64,000 nt of DNA, taken from positions 109,403,157 through 109,467,156 of the forward strand of contig NC_079492.1 in assembly GCF_020520425.1 (NCBI RefSeq), read 5' to 3'. The stretch comes from Spinacia oleracea. Lineage: Eukaryota > Streptophyta > Magnoliopsida > Caryophyllales > Amaranthaceae. This document shows, piece by piece, positions 1-64,000 of this stretch; positions within the stretch are counted from its first letter, which is position 1; each line of letters starts with the position of its first letter. A program made the position numbers and the translations under genes. The notes beneath the pieces were generated by a model that had not been told where the DNA came from, made no database searches, and saw only the letters and a list, made by a program, of their open reading frames with translations.

Positions 1-640
1 AAGTCACAAAACGGGCCCGAGCCCAAACCTATAAATACTACTCCCTCCATTCCTTTTTGTTGTTCCCATTTCCTTTTTTGGCATTCCTATTTGTTGTACC
101 CATACTGAATCTTTACTATTTTTAGCCATAATTTTTATTTTTACCAAATTACCCTAAGATTCCCCACTATTTACCAAAAAACCTTAAGATTCTACTCTTA
201 TTCACACCTAAATTTCTCCACTTTCCTTATTTTATTCTTCTCTCTTCCCCATTCCCCCACCCATTTGAATCGCCCCTATCATGAATTCATGACAAACAAT
301 TCATTCATTTCTCTCTCTCTCTCTCTCTCTCTCTTCATTTCTCTCCTTCCTCCTCTAACTTTTCTCTATCTCTCTCTCTCCTCCAAAACCTATGCAACTC
401 TCAAGAACCCCAAATTGTTCTTCATTTTCCATCTTACTCTCACGTTTTCTCTCTCTCTCTCCTCCAAAATCTCTGATTTCTTAAAACACTAAGATTCTCT
501 CTCCTCCACAATATCTCTGTTCTTAAAATCTGGAGGTGAACTTTTAGATCGCCACCACCACCACCACACCTCCGCCACCGCCACCACCACCACCCTCCGA
601 AAAAAGCTGTAGAATACGTATTATGGATTTAGATGGTGAA

Positions 641-686
641 ATTCGACCATGAAAACTCTAGATCTAGAGTTTTCATGGTCGAATTT
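641..686. repeat. Perfect 46-bp palindrome
   Basis: Two 23-base arms, AATTCGACCATGAAAACTCT followed by AGA, meet at AGATCT with no loop. It lies inside the large Stowaway-ended element. The centre ACTCTAGATCT recurs near 43504 in an otherwise different context. Confidence 0.9.
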
Positions 687-759
687 GACCTCTAAATCCT
701 CAAAATCGTGATATTGAGATCACGTTGGTATGAATTTAATTTTGCCTTCTTCTTTCGAA

Positions 760-1330
760 TTTTTTAGGTTGATGTTTGTCGATTTTTTGACGAATTTCTG
801 GGTTATTTTTTGTTGAAATTTTGGGTTGATTTTGGTTTGGTTTTTTGGTTGATTTTAGTCGATTTATTTTGGTTGATTTTTGTCGATTTATTTTGGTTGA
901 TTTTGGTCGAATTTTGGGTTGAATTTTGTTAATTTATTGGGTTGGTTGTGGTCGAATTTTTGGGTTGATTTTTGTCGATTTTCTGGGTTGATTTTTGTTG
1001 AATTTTTGAGTTGATTTTGGTCGAATTTCTTGTCGAATTAATTTTTGTGTTGATTTGGTCGATTTTTTGCCTTGATCTTGGTCGAATTTTTTGGTTATAT
1101 TTGGTCGAATCTTGGGTTCGAAATTTGGTTGATTTTTTGCCTTGATCTTGGTTCGAAATTTGGTTGATTTTTCTGGTTTGAATTTAATCTGTTGAATTTC
1201 TTGTTTTGTTTTGTCGAACTTTCTGGGTTTTTTTGGTTACTTTTCTTGTTGATTTTCTGGTTTGAATTTTCTTGATTTTTTTTGTTCAAAATTTTGTTGA
1301 TTTTTCTGGTTTGAATTTAATCTGATATTA
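760..1330. repeat. Degenerate TTGATTTTGGTCGA-type repeats
   Basis: Variants of GGTTGATTTTTGTCGA repeat irregularly about every 15-40 bases. The plus strand is strongly T/G rich and C poor, so long open frames on the minus strand here are composition artefacts. The block fills the interior of the 41-1541 element. Confidence 0.7.
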
Positions 1331-1614
1331 TTTTTGTTATTAATAATAAAATATCTCTCATTTATCTTATTTTTTAAATATTTTCTCTCTCTTAACTTTA
1401 TTTTAAAATATATAATCTCTTACACCCAATCATTATCCTTACACCCAATCATTACTCTTATCCCAATACAAACCAAGATTCCAGTTTTCTTAAAAACCAC
1501 CCAACATTCCTTAGGGGAACAACAAAAAGGAATGGAGGGAGTACTTTTCTACTTCGGTAGCGGGGACCAGATAATTCATTATTCTCAAGAGCCCATACAC
1601 TCTCCTTAGCTAAA

Positions 1615-1740
1615 CTCAAATTCAGGTTGACATCATCAAGTGGACGTCACCCTAAACTCAAACTCAAGTTAACGTCATCGGATGACTGTCACCCTAAACT
1701 CAAACTCAGGTTGACGTCATCAAACGACTGTCACCCTAAA
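1615..1740. repeat. Three tandem 42-bp units
   Basis: Units start at 1615, 1657 and 1699. Each follows the pattern CTCAAACTCAGGTTGACGTC, then ATC, then a variable stretch ending in CACCCTAAA. Each unit carries a TGACGTCA-like core (TGACATCA, AACGTCAT, TGACGTCA). They lie directly outside the right end of the Stowaway-ended element. A bZIP binding role would be inference only. Confidence 0.85.
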
Positions 1741-2098
1741 ATCAAATCCGGGTGTCATACACGTGTCACCGTCAGCTGCGGAACAGAATCAGAGGACTTA
1801 GTTTATTTTCTTGTAAACTGTCAAATACAGAGATTGTACCCAAACATTCAAATATCAATAAAATTACTTTGTTACATTATTTTCTATCTTATTTTACTAG
1901 ACTAGAAATTTTGTGTAAACAGAGTCATATTCACTCCATGTAATCTTCAAATACATACAAAAAAATGTCAAATATGGTTTGGATAATGTTTGAACCCCCA
2001 ACCTTGAGTTTAAACAATAAAGCATTTATCACTAAGACATGGCATGTTTTATGTTATTGTTGCGAAAAATGTAAGTAAATGTAAATGTTTTTAATGTA
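1741..2098. other. AT-rich spacer with a tRNA-like remnant
   Basis: No gene is seen. On the minus strand around 1985-2045, a box-A-like TTAGTGATAAATGC and a box-B-like GGTTGGGGGTTCAAA suggest a tRNA-derived SINE remnant. Confidence 0.4.
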
Positions 2099-2134
2099 GT
2101 AACTCGGTGCATCGCCCTGGCCCAAAAACTAGTT
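2099..2134 (+). mobile_element. Helitron-like 3-prime end
   Basis: CGGTGCATCGCCCTGG is followed by CCCAAAAACTAGT. A GC-rich imperfect hairpin about ten bases before a terminal CTAGT is the layout of plant Helitron 3-prime ends. The matching 5-prime TC end was not located, so the element's extent is unknown. Confidence 0.4.
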
Positions 2135-2158
2135 TATAAATTAATATGAAGAAATAAA

Positions 2159-2243
2159 CCACAATTGGTAGTTGGTTAAGATGGTAATGAAACTTATCAT
2201 CTACACATGAGGTCTTGTGTTCAAATCTCATTGTATTAGTTTT
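2159..2243 (+). mobile_element. tRNA-derived SINE-like module
   Basis: TGGTAGTTGGTTAAGATGG resembles a pol III A box. About 35 bases later GTCTTGTGTTCAAATCTC resembles a B box. No tRNA cloverleaf is credible. Read as a SINE head or a tRNA-like module within another transposon. Confidence 0.45.
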
Positions 2244-2516
2244 TGATTGTCCATGACATGACATGACATTTGGTGAATGGATAATGTGGCATAAAGGGAA
2301 GAATACTACGTGCCACATAGACGTTTTTCACAGCGCCTTTTAGTATTGATTAGTATAGATTATAATCCTATTTGAATAAGTGATATTTCCCGCATTAAAA
2401 TTTAATGGTTACATTTTGACTTTCTACAAGAACTGGCATAATGATTCTAGAGTAACTAAAATAGAAAATATATTATAAGAAGTAATATTGAGTAATAAAG
2501 GAGAGGCATTTACTTA

Positions 2517-2560
2517 AACTAGCTATTTTTAGGCTCGGACGACGCTTCGTGTTACTGCAT
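2517..2560 (-). mobile_element. Helitron-like 3-prime end, opposite orientation
   Basis: On the minus strand, CACGAAGCGTCGTCCGAGCC is followed by TAAAAATAGCTAGT. It shares the GCC-T/C-AAAAA-CTAGT ending of the 2099-2134 feature but points the other way. Confidence 0.35.
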
Positions 2561-2650
2561 TTATATTATTCTTATTTGAAAATATTATTAATCAATTCCC
2601 TTTTTATTACATTTACTAGTTTTTGTTTTTACAATGATAACATATAACAT

Positions 2651-2712
2651 GTTATAGCGCAGTGGTAAACACCTCATTATTTAAATGTGAGGTCGAGGGT
2701 TCAAGTCTTATA
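2651..2712 (+). mobile_element. tRNA-like SINE module
   Basis: TAGCGCAGTGGTAAACACC (A-box-like) is followed by GAGGTCGAGGGTTCAAGTC (B-box-like) at SINE spacing. No functional tRNA fold is apparent. Confidence 0.5.
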
Positions 2713-2831
2713 CATACCCCATTTCTAAATTTTTAAATAAATAAAATTTACTTAAAAAGAAGTGCTAATAAGCGCGTGCCACGATTATCTTGATTTCTGT
2801 TTATGTTGTTAAGAGCAATTCTAAAATAGTA

Positions 2832-3038
2832 CTCCATCTGTTTCATAATGTTCCCCACTTTTTCATTATGTGCGGTCTCCAATGTACTACTTTGACCATT
2901 GATAGTTTTAATTTCGCATTAGTAAAGTTATAAAAAAAAATTAGAAAATGTATATTGAAACGAATCCAATGATATGTCACCTGTTAATATTTTGACCATA
3001 TGAATAGTAACATGAGGAACATTATGGAACAGAGGGAG
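2832..3038. mobile_element. Stowaway-like MITE
   Basis: CTCCATCTGTTTCATAATG on the left pairs with CATTATGGAACAGAGGGAG on the right, about 207 bp apart. The left border is TA and the right border is CA, so the target duplication has decayed. Confidence 0.75.
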
Positions 3039-3054
3039 CAGTTGCCTATTCCTA

Positions 3055-3327
3055 CTTCCGTTTCGAAATAATATGAACACTTTTTTTTGGTAGAATAATA
3101 TGAACACTTTGACTTTCACACATTTCAATTTGACTATCATTTGTGATTTATGGTTAAGGAAAAATATAGTCATGCGGGGTCTTGTTTGATTCGTCTCGAT
3201 ATGTATTTTCGAAATATCAACTTTTTATAATGTTTACGAATACAAAATTAGAGATATCAATGTCCAAACATTTACATCGGCAAGCGTGAAAAGGTAAACT
3301 GTCCCCATAATTTCAAAACGGAGGGAA
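3055..3327. mobile_element. Degraded Stowaway-like MITE
   Basis: CTTCCGTTTCGAAATAAT pairs with ATAATTTCAAAACGGAGGG at the right end, with TA on both sides (3053-3054 and 3328-3329). The left terminal repeat has been interrupted by the micro-insertion at 3084-3093. Confidence 0.65.
3067..3110 (-). mobile_element. Micro-insertion (10 bp) with 17-bp target duplication
   Basis: AATAATATGAACACTTT occurs at 3067-3083 and 3094-3110. Between the copies lies only TTTTTGGTAG, which reads CTACCAAAAA on the minus strand. A poly(A)-ended insert flanked by a long direct repeat is the product expected of LINE-type target-primed reverse transcription, here with almost no element sequence. Confidence 0.7.
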
Positions 3328-3354
3328 TACACTTTAGTATTCGGATTTGCGTTC

Positions 3355-3600
3355 ATTAAGGCCACGTTCTATTCGACTTATTTTGACTGAACTTATATTA
3401 TCTGAACTTAATTGAATTTATCTGAACTTATGTTATCTGGAAAAAAAAAACCTATTTTGTCTAAAATAAACTTATTTGTATGAGAAAATGTGGAAAAAAA
3501 CTTATTTTTTCTGAACTTATACTATCTGAACCTAATTTAATTGAACTTAACTTAACTAAATTGAACTTATGTGGACTTATTTTGTTTGAGTGCAGCAGTC
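3355..3600. repeat. Clustered CTGAACTTAT motifs
   Basis: About ten variants of CTGAACTTAT/TTGAACTTA lie within 245 bp, in a block that starts GGCCACGTTCTATTCGACTT. This may be a small TIR element with repeated subterminal motifs. Clear terminal repeats and a target duplication were not resolved. Confidence 0.5.
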
Positions 3601-4112
3601 ATATACACTATGGTCTCTACCCATGATTATCATGAATGGACGAAACAGATAATGAGAATTGAAAATGAGGGACCAAAGTCGGATATCAAACCTCTGTGTG
3701 AACAAACAGAGCGATTTAGGACTGTAATTTCCCACTAAATCTCATTAAAAATACAGTTCACCTTAGTGTTACTAGCAGTAACCTAACATATCATTAAACG
3801 ACACCAAAAACCAGAGGAATCAAAACGTATAACAAGGGGAACTAAAACAGGTCAATAAGATAGCACCATAAATAACAAATGATAAACCTAAATTCTGAAA
3901 ATTCATACTGTCAATCAACAAGTTTTAAGGTATTAATCAATTCTATCATTGTATTACGATTTTCAATCACCAAAATTGAGTACTATAATCACCAATTCAC
4001 CATATTGTAGAGAAGGCTTCCCCAAAACAATTGCAGGGAAGTCTCAAACACTTTCAGATACTTGATTCATATTGAAATTCCACTAAAGTTAAAAAGAAAC
4101 TTAGTTGTTCAT
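3601..4112. other. Intergenic, no feature recognised
   Basis: AT-rich sequence with no credible coding frame or repeat on either strand. Confidence 0.5.
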
Positions 4113-4192
4113 GATTCCTGAGCAAGCTTCTCGAAGATATCGCTGTCTCTTTGATGCTCATCGCCTTGCTGGTATTCTGATGTCAGGGTTGG
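4113..4192 (-). pseudogene. Histone H2B gene fragment
   Basis: About 80 bases match the intact H2B gene at roughly 9826-9903 in the same orientation. Shared stretches include GATTCCTGAGCAAGCTTCTC, GATGCTCAT and GATGTCAGGG, with substitutions and a small deletion in between. On the minus strand the recognisable core reads [10 protein letters not shown] in one frame. Nothing of the rest of H2B is present. It looks like a captured or duplicated scrap of a histone gene, not a functional copy. Confidence 0.8.
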
Positions 4193-5920
4193 TTCCTTTT
4201 GAAACAGCATGGTGATGGTAATCTGACAGCATCCGAATCTCCAGACAGGCCGACAAGATCAATGTGTTAATCCTGATAAAAAGGTATACATTATTCATAT
4301 ATGGCTGTATCACATATAGCAGCAACTGTAGATATCTGAAAATTCAAATAAAAGCCAGTTAAATTTGCAGAATGTTAGTCACTCTCCGGTTGCACATTGC
4401 AGTACACGTACATGGTACCACTTAATGATGCACTGACCCCCAAGAATGTTACTGATGATAGCCAAGGATTAAGGACCATTGAACAAGTTTTACAGCTTCA
4501 CACACCTTGCCAAACATCCATCTCAAATATACACCCTTACTACTTAGACCAGGTTGTACAAATAAATAGTTCGGGGGCCAAATTCAGATATTTCTCATAG
4601 AATGCATGTAACAGGAAATTAACTATCTACCACATCACCACGTAGCAATCACATTATTCAAGTTATTGGCATAAACGCAGCATTCAAGTGCGGAACTAAG
4701 TGCTTACGTAACCTCGGGGAAGGAAGAAGGGTAATGCCAGAATAAAATCCTGTAACCTGGGCTGTAAGAAGCCTTTCATATATGCTGATAGGCTTCAGTC
4801 GGCAAAAATGTGGTGTTATTTATCCTTTAAACCTATTGGAATCAGATATCTCTTTTGCCTAATAATGGAGGAGGTTGAAAAATACTCTAGGAACTTCCTT
4901 TACTCCAAACAAGGCTCTAGTATTCCAGGATTTAAAAGCTATCCTAAAGTGGCAGGTGGCCGGAATGTCGCACCCACAAAGCAGCAGCCAATAAGCTGAT
5001 AAAAAGTGGGGCTCAGAAGATAGCAGACTTACAGTTAAAAATAATCTTTAATTGCTGAGATTTGACGAGTTCAGTTGGTAATGGGCACGATGTTCTGCAT
5101 CACACTACTTATTTCTTTCAAGTTTATATATGATGTTTGTGTGGCTCGTATGCTAAAGTTTCTTAGAGGAAGGTTTTGAGAGGTACAAGAGCTAGTTCAT
5201 GCGCATATGTGAGAGCCTTGAAAATGTTCAACTCTTCTTTTTCAGTGTAAATACTAAATAGTCTAAATCAGTGTGGACAAAGGCCAGTGATTTCCTGAAG
5301 GTCTTGGGTTTACAACGACCACTTAATGGTTTTGACTCACAACTGACTTGAGGTAAACTTGAGTCAAGCAGCCATCCCATATCGTCTGTACACAAAGGTT
5401 TGAGATCTTAAAACAGAATTTTAACCCAGATGGTTGGATAACAGAGATTATTTTGTAAGGTCCTGCAAATGAAGAGTTCCCCTTCCCAACTCTACCAAGA
5501 AGACGGGTGAATACTGATGTTTTTGAAGGGCCTGATACTACTGATCTAAGTGATGTATTCAACACTTTGAGCATACTCCGTAAAATAAATTAAAAAAATT
5601 AAAAAAAAAAAAGGTAATCCAAAAGCCTCTTGGAAATCAGCAAAATAACATCCAAACAACAGTCTGAAGGGGTGAGTAGCAGTCAGCAACAGCCCTTAGG
5701 CCATTCCCCATTACTTGTTATGAGCAAGCTTAAATAGTGGCTGTGTGCTTTTTAAAGAAATAGATCTATACTCGGAAACATAGCAATCCCCATTTACTTC
5801 TTAAAGCATAGATATTCCTTTCTACAACTTCCAGGTTGGATTCACCATTCATGTGGAAGAGCTCGACACCAGGAAAACTGATCTTAGACCAAGAAAACAG
5901 TAGAAAAACATACTTGGCAT
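4193..5920. other. Intergenic, no gene recognised
   Basis: Short open frames occur (for example minus 5323-5574, 83 codons, ending in LKSVVSQNH), but none shows a family I recognise. Fragments near 5740-5890 (minus) could be exon or transposon debris. No splice structure could be supported. Confidence 0.4.
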
Positions 5921-5924
5921 ACTA

Positions 5925-8900
5925 AATTATCCAACTTCAGGTACAGGTACAGGTGGTCAAATTTCTATCATAAGCCATATATTCCAAATTATCCAATTTC
6001 TATTATATTCCAAAATACAAAAGTTAGATCTGTCAGCTTCTCAAAAAATTTAGCCGTCAGGCCTGGTGGCACCCACATAAGCCTCAACTTCATAATCCTA
6101 TTAAGTAATTCGATCAGATGTATAATCAAATATCACTTGAACTAAACAAATTTACGAAAGGGGAGAAAAAGAAATGTGTTGAGAAAGGGCTCAGAAAACC
6201 TTGGATGCAGTACAAATAAAATGTTCTGATCATTCCTTTGATGTACTGCCTGCATATCACACACAGCTAAATCTTTGTAGACAGACCAGAATGTTAACCT
6301 GCTTCATAGATCAGCAACAAATTAGCATCCAATGATAATATTTACAAGGGTATGTTTTCTAGGCTACTTGAGAAAGTCACAGTTTGATATATACGATACA
6401 CAAGATACAGACAATATCAATATCATAATTGAGCTTATTCAATTTAAGATGCCAACTTCCAAGCCAAAATTTTAATAAGGCCTAAAAAGAAAATTACATC
6501 GAAATACGTCTCAATAAGTTAAAAATCAGAAATAATTAATAGCAATCAAACACTCCAACTTCCAAGCAATTCAGGCTAGCATATAAGGTCATAAAACACA
6601 TAAAGAGTGAAGGCGCAACAAAAAGGCTCGGAAAATCTTTGACTAGAAAGAGAGATGGCTCAGGCCAGGGAAATCCAAAAACCTCTAAAAAAACCAAGAA
6701 TTAAAAGCAAATAATGCAGCCAAAACAGAGGCATCCATTTCACACTATCAAATGCTTGCATATATCCAAAAGGATGAAAGTAAACCCAGACCAAAATCTC
6801 TACGTTTACCTCCTCTTGACATATTTGTGTGGGTTGTGCCTGATAACACTTAAAGAGAAACTCTGCCTTAGTTGGTTAGTTATTGGGAATTTTGCCCAAC
6901 AGTTAGTGGGCGTGTATCTCAGCCTGCCTAGCAAAACTAATGATTGCAGAAACAATCATAATAGCAGCATGATTTGCAACAGAATGACAGTCCCGGATCC
7001 GTAATCTACTTCATGTGTAATTTCATGCTTGATTCCTTCGCACAATGTACTCCCGTATTATTCATAATAGGAAGCACCATAAATTTTGAGTATAAACTAC
7101 AACAATTTCTGCAAAAGAACATTGGTGCCATATAAGGCTAAACTATTATCGTTGTGCAATATTTAGCAACCTGACCTAATTCATTCGCCCATACCATTCA
7201 CACCAGTCGCTCAAATGCAATGATAACGAACAAACTGAGGAATGAGCTTCTCCTGAATGCAAAGCATCTCCATAAATTATTTGAACACTTCAAGCAATAA
7301 TCACACAGAATATAATTTCAAATTAGTAGTATAAGAACTTGTATACAACAGTATTCAGACACTTGGGGCAAAGCATACTACATTATCCAACTACAGATTG
7401 AGGTGGTAAATTTTCAAAAATAAAAGTTAGGTTCCATATACTCCATTTATACCATGTCTCAATCAACCTCTCCGGAAATTTAGATGTGATAGTGTTATTC
7501 AGATGTATATAACCAACCATCATCTGTGAAGTGCACAAATTTACAAGGGCTCAGAAAACCTTGGGTGCAGTAACCAAACAGCAGATGCCAACTGTTCTCA
7601 TCAGTCAGTTGCTTCATTTCTAACACATGCAACTAAATGTTCATACGTGGACCAAAATGTTAATCGTACGTTGAAGAATGATCCAGGAAAATATATAAAG
7701 CAGACAGAACAACCATTATCTATACTCTATAGCATACCTGAACTGAATCAAAAAAGTTAAACAATTGGGGGTTTACTAATTTAAGAAAACAAACATAAGG
7801 TTAAAGCATACATGAACAATATGGGAAGCAGCATCTATATGATAACTGAGCTTATCAAATCAACAAGTCCAGAAAACAGAATAAAAACCACAAGGCGTAA
7901 GAAAGAAAATAAATTGAGCCGAAATTAGTAACTGCATCAAATCAGGTACAAAAACAATACCAAGAGCAATCAAACACTAACTTTCAAACTGCATCCAATC
8001 AGATTCGGAAACAATCCCAAGATCATGAAAATACATTACCAAAACTGGAACTGAATCATCTATATCAAACTATATCAATTGATTACATATGCTAGGCTTG
8101 TCTAAGAGAGGGAAAGGCAAGAACATAGCCAGATGAAACAGTAAATTGTAAACCCCTATCAAACTCTCCTAGTTTACCTCCTCCAGACATACTTGAATAT
8201 TCTCTGCAGTGAGCAAACATGTATCTAAGTTTGCAGACATTACAACATGATTTGCATTTACTGAGTGATCGCCAGATTCATAACCAACTCCATTCCTAAA
8301 TGTCCATGTTTGACTCCTTTGCACAACGTATTACTTAGGAAGTATAAATAACAAAAACCCTGCATAAGGAAAATACTGGCAGGGAAGAACCATATTATGC
8401 AGCATCAGGTCAATGAGAAGATAAATTTAAGACCGATCATCGTCAAATACACGAGACGAGAACAATTGCATTGATAATCTTGTTATTGCTAAATTCTTCC
8501 ATACCAGATAGAGCTCAACTTGTTATTGCCAAAAAGATCACAAGGCCTACGAAATAAAAATCTATCAAAATAGAGCTCAACTTACTCAACTATATCAGAT
8601 CAGAATCGGAAACAATCCCAAGAGCAATCAAACACTCCGATTGCAAGACAATTTAGGCAGAACCTTGAATACTTAGCAGTCAGAACATGAAAATACATAA
8701 ACCGAAAAGCGTGCAATAAGTGAATACTGTAAATTCCGGTCAAAATCTCTTAGTTTACAGCTTACCAAGGACATACTTGTGCCTGATTAGGAGATTCTCT
8801 GGCTTAGTTGTTGGGTGTTTCCCCGCTGTAATTAGACAGGTATCTCAGCCTGCCTATCAAAAGTAAGGTTTGCAGGAATTAAGCATCATAGCAGCCTGAT

Positions 8901-9000
8901 TTGCATTTACAAAATGATTTGCAGAAATTAATGATCTATTTGGTTCCGTTGCACAATGTACTGTATTAATTAAGGAGAAAAACAGAGGATTGAGCTTACC
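5925..9000. repeat. Three degenerate copies of a block of up to 1.4 kb
   Basis: The anchors recur in the same order. CTCAGAAAACCTTGG is at about 6190 and 7551. TCTCAGCCTGCCTA followed by a CAAAA run is at 6918 and 8852. A pair of GATTTGCATTTAC motifs marks the second and third copies, and GTTTAC followed by GACATA, TTTGTG or CTTGTG lines up near 6805, 8175 and 8755. I place copies at roughly 5925-7365, 7366-8575 and 8576-9000, heavily diverged and with deletions. The block lies just downstream of the H2B gene. No protein is encoded. Confidence 0.6.
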
Positions 9001-9674
9001 ATGATTAATGCTAACCATTTCCAACATAATTATCCCCTAAATTTCATTACTCCTTCATCTGAGTACAGGCAATAATCACAAAGAGCACACCACAGTTTCA
9101 TGTTATCTATACCAGCTTCCTTTCAGAATCATACTACAAAAAATCTCATAATTATTTACTTGCTGTTTATTGGAATCTGCAATTTCCCCATATATCAGAT
9201 TTAGTTCACATTTTATCTAAATGAAAACCTCTCCATTTTACATCACAACAAAAACTTTTCGCAGATTTTCCAATTTTTCATTAAACTGTTCACAAACCCT
9301 AACAGATCATCATCAAAAAGTTCGTGTGAAAATGACTGGTTCAAACAGAAATTAAAAAATTAACATTAATCAGATTCTATGTACGCCGAGACATAGAAAA
9401 TTTATTGTACATACATTAATCTGATCATTTCAATTACTGCATACGAAACATCAACCATTTCAGAAACAAAATGCAAAAGAAAAGGAAAATAACACAATGA
9501 TTTTCACAAAAGCATTTCCATTAAACTGCAAGATTAGATACATCATTACAAAACCTATTCAATAACAGAACAAAATACCACCATGACCCTATCCCACATC
9601 TCTCCCATTTTCACAACACAAACCCTAATTCCTACCATAAAACCCCAAATTCAACAACAGCACTAAAACCTAAT
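9001..9674. other. H2B 3-prime flank
   Basis: AT-rich sequence downstream of the H2B stop on the minus strand, presumably including its 3-prime untranslated region. No other feature seen. Confidence 0.5.
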
Positions 9675-10106
9675 TTAAGAGCTAGTAAACTTGGTAACAG
9701 CCTTAGTACCCTCAGAAACGGCGTGCTTAGCGAGTTCACCGGGAAGAACAAGCCTGACAGCAGTCTGAATCTCTCGGGAAGTGATGGTAGGCTTCTTGTT
9801 GTAACGAGCAAGTCTGGCGGATTCCTGAGCAAGCTTCTCGAATATATCGTTGATGAAGCTGTTCATGATGCTCATTGCCTTACTGGAGATTCCGATGTCA
9901 GGGTGAACTTGCTTGAGAACCTTGAAGATGTAGATCTTGTAGGTTTCAACGCTCTTCTTGTGCCTCTTCTTCTTCTTGTCTCCGGCAGCTGCTCCGGCTT
10001 CTTTTGGGAGTTTCTTCCCGGCCTTTGGCTTCTTCTCTGCCGGGGCTTTCTCAGCGGCGGCGGCCTTCTTCTCCTCTGCGGGCTTCTTCTCTGCCTTGGG
10101 CGCCAT
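9675..10106 (-). CDS. Histone H2B (intronless, complete)
   Basis: Encodes 143 residues of core histone H2B, which pairs with H2A in the nucleosome. Residues 1-50 form the basic Ala/Lys/Pro tail ([20 protein letters not shown] and onward, ending [10 protein letters not shown]). The histone fold follows from about residue 50, with [20 protein letters not shown], then [20 protein letters not shown] and [20 protein letters not shown]. The C-terminal AVTKFTSS contains the lysine that is mono-ubiquitinated in plant H2B. Length and absence of introns are normal for the plant family. A TATA box lies 108 bases upstream on the same strand. A partial copy of this gene lies at 4113-4192. The first ATG in frame matches the family start. 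Confidence 0.97.
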
Positions 10107-10213
10107 TGATGTGATGAGAGGGAAAACTTGGAAGTTTGTTGAGTTTTTCTGTTTATGAGTAGATAGAGAAAGAGAGATATTTGCGGTGTGTTTGAGAAAT
10201 TGTTTGAGATCTT

Positions 10214-10221
10214 TATTTATA
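10214..10221 (-). promoter_or_regulatory. TATA box of the H2B gene
   Basis: TATAAATA on the minus strand, 108 bases before the ATG. Further upstream, near 10416-10424, CCGGATCGG carries the CGGATC core of the plant histone octamer element, and GACGTGGCA near 10380 is a G-box-like site. Those last two are suggestive only. Confidence 0.65.
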
Positions 10222-10448
10222 GGAAATCAAGGTTTGGTCTTATTGGACAAATTTGGGAGGCACGGATTGATGAGGTGGACTTGAGAATATGCGTTGATTT
10301 GTTCCTCTTTGAGTATTGATCCAACGGGTGAAATTAAAAAGAATTGAGAGGGAAAATGCCGCGCGTGTTTGGTTGTCAAAGACGTGGCAGAAATTAATAG
10401 GTTTGCTTGTTTTTCTCCGGATCGGTGACATGGCAGTAAGACAAACCT

Positions 10449-10492
10449 GGGCTCTTTACATTTTTTTTTGGTCGAAAGGGCTCTTTACATTT
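10449..10492 (-). mobile_element. Micro-insertion (14 bp) with 15-bp target duplication
   Basis: GGGCTCTTTACATTT is present at 10449-10463 and 10478-10492. The insert TTTTTTGGTCGAAA reads TTTCGACCAAAAAA on the minus strand. This is the same architecture as the events at 3067, 19529 and 57108. Confidence 0.75.
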
Positions 10493-10508
10493 GCGCTCGA
10501 ATTTTTAA

Positions 10509-10900
10509 GGATTTTTTGACATTTAAAACCTTAAAAAATTAGTTTTTGTAATTTAATATCTTTTATTTTTTATTACTCCGTATTAGACACTTTAAAAATA
10601 AAAAATATTAGACATCAACACCACTTTAACGATTTTTGTTAGAAAAAATGTTACGGAGTAGTTTTTAACTATGCTAAAGTTCCTAAAGCATGATTTGGTG
10701 GTAAACAATTCCTTCTACCATCAAATTTTGCTTTGGGAGCTATAGCATGGTTAAAAACTAACGTTTTTTCTTATGAAAATTGTTAAGCGGTGTTGATTTT
10801 CAAATTTTTAGTTTTTTAAGGTGTTTAAACATAATACAAATTAAGTAAGGTGTTAAATTACAAAAATTTGTTTTATTAAAGTGTTAAGTGACAAAAATTC
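10509..10900. mobile_element. MULE-type MITE, copy 1 (392 bp)
   Basis: The ends GGATTTTTTGACATTTA and TAAGTGACAAAAATTC are inverted repeats. The flanks AATTTTTAA (10500-10508) and AAATTTTAA (10901-10909) form a 9-base target duplication with one mismatch. Most of the element is a long foldback, including AAAGCATGATTTGGTGGTAA and its near-inverse. A second copy is at 20978-21364. It has no coding capacity. Confidence 0.75.
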
Positions 10901-11033
10901 AAATTTTAATGTGATTTTGGCTTCAATATCTTACCTCAAGTCTTATAGAGTGTGTGATCAGCCACGCTATCAAGTGGCATATTCACACTTATAAATAAGA
11001 TCAGTTTATTTAAAGTTCAGGGCGTTGGTCAAC
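10901..11033. other. Short spacer
   Basis: Nothing recognised beyond the MITE target duplication. Confidence 0.4.
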
Positions 11034-11455
11034 GGAACCTAAAAGTAACAGTATACAAGGAACCTCTAACTTAAAATTGAAGAATTTGCAATAAAACAAG
11101 AAAAATAACAACAAATGCAACGTATAAGTAACACCAGCATAGAAATTCAAGTAACAACAGTCTATACAAGGAACCTCTAACATTAAATTGAATAAGCTAC
11201 AATAACTAAAAGTAACACCAACATATAAAATCAAGTAACACCAGTCTATACAAGAAACCTCTAACATGAAATTGAAGAACATGCAATAAAACAAGAAAAG
11301 TAACAACGAATACAATGTATAAATAAAAAGTCAAATAACACCAATGGAACCTCTAACATTAAATTGAAGAACCTGCAATAAATACAAGAAAAGTAACCGC
11401 TAATACAATGTACAAGTAAAACCAACATAGAAAGTCAAGTAACACCCTTCAATAA
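11034..11455. repeat. Degenerate tandem repeat, four units
   Basis: Units begin with GGAACCTCTAAC (or GAAACCTCTAAC) at about 11034, 11170, 11253 and 11346. They continue with AAATTGAAGAA, CAATAAAACAAGAAAA and AAGTAACACCA. Spacing is uneven (136, 83 and 93 bases) because of internal deletions. No coding potential. Confidence 0.75.
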
Positions 11456-12540
11456 CTTTCTCCGTAGTTGTTACGCGCGAGGGATTTACACGTGCATCAC
11501 ACCATCAAGTTGAAGGTGTGGCTAGACACAAAGGATACACGTTGATTGTTTTTTACTAGATGTAAGCATGTAATTCACAAATCTTTATTCATGTGTATTA
11601 TGATTGAAATTTATGATAAATTAGTATAGCGCTACGTTTTACGTTGTAACAAATCTATCGTATAACAGAAAAAAGACGGAGTGATCAACTCAATTTATCC
11701 AAAACTTTTTTTTTGTATACGAGGTATATCTTATCCAAACCTACCATTTATTGGTCTAGTGGTATATATTGAGGTCTCGTGTCCGTATGATAGGGCATGT
11801 GTTTAAGTATAATAAAATGTTTCATAAAGATTAAGGAGACGTAATGCATGGCAAAGGCATTATATATAAGTAGTTCAATCGGTCAACATTGCCACTTATC
11901 TATCAACCATTATCTTTTTCAAGTTAATATTTTGTTTCCTTTAATGTGATAATCAAACAAAGCTTAAAATTTCCGTTGTCGGCTATATATTGGAGAAGTA
12001 TTGTATTCTAACTCCAATTCCTTATGTTAATCTGTCTTTTTGTTTAATTATTTTGCAAATCACAAAACCTTAATCAAATTTGTAAATTAATCGATTTATC
12101 CATCTTCGATGTGTAGTTGAAATCACGTAATATTTCAAAATTATTTTATCATATTATTTCATACATAATATTTATATGATATTATCCTTAATGACATGGT
12201 GATTTTATGTGGCGATCTAAGTAATCTCATTCGTCCTTTTTACTTAAGTATTAGTTATACATTTATTAATTTTAAAATAAAATAGAAATCTTATTTTTTA
12301 TTGGTTGAAATCTAATGAAGTGTTATATGTCTCTCTAAAAACTCAACAAGTATGTCCGCATTAATTATATATACTAGATTTAACTCATATTTGTATTTTT
12401 CTCTTAAAATTATTTTGCACTTTTTGATGAGTCTGCAAAAACAAATGTAACGTTGCAATAACAACGACTCGTCTTCCAAATACTATCTCTAATTCCCTAG
12501 ACCAAATCACTCAGCTCGTTTTTTTCCTGGAAACAATATG
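11456..12540. other. AT-rich intergenic stretch
   Basis: No gene seen. A tRNA-like module with ATTGGTCTAGTGGTATA (box-A-like) lies near 11750-11820. A possible micro-insertion has TTATCCAAA at 11695-11703 and 11731-11739, flanking a T-run of nine. Confidence 0.4.
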
Positions 12541-12544
12541 TAGA

Positions 12545-13440
12545 AAAAGAAGGCATACCTGTGATTTCTTAGGGGAAAGAATTGTCAACCCAAGAACCAA
12601 GGTGGTCTTGAGCTACGTAAAAGTGATGCGGTAAATTCTGCGTTTTTTTTGGGGGGGGGGGGAACTAGGTTGTGGAAGATCAAATTGGGCCGGTCAAACT
12701 TTTGGGTTCAAATAATACACTAACTTTCAATTTTTGAATGTAGGTCTCAAACGAAAGACTCTTGGATATGGAAAAGAATCTTACAACTTTGACCCCTAAT
12801 TCTTAAAGGCATACACTCGAAATTAGGTACAAGATCTTATGTCGTTTTTTGGCTCGACAATTGTTGTTATTCCACTAATTTAGTATTGTTATTAAATTTA
12901 GATACCTCTAATATCCAACACATAGATATCACGGTATATCATTTTATCACTCCAGCTCGCACTTGGAATTAGCATGCCCTTGCATTGGTGGTTCCTCTCT
13001 CAGTAGTTCAAGTTATTAAAGGTATTCACTTACATATCATTGATTTGCTAGACGAACCATGTTGAGGATTTTCTAGTACTGGAGAATTTAGTGTTGAATC
13101 TGCCACCTGACTTGCTCATAACGACATATCTCCTAGCATATAGGAATCCCATTGGATATGAAAACTGGATATTTCCCCAACATTAGAACTTTTTTTACGA
13201 CAACTTTTGCAAAATGGTCTTCTTATGAGGAAAAACTTAGTTTACTGTAACATATATTGACATCCCCAAAATTTTCCCTTTTCGTGCCAATCACATCGAA
13301 AGCCAAAATCATTTGTTTTTACATTGCCACGTCGCAAAAAACTATGCTTTAACAATTCGTTGGCTTGGTACTCAACTTCAAGAATTTTGTTTTCTCTGTT
13401 CCATAGTATGCGAAATAATGTTCGCTTACCAATTGAAAGT
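12545..13440 (+). pseudogene. LINE reverse-transcriptase fragment (zf-RVT region), broken
   Basis: Successive frames of the plus strand give pieces typical of the C-terminal part of plant LINE ORF2: CQPKNQGGLELRKSDAVNSA near 12577-12636, DSWIWKRIL with LILKGIHSKLGTRSYVVFWL near 12750-12865, STGEFSVESAT near 13080, and NHLFLHCHVAKNYA near 13306-13347 (the zinc-binding HLF-x-HC region). Stops and frame changes separate them, and a T8-G12 run sits at 12641-12662. It is an old dead copy. Confidence 0.75.
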
Positions 13441-14340
13441 TTTGGCTTTGAGCACAGAGTCGTTGACACCGGAAATGCTCCATTTGACACGGGAAAGCAC
13501 CCGCTCTTCGTGTTGACCCTGAGAGCTTGATTACAATGTGTGTTGAGCCCTTGATCATTTCTATTTATCTAGTTATTACCGTTTGTGACCATCGAGAACC
13601 TATATAGTAAATCATAAACACAACTCTAGATTCTTTGAACCACACCATAGCCATCGGGTGGGGGGTTTTTTTTTTGTAGTGCGCAATGCTCTCTAAACTA
13701 CTTTGTAATTCGCCTTGTGTTCATGTATGAGTGGAGTATGGGAAGACTTTCATCTGCCATATCTACACCAGGAGGAACCCCTTTTCCCTAGTCTTACCCC
13801 TTAGTATAGATTACCCTGTTTGTGCAATTAGTGACAAGTACGTTGTGCAAACAACCCCCAATCAACAATTGTTTTTTGAAGTGATTGCATGTTCATATCT
13901 AGTATAGAAAACGTTTGATCCCTGAGGGTTCGACCCCTTATTTTCCCTTGTCTACTATACTCATTTTAATATTACAAGATTGATTCAATTGGAAACAAAT
14001 ATTATTACTTGTATGTTGCTCTCATTATAGTGACGAGTGAGAGTGCATCTGTAGGGGGCTGATTTTGGAGTTGTATTTCTATCGTATTTTGTACACTTGT
14101 ATGTTCGAATTTTGTAATGTAAGTTTTGGGAGCTTGACGAATCCCATTTGGAAAACGTCAAGAACCTAAACTTGGTCAATTTATCGAAAAATACGACCAT
14201 TAGATTTGACTTGATTTTTTTACAATCCCACCCCAAAGGGGATCCAAATTGTAAGTTCGAATTAGTGACTTTAATTAGTTTGAACATTTCTAAAATCCGA
14301 CTCAACTTACACAAAATACGTTAGAAATTACCCCTACGAC
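13441..14340. other. No gene recognised
   Basis: Mixed AT-rich sequence. Short open frames on both strands show no recognisable family. It may be further transposon debris. Confidence 0.35.
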
Positions 14341-16540
14341 TATTGAATATTGAATTCTGACGGAGTCGCTACCAAACAAGTTTATGGGTCCGGCTTGGAA
14401 AGACCAAATGAATTGGGATAAGACTAGGACTTGAAACCCATAAATACTTGTGTAAGGGAATGAGTCACTTATTTTGAAAGACTTTACAAGTTTTGTTCAA
14501 TCAAGAAGAGGATCATTTTCATGCATAATCCTAATCATGACACTATGTTTAGGTTGGTGGACATACATTTTAGAACATAGAATTTGCTAAGTTGTGCATG
14601 ATCACTTCGCTTTAAGTCAAAATAAAGGAACCTGGTCCGATTATCCAAGAATTATCTTCGTTAAGCGTGATTAGAACTTGTATATTGTTGATTTAGCATG
14701 TTGGGTGATGAAAGCAATAAACAAGTAAATCAAGTATCATACTATAAAATAAGCTGCACGAAAGTAAAGATTATACACCACCTGGAATGGACTATGTGAA
14801 ACAAAACCGCCTAGAAGGACTAAGGCGTGCAAATCGAATAAATAGTATAGGTGCAGAAATGAAAAGTGCAATATTGAAATAAACAATAAAGTAGGCATAG
14901 ATAATTGAAATTGCATAATGGAAATTGTATGATTGATGTTGGAAATCCAAACGAGAAACACTTGTTCAAGTATGAATTGGTTTCCCATGGATTCAACTTA
15001 GAAAGAATCTAACATTGAAATGAGTTTGCTCATTAAAAAGTATCATCGATTTTGTATTTGAACATTGAAATAGGATTTGAATATTATATTGAATCTGAAC
15101 TTGAATATTGGACTTGAAGATTGAAATTAGGAGGCTTGATTTTCAAAGATTATAACTTTTCATGTTAAAAGACCTCATCTTTAATATGATCCATGACTTG
15201 AAATTGGTTCTAGTTTAAAGAGAAATTATTCCCATTTAAACATCATCGAACTTTGAATATAGAAATTGCATTTTGAACATGAACTTAATGGTTCATGAGT
15301 TATAGTATGAAGAAGGAATCTCATTTCTTCAAGCATCATTGAACTTGAATAAAGTGAGGGTTTTTTAAGATTTGTATGATGATTTTTGTAAGGAAACTTT
15401 TTAAAGAGTGAAAACCTCAACTTACTAATCATGCTTTGTTGAAAAATAAGCATTAAGATTGAAACTTGAAATTTGTAAATGGAGTATGGAAGGTCATTTG
15501 AGGGGGGGTCTTAAGTATGAGATCCCCTCAAAGATTACTCATTTGAAGCATTTCCTAGTTCAAGTGAGTATGAACATAACATGAACATCATATGATTAGT
15601 AAACTTGAAATAACAAAGTATGAAAAATAGATTTGAAGAGTCCTCGAAAATTTAATTAGCTAGATTTAGGTGTTGATTAATTTACAAACTTGGACTCCCA
15701 AATTGCTTAGGACGATAGAACATTAAACTTGTATTTTGATGTGTTTGTATGGGAGTATTTTGTATAAATTTTGAGGATTGAATATTGAAGGAATTGAAGA
15801 TTGAATATGGAAAAGTTTTGAAATAGGTAGAGCTTCGCTGCTCGAAATTCGGTCGTTCTGCCTTTGACCATTGTTTGTTCGTGGAAAAAAGGGGGGGGGG
15901 GGTTATAGGAACTATCTTTGGATTGAGTTGGGGCTGCGCCAGGCGTAGGTTATGTTGACCATATGACGACAATTTTCGTCCTTTTGCGCGTTTTGGCGGT
16001 TTTGCAAAGATGCTCTTTGTACCTTCCGTCCTATTTTCTTGGATTTTAAGGCATGCATTTTTACGTCTTGAAAGCGGCATTTTTAGGAGTTTATCGTGAT
16101 TTCTGATTTGTACGTGTTTTGCTCGGTTTTACGAGTTGACGCCCGTATTTGACTTGCCTTGTACTCCGTATGATTTTGAGTGGAAACGTACCTCGGAGAA
16201 TGATGGTGGCGTACGTTTCTTGAGATTGAAATTGGATTTTGAAATTATATTTTGAAAATGTGCTTGAGCTTTAATTGGAGTCCGAGATTAGGAGTTGGAC
16301 CTAAGGTTTGCAGCATTGAATTGGAAGTTCGGAATATAAATTGAACTTGGAGATTGAATTTGTATGGGCTTGAATAAGGGATTGGAGTTGGATTTTTGGA
16401 GTTAGAATATGTTTGAGTTGGAATTGCATTTGCTTTGGAATTTGTACTTGAGTTTTGGACGAAAGTTAAAAATTGAATTGAATTATGTCCCTTGCAACAG
16501 GTAGCTTGCACTTAGAAATTAACCGCCCAAATCTATTGGT
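14341..16540. repeat. TTGAA-rich low-order repeat region
   Basis: From about 14990 to 16480 the plus strand is packed with variants of ATTGAA/CTTGAA/TTTGAA (for example TTGAATATTGGACTTGAAGA). This gives strong purine and T bias and spurious long frames on the minus strand. GACGGAGTCGCTACC near 14359 is a motif I associate with plant LTR retroelements, so this may be the non-coding body of an old one. Terminal repeats were not found. Confidence 0.4.
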
Positions 16541-16599
16541 GGTATAGTCATTGGACTCTAAAGGAGATACGTATTAGGTGTATACAACATCATATACAC

Positions 16600-17560
16600 T
16601 AAAATGTAAAATCCAACAATCCAAAAGTGCAACATTGTTATATTGTATTGTGGATGTCCATTATACCCTTGACATCCTTATCCTAGCTTTATGACGTACG
16701 TACCCTTAACATCCTTATCTTTTGTGATGTAGAATACGGTGTATATGTCAAATATGTATGAATAAATTTTGTAATACTTCGTATCATGTACAAGAAAATG
16801 TATTTATCTCGGATGAATCTTTATTGACCTATGAAGGTATTATAATTATAGATATCGAGCAACTCGGAAACATACATATCAAAAGAGATAGAGAGAAGCA
16901 CGTCTTACATGTATTGTTTTTAAAATACTGGTAATATAAATATTCACCGCATCTATTCAAGTGTTAAAGATTCAAATTAAAACTTGGAGAATCAAATTTC
17001 AAAGAGTTTCCTATTGCTACATTTGAGAAGTTATCGGTCAATGTTAGATACATTGCACCAAAAGATCTAAAAGTGATGTATCCATCAAACGGAGAAAATT
17101 CGCGTTGCACTCTTTTTACCTTAACCATGTTTTTCCCCACTGGGTTTTCCTAGTAAGGTTTTTTTAACGAAGAAAATCCCAAGTGGGATCCCTCGTATGG
17201 TGATTGTTGTATTATTTCCCTTTGCTAATCCCCTAGTAAGTTTTTTATGAGGCAACATCTCATATTCTCATGCGCATTACAACGTATAAATCATTGTATT
17301 GTTTTGGACATCCAAAGGAGAGTATTATAAATATATTGTTTTGTGGATGCCCACTATACCTTTGACACTTTACCCTTTTTGATGTATGTATATAGAATAT
17401 ATATATTTATTATGCAATAAGATAATCACTTGTTTATTCTCTACCATTTTTCTTCCCCTCTTCCCTTTTATCTCTTCTTTATACTTCCCATGTTTTGTTT
17501 TGGTTGCTACATTTAGTATTTATCCCAACTTTTGCAATGCAAGTGGTTAGGTAGTAAACT
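16600..17560 (+). mobile_element. Relic of a copia LTR retrotransposon
   Basis: Two diverged direct copies of an LTR-like start are present. One, near 16628, reads ATTGTTATATTGTATTGTGG then ATGTCCATTATACCC. The other, near 17322, reads TATTATAAATATATTGTTTTGTGGATGCCCACTATACC. Immediately upstream of the second copy, at 17137-17280, is CCCACTGGGTTTTCCTAGTAAG followed by a T-run and AACGAAG. I recognise that motif from just before the 3-prime LTR of plant Tork-type copia elements. No protease or RT frame survives. Boundaries are approximate. Confidence 0.5.
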
Positions 17561-19473
17561 CGCGGAAACATGGGTTATTGAATATGGATGAGGGTGGTTT
17601 GGTAAAGTCAAGTGAGTAAGTTGCCAAAAATAGAAAGGTTACAACTATAAAGAAACACCAAAAATAGAAACGTTGCAACTACAATAGAACGACATAAGTA
17701 ACAAACATCCCAAAGCACCCCTTGTATTCTGTTGTCGTCGTGCTCTTGATTATTGCTTATGTATTTATGGGCTAATTTTCAGATTTAGTTATAATATATT
17801 ATTCCTAATATCAATAAAACGACGGTTTTTTCATGAAATGCCCCCAAAGTTTCACGGAACGTACCAAATACCCCTCATATTTAAAAAACACAATATACAC
17901 ATATTTTTCCGTAGTGCTCATTAAATTCACTTGTACTTAACGCCCGTTAGTCCTCCGTTAGCAACAATTTACCTGCTTGCCCTTATTGCTCCTTTGACGC
18001 GATTAACCCATGGTTCCTTTACTTTACTTCAAAAAAAAATCCATCTTCTTCTTCTCTCTCTTCCCTCCCCTGTTCTTCCTCATTGATGAAGGTTATTGAA
18101 ACCCTAAAAATTATGGGTAAATCTTCATTGTTCGTTTGAATTTTGTTGCGCATTGTGAAGGCGAGTTCATGAGTGTTGATTGGGTAAGTTGGCGAATCTA
18201 GAGTTTGGGTTTCAACGAATCTGAATCGACCGATCAAATTAATTCCCCAAATAACAAATTTGTTTGATAAGAATCAGTTTTGAAGTTGAATTTATTTTAG
18301 TTTTAGTATGCAAGGATCGCATAAATAAAAAAAGCTTTCTTCAAATTTCTGTCAGGTATTTATTTTCTAGAGAAAAAGAATCACATTTGTTCAATCAGAT
18401 TTTCGATTTTTTGATAGTTTACTTCAAACATGTGAAATGTCTATTCTTGAGATGAATAAATGCACCCAATCGCGATTTTCACAGAGCCAGTGAGCTGCAA
18501 TTGTTACTTGATTTACATTTAAGAAGCATATTTTCATTTTTAGATTATCAAAATGTTATGCCATTCTTGTGACCTTGTAACTCGAGACTGTAGAGATGGG
18601 CATAACATTGTGCAAGAATGTTAACCATCCAAATGCTCTGTAAGAAAAATCAATGTTATGGTCTATGTTTCACCTGGAACTCTTTCTCAGCAGAGAAACT
18701 CCCTCTAGTCGTTCAAAATCTTAGCGAATAAACTTAAGCTGGAAATCCACGTTCAAAGAACCTTAAACGAGTTCAACTCTGTGCTCATTTCACAGCTAAA
18801 TCCTCAATTTCAGTAACGTTTGCTTCCCTTAGTTCTGGAGCGTTGGATGATCGGGAACTCTTCAACGAACTGTAGCGTCTCCAAATGCATACTTCATCTT
18901 CCTGCTATAATATAATTGGATAATAGTCATTTTCCTGCTGTTAATTACCTGCATGGGGCTGGTAATTATGTGGCATTTTGACTTATGGTTGTTGTTACCT
19001 TTAGTTGAAAAACCACAACTAATCTACATGCCCTTAGATGAATCCTATATACAAGTTGTTGTTGTTTGTGCTAAAAAGGTTGAGATTCAACTAAGGGTGT
19101 GTAGCGGAGGTCATGATTACGAGGGTGTCTCGTATGCCTTTGAGATGGGTGATCCCTTCGTTATGATTGATAGGTCAAAACTGCGGTCATTTATTGTTGA
19201 TATCGATGATAACAATGCGTGGACTAAGGCTGGGGCAACAATTGGGGACCTCTATTACATGATATATGAGCAGAGCAAGGTGCATGGATTTCCTGCAGAA
19301 TTGTGCACCAGTTTGGGTATAGGAGTCCATATTATTGGTGGTGCTTATGGCTCCATGATGCGAAAGTATGGTCTAGGAGTTGATAATGTGATCAATGTTC
19401 AGTTGGTGGACCCCACTGGAAAAGTTCTCGACCGAGCATCGATGGGAGAGGACCTGTTTTGGGTTGTTAGAGG

Positions 19474-20562
<1,089 letters not shown>

Positions 20563-20929
20563 TAGAGTACTTAGAGAAGTATACTAGTAGCAGCAATGCG
20601 GATGACAATAACATCATAATAGCCTAATAGGTGTATTTGATACAATAAGTTTAAAATAGGGGTATATAGGCATATAGCGCAATAAGTTCATTAATAGGTG
20701 TCATTTGTAAGTTATAAAACATTACTTAACGGAGCCTAACAAACAATAAAAAAAGAGAGTTTTGTGCATTTAAGTTTAAATAGGGGTATATTATTTCGTA
20801 TATTTTTATTAAAAATTAAGGGGTGTTTGGTGCGTTCCAAATCTCAGAATCATTTCATGAAAAACCGATAAAATTAAAACACGAAATACTTTAGAGAGAG
20901 TAGTCCAAATAAGGTTTTCTAAAGAATAT

Positions 20930-21955
20930 TTTTATTTATATGTCTTGATCAAAGAATTTTTGTATGGTAGAAATTTTGGATTTTTTGTCATTTAACACCT
21001 TAAAAAAATTAGTTTTTGTAATTAAACACCTTACTTATTTTTTATTATATTTAAACACCTTAAAAATCTAAAAATTTATAAATCAACACCGCTTAACGAT
21101 TTCCATAAGAAAAAAACGTTGATTTTTAATCATGCTATAACTTCCAAAGCATAATTTAATGGTAGAAGGAGTTGTTTACCACCATATCATGCCTTGAGAA
21201 CTTTAGCATAGTTAAAAACTAATGTTTTTTCTAACAAAAATTGTCAAGTGGTGTTGATTTCTATTTTTTTTGGTTTTTTTAAGATGTTTAAAAACAATAA
21301 AAAATAAGTAAGGTGTTAAACTACAAAAACTAGTTTTTTTAAGGTGTTAAATGACAAAAAATTCAGAAATTTATTTAGAGTATCATTTCTCGAATTTTAG
21401 TAGATTTTTAATTGTCTAGAGTTTTTCATGGTATGTAATGTAATTATGTAAATTACACCCGTCTTAAGTTCCTACTTGCCACCTACTTTTCCAATTTGTT
21501 GCAATTCTGCCAAAAACTTCCCGCCAAGAAATGTTTTTATTTTTATATGTCTTGATCAAAGAATGTTTTGTATGGTAGAAATTTATTTGGATTAACATTT
21601 CTCAAATTTTAGTAGTTTTTTTAATTGTCTAGAGTTTTTCATGGTATGTAATGTAATTATGTAAATTTCACCCGTCTTAAGTTCCCACTTGCCACCTACT
21701 TTTCCAATTTGTTGCAATTCTGCCAAAAACTTCCCGCCAAGAAATGTTTTTATTTTTATATGTCTTGATCAAAGAATGTTTTGTATGGTAGAAATTTATT
21801 TGGAGTAACATTTCTCAAATTTTAGTAGTTTTTTTTAATTGTCTAGAGTTTTTCATGGTATGTAATGTAATTATGTAAATTACACTCGTCTTAAGTTCCC
21901 ACTTGCCACCTACTTTTCCAATTTGGCGCAATTCTGCCAAAAACTTCCCGCCTAA
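20930..21955. repeat. Tandem array of 213-bp units upstream of the F-box gene
   Basis: Three units share TATGTCTTGATCAAAGAAT, TGTATGGTAGAAATTTATTT, ATTGTCTAGAGTTTTTCATG, CTTGCCACCTACTTTTCCAA and AACTTCCCGCC. Units start at about 20930, 21538 and 21751. The last two are offset by exactly 213 bases with very few differences. The first is split by the MITE at 20978-21364. The array ends about 200 bases before the F-box ATG, so it forms most of that gene's proximal promoter. Confidence 0.9.
20978..21364. mobile_element. MULE-type MITE, copy 2 (387 bp)
   Basis: The ends GGATTTTTTGTCATTTAACA and TTAAATGACAAAAAATTC match the 10509-10900 copy. The flanks AGAAATTTT (20969-20977) and AGAAATTTA (21365-21373) form a 9-base duplication with one mismatch. 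The intact neighbouring repeat units show the empty site (GTAGAAATTTATTTGGA), which confirms the insertion point. Confidence 0.88.
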
Positions 21956-22160
21956 AAAGTCCCTGTTTTCTAAGCAATGTGTTGTCGCAATATTAGTGGA
22001 AGTCTATGTTAGACGAAAAAAATACTTAAAGAAATTTGACGAACAGTATACTGTATGAGGAAAAGGCTCACACAATCTAAATTAAATCATACCTACCCTT
22101 CTCTCTCCTCGTTACAACAAACACAATCGCTATTAACCCTAAAGCGAGCTTCAAATAACA

Positions 22161-23372
22161 ATGGCGACGGATTCTACAAGAAGCTCAAAACCACTCAACA
22201 ATGGCGAACGTTTACCTTCCGAATTGAAAGAAGAAATATTCTCAAGACTCACAGTAAAAGACATACTACGCTCTCGATGTGTGTGCAAGCCCTGGAAAAC
22301 GCTGATCGACAGCCATGGATTCAAGAAAAAGCACTTTGAAGCAGAAAAACGCTCACATTCAAGCCTCTTCATATGGCGTAAAAGCTTCTCTTTTGAACCC
22401 ACACTCCATTTTTTCTTTCCTCCTTTCCATAACGTTTCCCCTTCACTTGCCCTTAATCTTGGTCAATTTCTTGATGATTCTGTTTTTGATTCGTCCGATG
22501 TTATGATTTCATCGTCTGGGGGTGTTGATAATCTTGATTTTAAGAAATTTGGTGTTGTTAATGGGTTAGTTTGTTTGGGTTGGAATTATTTTCATGTTGT
22601 TTGGAATCCATCAACAAAGGAGTTTAGGCGGTTTGATGGCCCTAAAAAGAATTGGGGTTTTGATTTGCTTGATAATTGTGGGATTAGTGATGATGTTTTG
22701 CTTAGTGATCAAATTTGTGCATTTGGGCTTGACCCAATTAGTCAAGATTTCAAGTTTTTGATAGCTCATTTTACCTTATCTGTTACAAAAAACGAAAAGA
22801 GTAAGAATAAGGTGTTGTTTCAGATTTATTCAATGAGGAATAATGGTTGGAGAGGGGTTGTTTGTGATTTCCCATTCGTTAATAAGGTTATTACTGGTGA
22901 TGGGTTTATGGATGATGGGAAATTCTATTGGTTTGTTAAGGAATGTGGTGAGAAGATGGAGAATGGTAGTTTGAATCCTGCAGTAATTTGTTTTGATTTT
23001 TGTAATGAGGTATTCAAAGTGATCTCCTTGCCTGTAGAATTAACTCGTGGAGAAGACGCGATTGCTGTGGCAAATCGCGGTGTTGTGGAGATAATCATGA
23101 GTTTTGATGATGGTTTGCGCAGTCAAGTATGGGTTATGGAAAATGGGGGATCATGGAGCAGGACATTGAATGTTAATTTTCCTTGTGAAGTTGGAAGACC
23201 TATTGGAGTATTGAAGGATGGTGACATCATGTTTGAAAACCCGAGTAAAGTTGATGGGGTTAAGGAGCTTGTGTTTATCAATCCTGCTACTGGTTTAAGT
23301 AAGAAACTTGGGTTTAATGGAACAGAACTATGGATGTTCAACTATGTGCAAAGCTTGTTCTCGGCCAAGTAA
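22161..23372 (+). CDS. F-box protein with FBA-type C-terminal domain
   Basis: A single-exon gene of 403 residues. Residues 18-60 form the F-box (LPSELKEEIFSRLTVKDILR, then SRCVCKPWKTLI), which docks on SKP1 in SCF ubiquitin ligases. From about residue 120 onward lies an F-box-associated (FBA) domain: FGVVNGLVCLGWNYFHVVWN, then NPSTKEFRRF, FGLDPISQDFKFL, VWVMENGGSWSRTLNVNFP and LVFINPATGLSKKLGFNG, ending YVQSLFSAK. The layout matches the large CPR1/CPR30-like plant family, in which the FBA region binds the substrate; the substrate here is unknown. The start is the first ATG of the frame. The promoter consists of 213-bp tandem repeats and transposon ends. Confidence 0.93.
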   Translation: MATDSTRSSKPLNNGERLPSELKEEIFSRLTVKDILRSRCVCKPWKTLIDSHGFKKKHFEAEKRSHSSLFIWRKSFSFEPTLHFFFPPFHNVSPSLALNLGQFLDDSVFDSSDVMISSSGGVDNLDFKKFGVVNGLVCLGWNYFHVVWNPSTKEFRRFDGPKKNWGFDLLDNCGISDDVLLSDQICAFGLDPISQDFKFLIAHFTLSVTKNEKSKNKVLFQIYSMRNNGWRGVVCDFPFVNKVITGDGFMDDGKFYWFVKECGEKMENGSLNPAVICFDFCNEVFKVISLPVELTRGEDAIAVANRGVVEIIMSFDDGLRSQVWVMENGGSWSRTLNVNFPCEVGRPIGVLKDGDIMFENPSKVDGVKELVFINPATGLSKKLGFNGTELWMFNYVQSLFSAK

Positions 23373-24006
23373 TTATTGGAAGATTCCAGCAGATGCTAGT
23401 TTTATTTAGGTTGTTTCATGAAATTCATGTTTAGAATATGCCTGCTATAGTCAGTCAGGTAGGTTGCTGAAGTAGTTTAGTTAAGCTTTTTAGTCTTTCT
23501 TTGCCTCATGTTATGCATTGTATTAACTGTTTCTATTCACGTTACATCTTGTGTCTCACCTCTTCTCGAATGTGTAATGTCACCTACTTAAATTCAACCA
23601 CTTAATGCATATTTACCAAAATCAATATTAATCCAATAAATGAAAAGCAGAATTTGATATTACCTTGACAAATTGACAATCAACAGATAAAGAGTTTTAA
23701 CATTATTTACTCTTTTAAACTCGAATGAATAGATGGCACTTCCAAGGGCATCAAATAACTAAAGTTAGTGCCTGTTCGATCGTGATGGCGTTCGTCATAG
23801 TGAAGACTGAACTGACATCTCATGCAACAAGCAGCATTACGAGATAGGTAGATTTAATTTTTACATAACATACATTCGTAAGTGTCTGAAACATACTAAC
23901 CAGTGTTCCTGATACCAGCAGAAACGAACTAGCCAGTGTTCTTCTTTATCTTAGAGTACTTAATAAAGTGTATATATAGTGCCACATGGTTAGTGTCTGA
24001 AACGAA
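23373..24006. other. Convergent intergenic spacer
   Basis: Lies between the 3-prime ends of the F-box gene (plus) and the PEPC gene (minus). CCAATAAATG near 23634 could serve F-box polyadenylation. A direct repeat of GTGTCTGAAA...CTAACCAGTGTTCCT(G/C)ATACCAGCAG occurs near 23882-23921 and 23993-24032. The second copy covers the end of the PEPC reading frame. Confidence 0.6.
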
Positions 24007-27000
24007 CTAACCAGTGTTCCTCATACCAGCAGCAATACCATTAATGGTAATGAGTAATGCATCTCTGAGTTTATGATTACCCTGATCACGTCTCAACCTC
24101 TTTAATACCTCTACCTGCAGCATATTTATCGGATTGAGATAAGGAAGTCTGCTATCGATCAGCTTCCTCAATGTCCGATTACCCTCTAATGGCTTCTCAT
24201 GCCCACTCACAACCAGCACATACATCTCAGTACTCATCAACTCATTTCTTAACTGCCCACCAAGTTCTCTCCTACTCTCAGATACAAGCACATCATTATA
24301 AAGCTTCGCAATAGGAATATCAGCCTTCCCTAGAACCATTTCTATAAGATCTATAGTGCTCTGGAAAAATGGCCATTCTTGATACATTGCTCGTAATTCA
24401 TCTGCATTCCCCTTTTCACAAGCACTTTTCAAACCTGCTCCTACACCAAGCCAGGCAGGAAGGACAAATCTTGTTTGTGTCCATGCAAATACCCAAGGTA
24501 TTGCACGGAGGTGCCCAATTGCTGTTGAGCTCTTTCTTCTTGTGGGTCGGCTTCCAATGTTAAGGTGTCCTAGCTCAGCTTGCGGAGTAGCTTCATGGAA
24601 GTACGCCAAGAAATCGGGGTTTTCATACACAGTGCTACGATAATTCTCGCAACTAACTTTAGAAATCTCCTCCATAAGGTTACGCCAATTTTCTTCTCTC
24701 GGTGGGAGAGGAGGCCGCATTGTTGCAAGTAGTACAGCTGTGGTATAGATTTCCAGTTGTCGAACTGCTATTTGTGGTCGTCCAAATTTTGCTTGCACCA
24801 TTTCTCCTTGCTCAGTAGACCTGAGACTACCCTGCAAGTTCCATGCATAGTTACAGCCTCTCAATTAGCTGATAATTAAAATAGGTTCACTTCAGTGCTG
24901 GAATCCTACTTCCAGCTAAACCTGGCTTTGGAAGTATTCCATGAATACATCAGATTTTGTGACATTCTTGCATTCCAAATAACATAGAGTTTATACTATA
25001 CAAAGAATTGCAAGGAGTACTGAGAGCTGGGATGAAAGAACTTGTGGATGTTTCCACTATTGAAACACAACATTGCACATTCAGCAAGACCAATGAATAA
25101 ACTAATTCAAGAACAACTCAATCTAGGTTTATGGACAATAATAGTTGGGAACTAGCTAGGAAGATCCAGATTCTTCTGAAGTACCCCACTAACCCTGAAC
25201 TGGTTGATACTAGTAGAAACGCTGTTTAGGGAAGACTCAGATAAGCTAAAATGGATTCTAAGAGTTGAAGGTGACAATACAAGAATGTCACTTGTCATTC
25301 GGTAAGTGAACAGGCAATTTAATACAAACCAGTTGTAAAATACGTACCATAACAGAACCAGGAGGCTGTGATTGAATGGCAAGATAAGTCGGACCACCAC
25401 CCCTACCAATACTCCCTCCACGGCCATGGAAGAGAGTAATTTTAATATTATATTCATTGCATGCTGCCACAACATCCTCTTGGGCTTTGTAAAGCTCCCA
25501 TGCAGCTGTAAAGCGCCCAGCATCCTTGCCAGAGTCGGAATATCCAACCATGACCTGTTCACAAAATATATCAAGCTCCGGAAATTTAGTTAGGATCCTA
25601 AAGAAAATTACATAACTTTTGACAATGTTTACCTCCTGGTGTCCATTGTGATTCTTTATGATGTGTTCCCGATACCAATCAATAGACAACAATTTCCGGA
25701 TAACTGATCCAGCTCCTCTAAGATCCTTTACAGTCTCAAATAAGGGAACCACCCGCAACCTATTCCAACAAATAAGGCATTTGCATTTTGGAGATAAATA
25801 ATCAATGACAACAAAGCCCATCCAGCTTTCCCCTAAACTGATATATAAAGATGCTTATCTATACAGAGACGATCCCTAATTCGTTTCTTATTAATGAATA
25901 GTTATGACTTATGAAGTATATATATATAAAAAAGGCATACATAAACTGGGCCAGAATTTACTATTAAAAAAGTTTTAAAAAACTTATTTTGGAATATTCT
26001 CTGTACCACCTAAACATTGAGTATTTTGAGTGTATGCAAAATCATCACCTCCAGCAGGAGAATATAATATGAATGCAATGAATTCACACTTACGTTCCCC
26101 CAATGCATGGCCTCCCTAGCTCTCCACTATGAGAAAGTCGGGCATCTTTTTGTAGAAGCTCAACAGCAAGTACATCACTTGCCTAAAACATAACGAAGGC
26201 AGGATCTTATAAGCGCATTTGAAAGTTACACCGAAGGAAATTGACGTATTGGCAACTTTAAGATAAAACCAGCCCAAAAATCATAATTGTTAATGGCTAG
26301 ACATACATTGGATGCCATTGAAATCACATAAGCTCCGAGTGAATCACTCCCTAGCTCAGCTGCAACACGGAATGTATCTAAGACCTCTTGCACATCAGGA
26401 GCAACCTGGCAATATCAAAGACACAGGTGTAATTAACTAGAGCTGGTATATTTTCTTATTGAACAGCATTACCACAATATTTTCAACAATGTACAGCCAA
26501 TAAGATTAAATCCACATAGCACAGCAACAAGATACAATAACGACACCTCTATACTTGATGGAACAAGAGGCCTCTTTCCTTTCAGCTCTTTGGTTAGGAA
26601 CTCCAGTTTTTTATCCTCATCCCACTCACTGTATGTACCCATGTCCAAGTAATTTGTAATTGCATCCAGTGCTTCAGAATGTCTGCCAGATTCCTAGGAA
26701 ATATTCATGAGAAAAATAGACTAATTAATATAAGTAGGCTTAAGCTCTGAAATTGAAGCTGCTAAAAATTACCTGTCGCAGATCTAGTTTCATTAGCACC
26801 ATGCCAAATGTACTGACTCTCCGTATCAAGTCAGCTAGCCGACCATCAGCTAGCACTCCAGATCCACATGATTGCTGCAGAAGTTACATTATTAGGCACA
26901 AACTAGAGGATAAAATGAACCATGATGGCGGGAAATATCACAAAGAACCACAGAGGGAGGGTGGAAGAGGTTATACTAATTACCAGAGAATCATAGCATA

Positions 27001-30000
27001 AAAGCAAGGGTTCCAAAAGTTGTTGACATGCTTCATAGTAATCAGAAGGGTCTGCCTCGCAAGGAAGCTCTTCCAAAAGATGCTCCAAGTGCTTCTGGGT
27101 CTTCATAAGCTAGATTACAACAGCAATACACACGCATCTTTAATCAGCCCCAGTATACATAAATAACGGACAAGAAAGTTGAAACTTCAAACAGAAGAAC
27201 GCATCACTACGGTCAAATTTATACTTCGTATTTGTTTTTTTTTAAAAGAATAAGATGAAGTCTATGTCTCCCCATATTTCTTCCATGCATTCCAATTTCA
27301 CCTTGATGTCGCTACTTCCCCTTCCATTTCACAAGCTACTAAAGAATTCAAAGATAGTAGAACGAAATTAAACTAGGATACACCAATATTAGTGGGAAAA
27401 GAGGAAAACCCTCAACATAAAAGGAAACCATGGTCCATGGGGATTTAGACCACAGAATATCTAGATTATACTACGTAATAATGATGGACTAATATGAACA
27501 AATCCAGAGACTGCGGTTGGCAGAGATGTAACCATGATTCCATCAACCAGCATGGTGTAATTAAACAAAACAGATGCAACCTTTCTAATCACCATAATCC
27601 AGCTTAGGGGCATGAATACGATTGCATAGATTTAACATCAAATAGTGTTCCACTCTAACTTAAAGCAGAATCCGTCGCACATTCTACTCCTCGCTTTAGC
27701 CAATAATCTCATGTTTTTTTTAAAAATTATTATCATGACCTTTTTGGTCCACACTAATGATTCTTAGACCTAAGTTAGATGGGCATCCAGTAAAGTGAGA
27801 ATTACTTATTGAGGACCCGAAGCACTAAATTTCATTTCCTGAGTTTACCGCATTTAAAGTAAGTTTCAAATCGTCAATAAAAAAAAGTTGGTAAACTTGC
27901 TGAGTGACTTCCCATAAGGATCCAACGGGTGTTAGCGCCCAATCATCTACAATTTCCTAAAGATTTTTTTACCTTGTCCTTCACATTTCCTAGAACAATC
28001 CTATAAGGAGCGATTCCAGGTTGTTGTGGCTGGCTTGGCTCCAGGAGTTTCTGGAAACTTGCTCTTCCTACAGTAGACTCCGCAAATAGCTTTCTCTGAG
28101 CTAGCAGCTGACTCGAGGAGCTGCGAGATATTGGTGATGACTGAGTGTTTGCAGATCCATTTTCCTCCACAGAAGGCATGTGGGCCTTTCTTGCACTGTC
28201 CTGAAAGTTTTCACCAAGAAGTTAAAAACTCTGATCTCATAATGGGAAACGCTGGAAGAAATATTACAAAATATCTTGATATTAAAGTATCGAGGGCTAA
28301 CATAACGCAGGAAAGTGCTTTGCTTTTGAAACGATTACGGAAGCAGCACTTTACATGATTAATCAAATACTTATTCCAGAAAAATTAGTACCTGTCGATT
28401 CAGTGGCATGTAATCAGTGCCAGGAAGTTCCAGTTTGGGATGCTGAGAATCCCCATTATTGCAATCTACACGATAAGTCAAATAATTAAAAAATAAAGAG
28501 CAAGTTCTTGCTTTTCCTTTACCTTTTATGCAAGGACAGAATGTCCATTGGGGGTGGGGGGTAAGAAAGACACCGCACTAGGAAAAGGCTGCTGCTGGGT
28601 GATTTCTAAACTTTGTAAATGCAATCAACCTCAGCAGACAAAAATGATAGAAACAGACAAGATAAATGCGAAGAAAAAGTCTCCGGAAACCAAAAACTAT
28701 ATTTCTCAAGATCGTATTTGGCTTCCAAAAAAAAATGACTTTGACAAGGTTGTATACAATAAACAACATTTAACTTTCTTTTGGCTTGCTCGGTGAAAAA
28801 TTTCAGGCGGACCACATTGCTAAAAATTAAAAACACAATTTCCTTGAGCATCTGTTTTTGAGTTCTGATTATATTAATCTTAACCAACAGCAACTGGCCT
28901 TTGTACCTAATGTGATTAAAACATCCTGTCTATCCCGAACGCCTTTTCTTCTGCATCTTTCCAGTAGGCATGAAGTTTCCAATTTGTTTCACTTAATGGT
29001 AAGTATTTACATAATAGCTGCTCATGCTAACAGCTTTTCAAGTTCTACAATTACATTCCAGAGCCAAAGAAAAGTAAACGTTGCATTCTCCAAAAACATA
29101 ATGAAGTTGCAAACATAGAAAGCATACAGAAACTATAAAGTTTTACAGAAGCAAACTCGTAATAAAAGTCCAATAAATTTGGTAAACAATAGCAAGGAGA
29201 ATTAACAACTCATAAAATCGGCTTGGATAAGATTTATGCAACTAAACAAGTGCAATGGAGTGAAAACACAAATAGGATCATTGAACTAAGGAAAAAAACA
29301 GAAGGGATCAGTCGAACTGTAAAACCATTTTCACCTGTGGGAGGAAGATCAACTCTCGTGGGAAGCATTGACTGAAATTTTGACTGACTCCTCTGTATAG
29401 GTTGATTCCAGCTGTCATACTTATCTTTTGCTGCATTTTCTGTGATGGAAACAGGAGCAGCAAATAAAATTTTAGATGATGGCAGTACCGAGAAAATATA
29501 ACTCTGCAGAACTAGCATCTAAAAACTGACCAAAACCAACTTTAGGTGTTAAAAGTAATCTCTAAGATAAGCAACCTATGTCGGCATCACAATTTTCGCA
29601 TTACACCAGCGCTAGCAACCTAACTTTTATGATGGCACATAAACAATTCTTCCAAGCTTTCCTTTCCAATACAGTAGATCAATAAGCAATCGTATAACAT
29701 GGTCGTGCATCGGCACATGCATATGTTTTCAGTCCTAATACCTGTATAAACAAATTCACAGAGAAGTGTGGCAAGACATACCTTTTTCTAGGATGTCATG
29801 TGTAAGTTTTAGTAATGCGTCACTGCAACGGTTCATGGAAAGCTCAAATCTAAGATTATCAACTTCACGGATGTAAAGGTCCACAGCCATCCATCTAGAC
29901 AACAGAGACACATCTCTTGTGACCTAACAAAACAGAAACAAATTCAATTAGTGCATACCGTTTAAAGGAGATAGATTGTATATTTCAACAAAAGAATCTA

Positions 30001-33000
30001 CACAAACTGTGGAACAACCTTGCCATAGTACACATAAAAAAGAACAGACCAGCTCAAGAAACACAGTTTCTAACAGTTATATTTGAGGATGTAGGCAAAA
30101 ATACAACAGAAAGAGCACATTAGAGGGAAAGTGGGGCTTGATTCTACACAAACCCTGGAACAACCTTGCCATAATACATAAAGAAGAACAGACCAGCTCA
30201 AGAAACACAGTTTAAAGACTTTCAACAGTTTTATTTGAACATGTAGGAAATATGACAAAAATATAGACCATAGAACAGACTAGAGGGGAAAATGGGGCTT
30301 GATGCTTGAAACAAATGAAGGAGATTAATTGACTGGAAGCCTCACACATTGTTCTGTAGTAGGCTGGATCTCTAATAAAATTTTGAAGTTAAAGTTATAC
30401 TACAAATATGCTTAATCAAACTTTGCCACGACATGGTAATTGGTGTACATAATCTACACATGAAACCAGTTCTCAAAGAGCGTAACTAGACAAGAGAAAC
30501 ATACAATACTCTAGACCTGGGGACATTTCTTTATACTTCTCAGGAATCAATATTATTGTCAAGATATCATAACATTACCTTGGCAGTCACATTAGGATTT
30601 CCATCTCGATCACCTCCCATCCATGATCCAAACTTTATGGGTGTACATGTCAAAGGAAGTGCCTTACCAGTGTGCTACAAGAGCATTACATATAGGATTA
30701 CTAGCATTAGAAACGGTTAGACGGCTCTTATATGGGAAAGATACAGCCATTTCACAATGCAGCTTACCTTCTTTAAAGCATTACTAACACGGCGTAAATA
30801 GTGAGGAACGGCTCTCCAAAGTGATTGCTCAACAATATGTAAACCTGCAAGAGAAATTCCACTTTGAGAAAGAACAATCCCGAAATGTATGCTTACTTTT
30901 ATCTAAAGGTCAGGCAAGATTACCTGCTCTAGCTTCATCTACCGGAGTTGGTTTATGCCGTCTAAGCTCATCTGTTTGCCAAACTGAAGTTATTTCTCTT
31001 ACCTGAAAAAAAAATGATCTATAAAATCAATTAAGCAGTAGTAAAAATGAAACTGTGCAAGGGTCAATGCAGTACAGTACCAGATCTTCAATCAGCATCT
31101 CTCTATCTTCATGACTAAGATCAGGTCTATCATTATACTCTAAAAGATGCTGCACGAAACATTTAGGATTGCAAAACTTGTTAACAACTCAAAGACAGCC
31201 AACAGCATCAAACTTGCAGCCATGATATCAGATCAACCAGAAGAACTTACAGCAATTCTAATATGCTTATATTGCAAGGTACGCCTATTAATCTGTGTGG
31301 GGTGCGCAGTCAGAACAATTTCTACCTCCTACAAATACATTTTGTCAAGAAATCACATGTTTAGAAGTTATTTTTGCAAATGGAGATATTTTTGCAGAAG
31401 GTCATCATGCTTTCAATACTACATATTAACATTTCTGAAAACAAACCTGCTGAGAAACATGGTTGTAAAGGTCGTCTGGAGATACTCCTTCCTGAATCAG
31501 CTTACTAAAGATATCATCGCATGATTTCGATAGTTGTGGAACATTTTTCTGTTCGCGTAACCTACATTGGGTTAGCTTAAGTTAAAATTTGTTTAAGGGA
31601 AGAGTTCACAGAAAGTAAGGTTCGGATTCCCAGAAGAGAAGATGCAAAAACAGTATTTATCAGCAACTGCTCAAACTAAATTTCATAAGTATAGCATAAA
31701 ATATGGTACTCCATATTGTAACCTGCCCAAAGAAGTCTACTGCAAGCTTAATACATTATTTCTCAACATTTAATCTCAGTCTCTCAGTTGACAGAAAGGA
31801 TCACAAGTCTACAGAAGCATTCCATACCTGTGATGAGTTTCAGCAATGCCCATCAAATTTAGATAATGACTGAATGCTCGACCAAGCATCAAAGCTTCCT
31901 CTAAACCCATTTTGGACAACTCAGATATAAGCTGCTTCTCGAGCAACTCAGCTGTGTCCTCAATTCCAGTACTTCTCATATTACATGCACTCTACAGATA
32001 TTCAAAATGCAGCATGAGAATACGCAAATTTACAGTGAACAACCATATTGAGACAGAATAAGCAACAGTTCTACACAAGTAGCCAGCTTAGGTATCCTCA
32101 TGTTATTCAAAAGCTTATTAAGGCACCTTATTGTATACGTCCTCCGTCTTTTAATACTCGCAACGTTTGGACTTTTGCCACTATTCATATAATATACTTT
32201 GACTATTCTTAGTGCTTTTTATATAAGATAAAACATAGTCATGTGGGATCTTGTTAGATTCGTCTCAATGTATATTTTCAAAATATCAACTTTTTATAAT
32301 TTTTGCATAAAGAGAATTTAAGATATAAATGATCAAAATTGTGCATTGGCATGCGTGAAACTAACAAACGTTGCGAGTATTAAAAGACGGAGGAAGTATT
32401 ATTCTTTTTATGGGAATTTGTTGAATATCCCATCACTAGTATTTTTATTCTAATGATTTATAAAAAAGATAAATTAAAAAGTTGGTCATCCTATATTCCG
32501 GAGTATTTCAGAAATATAAGCAGATCAAAATATTCCAAATCGAAATATAAGCAGATCAAAATAATCCAACATGGCAACATGTAAAGGCGGTGCAGTGATT
32601 GTCCCAAGGGTGGGCCGTGGGCGTGGCTCTACATATTATCAACCTCCTGGGTGTAGGATCTAAATTGCACCCATACTCTTGCTAAATTGGCAAATTGCTA
32701 ACCGATTTGTTTAAACTAAGGTAAGAAAAATAAACTTAGAAATGTGGTGAGGATATATATACAAGACGCCAAGGCACTACGAATTAAAATACGATGGGCC
32801 CTTACTCGGGCCCTATATCAGAAATGCCAAGTTGCCAACACGGGATACAAGCCCACGGGAGAGTGGCCGGGATGAGGAATCAGACACAGGTAGTGAGTTT
32901 GGAAGTTAAATGCCTCACGAGTCACCACCGAATCCACCGATTAAATTAAACGGCCACCACCATTCACCACCGAGTATAATGATAAATTATTAAATTCTAA

Positions 33001-33363
33001 ACTTCAAAAGCTGATCAAGGTTAAAATTTAAGTTCCATAATAGAAGATGTCAAAAGCCGATTACACTCCATAAAAACAATTTATAATCGTAAGAATCCGA
33101 TCATTTGTTAATTCTCGTGATAATAATCATGAATTTACATAACAGCATTGATCTCAAACACTAAAATTTAACGCAACAAACAGAAAAATGAAATATTCAT
33201 AAATTCGAACCTCGGAAAGAACTCGAATACGTTCGAGTTTATGGACGAAATCGGAGCCAACTTCTCTGAGAAGAACATCATTGAAAAGACTACGAAGAAT
33301 TCTGCAATCATCCTCGAAGGTCTGAAATGAAATCTCCTCTGCAATATCATCCGTGGTATCCAT
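24007..33363 (-). CDS. PPC4: Bacterial-type phosphoenolpyruvate carboxylase, 20 exons
   Basis: Carboxylates PEP to oxaloacetate in the cytosol; plant bacterial-type PEPC works inside hetero-complexes with plant-type PEPC. Exons, 5-prime to 3-prime: 33363-33211, 31991-31828, 31561-31447, 31328-31251, 31149-31081, 31002-30924, 30844-30768, 30674-30579, 29923-29782, 29430-29335, 28465-28392, 28200-27973, 27109-26984, 26874-26773, 26693-26547, 26405-26307, 26182-26094, 25759-25633, 25554-25348, 24831-24007. All have GT-AG borders and sum to 1030 codons plus TAG with no stop or shift; Arabidopsis PPC4 is about the same length. Motifs: LTAHPTQ (about 150), [12 protein letters not shown] (about 261), [10 protein letters not shown] (about 691), [15 protein letters not shown] (about 729) and C-terminal RNTG where plant-type enzymes have QNTG. 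The low-complexity insertion typical of the type lies at about 325-457. The N-terminal phospho-serine motif of plant-type PEPC is absent. Confidence 0.96.
30001..30303. repeat. Tandem duplication inside a PEPC intron
   Basis: A block of about 146 bases occurs twice (30001-30146 and 30147-30303). The copies share GAACAACCTTGCCATA, AACAGACCAGCTCAAGAAAC and a TGGGGCTTGAT tail, with scattered differences. It lies in the intron between exons 8 and 9 and does not touch splice sites. Confidence 0.85.
32138..32396. mobile_element. Stowaway MITE in PEPC intron 1
   Basis: CCTCCGTCTTTTAATACTCG pairs with CGAGTATTAAAAGACGGAGG, and TA borders both ends (32136-32137 and 32397-32398). It is 259 bp, with terminal repeats of about 30 bases. 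A nearby 31-base tandem pair containing GAAATATAAGCAGATCAAAA lies at 32511-32570. Confidence 0.88.
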
Positions 33364-34339
33364 TAAAACTGTCACCAGAAAAATTGAAGATGAAAATGGA
33401 GGAGAGAGAAAATTGAGGGAGGATGACGGAAGGAATCACAGGTTGATGAATGAGGAGAGAGTGTAAGAGGGAGGGGAAAAGGGGAGAGTGTCATGAGGCT
33501 GGTAAGGAGAAATTCAGGGAGGATCTCTCATTTTATTTTAGTTGTTGTGCCCGTGTTAAGGGAACCTGTGTCATGTCACGTGTCATGTGTGTGAGTGTGT
33601 TCTTGCCATTGGCGCAACTCAAACTTTTTTTTCTTTTGAAAAAAACTCTAAACCTTTTTCTGATTTTTTAATTTGGAGTTTATTACTCCCTTTTTTATTT
33701 ATGGTATCTTGCACGAATATTCTTTCAAAGGGTAGTTTTTATTAGAGTTAGACACGTGTTAAACCACTGTGATTAGAATAGACTAAGAAAAATTATGTTG
33801 TATTGAGCTCGTACCTCTATTCTATGTAAATGTTATGTATGGAGCCGTCCCTCATAGTTGTTAAAAATGAAACGATTATCTAATAAAACATGATTGTTGG
33901 ATAAATTGAACGCAATACTACGTGTTTCAAATGAGTATAATGTGCTTAGTGCTTTTGTATGTGTTTGATTGTGTAAGTTGCAATTACTACTACTTCGTAT
34001 AACGTTTTCATATGATTGTAAAGTAATACGAAGTACATGTTTTAAATTACTACGGAGTACTCTGTAAACAATAGGCTTACTTTAAAGAAACTTGATTGAG
34101 ATTTAACTTGCATGTTGTGTTTTTTTTTTTTTATTACTCATTACTTCTCAAGAATTGAGTATAAAATGTTGACTATCAAACAAAGCCTAATTCTCTTACC
34201 CATTCCAACTAAAAATAACAAAAAAGGCGGAAGGAAAATTCTATTTGATAACAATGAACTTTTGCAAATTTTCAATGGTAGTAAATTTTTTGTCAAATCC
34301 CCTAAATAGCATTACTTTTATAAATTTTCTCTCTAGTAG
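33364..34339. other. PEPC upstream region
   Basis: Holds the presumed 5-prime leader and promoter of the PEPC gene (minus). A purine-rich stretch lies at 33376-33530. No clear TATA box and no other gene were seen. Confidence 0.5.
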
Positions 34340-34341
34340 TA

Positions 34342-34694
34342 CTCCCTCCGTTCCTAAATAAGTGTCACATTTGGGCTCGGGCACGGTAATTAATAAAATT
34401 GTAAAGTGTGTAAGAGTTAATGATTGAGAATGTTTTTTTTGGGGAAAGGATAAAGTAGATAATTGTTTAATTGAATAAAGTACAAATAAAAGTGTATGTG
34501 GGAATTGAAAAGTGGAAAAGTGTAGAATGTGTAAGTAAAAGTAATTATGATTTATAGAAAAGTGGGAAAAGTGTATGAAAAGTGTGAAAAGTGTATGGAA
34601 AAGTGGGAAAAGTACATGTTCAAAAATAGAAATGTGACACTTATAAGGGAACGCCAAAAATGGAAATGTGACACTTATTTAGGAACGGAGGGAG
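34342..34694. mobile_element. Stowaway MITE (353 bp)
   Basis: CTCCCTCCGTTCCTAAATAA and its exact inverse at the right end flank a non-coding core with repeated AAAAGTGTGAAAAGTGTATG motifs. TA borders both ends (34340-34341 and 34695-34696). Confidence 0.93.
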
Positions 34695-34696
34695 TA

Positions 34697-35625
34697 GTAT
34701 TTTTGTAATTAGCACTTAATAACAAAAATTAGCATCTGGTTAATAGAAAATTAACGTAACAAAAGAATAATAAATAAAATTTCTACTTTATACAAGCTTA
34801 ATTTGAAACCCATAGATCATATATAAGAAACCAAAACTCAAATATCTGAACGAAACAACAACAAATTCAACGTTGGTTTCATCTTCACCTTCAACACTTC
34901 AACTGCACTTCTTCTAATCAAGAAAATCAATCCAAATTTTAGCTCTTGATGCAGTTCGTGATCTTAAAATAAATGGAGGTTGTTGTTCCATTCTTGAGAC
35001 TTGCTTCCTTCCGGAAGCCGTTGATTACGACTTACGAGGTTCATTTTCATAGCTTACTCCCGTAAAAGATCTTGAACCACCCGCCTCTCTCTCTCTCTTC
35101 CTCTAACCCACCACCATTGAAAAACGACATGTATCCAACTGCAACGGCACCACTGACTCAAGTTCGGCCCTCCGACCAGTCACCCACGCAACCTCTCCGC
35201 TCTCTTCCCTTCTTTTTTTGTCCATGCTAGTATGCTGCGAAGACCAAACTTTTTAAAAATAAAATAAAATACGGAATAATAATTAGGTGCTTATATTTTT
35301 ACTTGGTTAATTATGTCGGTGTATATTTTTTTACTTAGGTGCTAATCACAAAAATAATTCCACCATACAGAAAATTTAAAAAGTAATGTTATTTGGGAGG
35401 ATTTAGCAAATATTTTGCTACCATTGAGAATTTACAAGAGCTGATTTCTACTGAAGAGTATTTCCCGAGAAATTTCTAAACGATCTCCTTGATTGTGAAA
35501 TATGTCAATCAAGTGACATTCTCGTAAATATAATGAACTACTATACAATCCAAACATGACATGCACATCTATCTGACATTTTAAAAAAATAAAAATAAAA
35601 GTAATTAATTTTAATATAAAAATAC
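34697..35625. other. AT-rich intergenic stretch
   Basis: No gene or recognisable repeat beyond CT-rich patches near 35080-35100. Confidence 0.5.
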
Positions 35626-35628
35626 ATT

Positions 35629-36604
35629 GGCCTTGTTTGGCAAATGGTTTTTTGCTGGCTTTTGGATATTGGCTTTTTAATCTGGTCAAACAGCGAAAAA
35701 ATATGTTTGGTAACTGGCTTTTTAGCTTGCTGAAAAGCCAGCTTTTCCGCCAAAAATGAAAAGCTAGTAACACTAGCTTTTTGGAGTTGGCTTTTGGCTT
35801 TTTACTATCTAAATTACTTTTTTATCTTTAATAATTAATAATTAATAATTTTTAATTAATAATTTTTAATTTTTAATTTTTAATTTTTAATTTTTAATTT
35901 TTAATTTTTAATTTTTAATTTTTAATTTTTAATTTTTAATTTTTAATTTTTAATTTTAATTTTAATTTTTAATTTTTAATTTTTAATTTTTAATTTTTAA
36001 TTTTTAATTTTTAATTTTAATTTTTAATTTTTAATTTTTAATTTTAATTTTTAATTTTTAATTTTAATTTTAATTTTAATTTTTAATTTTTAATTTTTAA
36101 TTTTTAATTTTTAATTTTTAATTTTTAATTTTTAATTTTTAATTTTAATTTTAATTTTTAATTTTTAATTTTATTTTTAATTTTTAATTTTTAATTTTTA
36201 ATTTTAATTTTAATTTTTAATTTTTAATTTTTAATTTTTAATTTTTAATAATTAATAATTAATAATTAATAATTAATATTAATAATTAATAATTAAAAGT
36301 TAATAATTACGGAGTATTAATTAAAGACTAATTATTAATACTATTGCATAAAGTAATTTATTTTTAATTTATATTTTATTTATTTGTAATTACGTGTATT
36401 GAAAAATGAATAACAGACATTAAATGTCCTTAAATGTCATTTTACATAGCTACAGCCAACAGCCAAAAATGATTTTACCAAACATATTTGTAACCAATCC
36501 ATAGTCAAACAGCCAACAAAAGCAGCCAACTTGAACAGCCAGTCAAACCAGCCAAATAAAACAGCCGACAGCCAACAGCCAACAGCCAATTGCCAAACAG
36601 GACC
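35629..36604. mobile_element. PIF/Harbinger-like MITE expanded by an AT array (976 bp)
   Basis: The left end GGCCTTGTTTGGCAAATGG and the right end, inverted, GGTCCTGTTTGGCAATTGG form the terminal repeats. ATT borders both sides (35626-35628 and 36605-36607), a 3-base duplication. Both arms carry many subterminal GGCTTTT/CAGCCAA motifs. The middle 480 bases are an AATTTTT array. It lies directly upstream of the RRM gene's probable leader exon. Confidence 0.75.
35819..36300. repeat. AATTTTT minisatellite
   Basis: Dozens of AATTTTT heptamers mixed with AATTTT hexamers are flanked on both sides by AATAATT runs. It contains no G or C for over 450 bases. It is confined to the interior of the surrounding MITE. 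Confidence 0.95.
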
Positions 36605-36739
36605 ATTGTATATTTCATATTTAGATGATATATTTTGACAATATATTTACAAAAAACACCTTTAATATGCTTTAATCGCCAAAATTGACTTGGGGGAGCT
36701 CAAAATTCCCTATAAAGAATAAAGGAAGGAAAAAGAACA

Positions 36740-36840
36740 GAGCATTTCACTGATAGAGGGATAAAGAAGCGAAGAACTGAAGCAACATTTTTGTACCCAT
36801 TCATCTCTATCGACTTGAAGTTAATCTCCAAGTGTTTTCA
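36740..36840 (+). other. Probable 5-prime leader exon of the RRM gene
   Basis: A short leader-like stretch ends CAAGTGTTTTCAG before GTACATTTTG, a good donor site. The next credible coding exon is at 39027, which implies an intron of about 2.2 kb or further leader exons. Inference only. Confidence 0.35.
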
Positions 36841-39026
36841 GGTACATTTTGCTAAATTGTCGAATATGTATGTGTAATGTGATCTCTAATTCACCAGTTT
36901 TTTGACTAAATTTGTTATTTAAAAAGTAAACTATGTTAAAAAAATTGGATGTAATTATCGCATTACTGCAGAAATTTGATGGAAAACCCTATAATTTAAT
37001 CTGTTTAATGGGTATATATGTTTGAACTTTGAAGTATCAATTTTGGGGGTTTGTATTAGCTTCAGATGGATAATGCCTGCCACATGTTCGATGAAATGTC
37101 CTGCAGAAGTTATTTCGTTACTTTTTATTTTCGTCCTCCTATCTCTCTACTTTGATAGTTTGATCATGTTATAACGTTCTGCGGTGTTTGTGGGTAATTA
37201 AAATTGTGAACGACCACATGAGATGAATTCTTGGTTCATGGAGCCGACCCCATGCTTTTGGGATTAAGGTTTCGACATATAAGACATTGTTGTTGCTGTG
37301 GGTAGTTTGAACGGGTTCATTTCATAAATCAGAAGTCGTATTTATATTTCGTGATTTTTGGAATCACAGGGGAAAACCTGTGTTATCATGCTGTCCGTTA
37401 ACCACTTAACCTGCTGATTCGTGCTGGTGTGCTGCCATTTTTATAATTAAGTATGACAAAAAAATCTCAATATCATGTGTTACTTGAATTTGGATGAAGA
37501 TTCACTGATCAACTGAGTTTTAAAGTAAGAATATGTATGGAATTTGAAGAGCAAACAATGCTAACACCAAGTTTCTTGCTTTTTATGTGCATCGGTATTG
37601 TGCAAATAATGCTACTGAATTAAGGCTCTTTTATCCAGACTTGGCCATAGTTCGAGGCTCTAAGCTTGAGACTTCCGCCACCTCTTTACTGGAATATAAC
37701 GTTGTAGTAGACGAATTGCATCTCTTCTCCCATTCCCCCTTCCTGCTTCTCTCTTTGGCCTAAGAATTATCTTTATATCGATAAATTATCAATATTTTCG
37801 AGGTCCAAGGAAGTGGTAAATGACACATTCTACAAGCAGTCTAGATAAGTTCTAACTTCTAGGACAGATCTTACTATAATTGCGTTGTATAAACACTAAT
37901 GTGCCTGAGTAGAAGAAGCGAATACATTTCTAGCTTACTTAGAGGTTTGAGAAAGAGAGCAATTAAACCGGATTGGTAAAATGCACTACAAAGAGGTTAG
38001 TTTGTCTTGTTTTCTTGTTTCTTTAAGTTTGTGAGTTATGAAACATAGGGTTGAAGTTCCGGCTAGTTGACAAGTTTGTATAATGTGGAGCCATCTCATG
38101 GGAATATTGTGACTACCAAAGTAGTGCTCTCTTCTCCTCCCCCCCCCCCCCTGCAGGTATTTGCTTGTTTTGCCTTGATTTTTGTGTATCATGATTCTTA
38201 AAAGTTTTCTCTTAGGTTTTGTGCTTATAATTTCAATTCAGTCTGCTGAAACCCTGTTTGGTTTTATAAGGTCGCTCATAGATGTTGCATCTGTCCAAGA
38301 TAGAGCCAGCACATCAAATTCTAAATTCTGTAATCGTTTTTGAAATTGCTGTTGGGCCTATTAAACTCACCCAGGGATTTTGAATATTTTGCTCCTGTGG
38401 GCTCTAGTCTTTACTTGTATTTTTCCCTTGGCAAATGGCAATCAACCATATTGTTTTTGGACGCTTGATGCTTTATACCTCGACCCATGTTACTGTTTAC
38501 TGTGTAGTAGTTGGTAATAAGTGATAGTGAAAATTAGAAGGAAAAGGCCTACTTGGTGATCGATATGCATTCATATTGGCAGTCGCATTGCATGTTCTAC
38601 GTAAAAGCAATTATGAAGTTGTTATCATTCCATTACTTCATGGCTTTGTTTAAAACTAGTTGTGAAAGTAGGAATATAAAAATAGCAGCCACGATTCACA
38701 AAGTTCTAGAATTTTGGCAAAGCTCTCATCATGCATGACAGGGACATTTGCAGTAATAATTTCATCAAATGACCTGATGTCTGTCTTTTCAGTGTTATCT
38801 TTCCTCAGAGTTCTTTCTGGATCGAGGATGGTTTGGCTATAGTCATGCCGTCCTTTCGTTGACTTGTGATTTCATTTTTATAGCCTCTCTTGCAAATTAT
38901 GTTGCACATTCTGCAATTTATGTTCACTGTTCAGTCTGCCTGACAATACAAGTCCTTTATTTCATTTGACAGTGAGTTGAAGAACACAGCTCCATCTCTC
39001 CCTATTATTCTATTCTAAGCAGAATA
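36841..39026. other. Presumed leader intron of the RRM gene
   Basis: T-rich on the plus strand, as plant introns are. It includes a run of 12-13 C near 38141. No open frame here looks like a gene. Confidence 0.4.
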
Positions 39027-39806
39027 ATGTTGAACAGAGTGCTTTGTTGCAAGTGTATAACCTACCCATCTGCAATGTGTCAGGTTGCTCGGTATGCTTG
39101 CACAAACTTGTTTGTTGGAGGTAATCTCAATGCTTCTCTGTCTGTTTGATCTATCCCGATTCCCACCTCTCTTTTCTGAAGTCATTTGCATGCAATTGCT
39201 TAACCAAATATTTATTTACTAATTTTGAAATCCCACTCCTTGTTTAGCTTTACGTCAATCTTCTCCACATAAAACGTGAATCATACCATGCTTGGATGGC
39301 TTTTAATTCCAGTAATCTCTTTTTCTTCGTAGATTTCTTGCTGACTCATCATATTTCAATCAATTTCTTCCTCTGTGATTAGGACTTTCTTATGATACAA
39401 ATGAAACTGTATTACGAGATGCTTTCTCGCAGCATGGTGAAATTACTGAAGGTAATATTTACTTGTACTGAATAGTCCTGTTGAAGGCTTGAATATTCTT
39501 CTACTTATTTTTTTTAAAGCTGATTGATGAATCTGTCTTTTATAGTTAGAGTTATCTGTCACCATGTCTCTGGAAAATCAAGAGGGTATGGATTTGTGAA
39601 GTTTAGTTGTGAAAATAGTGCTGCATCAGCACTTAAAGAAATGGATGGCCAGGTTAGTGAATAGTGTCCAGTGGCTGACATCAATTTCGCACATGTAGCA
39701 ACTGAACATGGTGAACGTGAAGCTATCACTTAAACCCGTATTTTATGCAACCAAACAGGTAGTGGATGGGAGGAATATCCGTATTCATCAGGCTCACAAG
39801 CAATGA
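39027..39806 (+). CDS. Small single-RRM RNA-binding protein (4 coding exons)
   Basis: Exons 39027-39120, 39383-39451, 39546-39652 and 39759-39806 have GT-AG borders and join to 105 codons plus TGA. The protein is almost entirely one RNA-recognition motif. RNP2 is NLFVGGL (27-33) and RNP1 is SRGYGFVKF (66-74), with aromatic residues in place for base stacking. The N-terminal 26 residues (MLNRVLCCKCITYPSAMCQV and onward) are basic and Cys-rich without acidic residues, which would fit an organelle-targeting peptide. There is no glycine-rich tail. It resembles the small RRM proteins of plant mitochondria and plastids (SRBP/ORRM-like), but which one is not clear. A TIR element lies 0.5 kb downstream. 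Confidence 0.88.
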
Positions 39807-40654
39807 TGATGAATTTGTTCAGTTTTCGGGGTTGAATCATTGTTGCCTATGTAAATGAAGTGGTTTTAGTTTTACTGATGGAATACAATACAATGTTTCC
39901 AGATATATGTGGAACATGAGCTTATTTGATGATCTGGAGCAAGAAATTGGAGGTGATTATGTTTGTTGGCAGCTGTGACATAACAAGGGTACATCTTCTT
40001 TGTTTGGGTGGTAAGCAAGCTATGGGATCAATGAGGAAAACCTCCCCGTGCAATATCTTTTCAGTTGATCCTCTGTGTCTGTGATAATATTTACTTGGAG
40101 TTGTAATTTCCGTTGTTTCTCTTGGTCATGCATTAAGACTGGAGTCGTTTGTAATCTATAAACGTGAAATTCTCTGGTTACATCTATTTGAGTAATGTAA
40201 TCCATGAAGCAGGCAGGAGCTAAAATGCTGGTTTACAATTAATCGTGTGATTGGTTAATGATTAGGTAAACAATAACAAAACCCTGCTGTAAATCTGTGA
40301 TGCTAGACGGGGATATTGCTCCACCCATGACCATAGCTAGACCTGTCAAAACTGATCCAGACCTGAAAAATTGACTCGATTGATCCGATCTGTAACCCAA
40401 ATTGGTTTGAAACGACGATCTGAAATTAACCCGAAAATCAAATACACCCGACCTAAAATCGAAACTGATCCGAAAGTGATTTGACCTGTATTGACCTGAT
40501 ACCCGAACGGCCTGAACCGAAGTACCCGAAACCGAATTAACCCGAACTGATCTTCACCCGACACCACATTAACCCGAATCGAAAATAACTGAAAAATTTA
40601 AATTAACCCGAACCGATCGAAACCGAAGAGCAACTCGAATTTACCAATTAATTT

Positions 40655-41627
40655 TAAGGAAGTTCTCATTTGTAACCCTGTATTTTATTTTTATTTGGTA
40701 ATCAAAAACTTGTTTAATTATCACCGATAGCCCTGTAATATTACATTTTACCAATTGTGACATTAATGAGGGTTCAAAACCTTAAACTATTTATTTTACA
40801 GGGTTAGAATTACATAAACATCCCTACGTAATACAAAGTACATCATTTTATCTTCACCTTCTGTCCTTTCTACCCCCATCCATAATTTTACACCCGTTTA
40901 GAACCACAACCGTGCCATTAACATCTCTTACTTCTTCGCAGCCGGTTGTGGTGACCCTTCCACCGTCAATTTCAACAACACCACCACATTCTTTTTCGAT
41001 TTTTCGACTTTTCCCCTTCTTCACCTCCTAGTTATTCTTCTCAAATGCTTCATTTGATTTTTATTTTGAATATGTTCCCCCGTGTCCACTTTTCTCCTAT
41101 TTCAATCAGTACACTAATTTCTCTCTTATTCTATTGTTCAATCTTATTAATTTCGTGGTGCGGTGCGCTTTAATCTGTTGTTTTACGTTTACATTGCAAT
41201 TCTTTGTTCTTCAGTGCGGGTTGAGTAATAGTATCGTGTTGATTACTTGATGTTATAGTTTTCATTTTGGTTTATGTCAGATATTAAAGTTCAAAGAGGC
41301 AAGCAAATGTACCAATTAGTTTGGGGGCATTAATGCCCAACGTATGCAAGTAATTTAGTATGACGAGTCTAATATGGTGTAAGCTGTGTAAGAATGGATA
41401 GAGAAGATAGGGTCTTGGTAGGTATAACTGGGGTCTGGGGGTAATGTAGAGGTGTTTGTGTAATTTTAATCACATAAAGAAAGTACATGAAAGCATAAAC
41501 ATTCACTAATATCACGGTTAATAAATACAATATTTCAAGGCTATCAATGATAATTTAGTTTTTTTTTTTCTGGTTACCAAATCAAATGTATAAAATCATA
41601 GGTTTACCAATAAGAATTTTCCTTAGT
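40655..41627. mobile_element. Nested TIR element, unclassified
   Basis: The left end AAGGAAGTTCTCATTTGTAA is inverted, with differences, at the right end (TAAGAATTTTCCTT). Matching TATTTTATTTTTATTTGGTA / TACCAAATCAAATGTATAAA follows further in. The flanking bases do not give a clean target duplication. The interior is non-coding. Confidence 0.55.
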
Positions 41628-41638
41628 TTTAATATATA

Positions 41639-42580
41639 CTCCCTCCGTCTCAAAATAGTCGTTACACTTACCTTTGCACAAAGTTTTAGGTGATAAGTGG
41701 TTGCAGTGGCGGTGCCAGGATTCACCACTTAAGGGTTCGAAATTTTTCAAAAACATATAATAAAATCAAACATCAAAATCCAACTCATAATTAATAATTC
41801 GGTGGTAAATATGTTGTATTACAATGACACTAAAAAAATACAATTGAACTCGACGAGTTTTCATTTTCATATTGGAGATTTTGAGATGGTTCAAGTGGTC
41901 TTGAATATATATTGGGGAAACAAACGGGTGATTTTTGTGACTTTAACGCACAATCATTCAACATATACTATAAGCCCTTCATCTCATCTCAACCTATTTA
42001 AAATCAAATCAAAAAAAATTCAATTTAATGTAAAAGAGAAATAAAATGAAAAAGAGGAAAGGAAAAAAAAAAGGTTTGTATGCAGTATAAATTATTTCAA
42101 AATGACAGGGCTTGTTTGGGGAAGAATACAAAATTATAAACAAAAAGGGGAAAATATGCAGCTAGAGGGTATCGAACCCAAGACATTCGGTTTAATATGT
42201 TGATGTCAAAACCACCACCTCACTAGGTTTGCTATGCCATATTTGCGCATTTAATTATATACAAACGGCATTTAATTTTAAAAATGTGGCAGTTTTTCTT
42301 CCGGGCCAGTAAGGGTTCAGTTGAACCCACTGAACCCTTACTGGTGCCGCCACTGAGTGGTTGTTTGGTTATCAATTTATTTTATTGAAAAAGTGGATGT
42401 GATAGGTGTTAGTGGGGTATTTTTTTTAATTGAATTAGAGAGGGGGTGGGGACAAAAAAAATTAGTGGGAAGAGAGAGACAATATAATAATTGTGGGGTC
42501 ATTCCTTATTTAGAAGTGTAACAACTAATCTGGGACGGACGAAAAAGGAAAGTGTAACAACTAATCTGGGACGGAGGGAG
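41639..42580. mobile_element. Stowaway element split by a hAT insertion
   Basis: CTCCCTCCGTCTCAAAATAG and CTGGGACGGAGGGAG are the ends, with TA on both sides (41637-41638 and 42581-42582). The sequence joined across the insertion is a normal Stowaway of about 290 bp. The right terminal repeat is duplicated in tandem: AGTGTAACAACTAATCTGGG occurs twice, at 42516 and 42551. Confidence 0.88.
41704..42355. mobile_element. hAT-type MITE (652 bp) with perfect 8-bp TSD
   Basis: CAGTGGCGGTGCCAG and, inverted, CAGTGGCGGCACCAG are the ends. AGTGGTTG flanks it on both sides (41696-41703 and 42356-42363). The interior is AT-rich, with a tRNA-like stretch on the minus strand near 42155-42240 (GAGGGTATCGAACCC on plus). 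No transposase. Confidence 0.92.
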
Positions 42581-43102
42581 TACAAGTTATATTTAGCTTT
42601 CCATAGTATTATTATTTAATTTGTTTTTATTTTATTATTATTATTATTTAATTTCATAGTATTATTATTTATTTTGTGTTTTATTAATTTTTTATTTTAT
42701 TATTATTTAATTTCATAGTATTATTATTATTTTTATCCTTTTGTAGTTTATACTCTTTTTTGTTATAGGAAAAATGTATGATAATATTATGATAGTGAGC
42801 ACCAAATCTAAAAACCTAATCAAAACTCAAACTCGAAAAATATGATCCAACTCGATATAACCCGAAAAACTCGATATAGCCCGAAAAAATCGATCTGATA
42901 TGAATTGATCTGATACGAACCGATCCGATATTGACCTGAAATCCTGACCTGAATCAGACCCGTCTCAGTTATTAAACAACCAAAGTAACCCAAAACCCAA
43001 ATGGACCCAACCCATACCCGAAACCGACCCGAAAAATAATAACCCAAAATGAACCGCCCCGAATCTAATCCAAACGACCTGTTTTTCAAGTCTAACCATA
43101 AC

Positions 43103-44120
43103 GCACCTCTCGTGCTTGCCTTTGGGCTGGAAGCTTATTGATTATTATAAAAATGATAATAATGGATTGTTTATTGATTATTATAGAAACAGACGGTGTG
43201 ACTAACGGTTTTGCTTTAGACGGGGTAAAGAAAATTAAACCAACAAAGGGAATGAGAGGAAAAGGAAAGAAAACCCCTTTGATATAAGAGGTTGTTTGGC
43301 TACCCTATTTTCGTTGTCGTCGTCGTCGCCTCCTCCTTCTCCCCGAAAATTTCGCAGTTGCTTCCTCCCGAAGATTCTGCCCCCCCCCCCTCCCCCGAAG
43401 ATGTCATCGCCCCCTTTCTCTCTCATCCTTCTCTTATGTCTCTACACCACCGGCCATTAAAGGTCAAGTTTGAGGTTTTAAATGCCAAATTCGACCTTTT
43501 AAACTCTAGATCTAAAACCATAACAATTGATAAGAAAGGTGTTTCTCAATCTTTCTCTTAGTTTTTTTTTCCTTCTAGTTTTTAAGGTTATAGAGTTTTT
43601 GGTGGATGTTGGTGGAATTCGGGATGGTGATCTTGATTTGGAGTGCATGACGGATTTTTTTCCTGAGTCAAGGGGGTGGTTTCGTGGTGGGTGGAGATGG
43701 TTTCTTGGTATGTGGGTTGGATGGGAAATGGTTTGTGGTGGTTATGAGGGGTGGGAAGGATGGTTACGGCTAGTAAGGGGTTGTTTCTTTGTGGTTTGTG
43801 GTGGTTTCAATGGTAGGCAAGGGTTTTGTTATTGTTTCATGTGGTAGACGGTTGTTTCATGTGGTAGGCGATGGTTTGAGGAGGTGTGGTAGGGAAGCAA
43901 AGCCGGTGACAATAGGGGTACTCCTGATGGATGTGGTGGTGTGGTGGTGGGTTAAGGAAAGGGAATGTAAATACTATGGGGGTGGGGAATGAGAGTAGAT
44001 AGCCATGGGGTAGAGGGGTAGAGAAATTTTCATTACAAACAACAACAAAGGGAATTGTCTACCCTTGTTAAATCTCTTTCCCTCTCCTGAATGCCCTATA
44101 CCAAACGCCCCCTGGACCAT
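43103..44120. other. GT-biased low-complexity block
   Basis: From about 43600 to 43990 the plus strand is dominated by GGTGGTTT and GTGGTAGG patterns and is nearly free of C, so open frames there reflect composition. At 43455-43520 a segment shares ACTCTAGATCT and AAATTCGACC with the palindrome at 641-686. A run of ten C lies at 43381. No protein family is recognised. Confidence 0.5.
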
Positions 44121-44634
44121 GACAAAGAAGAAAATTAAAATAATTGGGGATGGATAACATGGAAAAAGAGGGGTAATATAATATGATTAATAAAAATCTC
44201 AACATATAGGAAGTGTCTCACTTAATAAAAACATTAGATTATATACAATGATATATGCTAACAAAAAAATGTAGAGGCTATATGTTTTCCCTATATGTTT
44301 ATCTCCTTAGTCCTTAGTGACTTTGACATGGCGCCACATCATATGTGATACATGTGGTCCAAAAAATATCACCATCACATAAAATGAGTTACTAAAAATC
44401 AATACAATAACTTACTTCTTATATATGATAGTTATGTATGAAATTAACTTTTTACCAAATAGTTATCTTTTATTAATTGTAATCGCTCAAATAGTTATAC
44501 TTTCTATTCAATGTAATCATGTAGTTACATTTGTTATTGTTCACATTAATTGTCTTATGTGTGTGGCGGTCACGTGGGATGTATGCATTTTTATTGGAAA
44601 CAAATGAACTTGTTAAATACAGACATGGGTCGCA
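44121..44634. other. Intergenic, nothing recognised
   Basis: AT-rich with no supported feature. Confidence 0.4.
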
Positions 44635-45320
44635 CCCCTTGGTAGAAGAGATAGTCCACTTTCACAAGACAAACTAAAGTTCCACCTTAAAACAATATGG
44701 AGAAAATGAAGGGTGTAGCTCTTTAGCCTTATAAAGTGAGCATTTCTCTCTATTTTATCAAAGTGGGCCACTCGAATGTATTGTTTCATGGGTCAATTTT
44801 TTAACATTTCCTCCCACGTTTGAGGTCCCCTTTTCTCAATACAGGACATGTGTGATGTTTCGTGAGCCAAAGTGAATATTTATCAGTCCCTCTCACATGC
44901 ATCCCTTTTTAATTGGCTCAGAGTATTAGCTAAGGTCCCCTCGCGATTTTTTTTTCTTTCATGGTACCAGAGCAAGATTATTGGCCAATTATAAACACCC
45001 AATAGAGAAGGACCAATTGAATTGAAGAATGTAAGATGAAGAGATATTTGAAGCAACAATGCTACTAAAATGGATTGCCTCGAGTAGGGGTCATCTAACC
45101 TCGTTGTGGGAGAACGGATAAGGCTCGATGAGGAAGTAATGAACGAACTATCCAAATTGCAAGAGAAATAGATAAACTCACATGTGACTGAAGGTGTTGA
45201 AAACAATGTCCCACGTGTGAGTTCAAACTACTTGCCCCACATTGTCACATTGAGAAAGAAGAAAGGGGATAACTAGCTACCATATAAGATTGGTGGGCCA
45301 CTCCACCTATCACCAATTGT
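44635..45320 (+). mobile_element. TRIM/LARD-like LTR remnant
   Basis: TGGTACCAGAGC at 44962-44973 resembles the Met-tRNA primer site TGGTATCAGAGC and directly follows a segment ending CTTTCA, as in a plant LTR. The preceding 320 bases (TTATAAAGTGAGCATTTCTC, AAGTGGGCCACTC, GACATGTGTGATGTTTCGTG) resemble LTRs I know from plant non-autonomous elements. TGTCCCACGTGTGAG at 45209 could start a truncated 3-prime LTR. The internal part would be only about 235 bases with no ORF. Confidence 0.45.
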
Positions 45321-45929
45321 AAATTTAATAATCATCAAGCTATTATGTTCATATGCCACTAACAATTGTTTAAGGTAAAGCCATTTAGTTTCATATTATA
45401 TATAATACATGGGCAACTCCTGAGCCAATAACTAGCTTTAGCATGTATGCCTCACACAACCACCTAATTTGTTGAATCACTAGTTATCAAATGACTAGAT
45501 TTGGGGTGCATTAATATTCTATTCACATGATTTTCTTGAATGTAACTTATCTCAACTTATTAAAATTTATTTTAATTATAAATTATATTTTGATAACCCT
45601 CATTTTCAAGAATTTATCTTACCTAAACTTTCCAAACTTTCCAAATAAGTGAAAATAAGATGAATAGACAGTCTTAATGTTGTATGTTTAATGTAGATGA
45701 CGTTGACAAAGAAAAACAACTTTGGGAGGTGTAGGTAGAGATAATCGAAATTATTTCATGTTGGTTGCTCAATCAAGTTTGGAATATGGGGGAGTAGCTT
45801 TATGGGGAAAGGGGAAAAAGTAGCTATGGAAGCTCGTAGTGTTGCGCTTGGTAGACCCCAATTAATTGTTTATTGTGAAAAAGAAATGCTCAATTGGTGA
45901 ATCACCAAACGGGTAACCAATAGTCATTA
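45321..45929. other. Intergenic, nothing recognised
   Basis: AT-rich with no supported feature. Confidence 0.4.
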
Positions 45930-47560
45930 GAACACTTATGTCCTATTACAAGACATGCGTACATCACAATATCTCATGTCAAAAATATAGTTGTGTCTTA
46001 TACTCTTATTGGTACACTACTTCCTCAAAGAGCCTACCATGCAGTTTGCTATCAATTTTCTTCTTCATACAAGCTCTACTTGCAGCCTCAACTTCTTTGT
46101 CAAAATGCAGAGGACTTCTTTATAGTTTTAACAACTGAAGTACCTTATTCCAAATACTCGTAGAAAAATGAACAATTAAAGAAGAGATGGAAATTTGATT
46201 ATGTTGCACCAAAACATAGGACACAAACATCAGTTGTAGTCATGTTCCACGCCTTCAGTTTGTCTTTAGTTTATTTCTTAGAGTGCAGGGCCATCCAGAT
46301 TATAAACAAGCTCTTTGGGCTAGCCTGGTTGTTGCAAATCACCCATATCCATGTAACCTACGTCTATTGTGTTGACCTTGCATTTCTCGATACACCAACT
46401 TTATAGAGAAATTACATGCTTTACAAACTTGCTAGGATCACCATGTTGCACAAAAACCTCCCTGCAATCAAATATTCCCCTAAGAGCCCATGATAAACTC
46501 TTGGAAACTATCATTGTGCAAATATCGTTTTGTTTCACATAGTAGCTAGCCACATGACCCGTAGTTTGTCTTGTTTAAAAGAAATTGTCCAAAAGTTCTT
46601 GCATATAGCCGCCTTATTCCAATAACCAAGGTCTTTTAAATTCCAACGCTCACTGCCACGTTAGGGCCACTGGAGGCTTTCTAAAGTGATCAGAACCATC
46701 TGAGGAAAGTCCTATAATACTTATGACTTCCTTCATAACCTCCTTGGGCATAACAAAATTTTGACTCCAATAGCTTTGAATAGCAATCAAGAAATATTTA
46801 ACCATCTACAGTGTACCCCAATAGGACAATTGTTTAGCAGCATAAAATCTAACCCTTGGCCATCACTTTTTCAATCAGGGGTTTCAAAGTTGAGCTTTCT
46901 AGTTGCGAGAGGAACTTCGAGACGCGTAAAGGGGAAAACCCCTTCTAACACGCCAAACAAATTTCTAAAAGTGACAAGTTCTTCACTTGTGACACCACCT
47001 AAGCACACACTACTCTTGTCCCAGTTTGCCTCTAGGCCCGAGGCTTTAGAGAACTTAGAGAAAGCAATGAACAAAATATGAACATAAATAATATATGCTA
47101 TAGCAAACATCAACAAGTCATCGACAAACATCATATGAGAGATTTATAGATTCTCGCATCTCGGGTGAAAAAAAAAACGGGGTCCATAGTAGCATTCTCT
47201 AAACATCTAGAAAAGTACTCCATTCATGTATCGAACAAGAAAGGAGACATAGGGTCACCTTGTCTTAAACCTTTATTTACATGAAAAGACTTGTCAGGTT
47301 TACTATTTAAGAGAACTGCATAAGAAACCGTAATTACACAAGCCACAATCTAGCGAAAAATCTCAGGGAAGCCTAACTCAAAAATAACAGTTTTTAAAAA
47401 AGGATCATTCAACTAGTTGTAAGCTTTCATAAGGTATATTTTCATCAACTCAGTTGCAAGCAAAATGTTACCAGTTATGTGCCTCTTTGTAATAAATTAA
47501 TCCCGATTGAGGAAATCCAATACAATAGAGACTCATCAATGGGGATGCTCTTATTAATAA
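45930..47560 (-). pseudogene. LINE ORF2 remnant (RT C-half and zf-RVT), broken
   Basis: On the minus strand the order is plant-LINE-like. LRQGDPMSPFLFDTWMEYF lies near 47200-47260. MMFVDDLLMFA lies near 47134, where the catalytic FADD/YADD box is FVDD. FSKASGLEANWDKSSVCLGG and VPLATRKLNFETPD follow. Downstream frames give RWNLKDLGYWNKAAICKNFW and KQDKLRVMWLATM near 46530-46650, then a zinc-binding VCVLC stretch near 46220. Stops and shifts break all of it. The 5-prime half (endonuclease, ORF1) is missing. Confidence 0.85.
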
Positions 47561-48500
47561 ATTAAAACTCCTTGTTGTTGTTTAACACAAGAATCAATAT
47601 ATAAAAAAATACTTATATTAACATAATACCTTGTTCTTATTAACAATGGTTAATCTAAAAGAGACAAAATTCACCCTCACCACCATTAAAGTGACAATCA
47701 AGTCCATCGCTCCAATGCAGCTCACACTAGAAATTGAAGTGAAGTGAATTTAACTAAGAATTTGGTATGTGTGAACCTTTAGAAAAACTCAAAATAGGCC
47801 CAATAAATAACATCTCATTACGTTGGTTGCTTAAGTATATCTAAATTCCGAAACCTTGTTTGTTTTTAATTAATGAATTACAACTCTTTCTCGATTCAAT
47901 GCACCAAAACTTGAAATGAACAAGAAATTCAACTCAATTAAAATGTTGTCATTATAATCTTATTCGAATTTGCATTTCAATGTGTTCATTAGCTCATATA
48001 CTCATTCAAAGTCCCACATATTAATATGTACTTATGTTATCAAGTTAATAATAAAAACTTACTGAGTAATTATTATATTATACAATACTGTTTAATATCT
48101 AACTTACAAATTTGTATCACTATTATTTTAAAAGTTACAAATATAAAATTGATAAAATATATTTTCATGTACTCCGTATAAAAATTAGTAATGGCCAACT
48201 AATGGACACAATTTTATTGTTTGGTAACATCTCTAAAGTACTTTGACAATTGACATTGGGGATTGGGGGTAGAAAAGAGGGACGAAAATTCAAGGTGAAC
48301 AAAATTGGGGGTTAAAGTGGCGGGATTCCAATTGACAAAACCAAAATTCAAGCAATTTTGATAGTCGGTTCTGATTGGTCCATTCAAAAGCACACGGATC
48401 GCAACCAAAACAAATCCTCACCCGTAGATACACCCTAATCCAACGGTTAAAAACCCAACAATTAAATCTCCCCCCAAAACCCACCACCAACATCTCCCAT
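47561..48500. other. H2A.W upstream region
   Basis: AT-rich. Near the gene, GATTGGTCC (an inverted CCAAT box) at about 48375 and CACACGGATCGC near 48391 lie in histone-promoter position. The latter has the GGATCG core of the histone octamer. No other gene seen. Confidence 0.5.
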
Positions 48501-48520
48501 TTCTACCATCCCCCTTCCAC

Positions 48521-48528
48521 TATATAAA
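48521..48528 (+). promoter_or_regulatory. TATA box of the H2A.W gene
   Basis: TATATAAA, 119 bases before the ATG. It is followed by a CT-rich leader typical of plant histone genes. Confidence 0.75.
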
Positions 48529-48646
48529 CCTCTCCCTCCATCATAAACTTCCATCTCACTTCAAAATCTTCATTATCTCTCTCTCTCCTCTATAACTCTC
48601 AACTTTCTCTCACTAGAAGTTTCTCAAAAATCTCCAAATCTAGAAA

Positions 48647-49270
48647 ATGGATTCAGCAGCAGGAGGAAAGGGTAAGAAGGGAGCAGCAGGAAGGAAGGGC
48701 GGAGGCCCCAAGAAGAAGTCGGTTACTCGCTCCGTCAAAGCTGGGTTACAGTTTCCAGTCGGAAGAATTGGGCGTTTCTTAAAGAAGGGTCGTTATGCTC
48801 AGCGTGTTGGTTCTGGTGCTCCTGTTTACCTAGCCGCTGTTCTTGAGTACCTTGCTGCTGAGGTAGTTTCTCTCTCCTAACTCATTTCAATTTTCCGATT
48901 GTTTCTGTTAATTTGTCTGAATCTGAATCTGTTTTGTACATAGTTGTTGATTAATTCACAGATTTAATTGAAAAATGAATTGATTTTGGATCTGGATTCT
49001 AAGTTTTGATTTAATTGTAAAATGAAGGTATTGGAATTGGCTGGAAATGCTGCAAGGGACAACAAGAAGTCAAGGATAATCCCAAGGCACGTTCTTCTAG
49101 CAGTAAGGAACGATGATGAGCTCGGAAAATTGCTAGCAGGAGTTACAATTGCTCATGGAGGAGTCCTACCAAACATCAACCCAATATTGTTGCCAAAGAA
49201 GACAGCAGAAAAGGCTCCCAAGGAAGCCAAGCCTTCGACCAAGGCTGCCAAATCCCCTAAGAAAGCATAG
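48647..49270 (+). CDS. Histone H2A.W (heterochromatin variant), two exons
   Basis: Exons 48647-48862 and 49028-49270 join to 152 residues. The intron follows LEYLAAE, a usual site in plant H2A genes. The histone fold is standard ([55 protein letters not shown]), as is the docking region [15 protein letters not shown]. The extended basic tail ends KSPKKA. This SPKK-type minor-groove-binding motif defines plant H2A.W, the variant placed in transposon-rich heterochromatin to help compact it. No SQ motif (H2A.X) and no H2A.Z signature are present. A good TATA box precedes it. Confidence 0.95.
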
Positions 49271-49900
49271 GATGTTTATCGTTTCTGGTCCAAGTTAGAA
49301 AGATGGATGGTTTGTTGGGTTTTGATTTACTGCATTTTGTATCTACTGTTAGTACGAGTTCTAGTTAGGGTTTTTAATGAAATAGGAAGGTTGTATTAGT
49401 AATGGGTTGAATAGGAATTGGATCAATATCTGATTGGTCTATTTTCTGTAATCATATGGTTATTAATCAAAAATATTTATTTCTCCTACTTACGTTTGTT
49501 ATCTATTGCTTCTTTAGCCCTGTCAATTGAAATTGAATTTTACTTGAAGTTTCACCTTTGTAATAAACTAAATTTCAATTAATCAATCAAATTGAAGTTT
49601 CACCTTGAATCATATTGTAAACTTAGTGGTTTTTGAATTTGATGAATTAAATTGAAGATGATAGTTTTACTTGATAATTGCTTATCTGAATGTTCTGAAG
49701 AATTAGACAGTAATGAAAGTGGTTTTATTATCTGGAAGTGTAGATGCAGTATACAAGTGATGTTTTAGAATAGAGATGGATGTTTTTCGGAAAACAAAAA
49801 ATGAAGATTGTTTTGAAATGTTGAGAGCAAGTTACCATTTCATCAACTAACCGATTAGCAAATTTGTCCAAAATAAACGAGATTCTGTAATCAAGACTTG
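49271..49900. other. H2A.W 3-prime region and spacer
   Basis: A TTTTTAATGAAATAGG stretch near 49371 may lie near the polyadenylation site. No other feature. Confidence 0.4.
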
Positions 49901-49907
49901 AGTCAGT

Positions 49908-50530
49908 TTGAAGAAAAAGTTGATGATAGCACATATTCATTTCAAGAGCCTAGGACCATTATCTGCTGAGCTAACTGCAATCAAGGAAGGGCTCCTTATA
50001 GCTTGGGAAAGAAAAATAACTCGACTGGAGCTTGAGATAGATGCTAGCACACTGAAATACATGCTTGAAAATCCTGGTGGATATCTAGATCACCAGTTCG
50101 CTTCGCTAATCAATGATGTAGTTACCCTTCTCAACAAGAATTGGTCTGTCAACATCTTCCATGATGTAGTTGCTCATGGGCTTGCTGAGATTGGTCGTAA
50201 GATGTCTATAGTCAAGACTTATCACTTCCAACCTCCCCCGAATGTTCTTGATGATTACATGAAAGAATCGATTCCAAGGGATGCTGCTTAGTTCAGATGC
50301 TGGACGGGTCTTGAAGGATGAAGTACAGTGAACAGTTTGCTAACATGTCTAACTTCTCCTCTTTTGCTTTGTATTATAAACTCCAGGTTAATCATTGTAC
50401 TGTCTAGGCTTTATTGGTTTTTGGTTGATGCCTTTGACAGCTCTAGCTGTTCTCGTTGTATGAAAACTCTTATAGAGGCCTTCATCGCCTCCTATTAATA
50501 TAATTCCTATCTTTGCATAAAAAAAAGATA
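49908..50530 (+). pseudogene. RNase H-like (RVT_3) LINE 3-prime fragment with poly(A)
   Basis: A 127-codon frame encodes the C-terminal RNase H-like domain found at the end of plant LINE ORF2. SAELTAIKEGLLIAWERKI and LELEIDASTLKYML hold the acidic residues (E, D). ASLINDVVTLLNKNWSVNIF and DVVAHGLAEIGRKM follow. The usual HVYREAN-x-AADxLA is altered here. The sequence continues to TTTGCAT and an A8 tract at 50518-50527, which looks like a retroposed 3-prime tail. The upstream RT is absent. It is probably a 5-prime-truncated LINE. A domesticated RNase H-like gene is less likely but not excluded, since this frame is intact. Confidence 0.7.
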
Positions 50531-50890
50531 TGACAAGTTTACAAGTCAGAAGTCAGAAGTCAGAACTAACACACTAGGCAGTTGTAGGGTTGAAGTAGCT
50601 CTATCTGAACTAATTTCCTTTTTCTACATGAAACCATTTCTTGACTAAGGTTTCTAAACAAAAAGGAAACAACCATTGAAAATCTCATCAACCGTTATGG
50701 AAGTAGCAAATTACATATTCAATGGGCACTGCCATCATATTCATAGCCATTCCCTAGTGTAATTGTACATGAAAGCTTATTTTCATACTAAATTACTGAT
50801 GATGGAATCGCAAATGTCTAACTGTACATACCATAAAGTCAGGAATCGTACAGACTGCAGAACTATATACTGAGACCTTATTGTGACCAG
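50531..50890. other. Spacer
   Basis: AT-rich with a short AAGTCAGAAGTCAGAAGTCAG repeat at 50543-50565. No gene. Confidence 0.4.
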
Positions 50891-50905
50891 TATTACAAAC
50901 AACTT

Positions 50906-51264
50906 TTTTTTTTGGGTGAAAAAGGATCCATATATTGAAATCAAGTTTTAGGCATATAGCCTATTACAATCCAAAAGATAATAATTAAGGAGCAGTGAAA
51001 TTTATTTATTGATTTCTAAAACTACAGCCGTAGATTTCTTCACCAAAGCATTGCCCTTCTAATCTTACTTGCGTTTAGGCCCTGCTGGCTGCTGCAACTC
51101 CCTGCACAAAGTCACCATATTGCTCCAACAATCAGCACCAACAATCTCCTTATTTATCATTTTAACCACAACCAAGGCAATCTGATATTCTGATAATATC
51201 AAAGCATTCTCCATGTTTTCAACTACTTACCAAGTTTATGGATACAAAAGCAATCTGATCCATG
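50906..51264 (-). mobile_element. 5-prime-truncated retroposon (about 359 bp) with long TSD
   Basis: TATTACAAACAACTT (50891-50905) and TATTACAAACAGCTT (51265-51279) flank a segment that on the minus strand ends CTTTTTCACCC plus A9. The poly(A) tail and the 15-base target duplication (one mismatch) are LINE-type. No domain is readable in the short body. It gives a normal-sized comparison for the micro-insertions. Confidence 0.75.
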
Positions 51265-51279
51265 TATTACAAACAGCTT

Positions 51280-51706
51280 ATTCAACTACTTGTTAAAGCT
51301 TATAATGAATCAGCTATAGACAATCTGACACTACAGAATGCAAGCAAAGCAATGTAGCTTGACTAGTAACAAGCAACAGGTTGAGTTAAACAAGCTACCA
51401 GGAAGAAACTCTCAGTCATGGCATCACTAATTAGACAAGTCTTCACACACAAAATACTCAGGATAAGCTTCACAAATTATCCACTCAGCAACTCATACTA
51501 TCATTTTCATCAGTAATGAGGAGCTAAGTACATTATTGCCATATATCACAATGCAGTTAGTATCAAATGCAAGTTATTAGTTTCATGACAACATTCAGGA
51601 CCTCATAAGAGTTATAAGTTATAACCAAACTTGTGTTTCAAAATAAAGCAGCAGTTTATTACAAAGTGAAGCAATCCTCAGATAACCCAACACGCAATAT
51701 AAGTTC
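51280..51706. other. Spacer
   Basis: AT-rich; nothing recognised. Confidence 0.4.
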
Positions 51707-51711
51707 CAAAT

Positions 51712-52088
51712 TGTTAGATCTCGCAGCGGAAATTTGGCTTCTACTAGATAATATGAAATCGATACCTCACAAATAAATAATATTTTGTGGATAAATAAAT
51801 AACACTTATGAAGGAAATAATAAATGTTACATAAGAAAATATAAACTTTTCTTAAACTAAACTTTTATATGATGTGAATTGTATCGAATTGAATTCTACA
51901 TTACGCTTTACACAACTTATAAGCTAAATAAGGAAAAACAATTATTGGAGCATGTTGGAAACAACCCATAATATTTTTCAACCATTCATTTTTCTTCTCC
52001 TATAGTTTCTCTTCTCCTTTCACATAATTTAACTCTTCTTAAAATTAGATATAATTAATTTAGGAATTAATGATATCCAATTCTCACA
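51712..52088 (-). repeat. 3-prime LTR of the copia element
   Basis: 377 bases, TG...CA, and a direct copy of 56324-56707. Confidence 0.93.
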
Positions 52089-52220
52089 ATTCTCCACCTC
52101 GTTCATAATTTGAAAACATTCAAATTTTGGACGAACAAATTGCGTTATAACAATGATTGCCTACGTACCCTCGTCCGGGATCAAACCAACCGTAGTTCCA
52201 TTTATTTTTCCATGTAGTGC

Positions 52221-55200
52221 TTAACATGGGACAATGTTTAACAATTTCAAACAATGTTGGAACTTGCTTCCTGACACAACTTTGGTTAACATATCTGCGG
52301 GATTCTCATCTGTATGCACCTTCATAAGGGAAATACAACCTTCCTCTATGACCCCTCCAACAAAATGATATCTCACATCTATATGCTTGGTACGAGCATG
52401 ATGAACCTGATTTTTAGCCAAATGAATTGCACTTTGACTATCACAACTCAGATTCACACATTCCTGCTTCAACCCCAAATCATCTAGAAATCCCCACAAC
52501 CACAATGCTTCCTTGACTCCTTTTGCCATAGCCATGTATTTGGCCTCTGTAGTAGATAGACCCACCGTGGCCTGTAACATTGATCGACAACTAACTGGGT
52601 AACCCTGCATTTTAAACACATAACCAGTAGTAGATCGTCGTTTATCTAGATCACTGGCATATCAGAATCAACAAAACCATTTATCCGACATGTATCTCCA
52701 CCAAAGCACAAACCCGTGTCAACAGTACCTTTTAAGCACCCTAAAACCCATTTCACAGCTTCCCAATGTCTCTTTCCTGGATTCGCCATGAATCTACTGA
52801 CAAAACTAACTGCTTGTGAAATTTCTGGATATGTACACACCATGGCGTACATTAAACTGCCAACTGCACTAGCACAAGGTACATTATCCATGTATATGTC
52901 TTATCTTCCACTGTAGTGGGAGATTGTTTACCAGAGAGTCTAAAATGTGGAGCCAATGGAGTTACTACTGACTTAACATTTTTCATCCCAAATCTTTCAA
53001 TAACCCGCTCAATGTAGCCTTTCTGGCTCAAGGACAATTTTCGATTTGATCTCTCTCTCCTAATCTCCATACCCAATATTTTCTTTGCAGCTCCCAAATC
53101 TTTTGTCTCAAACTCTTCACCGAGTTGAGTTTTTAAACTATTTATATCCGCCTTCCTTTTTGAAGCAATAAGCATGTCGTCCACATACAATGGAAGATAA
53201 TATAATCACCTCCACGAAGTTTACGAATGCATATACAACAATCATAATTACTTCTAGAAAACCCTTGCTTTAACATTAAGGAATCAAATCGCTTGTATCA
53301 CTACGGTGGGGATTGCTTCAATCCATAAAGTGATTTCCTCAAGCGACATACCTGACTCTCTTTACCCTCAACCTTGTACCCCTCAGGTTGATACATATAG
53401 ATTTCCTCATCCAAATCACCGTGTAAGAAGTCTGTCTTCACATCAAGTTGTTCCAGCTCAAGATCACCATGAGCAACGAGACTTAATAGCTCGAATAGAA
53501 GTATGTTTTACCACCGGAGATAATATCTCATTGTAATCAACACCTTCTTTCTGTACAAACCCTTGGCCACTAGCCTAGCCTTATATCTTATACCATCGGT
53601 CTTGGAAGAATCCTCTTTTCTTTTATACACCCACTTACAACCACTAGCAGTCTTTCCCACGGGCAATGAGACTACCTCCCATGTCTTGTTTTTATGAAGA
53701 GACTCCATAGCAACCAACCAACCAACTCTCTCTATCCTTCTCTTTGATAGCTTGTCTGAAGGTGATCGGCTCATCATCCTCCACCAATAGTGCATATTCT
53801 ACCAAGTTAATCTGCCCGCAATGCCCTAGAGGTTTGTCTGACCCAAACTTCTGAACTGATTTATAATTTCTCTTTGGCCTAATGGTTGCCAAAGATTCCT
53901 GCTACTGTTGTTGTTGTAACACATGTACATTTTCCCGTTGAATCTTCTCATGTTTAAGATCATCCTCCTCATCAGTTTGATTAACACAAGGATGCTCCAC
54001 ATGAACATGACCAAAATCTGGTTGGTCTCTAAATTCTATCTCCGCCACTTGATTATTTGAAGTAGTCCCGATATCGCAATTATTTGACACCATAGCTTTG
54101 GATAAAGCTATCATAGATCTTTAATCAAAGGTCACATCCCTGCTGATTACAAATTTAGAATCCTCTATACTCCAAAGACGATATCCATTAACGCCTTTGG
54201 GATACCCCAAGAATACTGCTTTCTTGGCTCTTTCATCAAGCTTGTTATTCTTGACATGATAATAAGTTGTGGACCCAAAGACTCGAAGTCTCTTGTAATA
54301 TGCATGTTCCCCTGACCACACCCTGTAAGGTATGTCACCATCTAAATAAGAATGTGGGGATCGATTCACTATATAACAAGCTGTAACAACCGACTCTGCC
54401 CACCATTCCTTGCCTAAACCAGAATTAGAGCGCATACACCTAGCCTTCTCAAGTAGTGTATGATTCAGTCTTTCCGCGACTCCATTCTGTTGTGGTGTCT
54501 CTCACTGTCCAGTGTCTTACAATGCCTTCCTGATTACAAAGCTCCTTGAAAGCTTCCTCTGTGTACTCCGCACCATTATCAGACCGTACAGTTTTTAGCT
54601 TTCGACCCGTTCTGTTCTCAACCATTGCTCTCACCCGCTTGAAAATGTCGAATACCTCATTCTTATGCTTGAGAAAGTAAATCCAAGCATATCCAGATTA
54701 TCAATAAATGTAACAAAGTACCTGAAATCACCCTTGGAAGAAACTTTAATCGGACCCCAAACATCTGTATGCACATGGTCTAATAACCCTCTGCTTTTGT
54801 GCTTGCTTGTAGAGAACTTTACCCGTGCTTTTTCATACACACAATGTTCACAAAATTCCATTTGTGGTTTCTTCATGTTCTTCAATAAACCTTGTCCGCA
54901 AAGCAATGATAGACCTTTTTCCGACATAAGGCGCATGTGCCATATCCTAGTGCATTCTGTTTGGTCTTTACTTCCACTGATTCCAACTGCTAAATCACCT
55001 GTAACAGTTGTCCCCTAAAGAGGATAAAGATTACCATGACGAATCCCCTTCATCACTACCAAGGAATCACGAACAACTTTTAATACTCCATTTTCCATGG
55101 ATATTTTGCAACCATTTTTCTCTAATAACCCAAGATAAATAAGGTTTTTTCGCAAATCTGGGATGTGTCTCACATCCTTCAAGGTTATTATTATTCCATC

Positions 55201-56221
55201 ATGCATCTTGATTCAGATAGTACTTAACCAGACAGTCTTGCAAGCATGATCATTTCCCATCAAAATCGTGCCACCGTCCAAACTTTGATAAGTTGTAAAC
55301 CACTTTCTGTTTTGGCACATATGGTGTGATACTCCTGAATCAAGCATTCATTTACCAGATATTTCAGTGCATTGTTCTGAAACGTAGTAACAATAATCTT
55401 CCTCGTCATTTGAGACAAACTTGCCTCTTGTTTTTCTTGTTGTTTTCCTCTGGAATTGTTGTTGTCCGACCGCTTGAATGTAGCCCTCTTATTTGGGCAA
55501 TTTACTTTAAATGACCAAGCTCACCACATTTGAATCATGGTCTTTCCGCAAGAGGTCTAGACTTTCCTCTCTTGCCTCTTCCTCTTTCATTAATCCTTCC
55601 TCTAGTTGTAAACAATCCCTGAGCTTGTTCCCTGAACGTGTATTCTCCTCCACTGCTAGACAACGTCCCACTTGTAGAACCTTTTGAAGATCATCCACTA
55701 AAAGTGATGTTCTAGTTTCATCCATGGTTAGAGTATCACCTACAAGCATCAATGTTTGAACTAGATTTTCATAGGACATTGGTGAAAGTAATAACATGAG
55801 CGCTTGGTCTTCCTCTTCTATCTTCACATCTATATCCATTAAGTCTGATATAATCCTATCAAACTTATTGATATACTCACGAATTGAGGCGCCTTCTTCC
55901 ATCTTTCATGTATACAATTTGGATTTTAGATAGATCCTGTTTGTTAGAGTTTTCGTCATGAAAGTTGTCTCTAACTTAGCCCATACGCCAGCAGCCGTTG
56001 CTTCTTCATTTACCAAGAAAAACAGCATCCCTCTCAAGGCACAAGATTATGACTGCTCGTGCTTCAAGATCTAACTCTTCCCAATCCTCATCCTTTATAT
56101 CTCCGGGTTTTTGTTCTTTTCCCGCTAGCACTTTCTGCAACTTTTGCGAAACTAACAAATTTTTAATTTGCATCCTCCAATAGGAAAAAATCATTTTTCC
56201 CATTGAACTTTTCAATTTCAT
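52221..56221 (-). pseudogene. Copia Gag-Pol polyprotein, multiply broken
   Basis: Read from 56221 downward, the frames give the following. Gag: EGASIREYINKFDRIISDLM near 55890, then a CCHC knuckle FKCGELGHLK near 55530 in another frame. Protease-region KDVRHIPDLRKNLIYLGLL near 55160. Pre-integrase and integrase: FCEHCVYEKARVKF, DHVHTDVWGPIKVSSKGDFR, then VRSDNGAEYTEEAFKELC near 54580. Core end: VFGSTTYYHVKNNKLDERAK. RT: WVYKRKEDSS, then YVDDMLIASK near 53190. RNase [21 protein letters not shown] and a final [10 protein letters not shown]. Many frameshifts and stops separate them, so no polyprotein can be made. Confidence 0.93.
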
Positions 56222-56323
56222 ATTTCCTAACTTTTATCGTTCCACTAGTACAAGCCATTATAAATATTTTTCAAAATAAAATTTTTAACCACTTAATATT
56301 TTAACGTTGGCTCTGATACCAAT

Positions 56324-56707
56324 TGTTAGATTTCGCAACGAAAATTTAGCTTCTACTAGATAATAAGAAATCGATACCTCACAAATAAATAATATTTTGT
56401 GGATAAACAAACAACCCTTATGAAGGAAATAATAAATGTTAAGTAAAAAAATATAAACTTTTCTTAAACTAAACTTTTATATGATGCGAATTGTATTGTA
56501 TTGAATTCTACAACACTTCTACATATTTATAACAACTTATAAGCTAAATAAGGAAAAACAATTATTGGAACATGTTAGAAACAACCCATAATATTTTTCA
56601 ATCATTCATTTTTCTTCTCCTATAACTTCTTTTCTCCTTTCACATAATTTAACTCTTCTTAAATTTGATATAATTAATTTAGGAATTAATGATATCCAAT
56701 TCTCACA
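56324..56707 (-). repeat. 5-prime LTR of the copia element
   Basis: 384 bases. It contains a TACATATTTATAAC stretch absent from the other copy. Confidence 0.93.
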
Positions 56708-56712
56708 CAAAT

Positions 56713-56895
56713 AAACATAGCCCATAAATTATGTGATATCCAAACTTCCTAAGAACTGAGTTTCAAACTTCAAAGCATTATGTGCTATCCAAATTTCCCA
56801 AGGTATTGAGATCTATGTCCATTTCCGATGGAACCAAAGATTCATGTGTTCTTTTGGCTGTGGGATGTAATAGACTAAATCAAAATGGCTCTTAA
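56713..56895. other. Spacer with a short internal duplication
   Basis: ATTATGTGATATCCAAACTT and ATTATGTGCTATCCAAATTT occur about 50 bases apart. No gene. Confidence 0.45.
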
Positions 56896-56899
56896 AACC

Positions 56900-57072
56900 T
56901 CTTCGCTTCCTTTTCATGAAGTAGAAGATGGTTGTCTTGTTGTCGTCCCGTTATCGCTTTTGAGTCAATTGAAAACAACCTCTCTGCAATTGTAGGGGTA
57001 AGGTTGCGTACACCCGACCCCCTTTACCCCGCTTCTTGCGGGAGTCTCTTTGAGGCAACGGGGTAACGATAA
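56900..57072 (+). mobile_element. Au-like SINE
   Basis: GAAAACAACCTCTCTGCAAT followed by GTAGGGGTAAGGTTGCGTAC, ACCCGACCCCCTTTACCCCGC and GCGGGAGTCTC is the conserved core of the plant Au-type SINE family. The 5-prime tRNA-like head is poor, and the 3-prime end decays after GGGTAACGATAA. Confidence 0.65.
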
Positions 57073-57107
57073 ATTGATAATGAATGATTTGGATCTATGA
57101 CATTCTG

Positions 57108-57152
57108 AAGTTCTAAACAAATCTTCTCAAAAAAAGAAAGTTCTAAACAAAT
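57108..57152 (+). mobile_element. Micro-insertion (15 bp) with 15-bp target duplication
   Basis: AAGTTCTAAACAAAT occurs at 57108-57122 and 57138-57152. The insert CTTCTCAAAAAAAGA is again a few bases plus an A tract, this time on the plus strand. Confidence 0.75.
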
Positions 57153-58063
57153 AATTGTAACTGTTTAATGGAGTGATAAAGCTTATTATGAATATAGCTT
57201 TTCCAAGGTAATGGGAAATACATAGTATAATTTTATTTTGAAAAGGAAGTACGCACCCATCTCCTTATAAAGTTACTTTTAGGAATTATTTCGCACACAA
57301 CCTTCATTTAGGGGTTCCAATGGTCTAGATTTCACCTTCTGCTAATTACTCAATGTTTTCCATACTACTTTAACTAAATTGTGATATCCAGTCCCTTAAG
57401 TCCTCAAAGGACATAGGGCGTTGCGATGGAAACACCAATAGAAGAAGAAATGCATCTATAGTGGTTTTAAGCTGTGTCCTTTCCCTTTTTAGTAAATGGT
57501 TTCTTTGATATGGTGATACCCTGATAGTCTGATACCTATATACATCAGTGTGCTAACCAACCCCATGGAGAACTTAAAGAAAAACCTTTCTAGAATCCAC
57601 CTTGAATTATCAAATTATAACAATGATGGCCTTTAGATTAAAGTCTATAAGTGTCGAACCCCTAATTACCCTAAAATCTAGGGGCTTCCCATGACATTTT
57701 TTTACTTCTGAAGGAAATAGTGGACAGCTCAAGTCATCCCCACTAAAAAACTTAAATGTTGCAATTAATCACTTGATGGATCTAAAAGAATCGTGCTGAA
57801 ACTATGGGTTACAGGTCGAACACCATCCTAAACTCTGACAGAATCATTGTAGTCTTTAGTTCCTCAAGGCAAACTTATCAAGTCTCCCCCTTGCATGTCC
57901 TAAAAAAGATCCACCGAATCTCCAAAATGTGGGATTCATATTTTAGACTCTAAAGACTAAACCTCCTTAAATACAACTCTTATTGTAGCGTTGGAATGTC
58001 AGTAGTTGGCACCCATCGCCTTATAAAGTCAAAAGGTACATTTTAAGAGTATCTTACTGGGAT
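57153..58063. other. Intergenic, no gene recognised
   Basis: No coding frame or repeat could be supported. Confidence 0.4.
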
Positions 58064-58068
58064 CACCT

Positions 58069-58337
58069 TGTTGAAATTAGACGTGAATGAGAGAGTGAAA
58101 TAAACAATCCAACATAATTGATTGATAAAAGTAAACGTACAATAGAGATATTTATACCACTTAACAAAATTAATAAACCTAAAATCAAGGAATAATAATC
58201 CCAGGATGACCCACTAACCAGAAAACTTATCCCATTAACTTTGACCCACTATTCCCATTAACCCATGCTTAGTAAACAACTAGGTAACCGACTCCTAGAA
58301 AAAATCTAACAAAATAATTTGAATCAATAATCTAACA
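58069..58337 (-). repeat. 3-prime LTR of the Gag-only element
   Basis: 269 bases, a direct copy of 59561-59847. It lacks a few short segments present there (an extra GGTAACTA repeat and AAACATT). Confidence 0.93.
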
Positions 58338-58462
58338 TCCTCCCTTGATTCAAAATCACGTACAATTGCTCAACTCTTCAATGATCCATATTGCGGTGGA
58401 CTCCGACTTGAACTCGACACTTTGAATCTCAACACGAACTCTCGACAAACAAGAACACACGA

Positions 58463-59377
58463 CTAGAAGAGGTTGCTTTCTTCTCCTTCGACATTTTGGA
58501 CAAAATTAGTTTGCTCTTTCTCTTTCTCATCACGTTGCTTATCCCAACACCTATTTTCTTTGTGACCATACCTTTTGCAATAGTAGCATTGAACGCTACT
58601 CATGGACTGACGTTGTCCTTCGAATCGACCACGACCACGACCATCACGACCACAACCACGACTACCCATACCGCGACCACGACCACGACCTTCACCATAA
58701 TACCAATCACTCGACATTTGCCCTGTAACTTGAAAGGCTTTTTCCTCGACGTTTTCATCCGTAGACTTATCCATTCTCTCCTCATAAGCCATTAATGAAC
58801 TCATCAACTCATTAAATGTGTAAGTTGATATGCCCTTAGACTCTAAAATTGCAGTCACAATATATTTATAATCACTATTCAAACTCCTTAACACCTTGCC
58901 CACAATTGTCTCATTTGAGATATTATCACCATATATTTCCATTTGACTAATAATTGAAGACACTTTAGACAAATAATCTTGAATTGATTCTTTCTTTGTC
59001 ATTGTTAAACTCTCAAATTGTGTACGAAGAGTTTGTAATTTTACAGCAATTACCTTCTTATCACCAAAATACTCTTGCTTGATAATCTCCCAGGCTTGTT
59101 TCGATGTTGACGCAGCGGAAATTCGTGGGGAAATTTCATCATCCAATGCGGATTGGATAAAGAAAAGAGCCTTTGCATCTCTCTTCCTATTTTCCCGTAG
59201 CCTTTGATCTGGTTCAGCCGGTGCCTCAGCCGGTTCCGTATACCCGTTCTCCACCATATCCCACAACTCTTGAGACTTGAACATAGTTTTCATCTTAAGA
59301 CTCCACAAATGATAATTCTCCCCCTTAAACAATGGGATTATGGGTTGAGAACTAGAACCATTACTATTAATTGCCAT
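58463..59377 (-). CDS. Intact copia-type Gag of the Gag-only element
   Basis: 304 residues with no interruption. The N-terminus MAINSNGSSSQPIIPLFKGE leads to NYHLWSLKMKTMF, the usual start of plant copia Gag. The UBN2-type central domain covers about residues 60-200 (ALDDEISPRISAASTSKQAW, YLSKVSSIISQMEIYGDNIS, ILESKGISTYTFNELMSSLM). A Gly/Arg-rich stretch follows at about 230-255 (GRGRGRGMGSRGCGRDGRGR), then one CCHC zinc knuckle CYYCKRYGHKENRC near 265. Capsid and RNA packaging are the expected roles. All pol functions would have to come from another element. The start codon lies 183 bases inside the 5-prime LTR. The plus-strand frames opposite this gene are shadows. Confidence 0.95.
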   Translation of the reverse strand: MAINSNGSSSQPIIPLFKGENYHLWSLKMKTMFKSQELWDMVENGYTEPAEAPAEPDQRLRENRKRDAKALFFIQSALDDEISPRISAASTSKQAWEIIKQEYFGDKKVIAVKLQTLRTQFESLTMTKKESIQDYLSKVSSIISQMEIYGDNISNETIVGKVLRSLNSDYKYIVTAILESKGISTYTFNELMSSLMAYEERMDKSTDENVEEKAFQVTGQMSSDWYYGEGRGRGRGMGSRGCGRDGRGRGRFEGQRQSMSSVQCYYCKRYGHKENRCWDKQRDEKEKEQTNFVQNVEGEESNLF

Positions 59378-59560
59378 ACAAACAATTTAATTCACTCACA
59401 GACAAACTCTCACAATGATAGAAAGGTACGTTGCTTTCTTTGATTAATTCTCACGACTCGCAATTTTTTTTTGTTTTTTGTGTTCTCAGTTTCTCACGGT
59501 ACCTTTCTCTCACCCTCTTTTTCTTTTTGGTTTGGATCTAACCTGGAGCTCTAGATACCA

Positions 59561-59847
59561 TGTTGAAATTAGACGTGAAAGATAGAGTGAAATAAATAGC
59601 CCAACATAATTGCTTGATTGATAAAAGTAAACGTACATAGAGATATTTATACTACTTAACAAAATTAATAAACCTAAAATCAAGGAATAATAATCCCATG
59701 ATGACCCACTAACCAGAAAACTTATCCCATTAACTTTGACCCACTATTCCCATTAACCCATGCTCAGTAAACAACTAGGTAACTAGGTAACTGACTCCTA
59801 GAAAAACTCTAACAAAATAAACATTAATTTGAATCAATAATCTAACA
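59561..59847 (-). repeat. 5-prime LTR of the Gag-only element
   Basis: 287 bases, TG...CA. Confidence 0.93.
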
Positions 59848-59852
59848 CACCT

Positions 59853-61191
59853 CTACCATGCAATTTGAGATTTGGCATTAAGACTATACTATCTCCAGCC
59901 CAAATTCATATTCAAACATGGCATTGAGATACTCCTAGCGTACTTTTAACATTATTTTTGCTCCCAACACCTTACAGAGTTACAGATAATCAGTTTTAGG
60001 TTAAACCTAACCAACTTTGTATACAAGATGATAACAGATAAATCCTTTTTGCTTCTTTCCTACCTCTTCTTTTTCGAAAGGGGTAGAGGTATTCTTACTC
60101 TAAACTCCCCGTCCTGCAGGAGTTCGATTTACCCCCTGCTTTATGTTTATAGAAAGTGTGCCGATTTTAACCCTTTGTTGGCATTTGGTTTCAAACCCAT
60201 TGATCCTAGCACAATAGCCCTAACTTTTGCTTTGTGTAACACTTATCCTCAGGGACTTTCAGAGTCCTACTAGGCCTCAAAAGACGATCTGCATTACTCA
60301 TACGTGATACGCCCGTGATTAATACAGTAATACCTCGTTTGAAGACACCCAGGCCCTTAAGTGTTAAGAGGCTCAGTCTAGAAACTCATCAGTTTATACA
60401 ACTGTCCTTGAACTAAAAGTTCCCATGAAGGACTTACATAGCCCTCGGAATAGTGAATTTGTTAATTAATCAGATTAGCTCAAACTTGTCTGAAGATTTC
60501 CTAAAGTGTAACATTTAACATCACTGTTCAGCTCTTCGCAAAAAGCAACTTTTAGAATGGGAGTTCAATCCTGCTCTAGTTCCATTAACTTCGTGTGGTA
60601 ATACTCAAATATCAGGCCTCATGTATCACCATCTGATTCTTAGATCCAACAGGAAAATCTTATGGAAAACATTTATACATCCCTTCAGCTGAAAAGGTAC
60701 ATAATATCGAGTAATTAATATAAAGTTAAGTTTGAATCGGAGCTTCATTTGTCATGACTCCAGATCAGAAACTTGGCTCATATGTTTTCCTGGAACCGTA
60801 CAGGGTTGTAAGCCCAGAATAAAACTCATTCCTTTGAGATGCCCTCACTCAATAAAGTCCGATATGCAGACTTTACTGAAGTGTTCTCCAGTCTTATCTA
60901 GAGTTCCTAAAATTCTTGACCAAAAATGCTACAAAAGGCTTGTACGTTTCAAAGAAAATAGAAATCACACCAAACACTGCAGGAGATGCATAAATTGAAA
61001 ACAGCAGAAGTTGTATACTTCCCTTCAGACAGCATATAACATACCTTCCCCAGTCCATGCAGAGGAACCAAAGCAACTTTTTTTTTTTGGGCTCATTAAC
61101 TTACCCAACAATCCTGCAATCAAAGGGTGCATACGTGCTCTAATAGAAAAGGGAAGGATCAAAGAGTGCGTCATACAATATACCTTGATGG
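59853..61191. other. Intergenic or intronic, no gene recognised
   Basis: No family could be recognised. A T10-11 tract at 61077-61088 precedes GGGCTCATTAAC. The minus strand near 61192-61250 has splice-like signals (see the tandem duplication). Confidence 0.4.
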
Positions 61192-61449
61192 CTTCATCAA
61201 TCCACGTCGACTGAACAATCCTGCTATCAACAGGCGCGAATATGCCTGAATGAAGAATCAAAGATTTCAGTAGCCGGGATAGTGTCGTGAGAGAAGGTCA
61301 GGGGGAGGGGAACAGTACGCCTTCATCAATCCACGTCGACTGAACAATCCTGCTATCAACAGGCGCGAATATGCCTGAATGAAGAATCAAAGATTTCAGT
61401 AGCCGGGATAGTGTCGTGAGAGAAGGTCAGGGGGAGGGGAACAGTACGC
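61192..61449. repeat. Perfect 129-bp tandem duplication
   Basis: 61192-61320 and 61321-61449 are identical base for base, starting CTTCATCAATCCACGTCGAC and ending GGGGAACAGTACGC. On the minus strand the first copy holds an exon-like segment bounded by a possible acceptor (ATTCAG before GCATATTCG) and, just outside the unit, a donor-like GGTATATTG. The exon cannot be assigned to a protein. Confidence 0.95.
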
Positions 61450-61982
61450 AATTACAAACATATAAGCCATATAAAGTATTGAATGGATCCTTTTTTTTTC
61501 TTCTCCCGAAGAGGAGGGTGCTATGATCTTTCATAACATGGAAACAAATAAAACTAGAAACAGAGCTACAACGGACAAATACTGGAGCAAAATTTATTTG
61601 GTCCTTACTCTTTTTGCCATTTCATTAGAAACTTGGTTGAAATCAGAAATTGAACATTACAAAGCTTGTAAATAAGGGGTTTTCAAGGCAAAATATTAGA
61701 ACAAAGATAAGAATGAGTTTAGGAAATCGTTGTGCCGTGATAACCAAACCACTGCATTGAAAACGAGATTCGGTGTAACCGGGGTGAACAGTTGTATTCC
61801 CCTATTCGTACCTTAAGGTTTACACAACCATCAATACACAAAGACACTTTTGGATATGAGATGGAGCCACATGAACTTATGCCCAAAAAGAATTAGAAGT
61901 AAGAAAATAAGGCTTAGAGAAAACTAGATATCATTTTGTATCAATGTCAAAACTTTTACCTCTCATGAACTTAAATGAAGTA
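61450..61982. other. Intergenic, nothing recognised
   Basis: AT-rich with no supported feature. Confidence 0.4.
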
Positions 61983-62372
61983 CTCCCTCCGTTCCTAAAT
62001 GTTTTTCCGTGTATATTTTTGGCGTTCCTAAATGTTCTTTCAGTTGAAATCTATACTATTTTGGCCATATTCCCCCCCCCCCCCAATACCCTCATTCTAC
62101 AATTTAATTTCCTACCATATCCTACCTTTATTCCATCCACTTACCCAATTATTCCCATTAATTTCTCCACCCACATTATTTAATTCATTCACCCACCTTA
62201 TTTTATAAATATTTTAATAAAATATCTCTCTTTCCTTTCTTTCTTTATTATTTTCTCTCTCTTTCATTTGTTGCAAAAAGTAGAATCTCTTACACTCAAT
62301 CATACCAATATTCCATTTTTCTTAATCCCCTCCCCCATTCCAACCGGGAAGAACATTAAGGAATGGAGGGAG
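61983..62372. mobile_element. Stowaway MITE (390 bp)
   Basis: CTCCCTCCGTTCCTAAATGT on the left and, on the right, ACATTAAGGAATGGAGGGAG are the ends, with TA on both sides (61981-61982 and 62373-62374). It contains a run of 12 C at about 62072. Its subterminal sequence is close to that of the 41-1541 element. Confidence 0.9.
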
Positions 62373-62830
62373 TAGTATATTATCATCATCATTAGTTGAT
62401 TTTCCAATGGGAAAATATATAAGGAGGTAGGAGAAAACTAACCACCCAAAAGAAATCAACAGATCAAAACAGATAAATAACAATCAAATGAATTAATTCA
62501 TGAAATTTGAAGAGTTTTGTTACATCCTTAAATAAGGATAATAACCATCCATTAACTCATCAAAATCAGAAAAGAAGAAGGGGAAGAATCAAGATGAACC
62601 AAAGAATGACCAAACGTCATAAGATGCCAATATCATAAAGTAGAGTAATGAAATGATTAACTCAAGAATATGAAAAGCATATAACCCCGATAATAAATAG
62701 GGAATCACTTTGATTACATGCATCAATCAATCAAATTATTTACTCTCATAAAAGTCAATAAGAATTGTTGTTACACAAGGCATTTCAAGGAAGAAAGAAT
62801 CACGAGGAAAACGGACCGTAGCCTCCGATC
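62373..62830. other. AT-rich spacer
   Basis: Nothing recognised. Confidence 0.4.
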
Positions 62831-62965
62831 AAACTGGGCGGGCTCTCCCGCCCGGGCGCGCGTGCCAACAGAACAAGAAGTATATTCGCCCGATCGGGCG
62901 AACCCTGCCCAATCAAGCGATTTAACCTTTCCGGTTTTCGGCAAATGGTCGGGCGTGGCCCGACT
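62831..62965. repeat. Cluster of three GC-rich hairpins
   Basis: GGGCGGG-CTCT-CCCGCCC lies at 62836-62853, the perfect palindrome TTCGCCCGATCGGGCGAA at 62885-62902, and GTCGGGC-GTG-GCCCGAC at 62948-62964. This is an island of GC in AT-rich DNA. Open frames across it are not gene-like. Confidence 0.85.
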
Positions 62966-63169
62966 GGTAGTGGCGAAGCTCTTTCCAAACTTTACTTCCA
63001 ACACAATACACATAGAGTCTTGATTCTAGAGTCCCCTGTTGTCATAGTTCTATGTAATAAAGAATATACATCTGTAGCCACTAGCATTACTCAGCACATC
63101 AATAACTTGTGAAGAACATTTATATTTTTAGTAAGTCAAAATTGCCAAGTTGTGTGAACAAGTGAGAAA
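62966..63169. other. Spacer
   Basis: Nothing recognised. Confidence 0.35.
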
Positions 63170-64000
63170 CAATGTCGACTTCCATGAACAACTACTGATT
63201 TCCAGCTTACAAATATGCAATGCACCATACCAACCCTCCCATGCTGAAGACGAACACAAGAAGAAAGACAAAGAGACCAACATTACAAGACACGGGGACA
63301 ACAACAACAACCCTTGATAGAGAGGGGAAACGACCTCACTTAGTGGAAACGGCCACGAAGCTCATTAATACATTTTTTCCCAGTCAATTTAATTTAATTG
63401 ATTTTGTCTTATATTGGAATTATGTGTATAAAAGGGAAGGGAGAGAGAAGGAGAACTATCTTGGTTGTAAACAAGCTTTAAGCTTTATCCCTGAATATTA
63501 CAACTACCTTCTCTATTTTCTCTGTTCTTTCTTTGAGTATCTGCTTGTAAGGAAATTCTGAGTTCCTTGCACTTTGTATCAGAGAGCAGATGAAGGTTGA
63601 CAGCCTCAAACACTCAGCGTTTGGACGGGGTGGAACAAACATTGGAGAAGTCAAGGAGCAACTTGGTTCTCTCGAGGGAAGAATCGACGGCTTGGCGGAG
63701 TCCATTGGGCGTATTGTAGCAGAAGCTGTCGGCCAACACATGGGGAGTTTGAAGGAAACCCTCCACGAGCAAGCACAGAAGGTCGGCGAGTTGGAGGCGC
63801 AAAAAAAACAGGAGAAGCTAGATGCCATGACGGATATGTAGGACGGAGGAATGAGTCGTTTCAAGGAGATTCACGTTGGGAAAATGGCAAAGATGGGGCC
63901 CAACAAGAAATAGTGGCCGGAGCCAAGAAGAAAGGGGCGCAGAACCATGAATTTTTGCACCTTGAGTATGAAGGGGACAACTCTACGAGGAAGAACAAGG
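63170..64000 (+). mobile_element. 5-prime part of an LTR retrotransposon, cut by the window end
   Basis: A TATAAAAG promoter box (63427-63434) and a segment ending CCTTGCA (63571) look like the end of a 5-prime LTR. TTTGTATCAGAGAGCAG, a variant Met-tRNA primer site, follows, and then a gag frame from 63590. The LTR start is not fixed; TGTCGACTTCC near 63173 is one possibility. The 3-prime LTR and pol lie beyond the window. Confidence 0.7.
63590..64000 (+). pseudogene. Partial Gag reading frame (probably Ty3/gypsy), frameshifted
   Basis: From 63590 an 83-codon frame (MKVDSLKHSAFGRGG, then EVKEQLGSLEGRIDGLAESI) has a heptad-like helical pattern and ends at a stop at 63841. The next frame continues without a gap as GYVGRRNESFQGDSRWENGK and, further on, NHEFLHLEYEGDN to the window edge. 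A one-base shift near 63830 therefore separates two parts of one Gag. The family assignment rests on position and general style. Confidence 0.6.

Follow-up and report, generated by a model that had tools for sequence, protein, structure and literature searches.

Short inserts with A runs between 15-17-bp direct repeats in a 64-kb window of the spinach genome and their probable origin by target-primed reverse transcription

L1 insertions carry poly(A) at their 3′ end. According to passages of a survey of human L1, which took insertions of 50-10,000 bp, the target duplications of full-length elements peak at 14-16 bp and the target is TT/AAAA (PMC2912911). The 5′-truncated L1 copies resemble the spinach sites described here in their 3′ poly(A), in target duplications of about 15 bp and in an A-rich target; the difference is that the spinach inserts, which the size limits of that survey would exclude, are 10-17 bp long and contain almost nothing of an RNA beyond its tail. 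For a poly(T) insertion in exon 25 of human NF1, the authors considered, in the part of the report cited here, that an Alu, an L1 or a processed pseudogene might have been severely truncated (PMC3219598). It is likewise a tail-only insertion, but it is a single human disease allele, whereas in spinach there are several, and their duplications are clear (PMC3219598). Maize LINEs are described, in passages of their catalogue, as having target duplications, usually a poly(A) end and a bias to gene-rich regions (PMC2774510). They share the flanking target duplications and the poly(A) end with the spinach sites; however, a micro-insert class falls outside this catalogue, whose entries must have a LINE protein motif and a length of 3-10 kb (PMC2774510). 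Truncated LINEs are not treated in the cited passages of a spinach repeat survey (PMC6337768), and a literature search of partial coverage found no plant description of a tail-only size class of 10-17 bp. Severe truncation is already known; what is new is the extreme shortness of the inserts and the skew toward micro-insertions.

The window analysed, meaning the whole stretch of DNA, is 64 kb long (C6:109403157-109467156, from an assembly of 894,210,420 bases in 242 contigs); it contains several genes based on Pfam and we regard it as gene-rich. A preliminary description had reported four sites where perfect repeats of 15-17 bases flank short inserts with an A run, and we confirm this observation for all four, at the positions first given. 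The exact direct repeats are 17, 15, 15 and 15 bp long and the inserts between them 10, 14, 17 and 15 bp. On one strand, each insert consists of 5-8 bases ending in C, followed by an A run which abuts the second repeat copy; the exception is site 4, where GA lies between A7 and that copy. The features are the following:

3067-3110, minus strand: site 1, whole structure (17-bp repeat, 10-bp insert)
3067..3083, minus strand: site 1, target duplication, second copy in the poly(A) orientation (exact 17-bp repeat)
3084..3093, minus strand: site 1, insert CTACC+A5 (A8 counting the target's own As), absent from 7/7 fetched sister copies
3094..3110, minus strand: site 1, other copy of the target duplication (exact 17-bp repeat), single in 7 sister elements
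10449-10492, minus strand: site 2, whole structure (15-bp repeat, 14-bp insert)
10449..10463, minus strand: site 2, target duplication copy (exact 15-bp repeat)
10464..10477, minus strand: site 2, insert TTTCGACC+A6 (A9 counting target As)
10478..10492, minus strand: site 2, other target duplication copy
19529-19575, minus strand: site 3, whole structure (15-bp repeat, 17-bp insert)
19529..19543, minus strand: site 3, target duplication copy (exact 15-bp repeat)
19544..19560, minus strand: site 3, insert TTTCATC+A10 (A12 counting target As), absent from 20/20 fetched sister copies
19561..19575, minus strand: site 3, other target duplication copy
57108-57152, plus strand: site 4, whole structure (15-bp repeat, 15-bp insert)
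57108..57122, plus strand: site 4, first target duplication copy (exact 15-bp repeat)
57123..57137, plus strand: site 4, insert CTTCTC+A7+GA
57138..57152, plus strand: site 4, second target duplication copy
50906..51263, minus strand: 358-bp retroposon with tail TTTTTCACCC+A run, a longer relative for comparison

Three sites (1-3) lie on the minus strand and one (site 4) on the plus strand. In the poly(A) orientation, site 1 reads AAAGTGTTCATATTATT, CTACC, A5 and exactly AAAGTGTTCATATTATT again; site 2 reads AAATGTAAAGAGCCC, TTTCGACC, A6 and exactly AAATGTAAAGAGCCC; site 3 reads AACCACTAAAGGGAA, TTTCATC, A10 and exactly AACCACTAAAGGGAA; and site 4 reads AAGTTCTAAACAAAT, CTTCTC, A7, GA and exactly AAGTTCTAAACAAAT. 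In all four the poly(A) thus forms the 3′ end and borders the second target copy (with GA between at site 4). No SINE Pol III promoter boxes are present in the inserts, whose 10-17 bp leave no room for them. The longer retroposon at 50906, first given as 359 bp, is also real: the insert measures 358 bp and its 16-bp duplication, with one mismatch, is at 50890-50905 and 51264-51279. The mismatch-tolerant ranking that located this duplication gave strong matches on the backwards sequence too and was therefore used for that purpose alone. Another candidate for a longer relative, of 2834 bp, was rejected because it is a large duplication whose copied part also takes in sequence preceding the A run.

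Sites 1 and 3, the two testable ones, lie inside two different dispersed repeats. For site 3 there were 206 candidates, of which the best 40 were scored; 20 of the 39 other scored matches were fetched, and in all 20 the target is single and the insert missing. A C that none of the 20 sisters has is present in both window copies of the target (TTTCCCTTT), and the host copy also lacks 7 bp at the target edge; the exact pre-insertion allele is not among the sisters. Based on the shared private C and the 7-bp loss, the duplication most likely took place after those changes. For site 1 the best 40 of 2292 candidates were scored and 7 of the 39 other scored matches fetched, five of them picked because the match spans the site; again all (7/7) have a single target copy and lack the insert. 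The combination ATGAA is present in both duplication copies and in none of the seven sisters, and 10 bp are also missing from the window copy farther along, so that both host copies carry small private deletions. As judged from the sister copies, sites 1 and 3 are insertions with duplication of the target. The flank of site 2 is nearly single copy, with 14 matches and no other one spanning the site; the left flank of site 4 is repeated, and among the 40 scored matches no other reaches the insert.

Several repeat rules were applied, and the four window sites pass them, save site 4 in the four settings of one scan. In the window, there are 17 direct repeats of at least 12 bp which are not of low complexity and are 8-30 bp apart, and an A run abuts copy 2 in four of them. 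When the sequence was shuffled (dinucleotide, 2-kb blocks), four were reached in 0/300 cases (mean 0.007, largest 1). The opposite arrangement, with the A run beside copy 1, has one instance at 12 bp (21309) and none from 14 bp upwards. As a further control the sequence was read backwards, which keeps composition, runs and arrays and destroys direction. A looser setting of this control (repeat of at least 12 bp, A6 or more, gap up to 60) gave four forward matches, namely sites 1-3 and an array match at 1138; site 4 was missed because of its GA, as in all four settings of that scan. Backwards, the same setting gave three matches, one in the array (1132) and two of 12-13 bp in a palindromic element (20970-21373), and with at least 14 bp the array match alone was left. 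Matches in the 817-1253 array and at 21000-21340 were dropped before clear cases were counted.

A survey of 324 kb was composed of the window, its adjoining 60-kb neighbour and 20 grid stretches (200 kb). Here a stricter rule gave 8 forward matches, one on the reversed sequence and none in 100 shuffles. Two of the eight (a 26-bp pair at L005 and L019 2614) were judged local duplications and dropped, and position 40062 of the neighbour is doubtful; the sole reversed match is the L005 locus, which also counts forward. The strict rule missed one clear case (L035:196). Compared with shuffled sequence, as the preliminary description had proposed for the whole genome, there is an excess both in the window and in the survey. 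With a tract-based rule, forward and backwards counts were 13 vs 5 (at least 10 bp), 7 vs 3 (12 bp) and 6 vs 1 (14 bp). Loose rules leave matches on the backwards sequence as well, a point against the retro-insertion reading given below. A scan for tail plus duplication found 11 matches from 62 tracts forward and 6 from 49 backwards; two of the latter have inserts below 30, both with 12-mers.

The reading we consider likely is that each site is an independent retro-insertion made through target-primed reverse transcription by LINE-type machinery. An endonuclease would nick an A/T-rich target, and the T-rich 3′ end would prime on the poly(A) tail of an RNA. Reverse transcription would then halt after the tail and about 5-8 bases, occasionally more, and second-strand cleavage and repair would leave target duplications of 15-20 bp around an insert of 10-17 bp. 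The enzyme, the abort step and the template RNA are supplied by this model. Aborted target-primed reverse transcription had been proposed from the start, and the insertion, the duplication, the fixed polarity, the LINE-like tails and the A-rich start of the target agree with it; the part left unsupported is the attribution of all four sites to a single LINE family, since their tails differ and TTTCGACC+A8, the tail word of site 2, is rare genome-wide (6 matches vs 3 for the reversed word).

Concerning the tails, the A run is directly preceded by [CT]C at all four window sites. The same two bases precede 62/330 A runs of at least 7, and 10/13 A runs with a nearby duplication of at least 10 bp. 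Outside the window the ratio is 6/8 duplication-flanked tracts vs 48/258 tracts, or 5/8 if L014, which was judged false and dropped, does not count as a success. For comparison with the LINEs of the genome, RVT_1 was searched and the best 150 of 15970 candidates were scored, many of them probably LTR elements. Matches of 750-790 bases, several with frames of 1118 aa, were taken as LINE-type, and RVT_3 is located downstream of RVT_1 at the three scanned of the eight fetched loci; based on match length and the downstream RNase H, these longer matches are probably LINEs. Six of the eight loci have a readable tail, ending in GCC, GCC, CCC, TCC, TGT and ATC, and the remaining two have none. Five of the six end in [CT]C, although three loci belong to one family and the ATC tail (L032) was chosen among four A runs. 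The LINE-like tails of the preliminary description are thus borne out, with C-ending tails at all four sites and mostly YC in the LINE-type tails of the genome. The inserts share this ending and nothing more with LINE 3′ ends, their non-A parts being too short to align, and no site tail matches a fetched LINE-type end exactly.

The duplications start with AA at all four window sites (chance about 0.10 each), in line with annealing of a T-rich primer to poly(A). Directly in front of them stand TC, GC, TC and TG, where the L1 motif has TT. Of the suggested target TTTT/AA, the AA half alone is matched.

A reading compatible with the preferred one is that the same machinery copied another RNA in trans, mRNA or SINE RNA, instead of LINE RNA. 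A C in front of the tail would be compatible with mRNA cleavage as well, and the lack of an exact match to the fetched LINE-type ends points the same way; against it, the LINE-type tails of the genome also end mostly in YC and a tail of the same kind is found on the window's 358-bp retroposon, and we regard such a template as rather unlikely.

Tandem duplications with filler have been described in plants, and repair of double-strand breaks with filler is the main rival. Staggered breaks would be filled in, giving a tandem duplication with filler (patch-mediated or polymerase-theta type). In rice, patch-mediated tandem duplications reportedly consist of short direct repeats, sometimes with bases between; the short direct repeats are similar to those of the spinach sites, but no poly(A) polarity is expected of them. 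At 32511 and 42514 the window does contain repeat pairs whose edges lack an A run, and the insert at neighbour position 40062 has a 12-nt match 70 bp away, as local templating would give. Filler of break repair has no strand polarity and is often templated nearby, whereas the inserts have polarity and a local template is suggested for only 1/7 of those tested; in the other six the longest match within 2 kb does not exceed the control-window maximum. Nor does break repair account for the A run that touches copy 2, for the C before it or for the AA start. The polarity of the A run, the C before it and the AA start favour target-primed reverse transcription, and we consider break repair improbable.

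Further members are present outside the window. The adjoining 60 kb (L033-L038) contain one clear case (L035:196; 17-bp duplication, CCCTTC A7 TAAA), the doubtful position 40062 (in L037; one mismatch, low-complexity surroundings, the 12-nt local match) and a similar structure with a 10-bp repeat (L034:6347). The 20 stretches of the 200-kb grid contain one clear case (L018:8468; 20 bp with one mismatch, CCCCTC A8), whose flank has no spanning sister copy among 40 scored, and a similar structure with a 10-bp repeat (L011:1376). Scaled up from the one clear case in the 200 kb of grid, the genome would contain about 4,500 (95% interval about 110-25,000). The expectation of an abundant class is borne out only in part: four in the 64-kb window and one clear case in the adjoining 60 kb agree with it, making abundance in the neighbourhood of the window plausible, but there is one clear case in the grid. 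TTCTC+A9 occurs 562 times in the genome vs 418 for the reversed word, counts which repeat families make non-independent. Of the first 20 listed of these 562 tracts, 13 belong, by eye, to three repeat families and one (L068) has an exact 19-bp duplication around a 32-nt insert; L084, with an 11-bp repeat, sits in one of these three families and was not counted.

In the contiguous 124 kb there are, at comparable quality of duplication, five clear micro-insertions (the four of the window and L035:196) and one doubtful, vs one longer tailed insertion, the 358-bp element; a 192-bp candidate was not counted. Truncation points scattered over an RNA of several kilobases should yield few stubs with fewer than 10 non-A bases; the argument from this skew rests on small numbers, and short inserts are also easier to recognise. 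We tentatively suggest, as a possibility somewhat short of even, that, instead of a LINE copy, the commonest lasting product of the LINE endonuclease near genes in this plant is a stub of the tail, 10-20 bp long and with a duplication of 15-20 bp, made by a frequent separate stop just past the poly(A). If so, the main contribution of LINEs would be short direct repeats and A runs, and stubs would spread further after landing in other transposons. If the pattern is general, many events of LINE machinery in plant gene space would be uncounted, because catalogues such as that of maize demand kilobase inserts or protein motifs, and some of the A runs and short direct repeats would be accounted for by stubs. 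The size spectrum of stubs could also test the stopping points of target-primed reverse transcription, and each stub polarises its locus for comparison between accessions.

The L068 insert (C1:1957270) has a tail word found at 15 exact places in the genome vs one for the reversed word. That it is the 3′ end of a repeat family was rejected, as five fetched of the other 14 places share flanks, duplication and insert; by this comparison L068 is one micro-insertion within an element that multiplied later, and not a source family. Over the stretch shared by six sequences of this element, the length of the A run alone varies. Such variation would suit slippage, in which a tandem duplication came first and an A run grew inside it, yet this is very improbable: 20/20 sisters at site 3 and 7/7 at site 1 lack both the duplication and the non-A bases, contradicting at these two sites the slippage without an empty site that the preliminary description had set against its own proposal, and the repeat does not include the 5-8 non-A bases.

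A further member of the micro-insertion class, in which a few bases ending in C and an A run stand between target duplications, is found elsewhere in the genome, and a possible relative in the window. The element at locus C1:1957270 (L068) carries a tail insert of 31-33 nt with a 19-bp duplication, as do five of its further copies (L086-L090). Across these six sequences the A run of the insert varies from 11 to 13 bases, and the tail word has 15 exact places in the genome. At window 61990-62036 a 19-bp insert lies between 14-bp exact repeats, with A5 at the repeat edge. Unlike in the class, this A5 has no preceding C, and the structure is possibly a relative of the class.

The following element-like features are present in the window.

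Element-like features of the window
49902-50526: RNase H-like (RVT_3) frame, then an A8 tail
51709-56707: putative Copia-like element, LTR-like pair of 91% identity; class judged by eye from frames
58065-59847: putative Copia-like element, LTR-like pair of 89% identity; class judged by eye from frames

The RVT_3 frame with its A8 looks like the 3' end of a 5'-truncated LINE; a target duplication around this stretch was looked for and none was found. Between the LTR-like pair of the 58065-59847 element, the sole long frame among those listed is gag-like, and it encloses a short opposite-strand frame.

A palindromic MITE-like element of ~410 bp has two copies in the window (10499-10908 and 20970-21373), one of which adjoins the micro-insertion at 10449-10492 (site 2), a few bases away. 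Concerning tandem structures, 21365-21744 matches 21577-21958 over 382 bp (95.8% identity, shift of ~213 bp), which, judged from the sequence, is a recent tandem duplication. There is also a perfect head-to-tail duplication of 129 bp at 61192-61449, and a long TAATTTT-type array with a 6-7-bp unit at 35846-36230.
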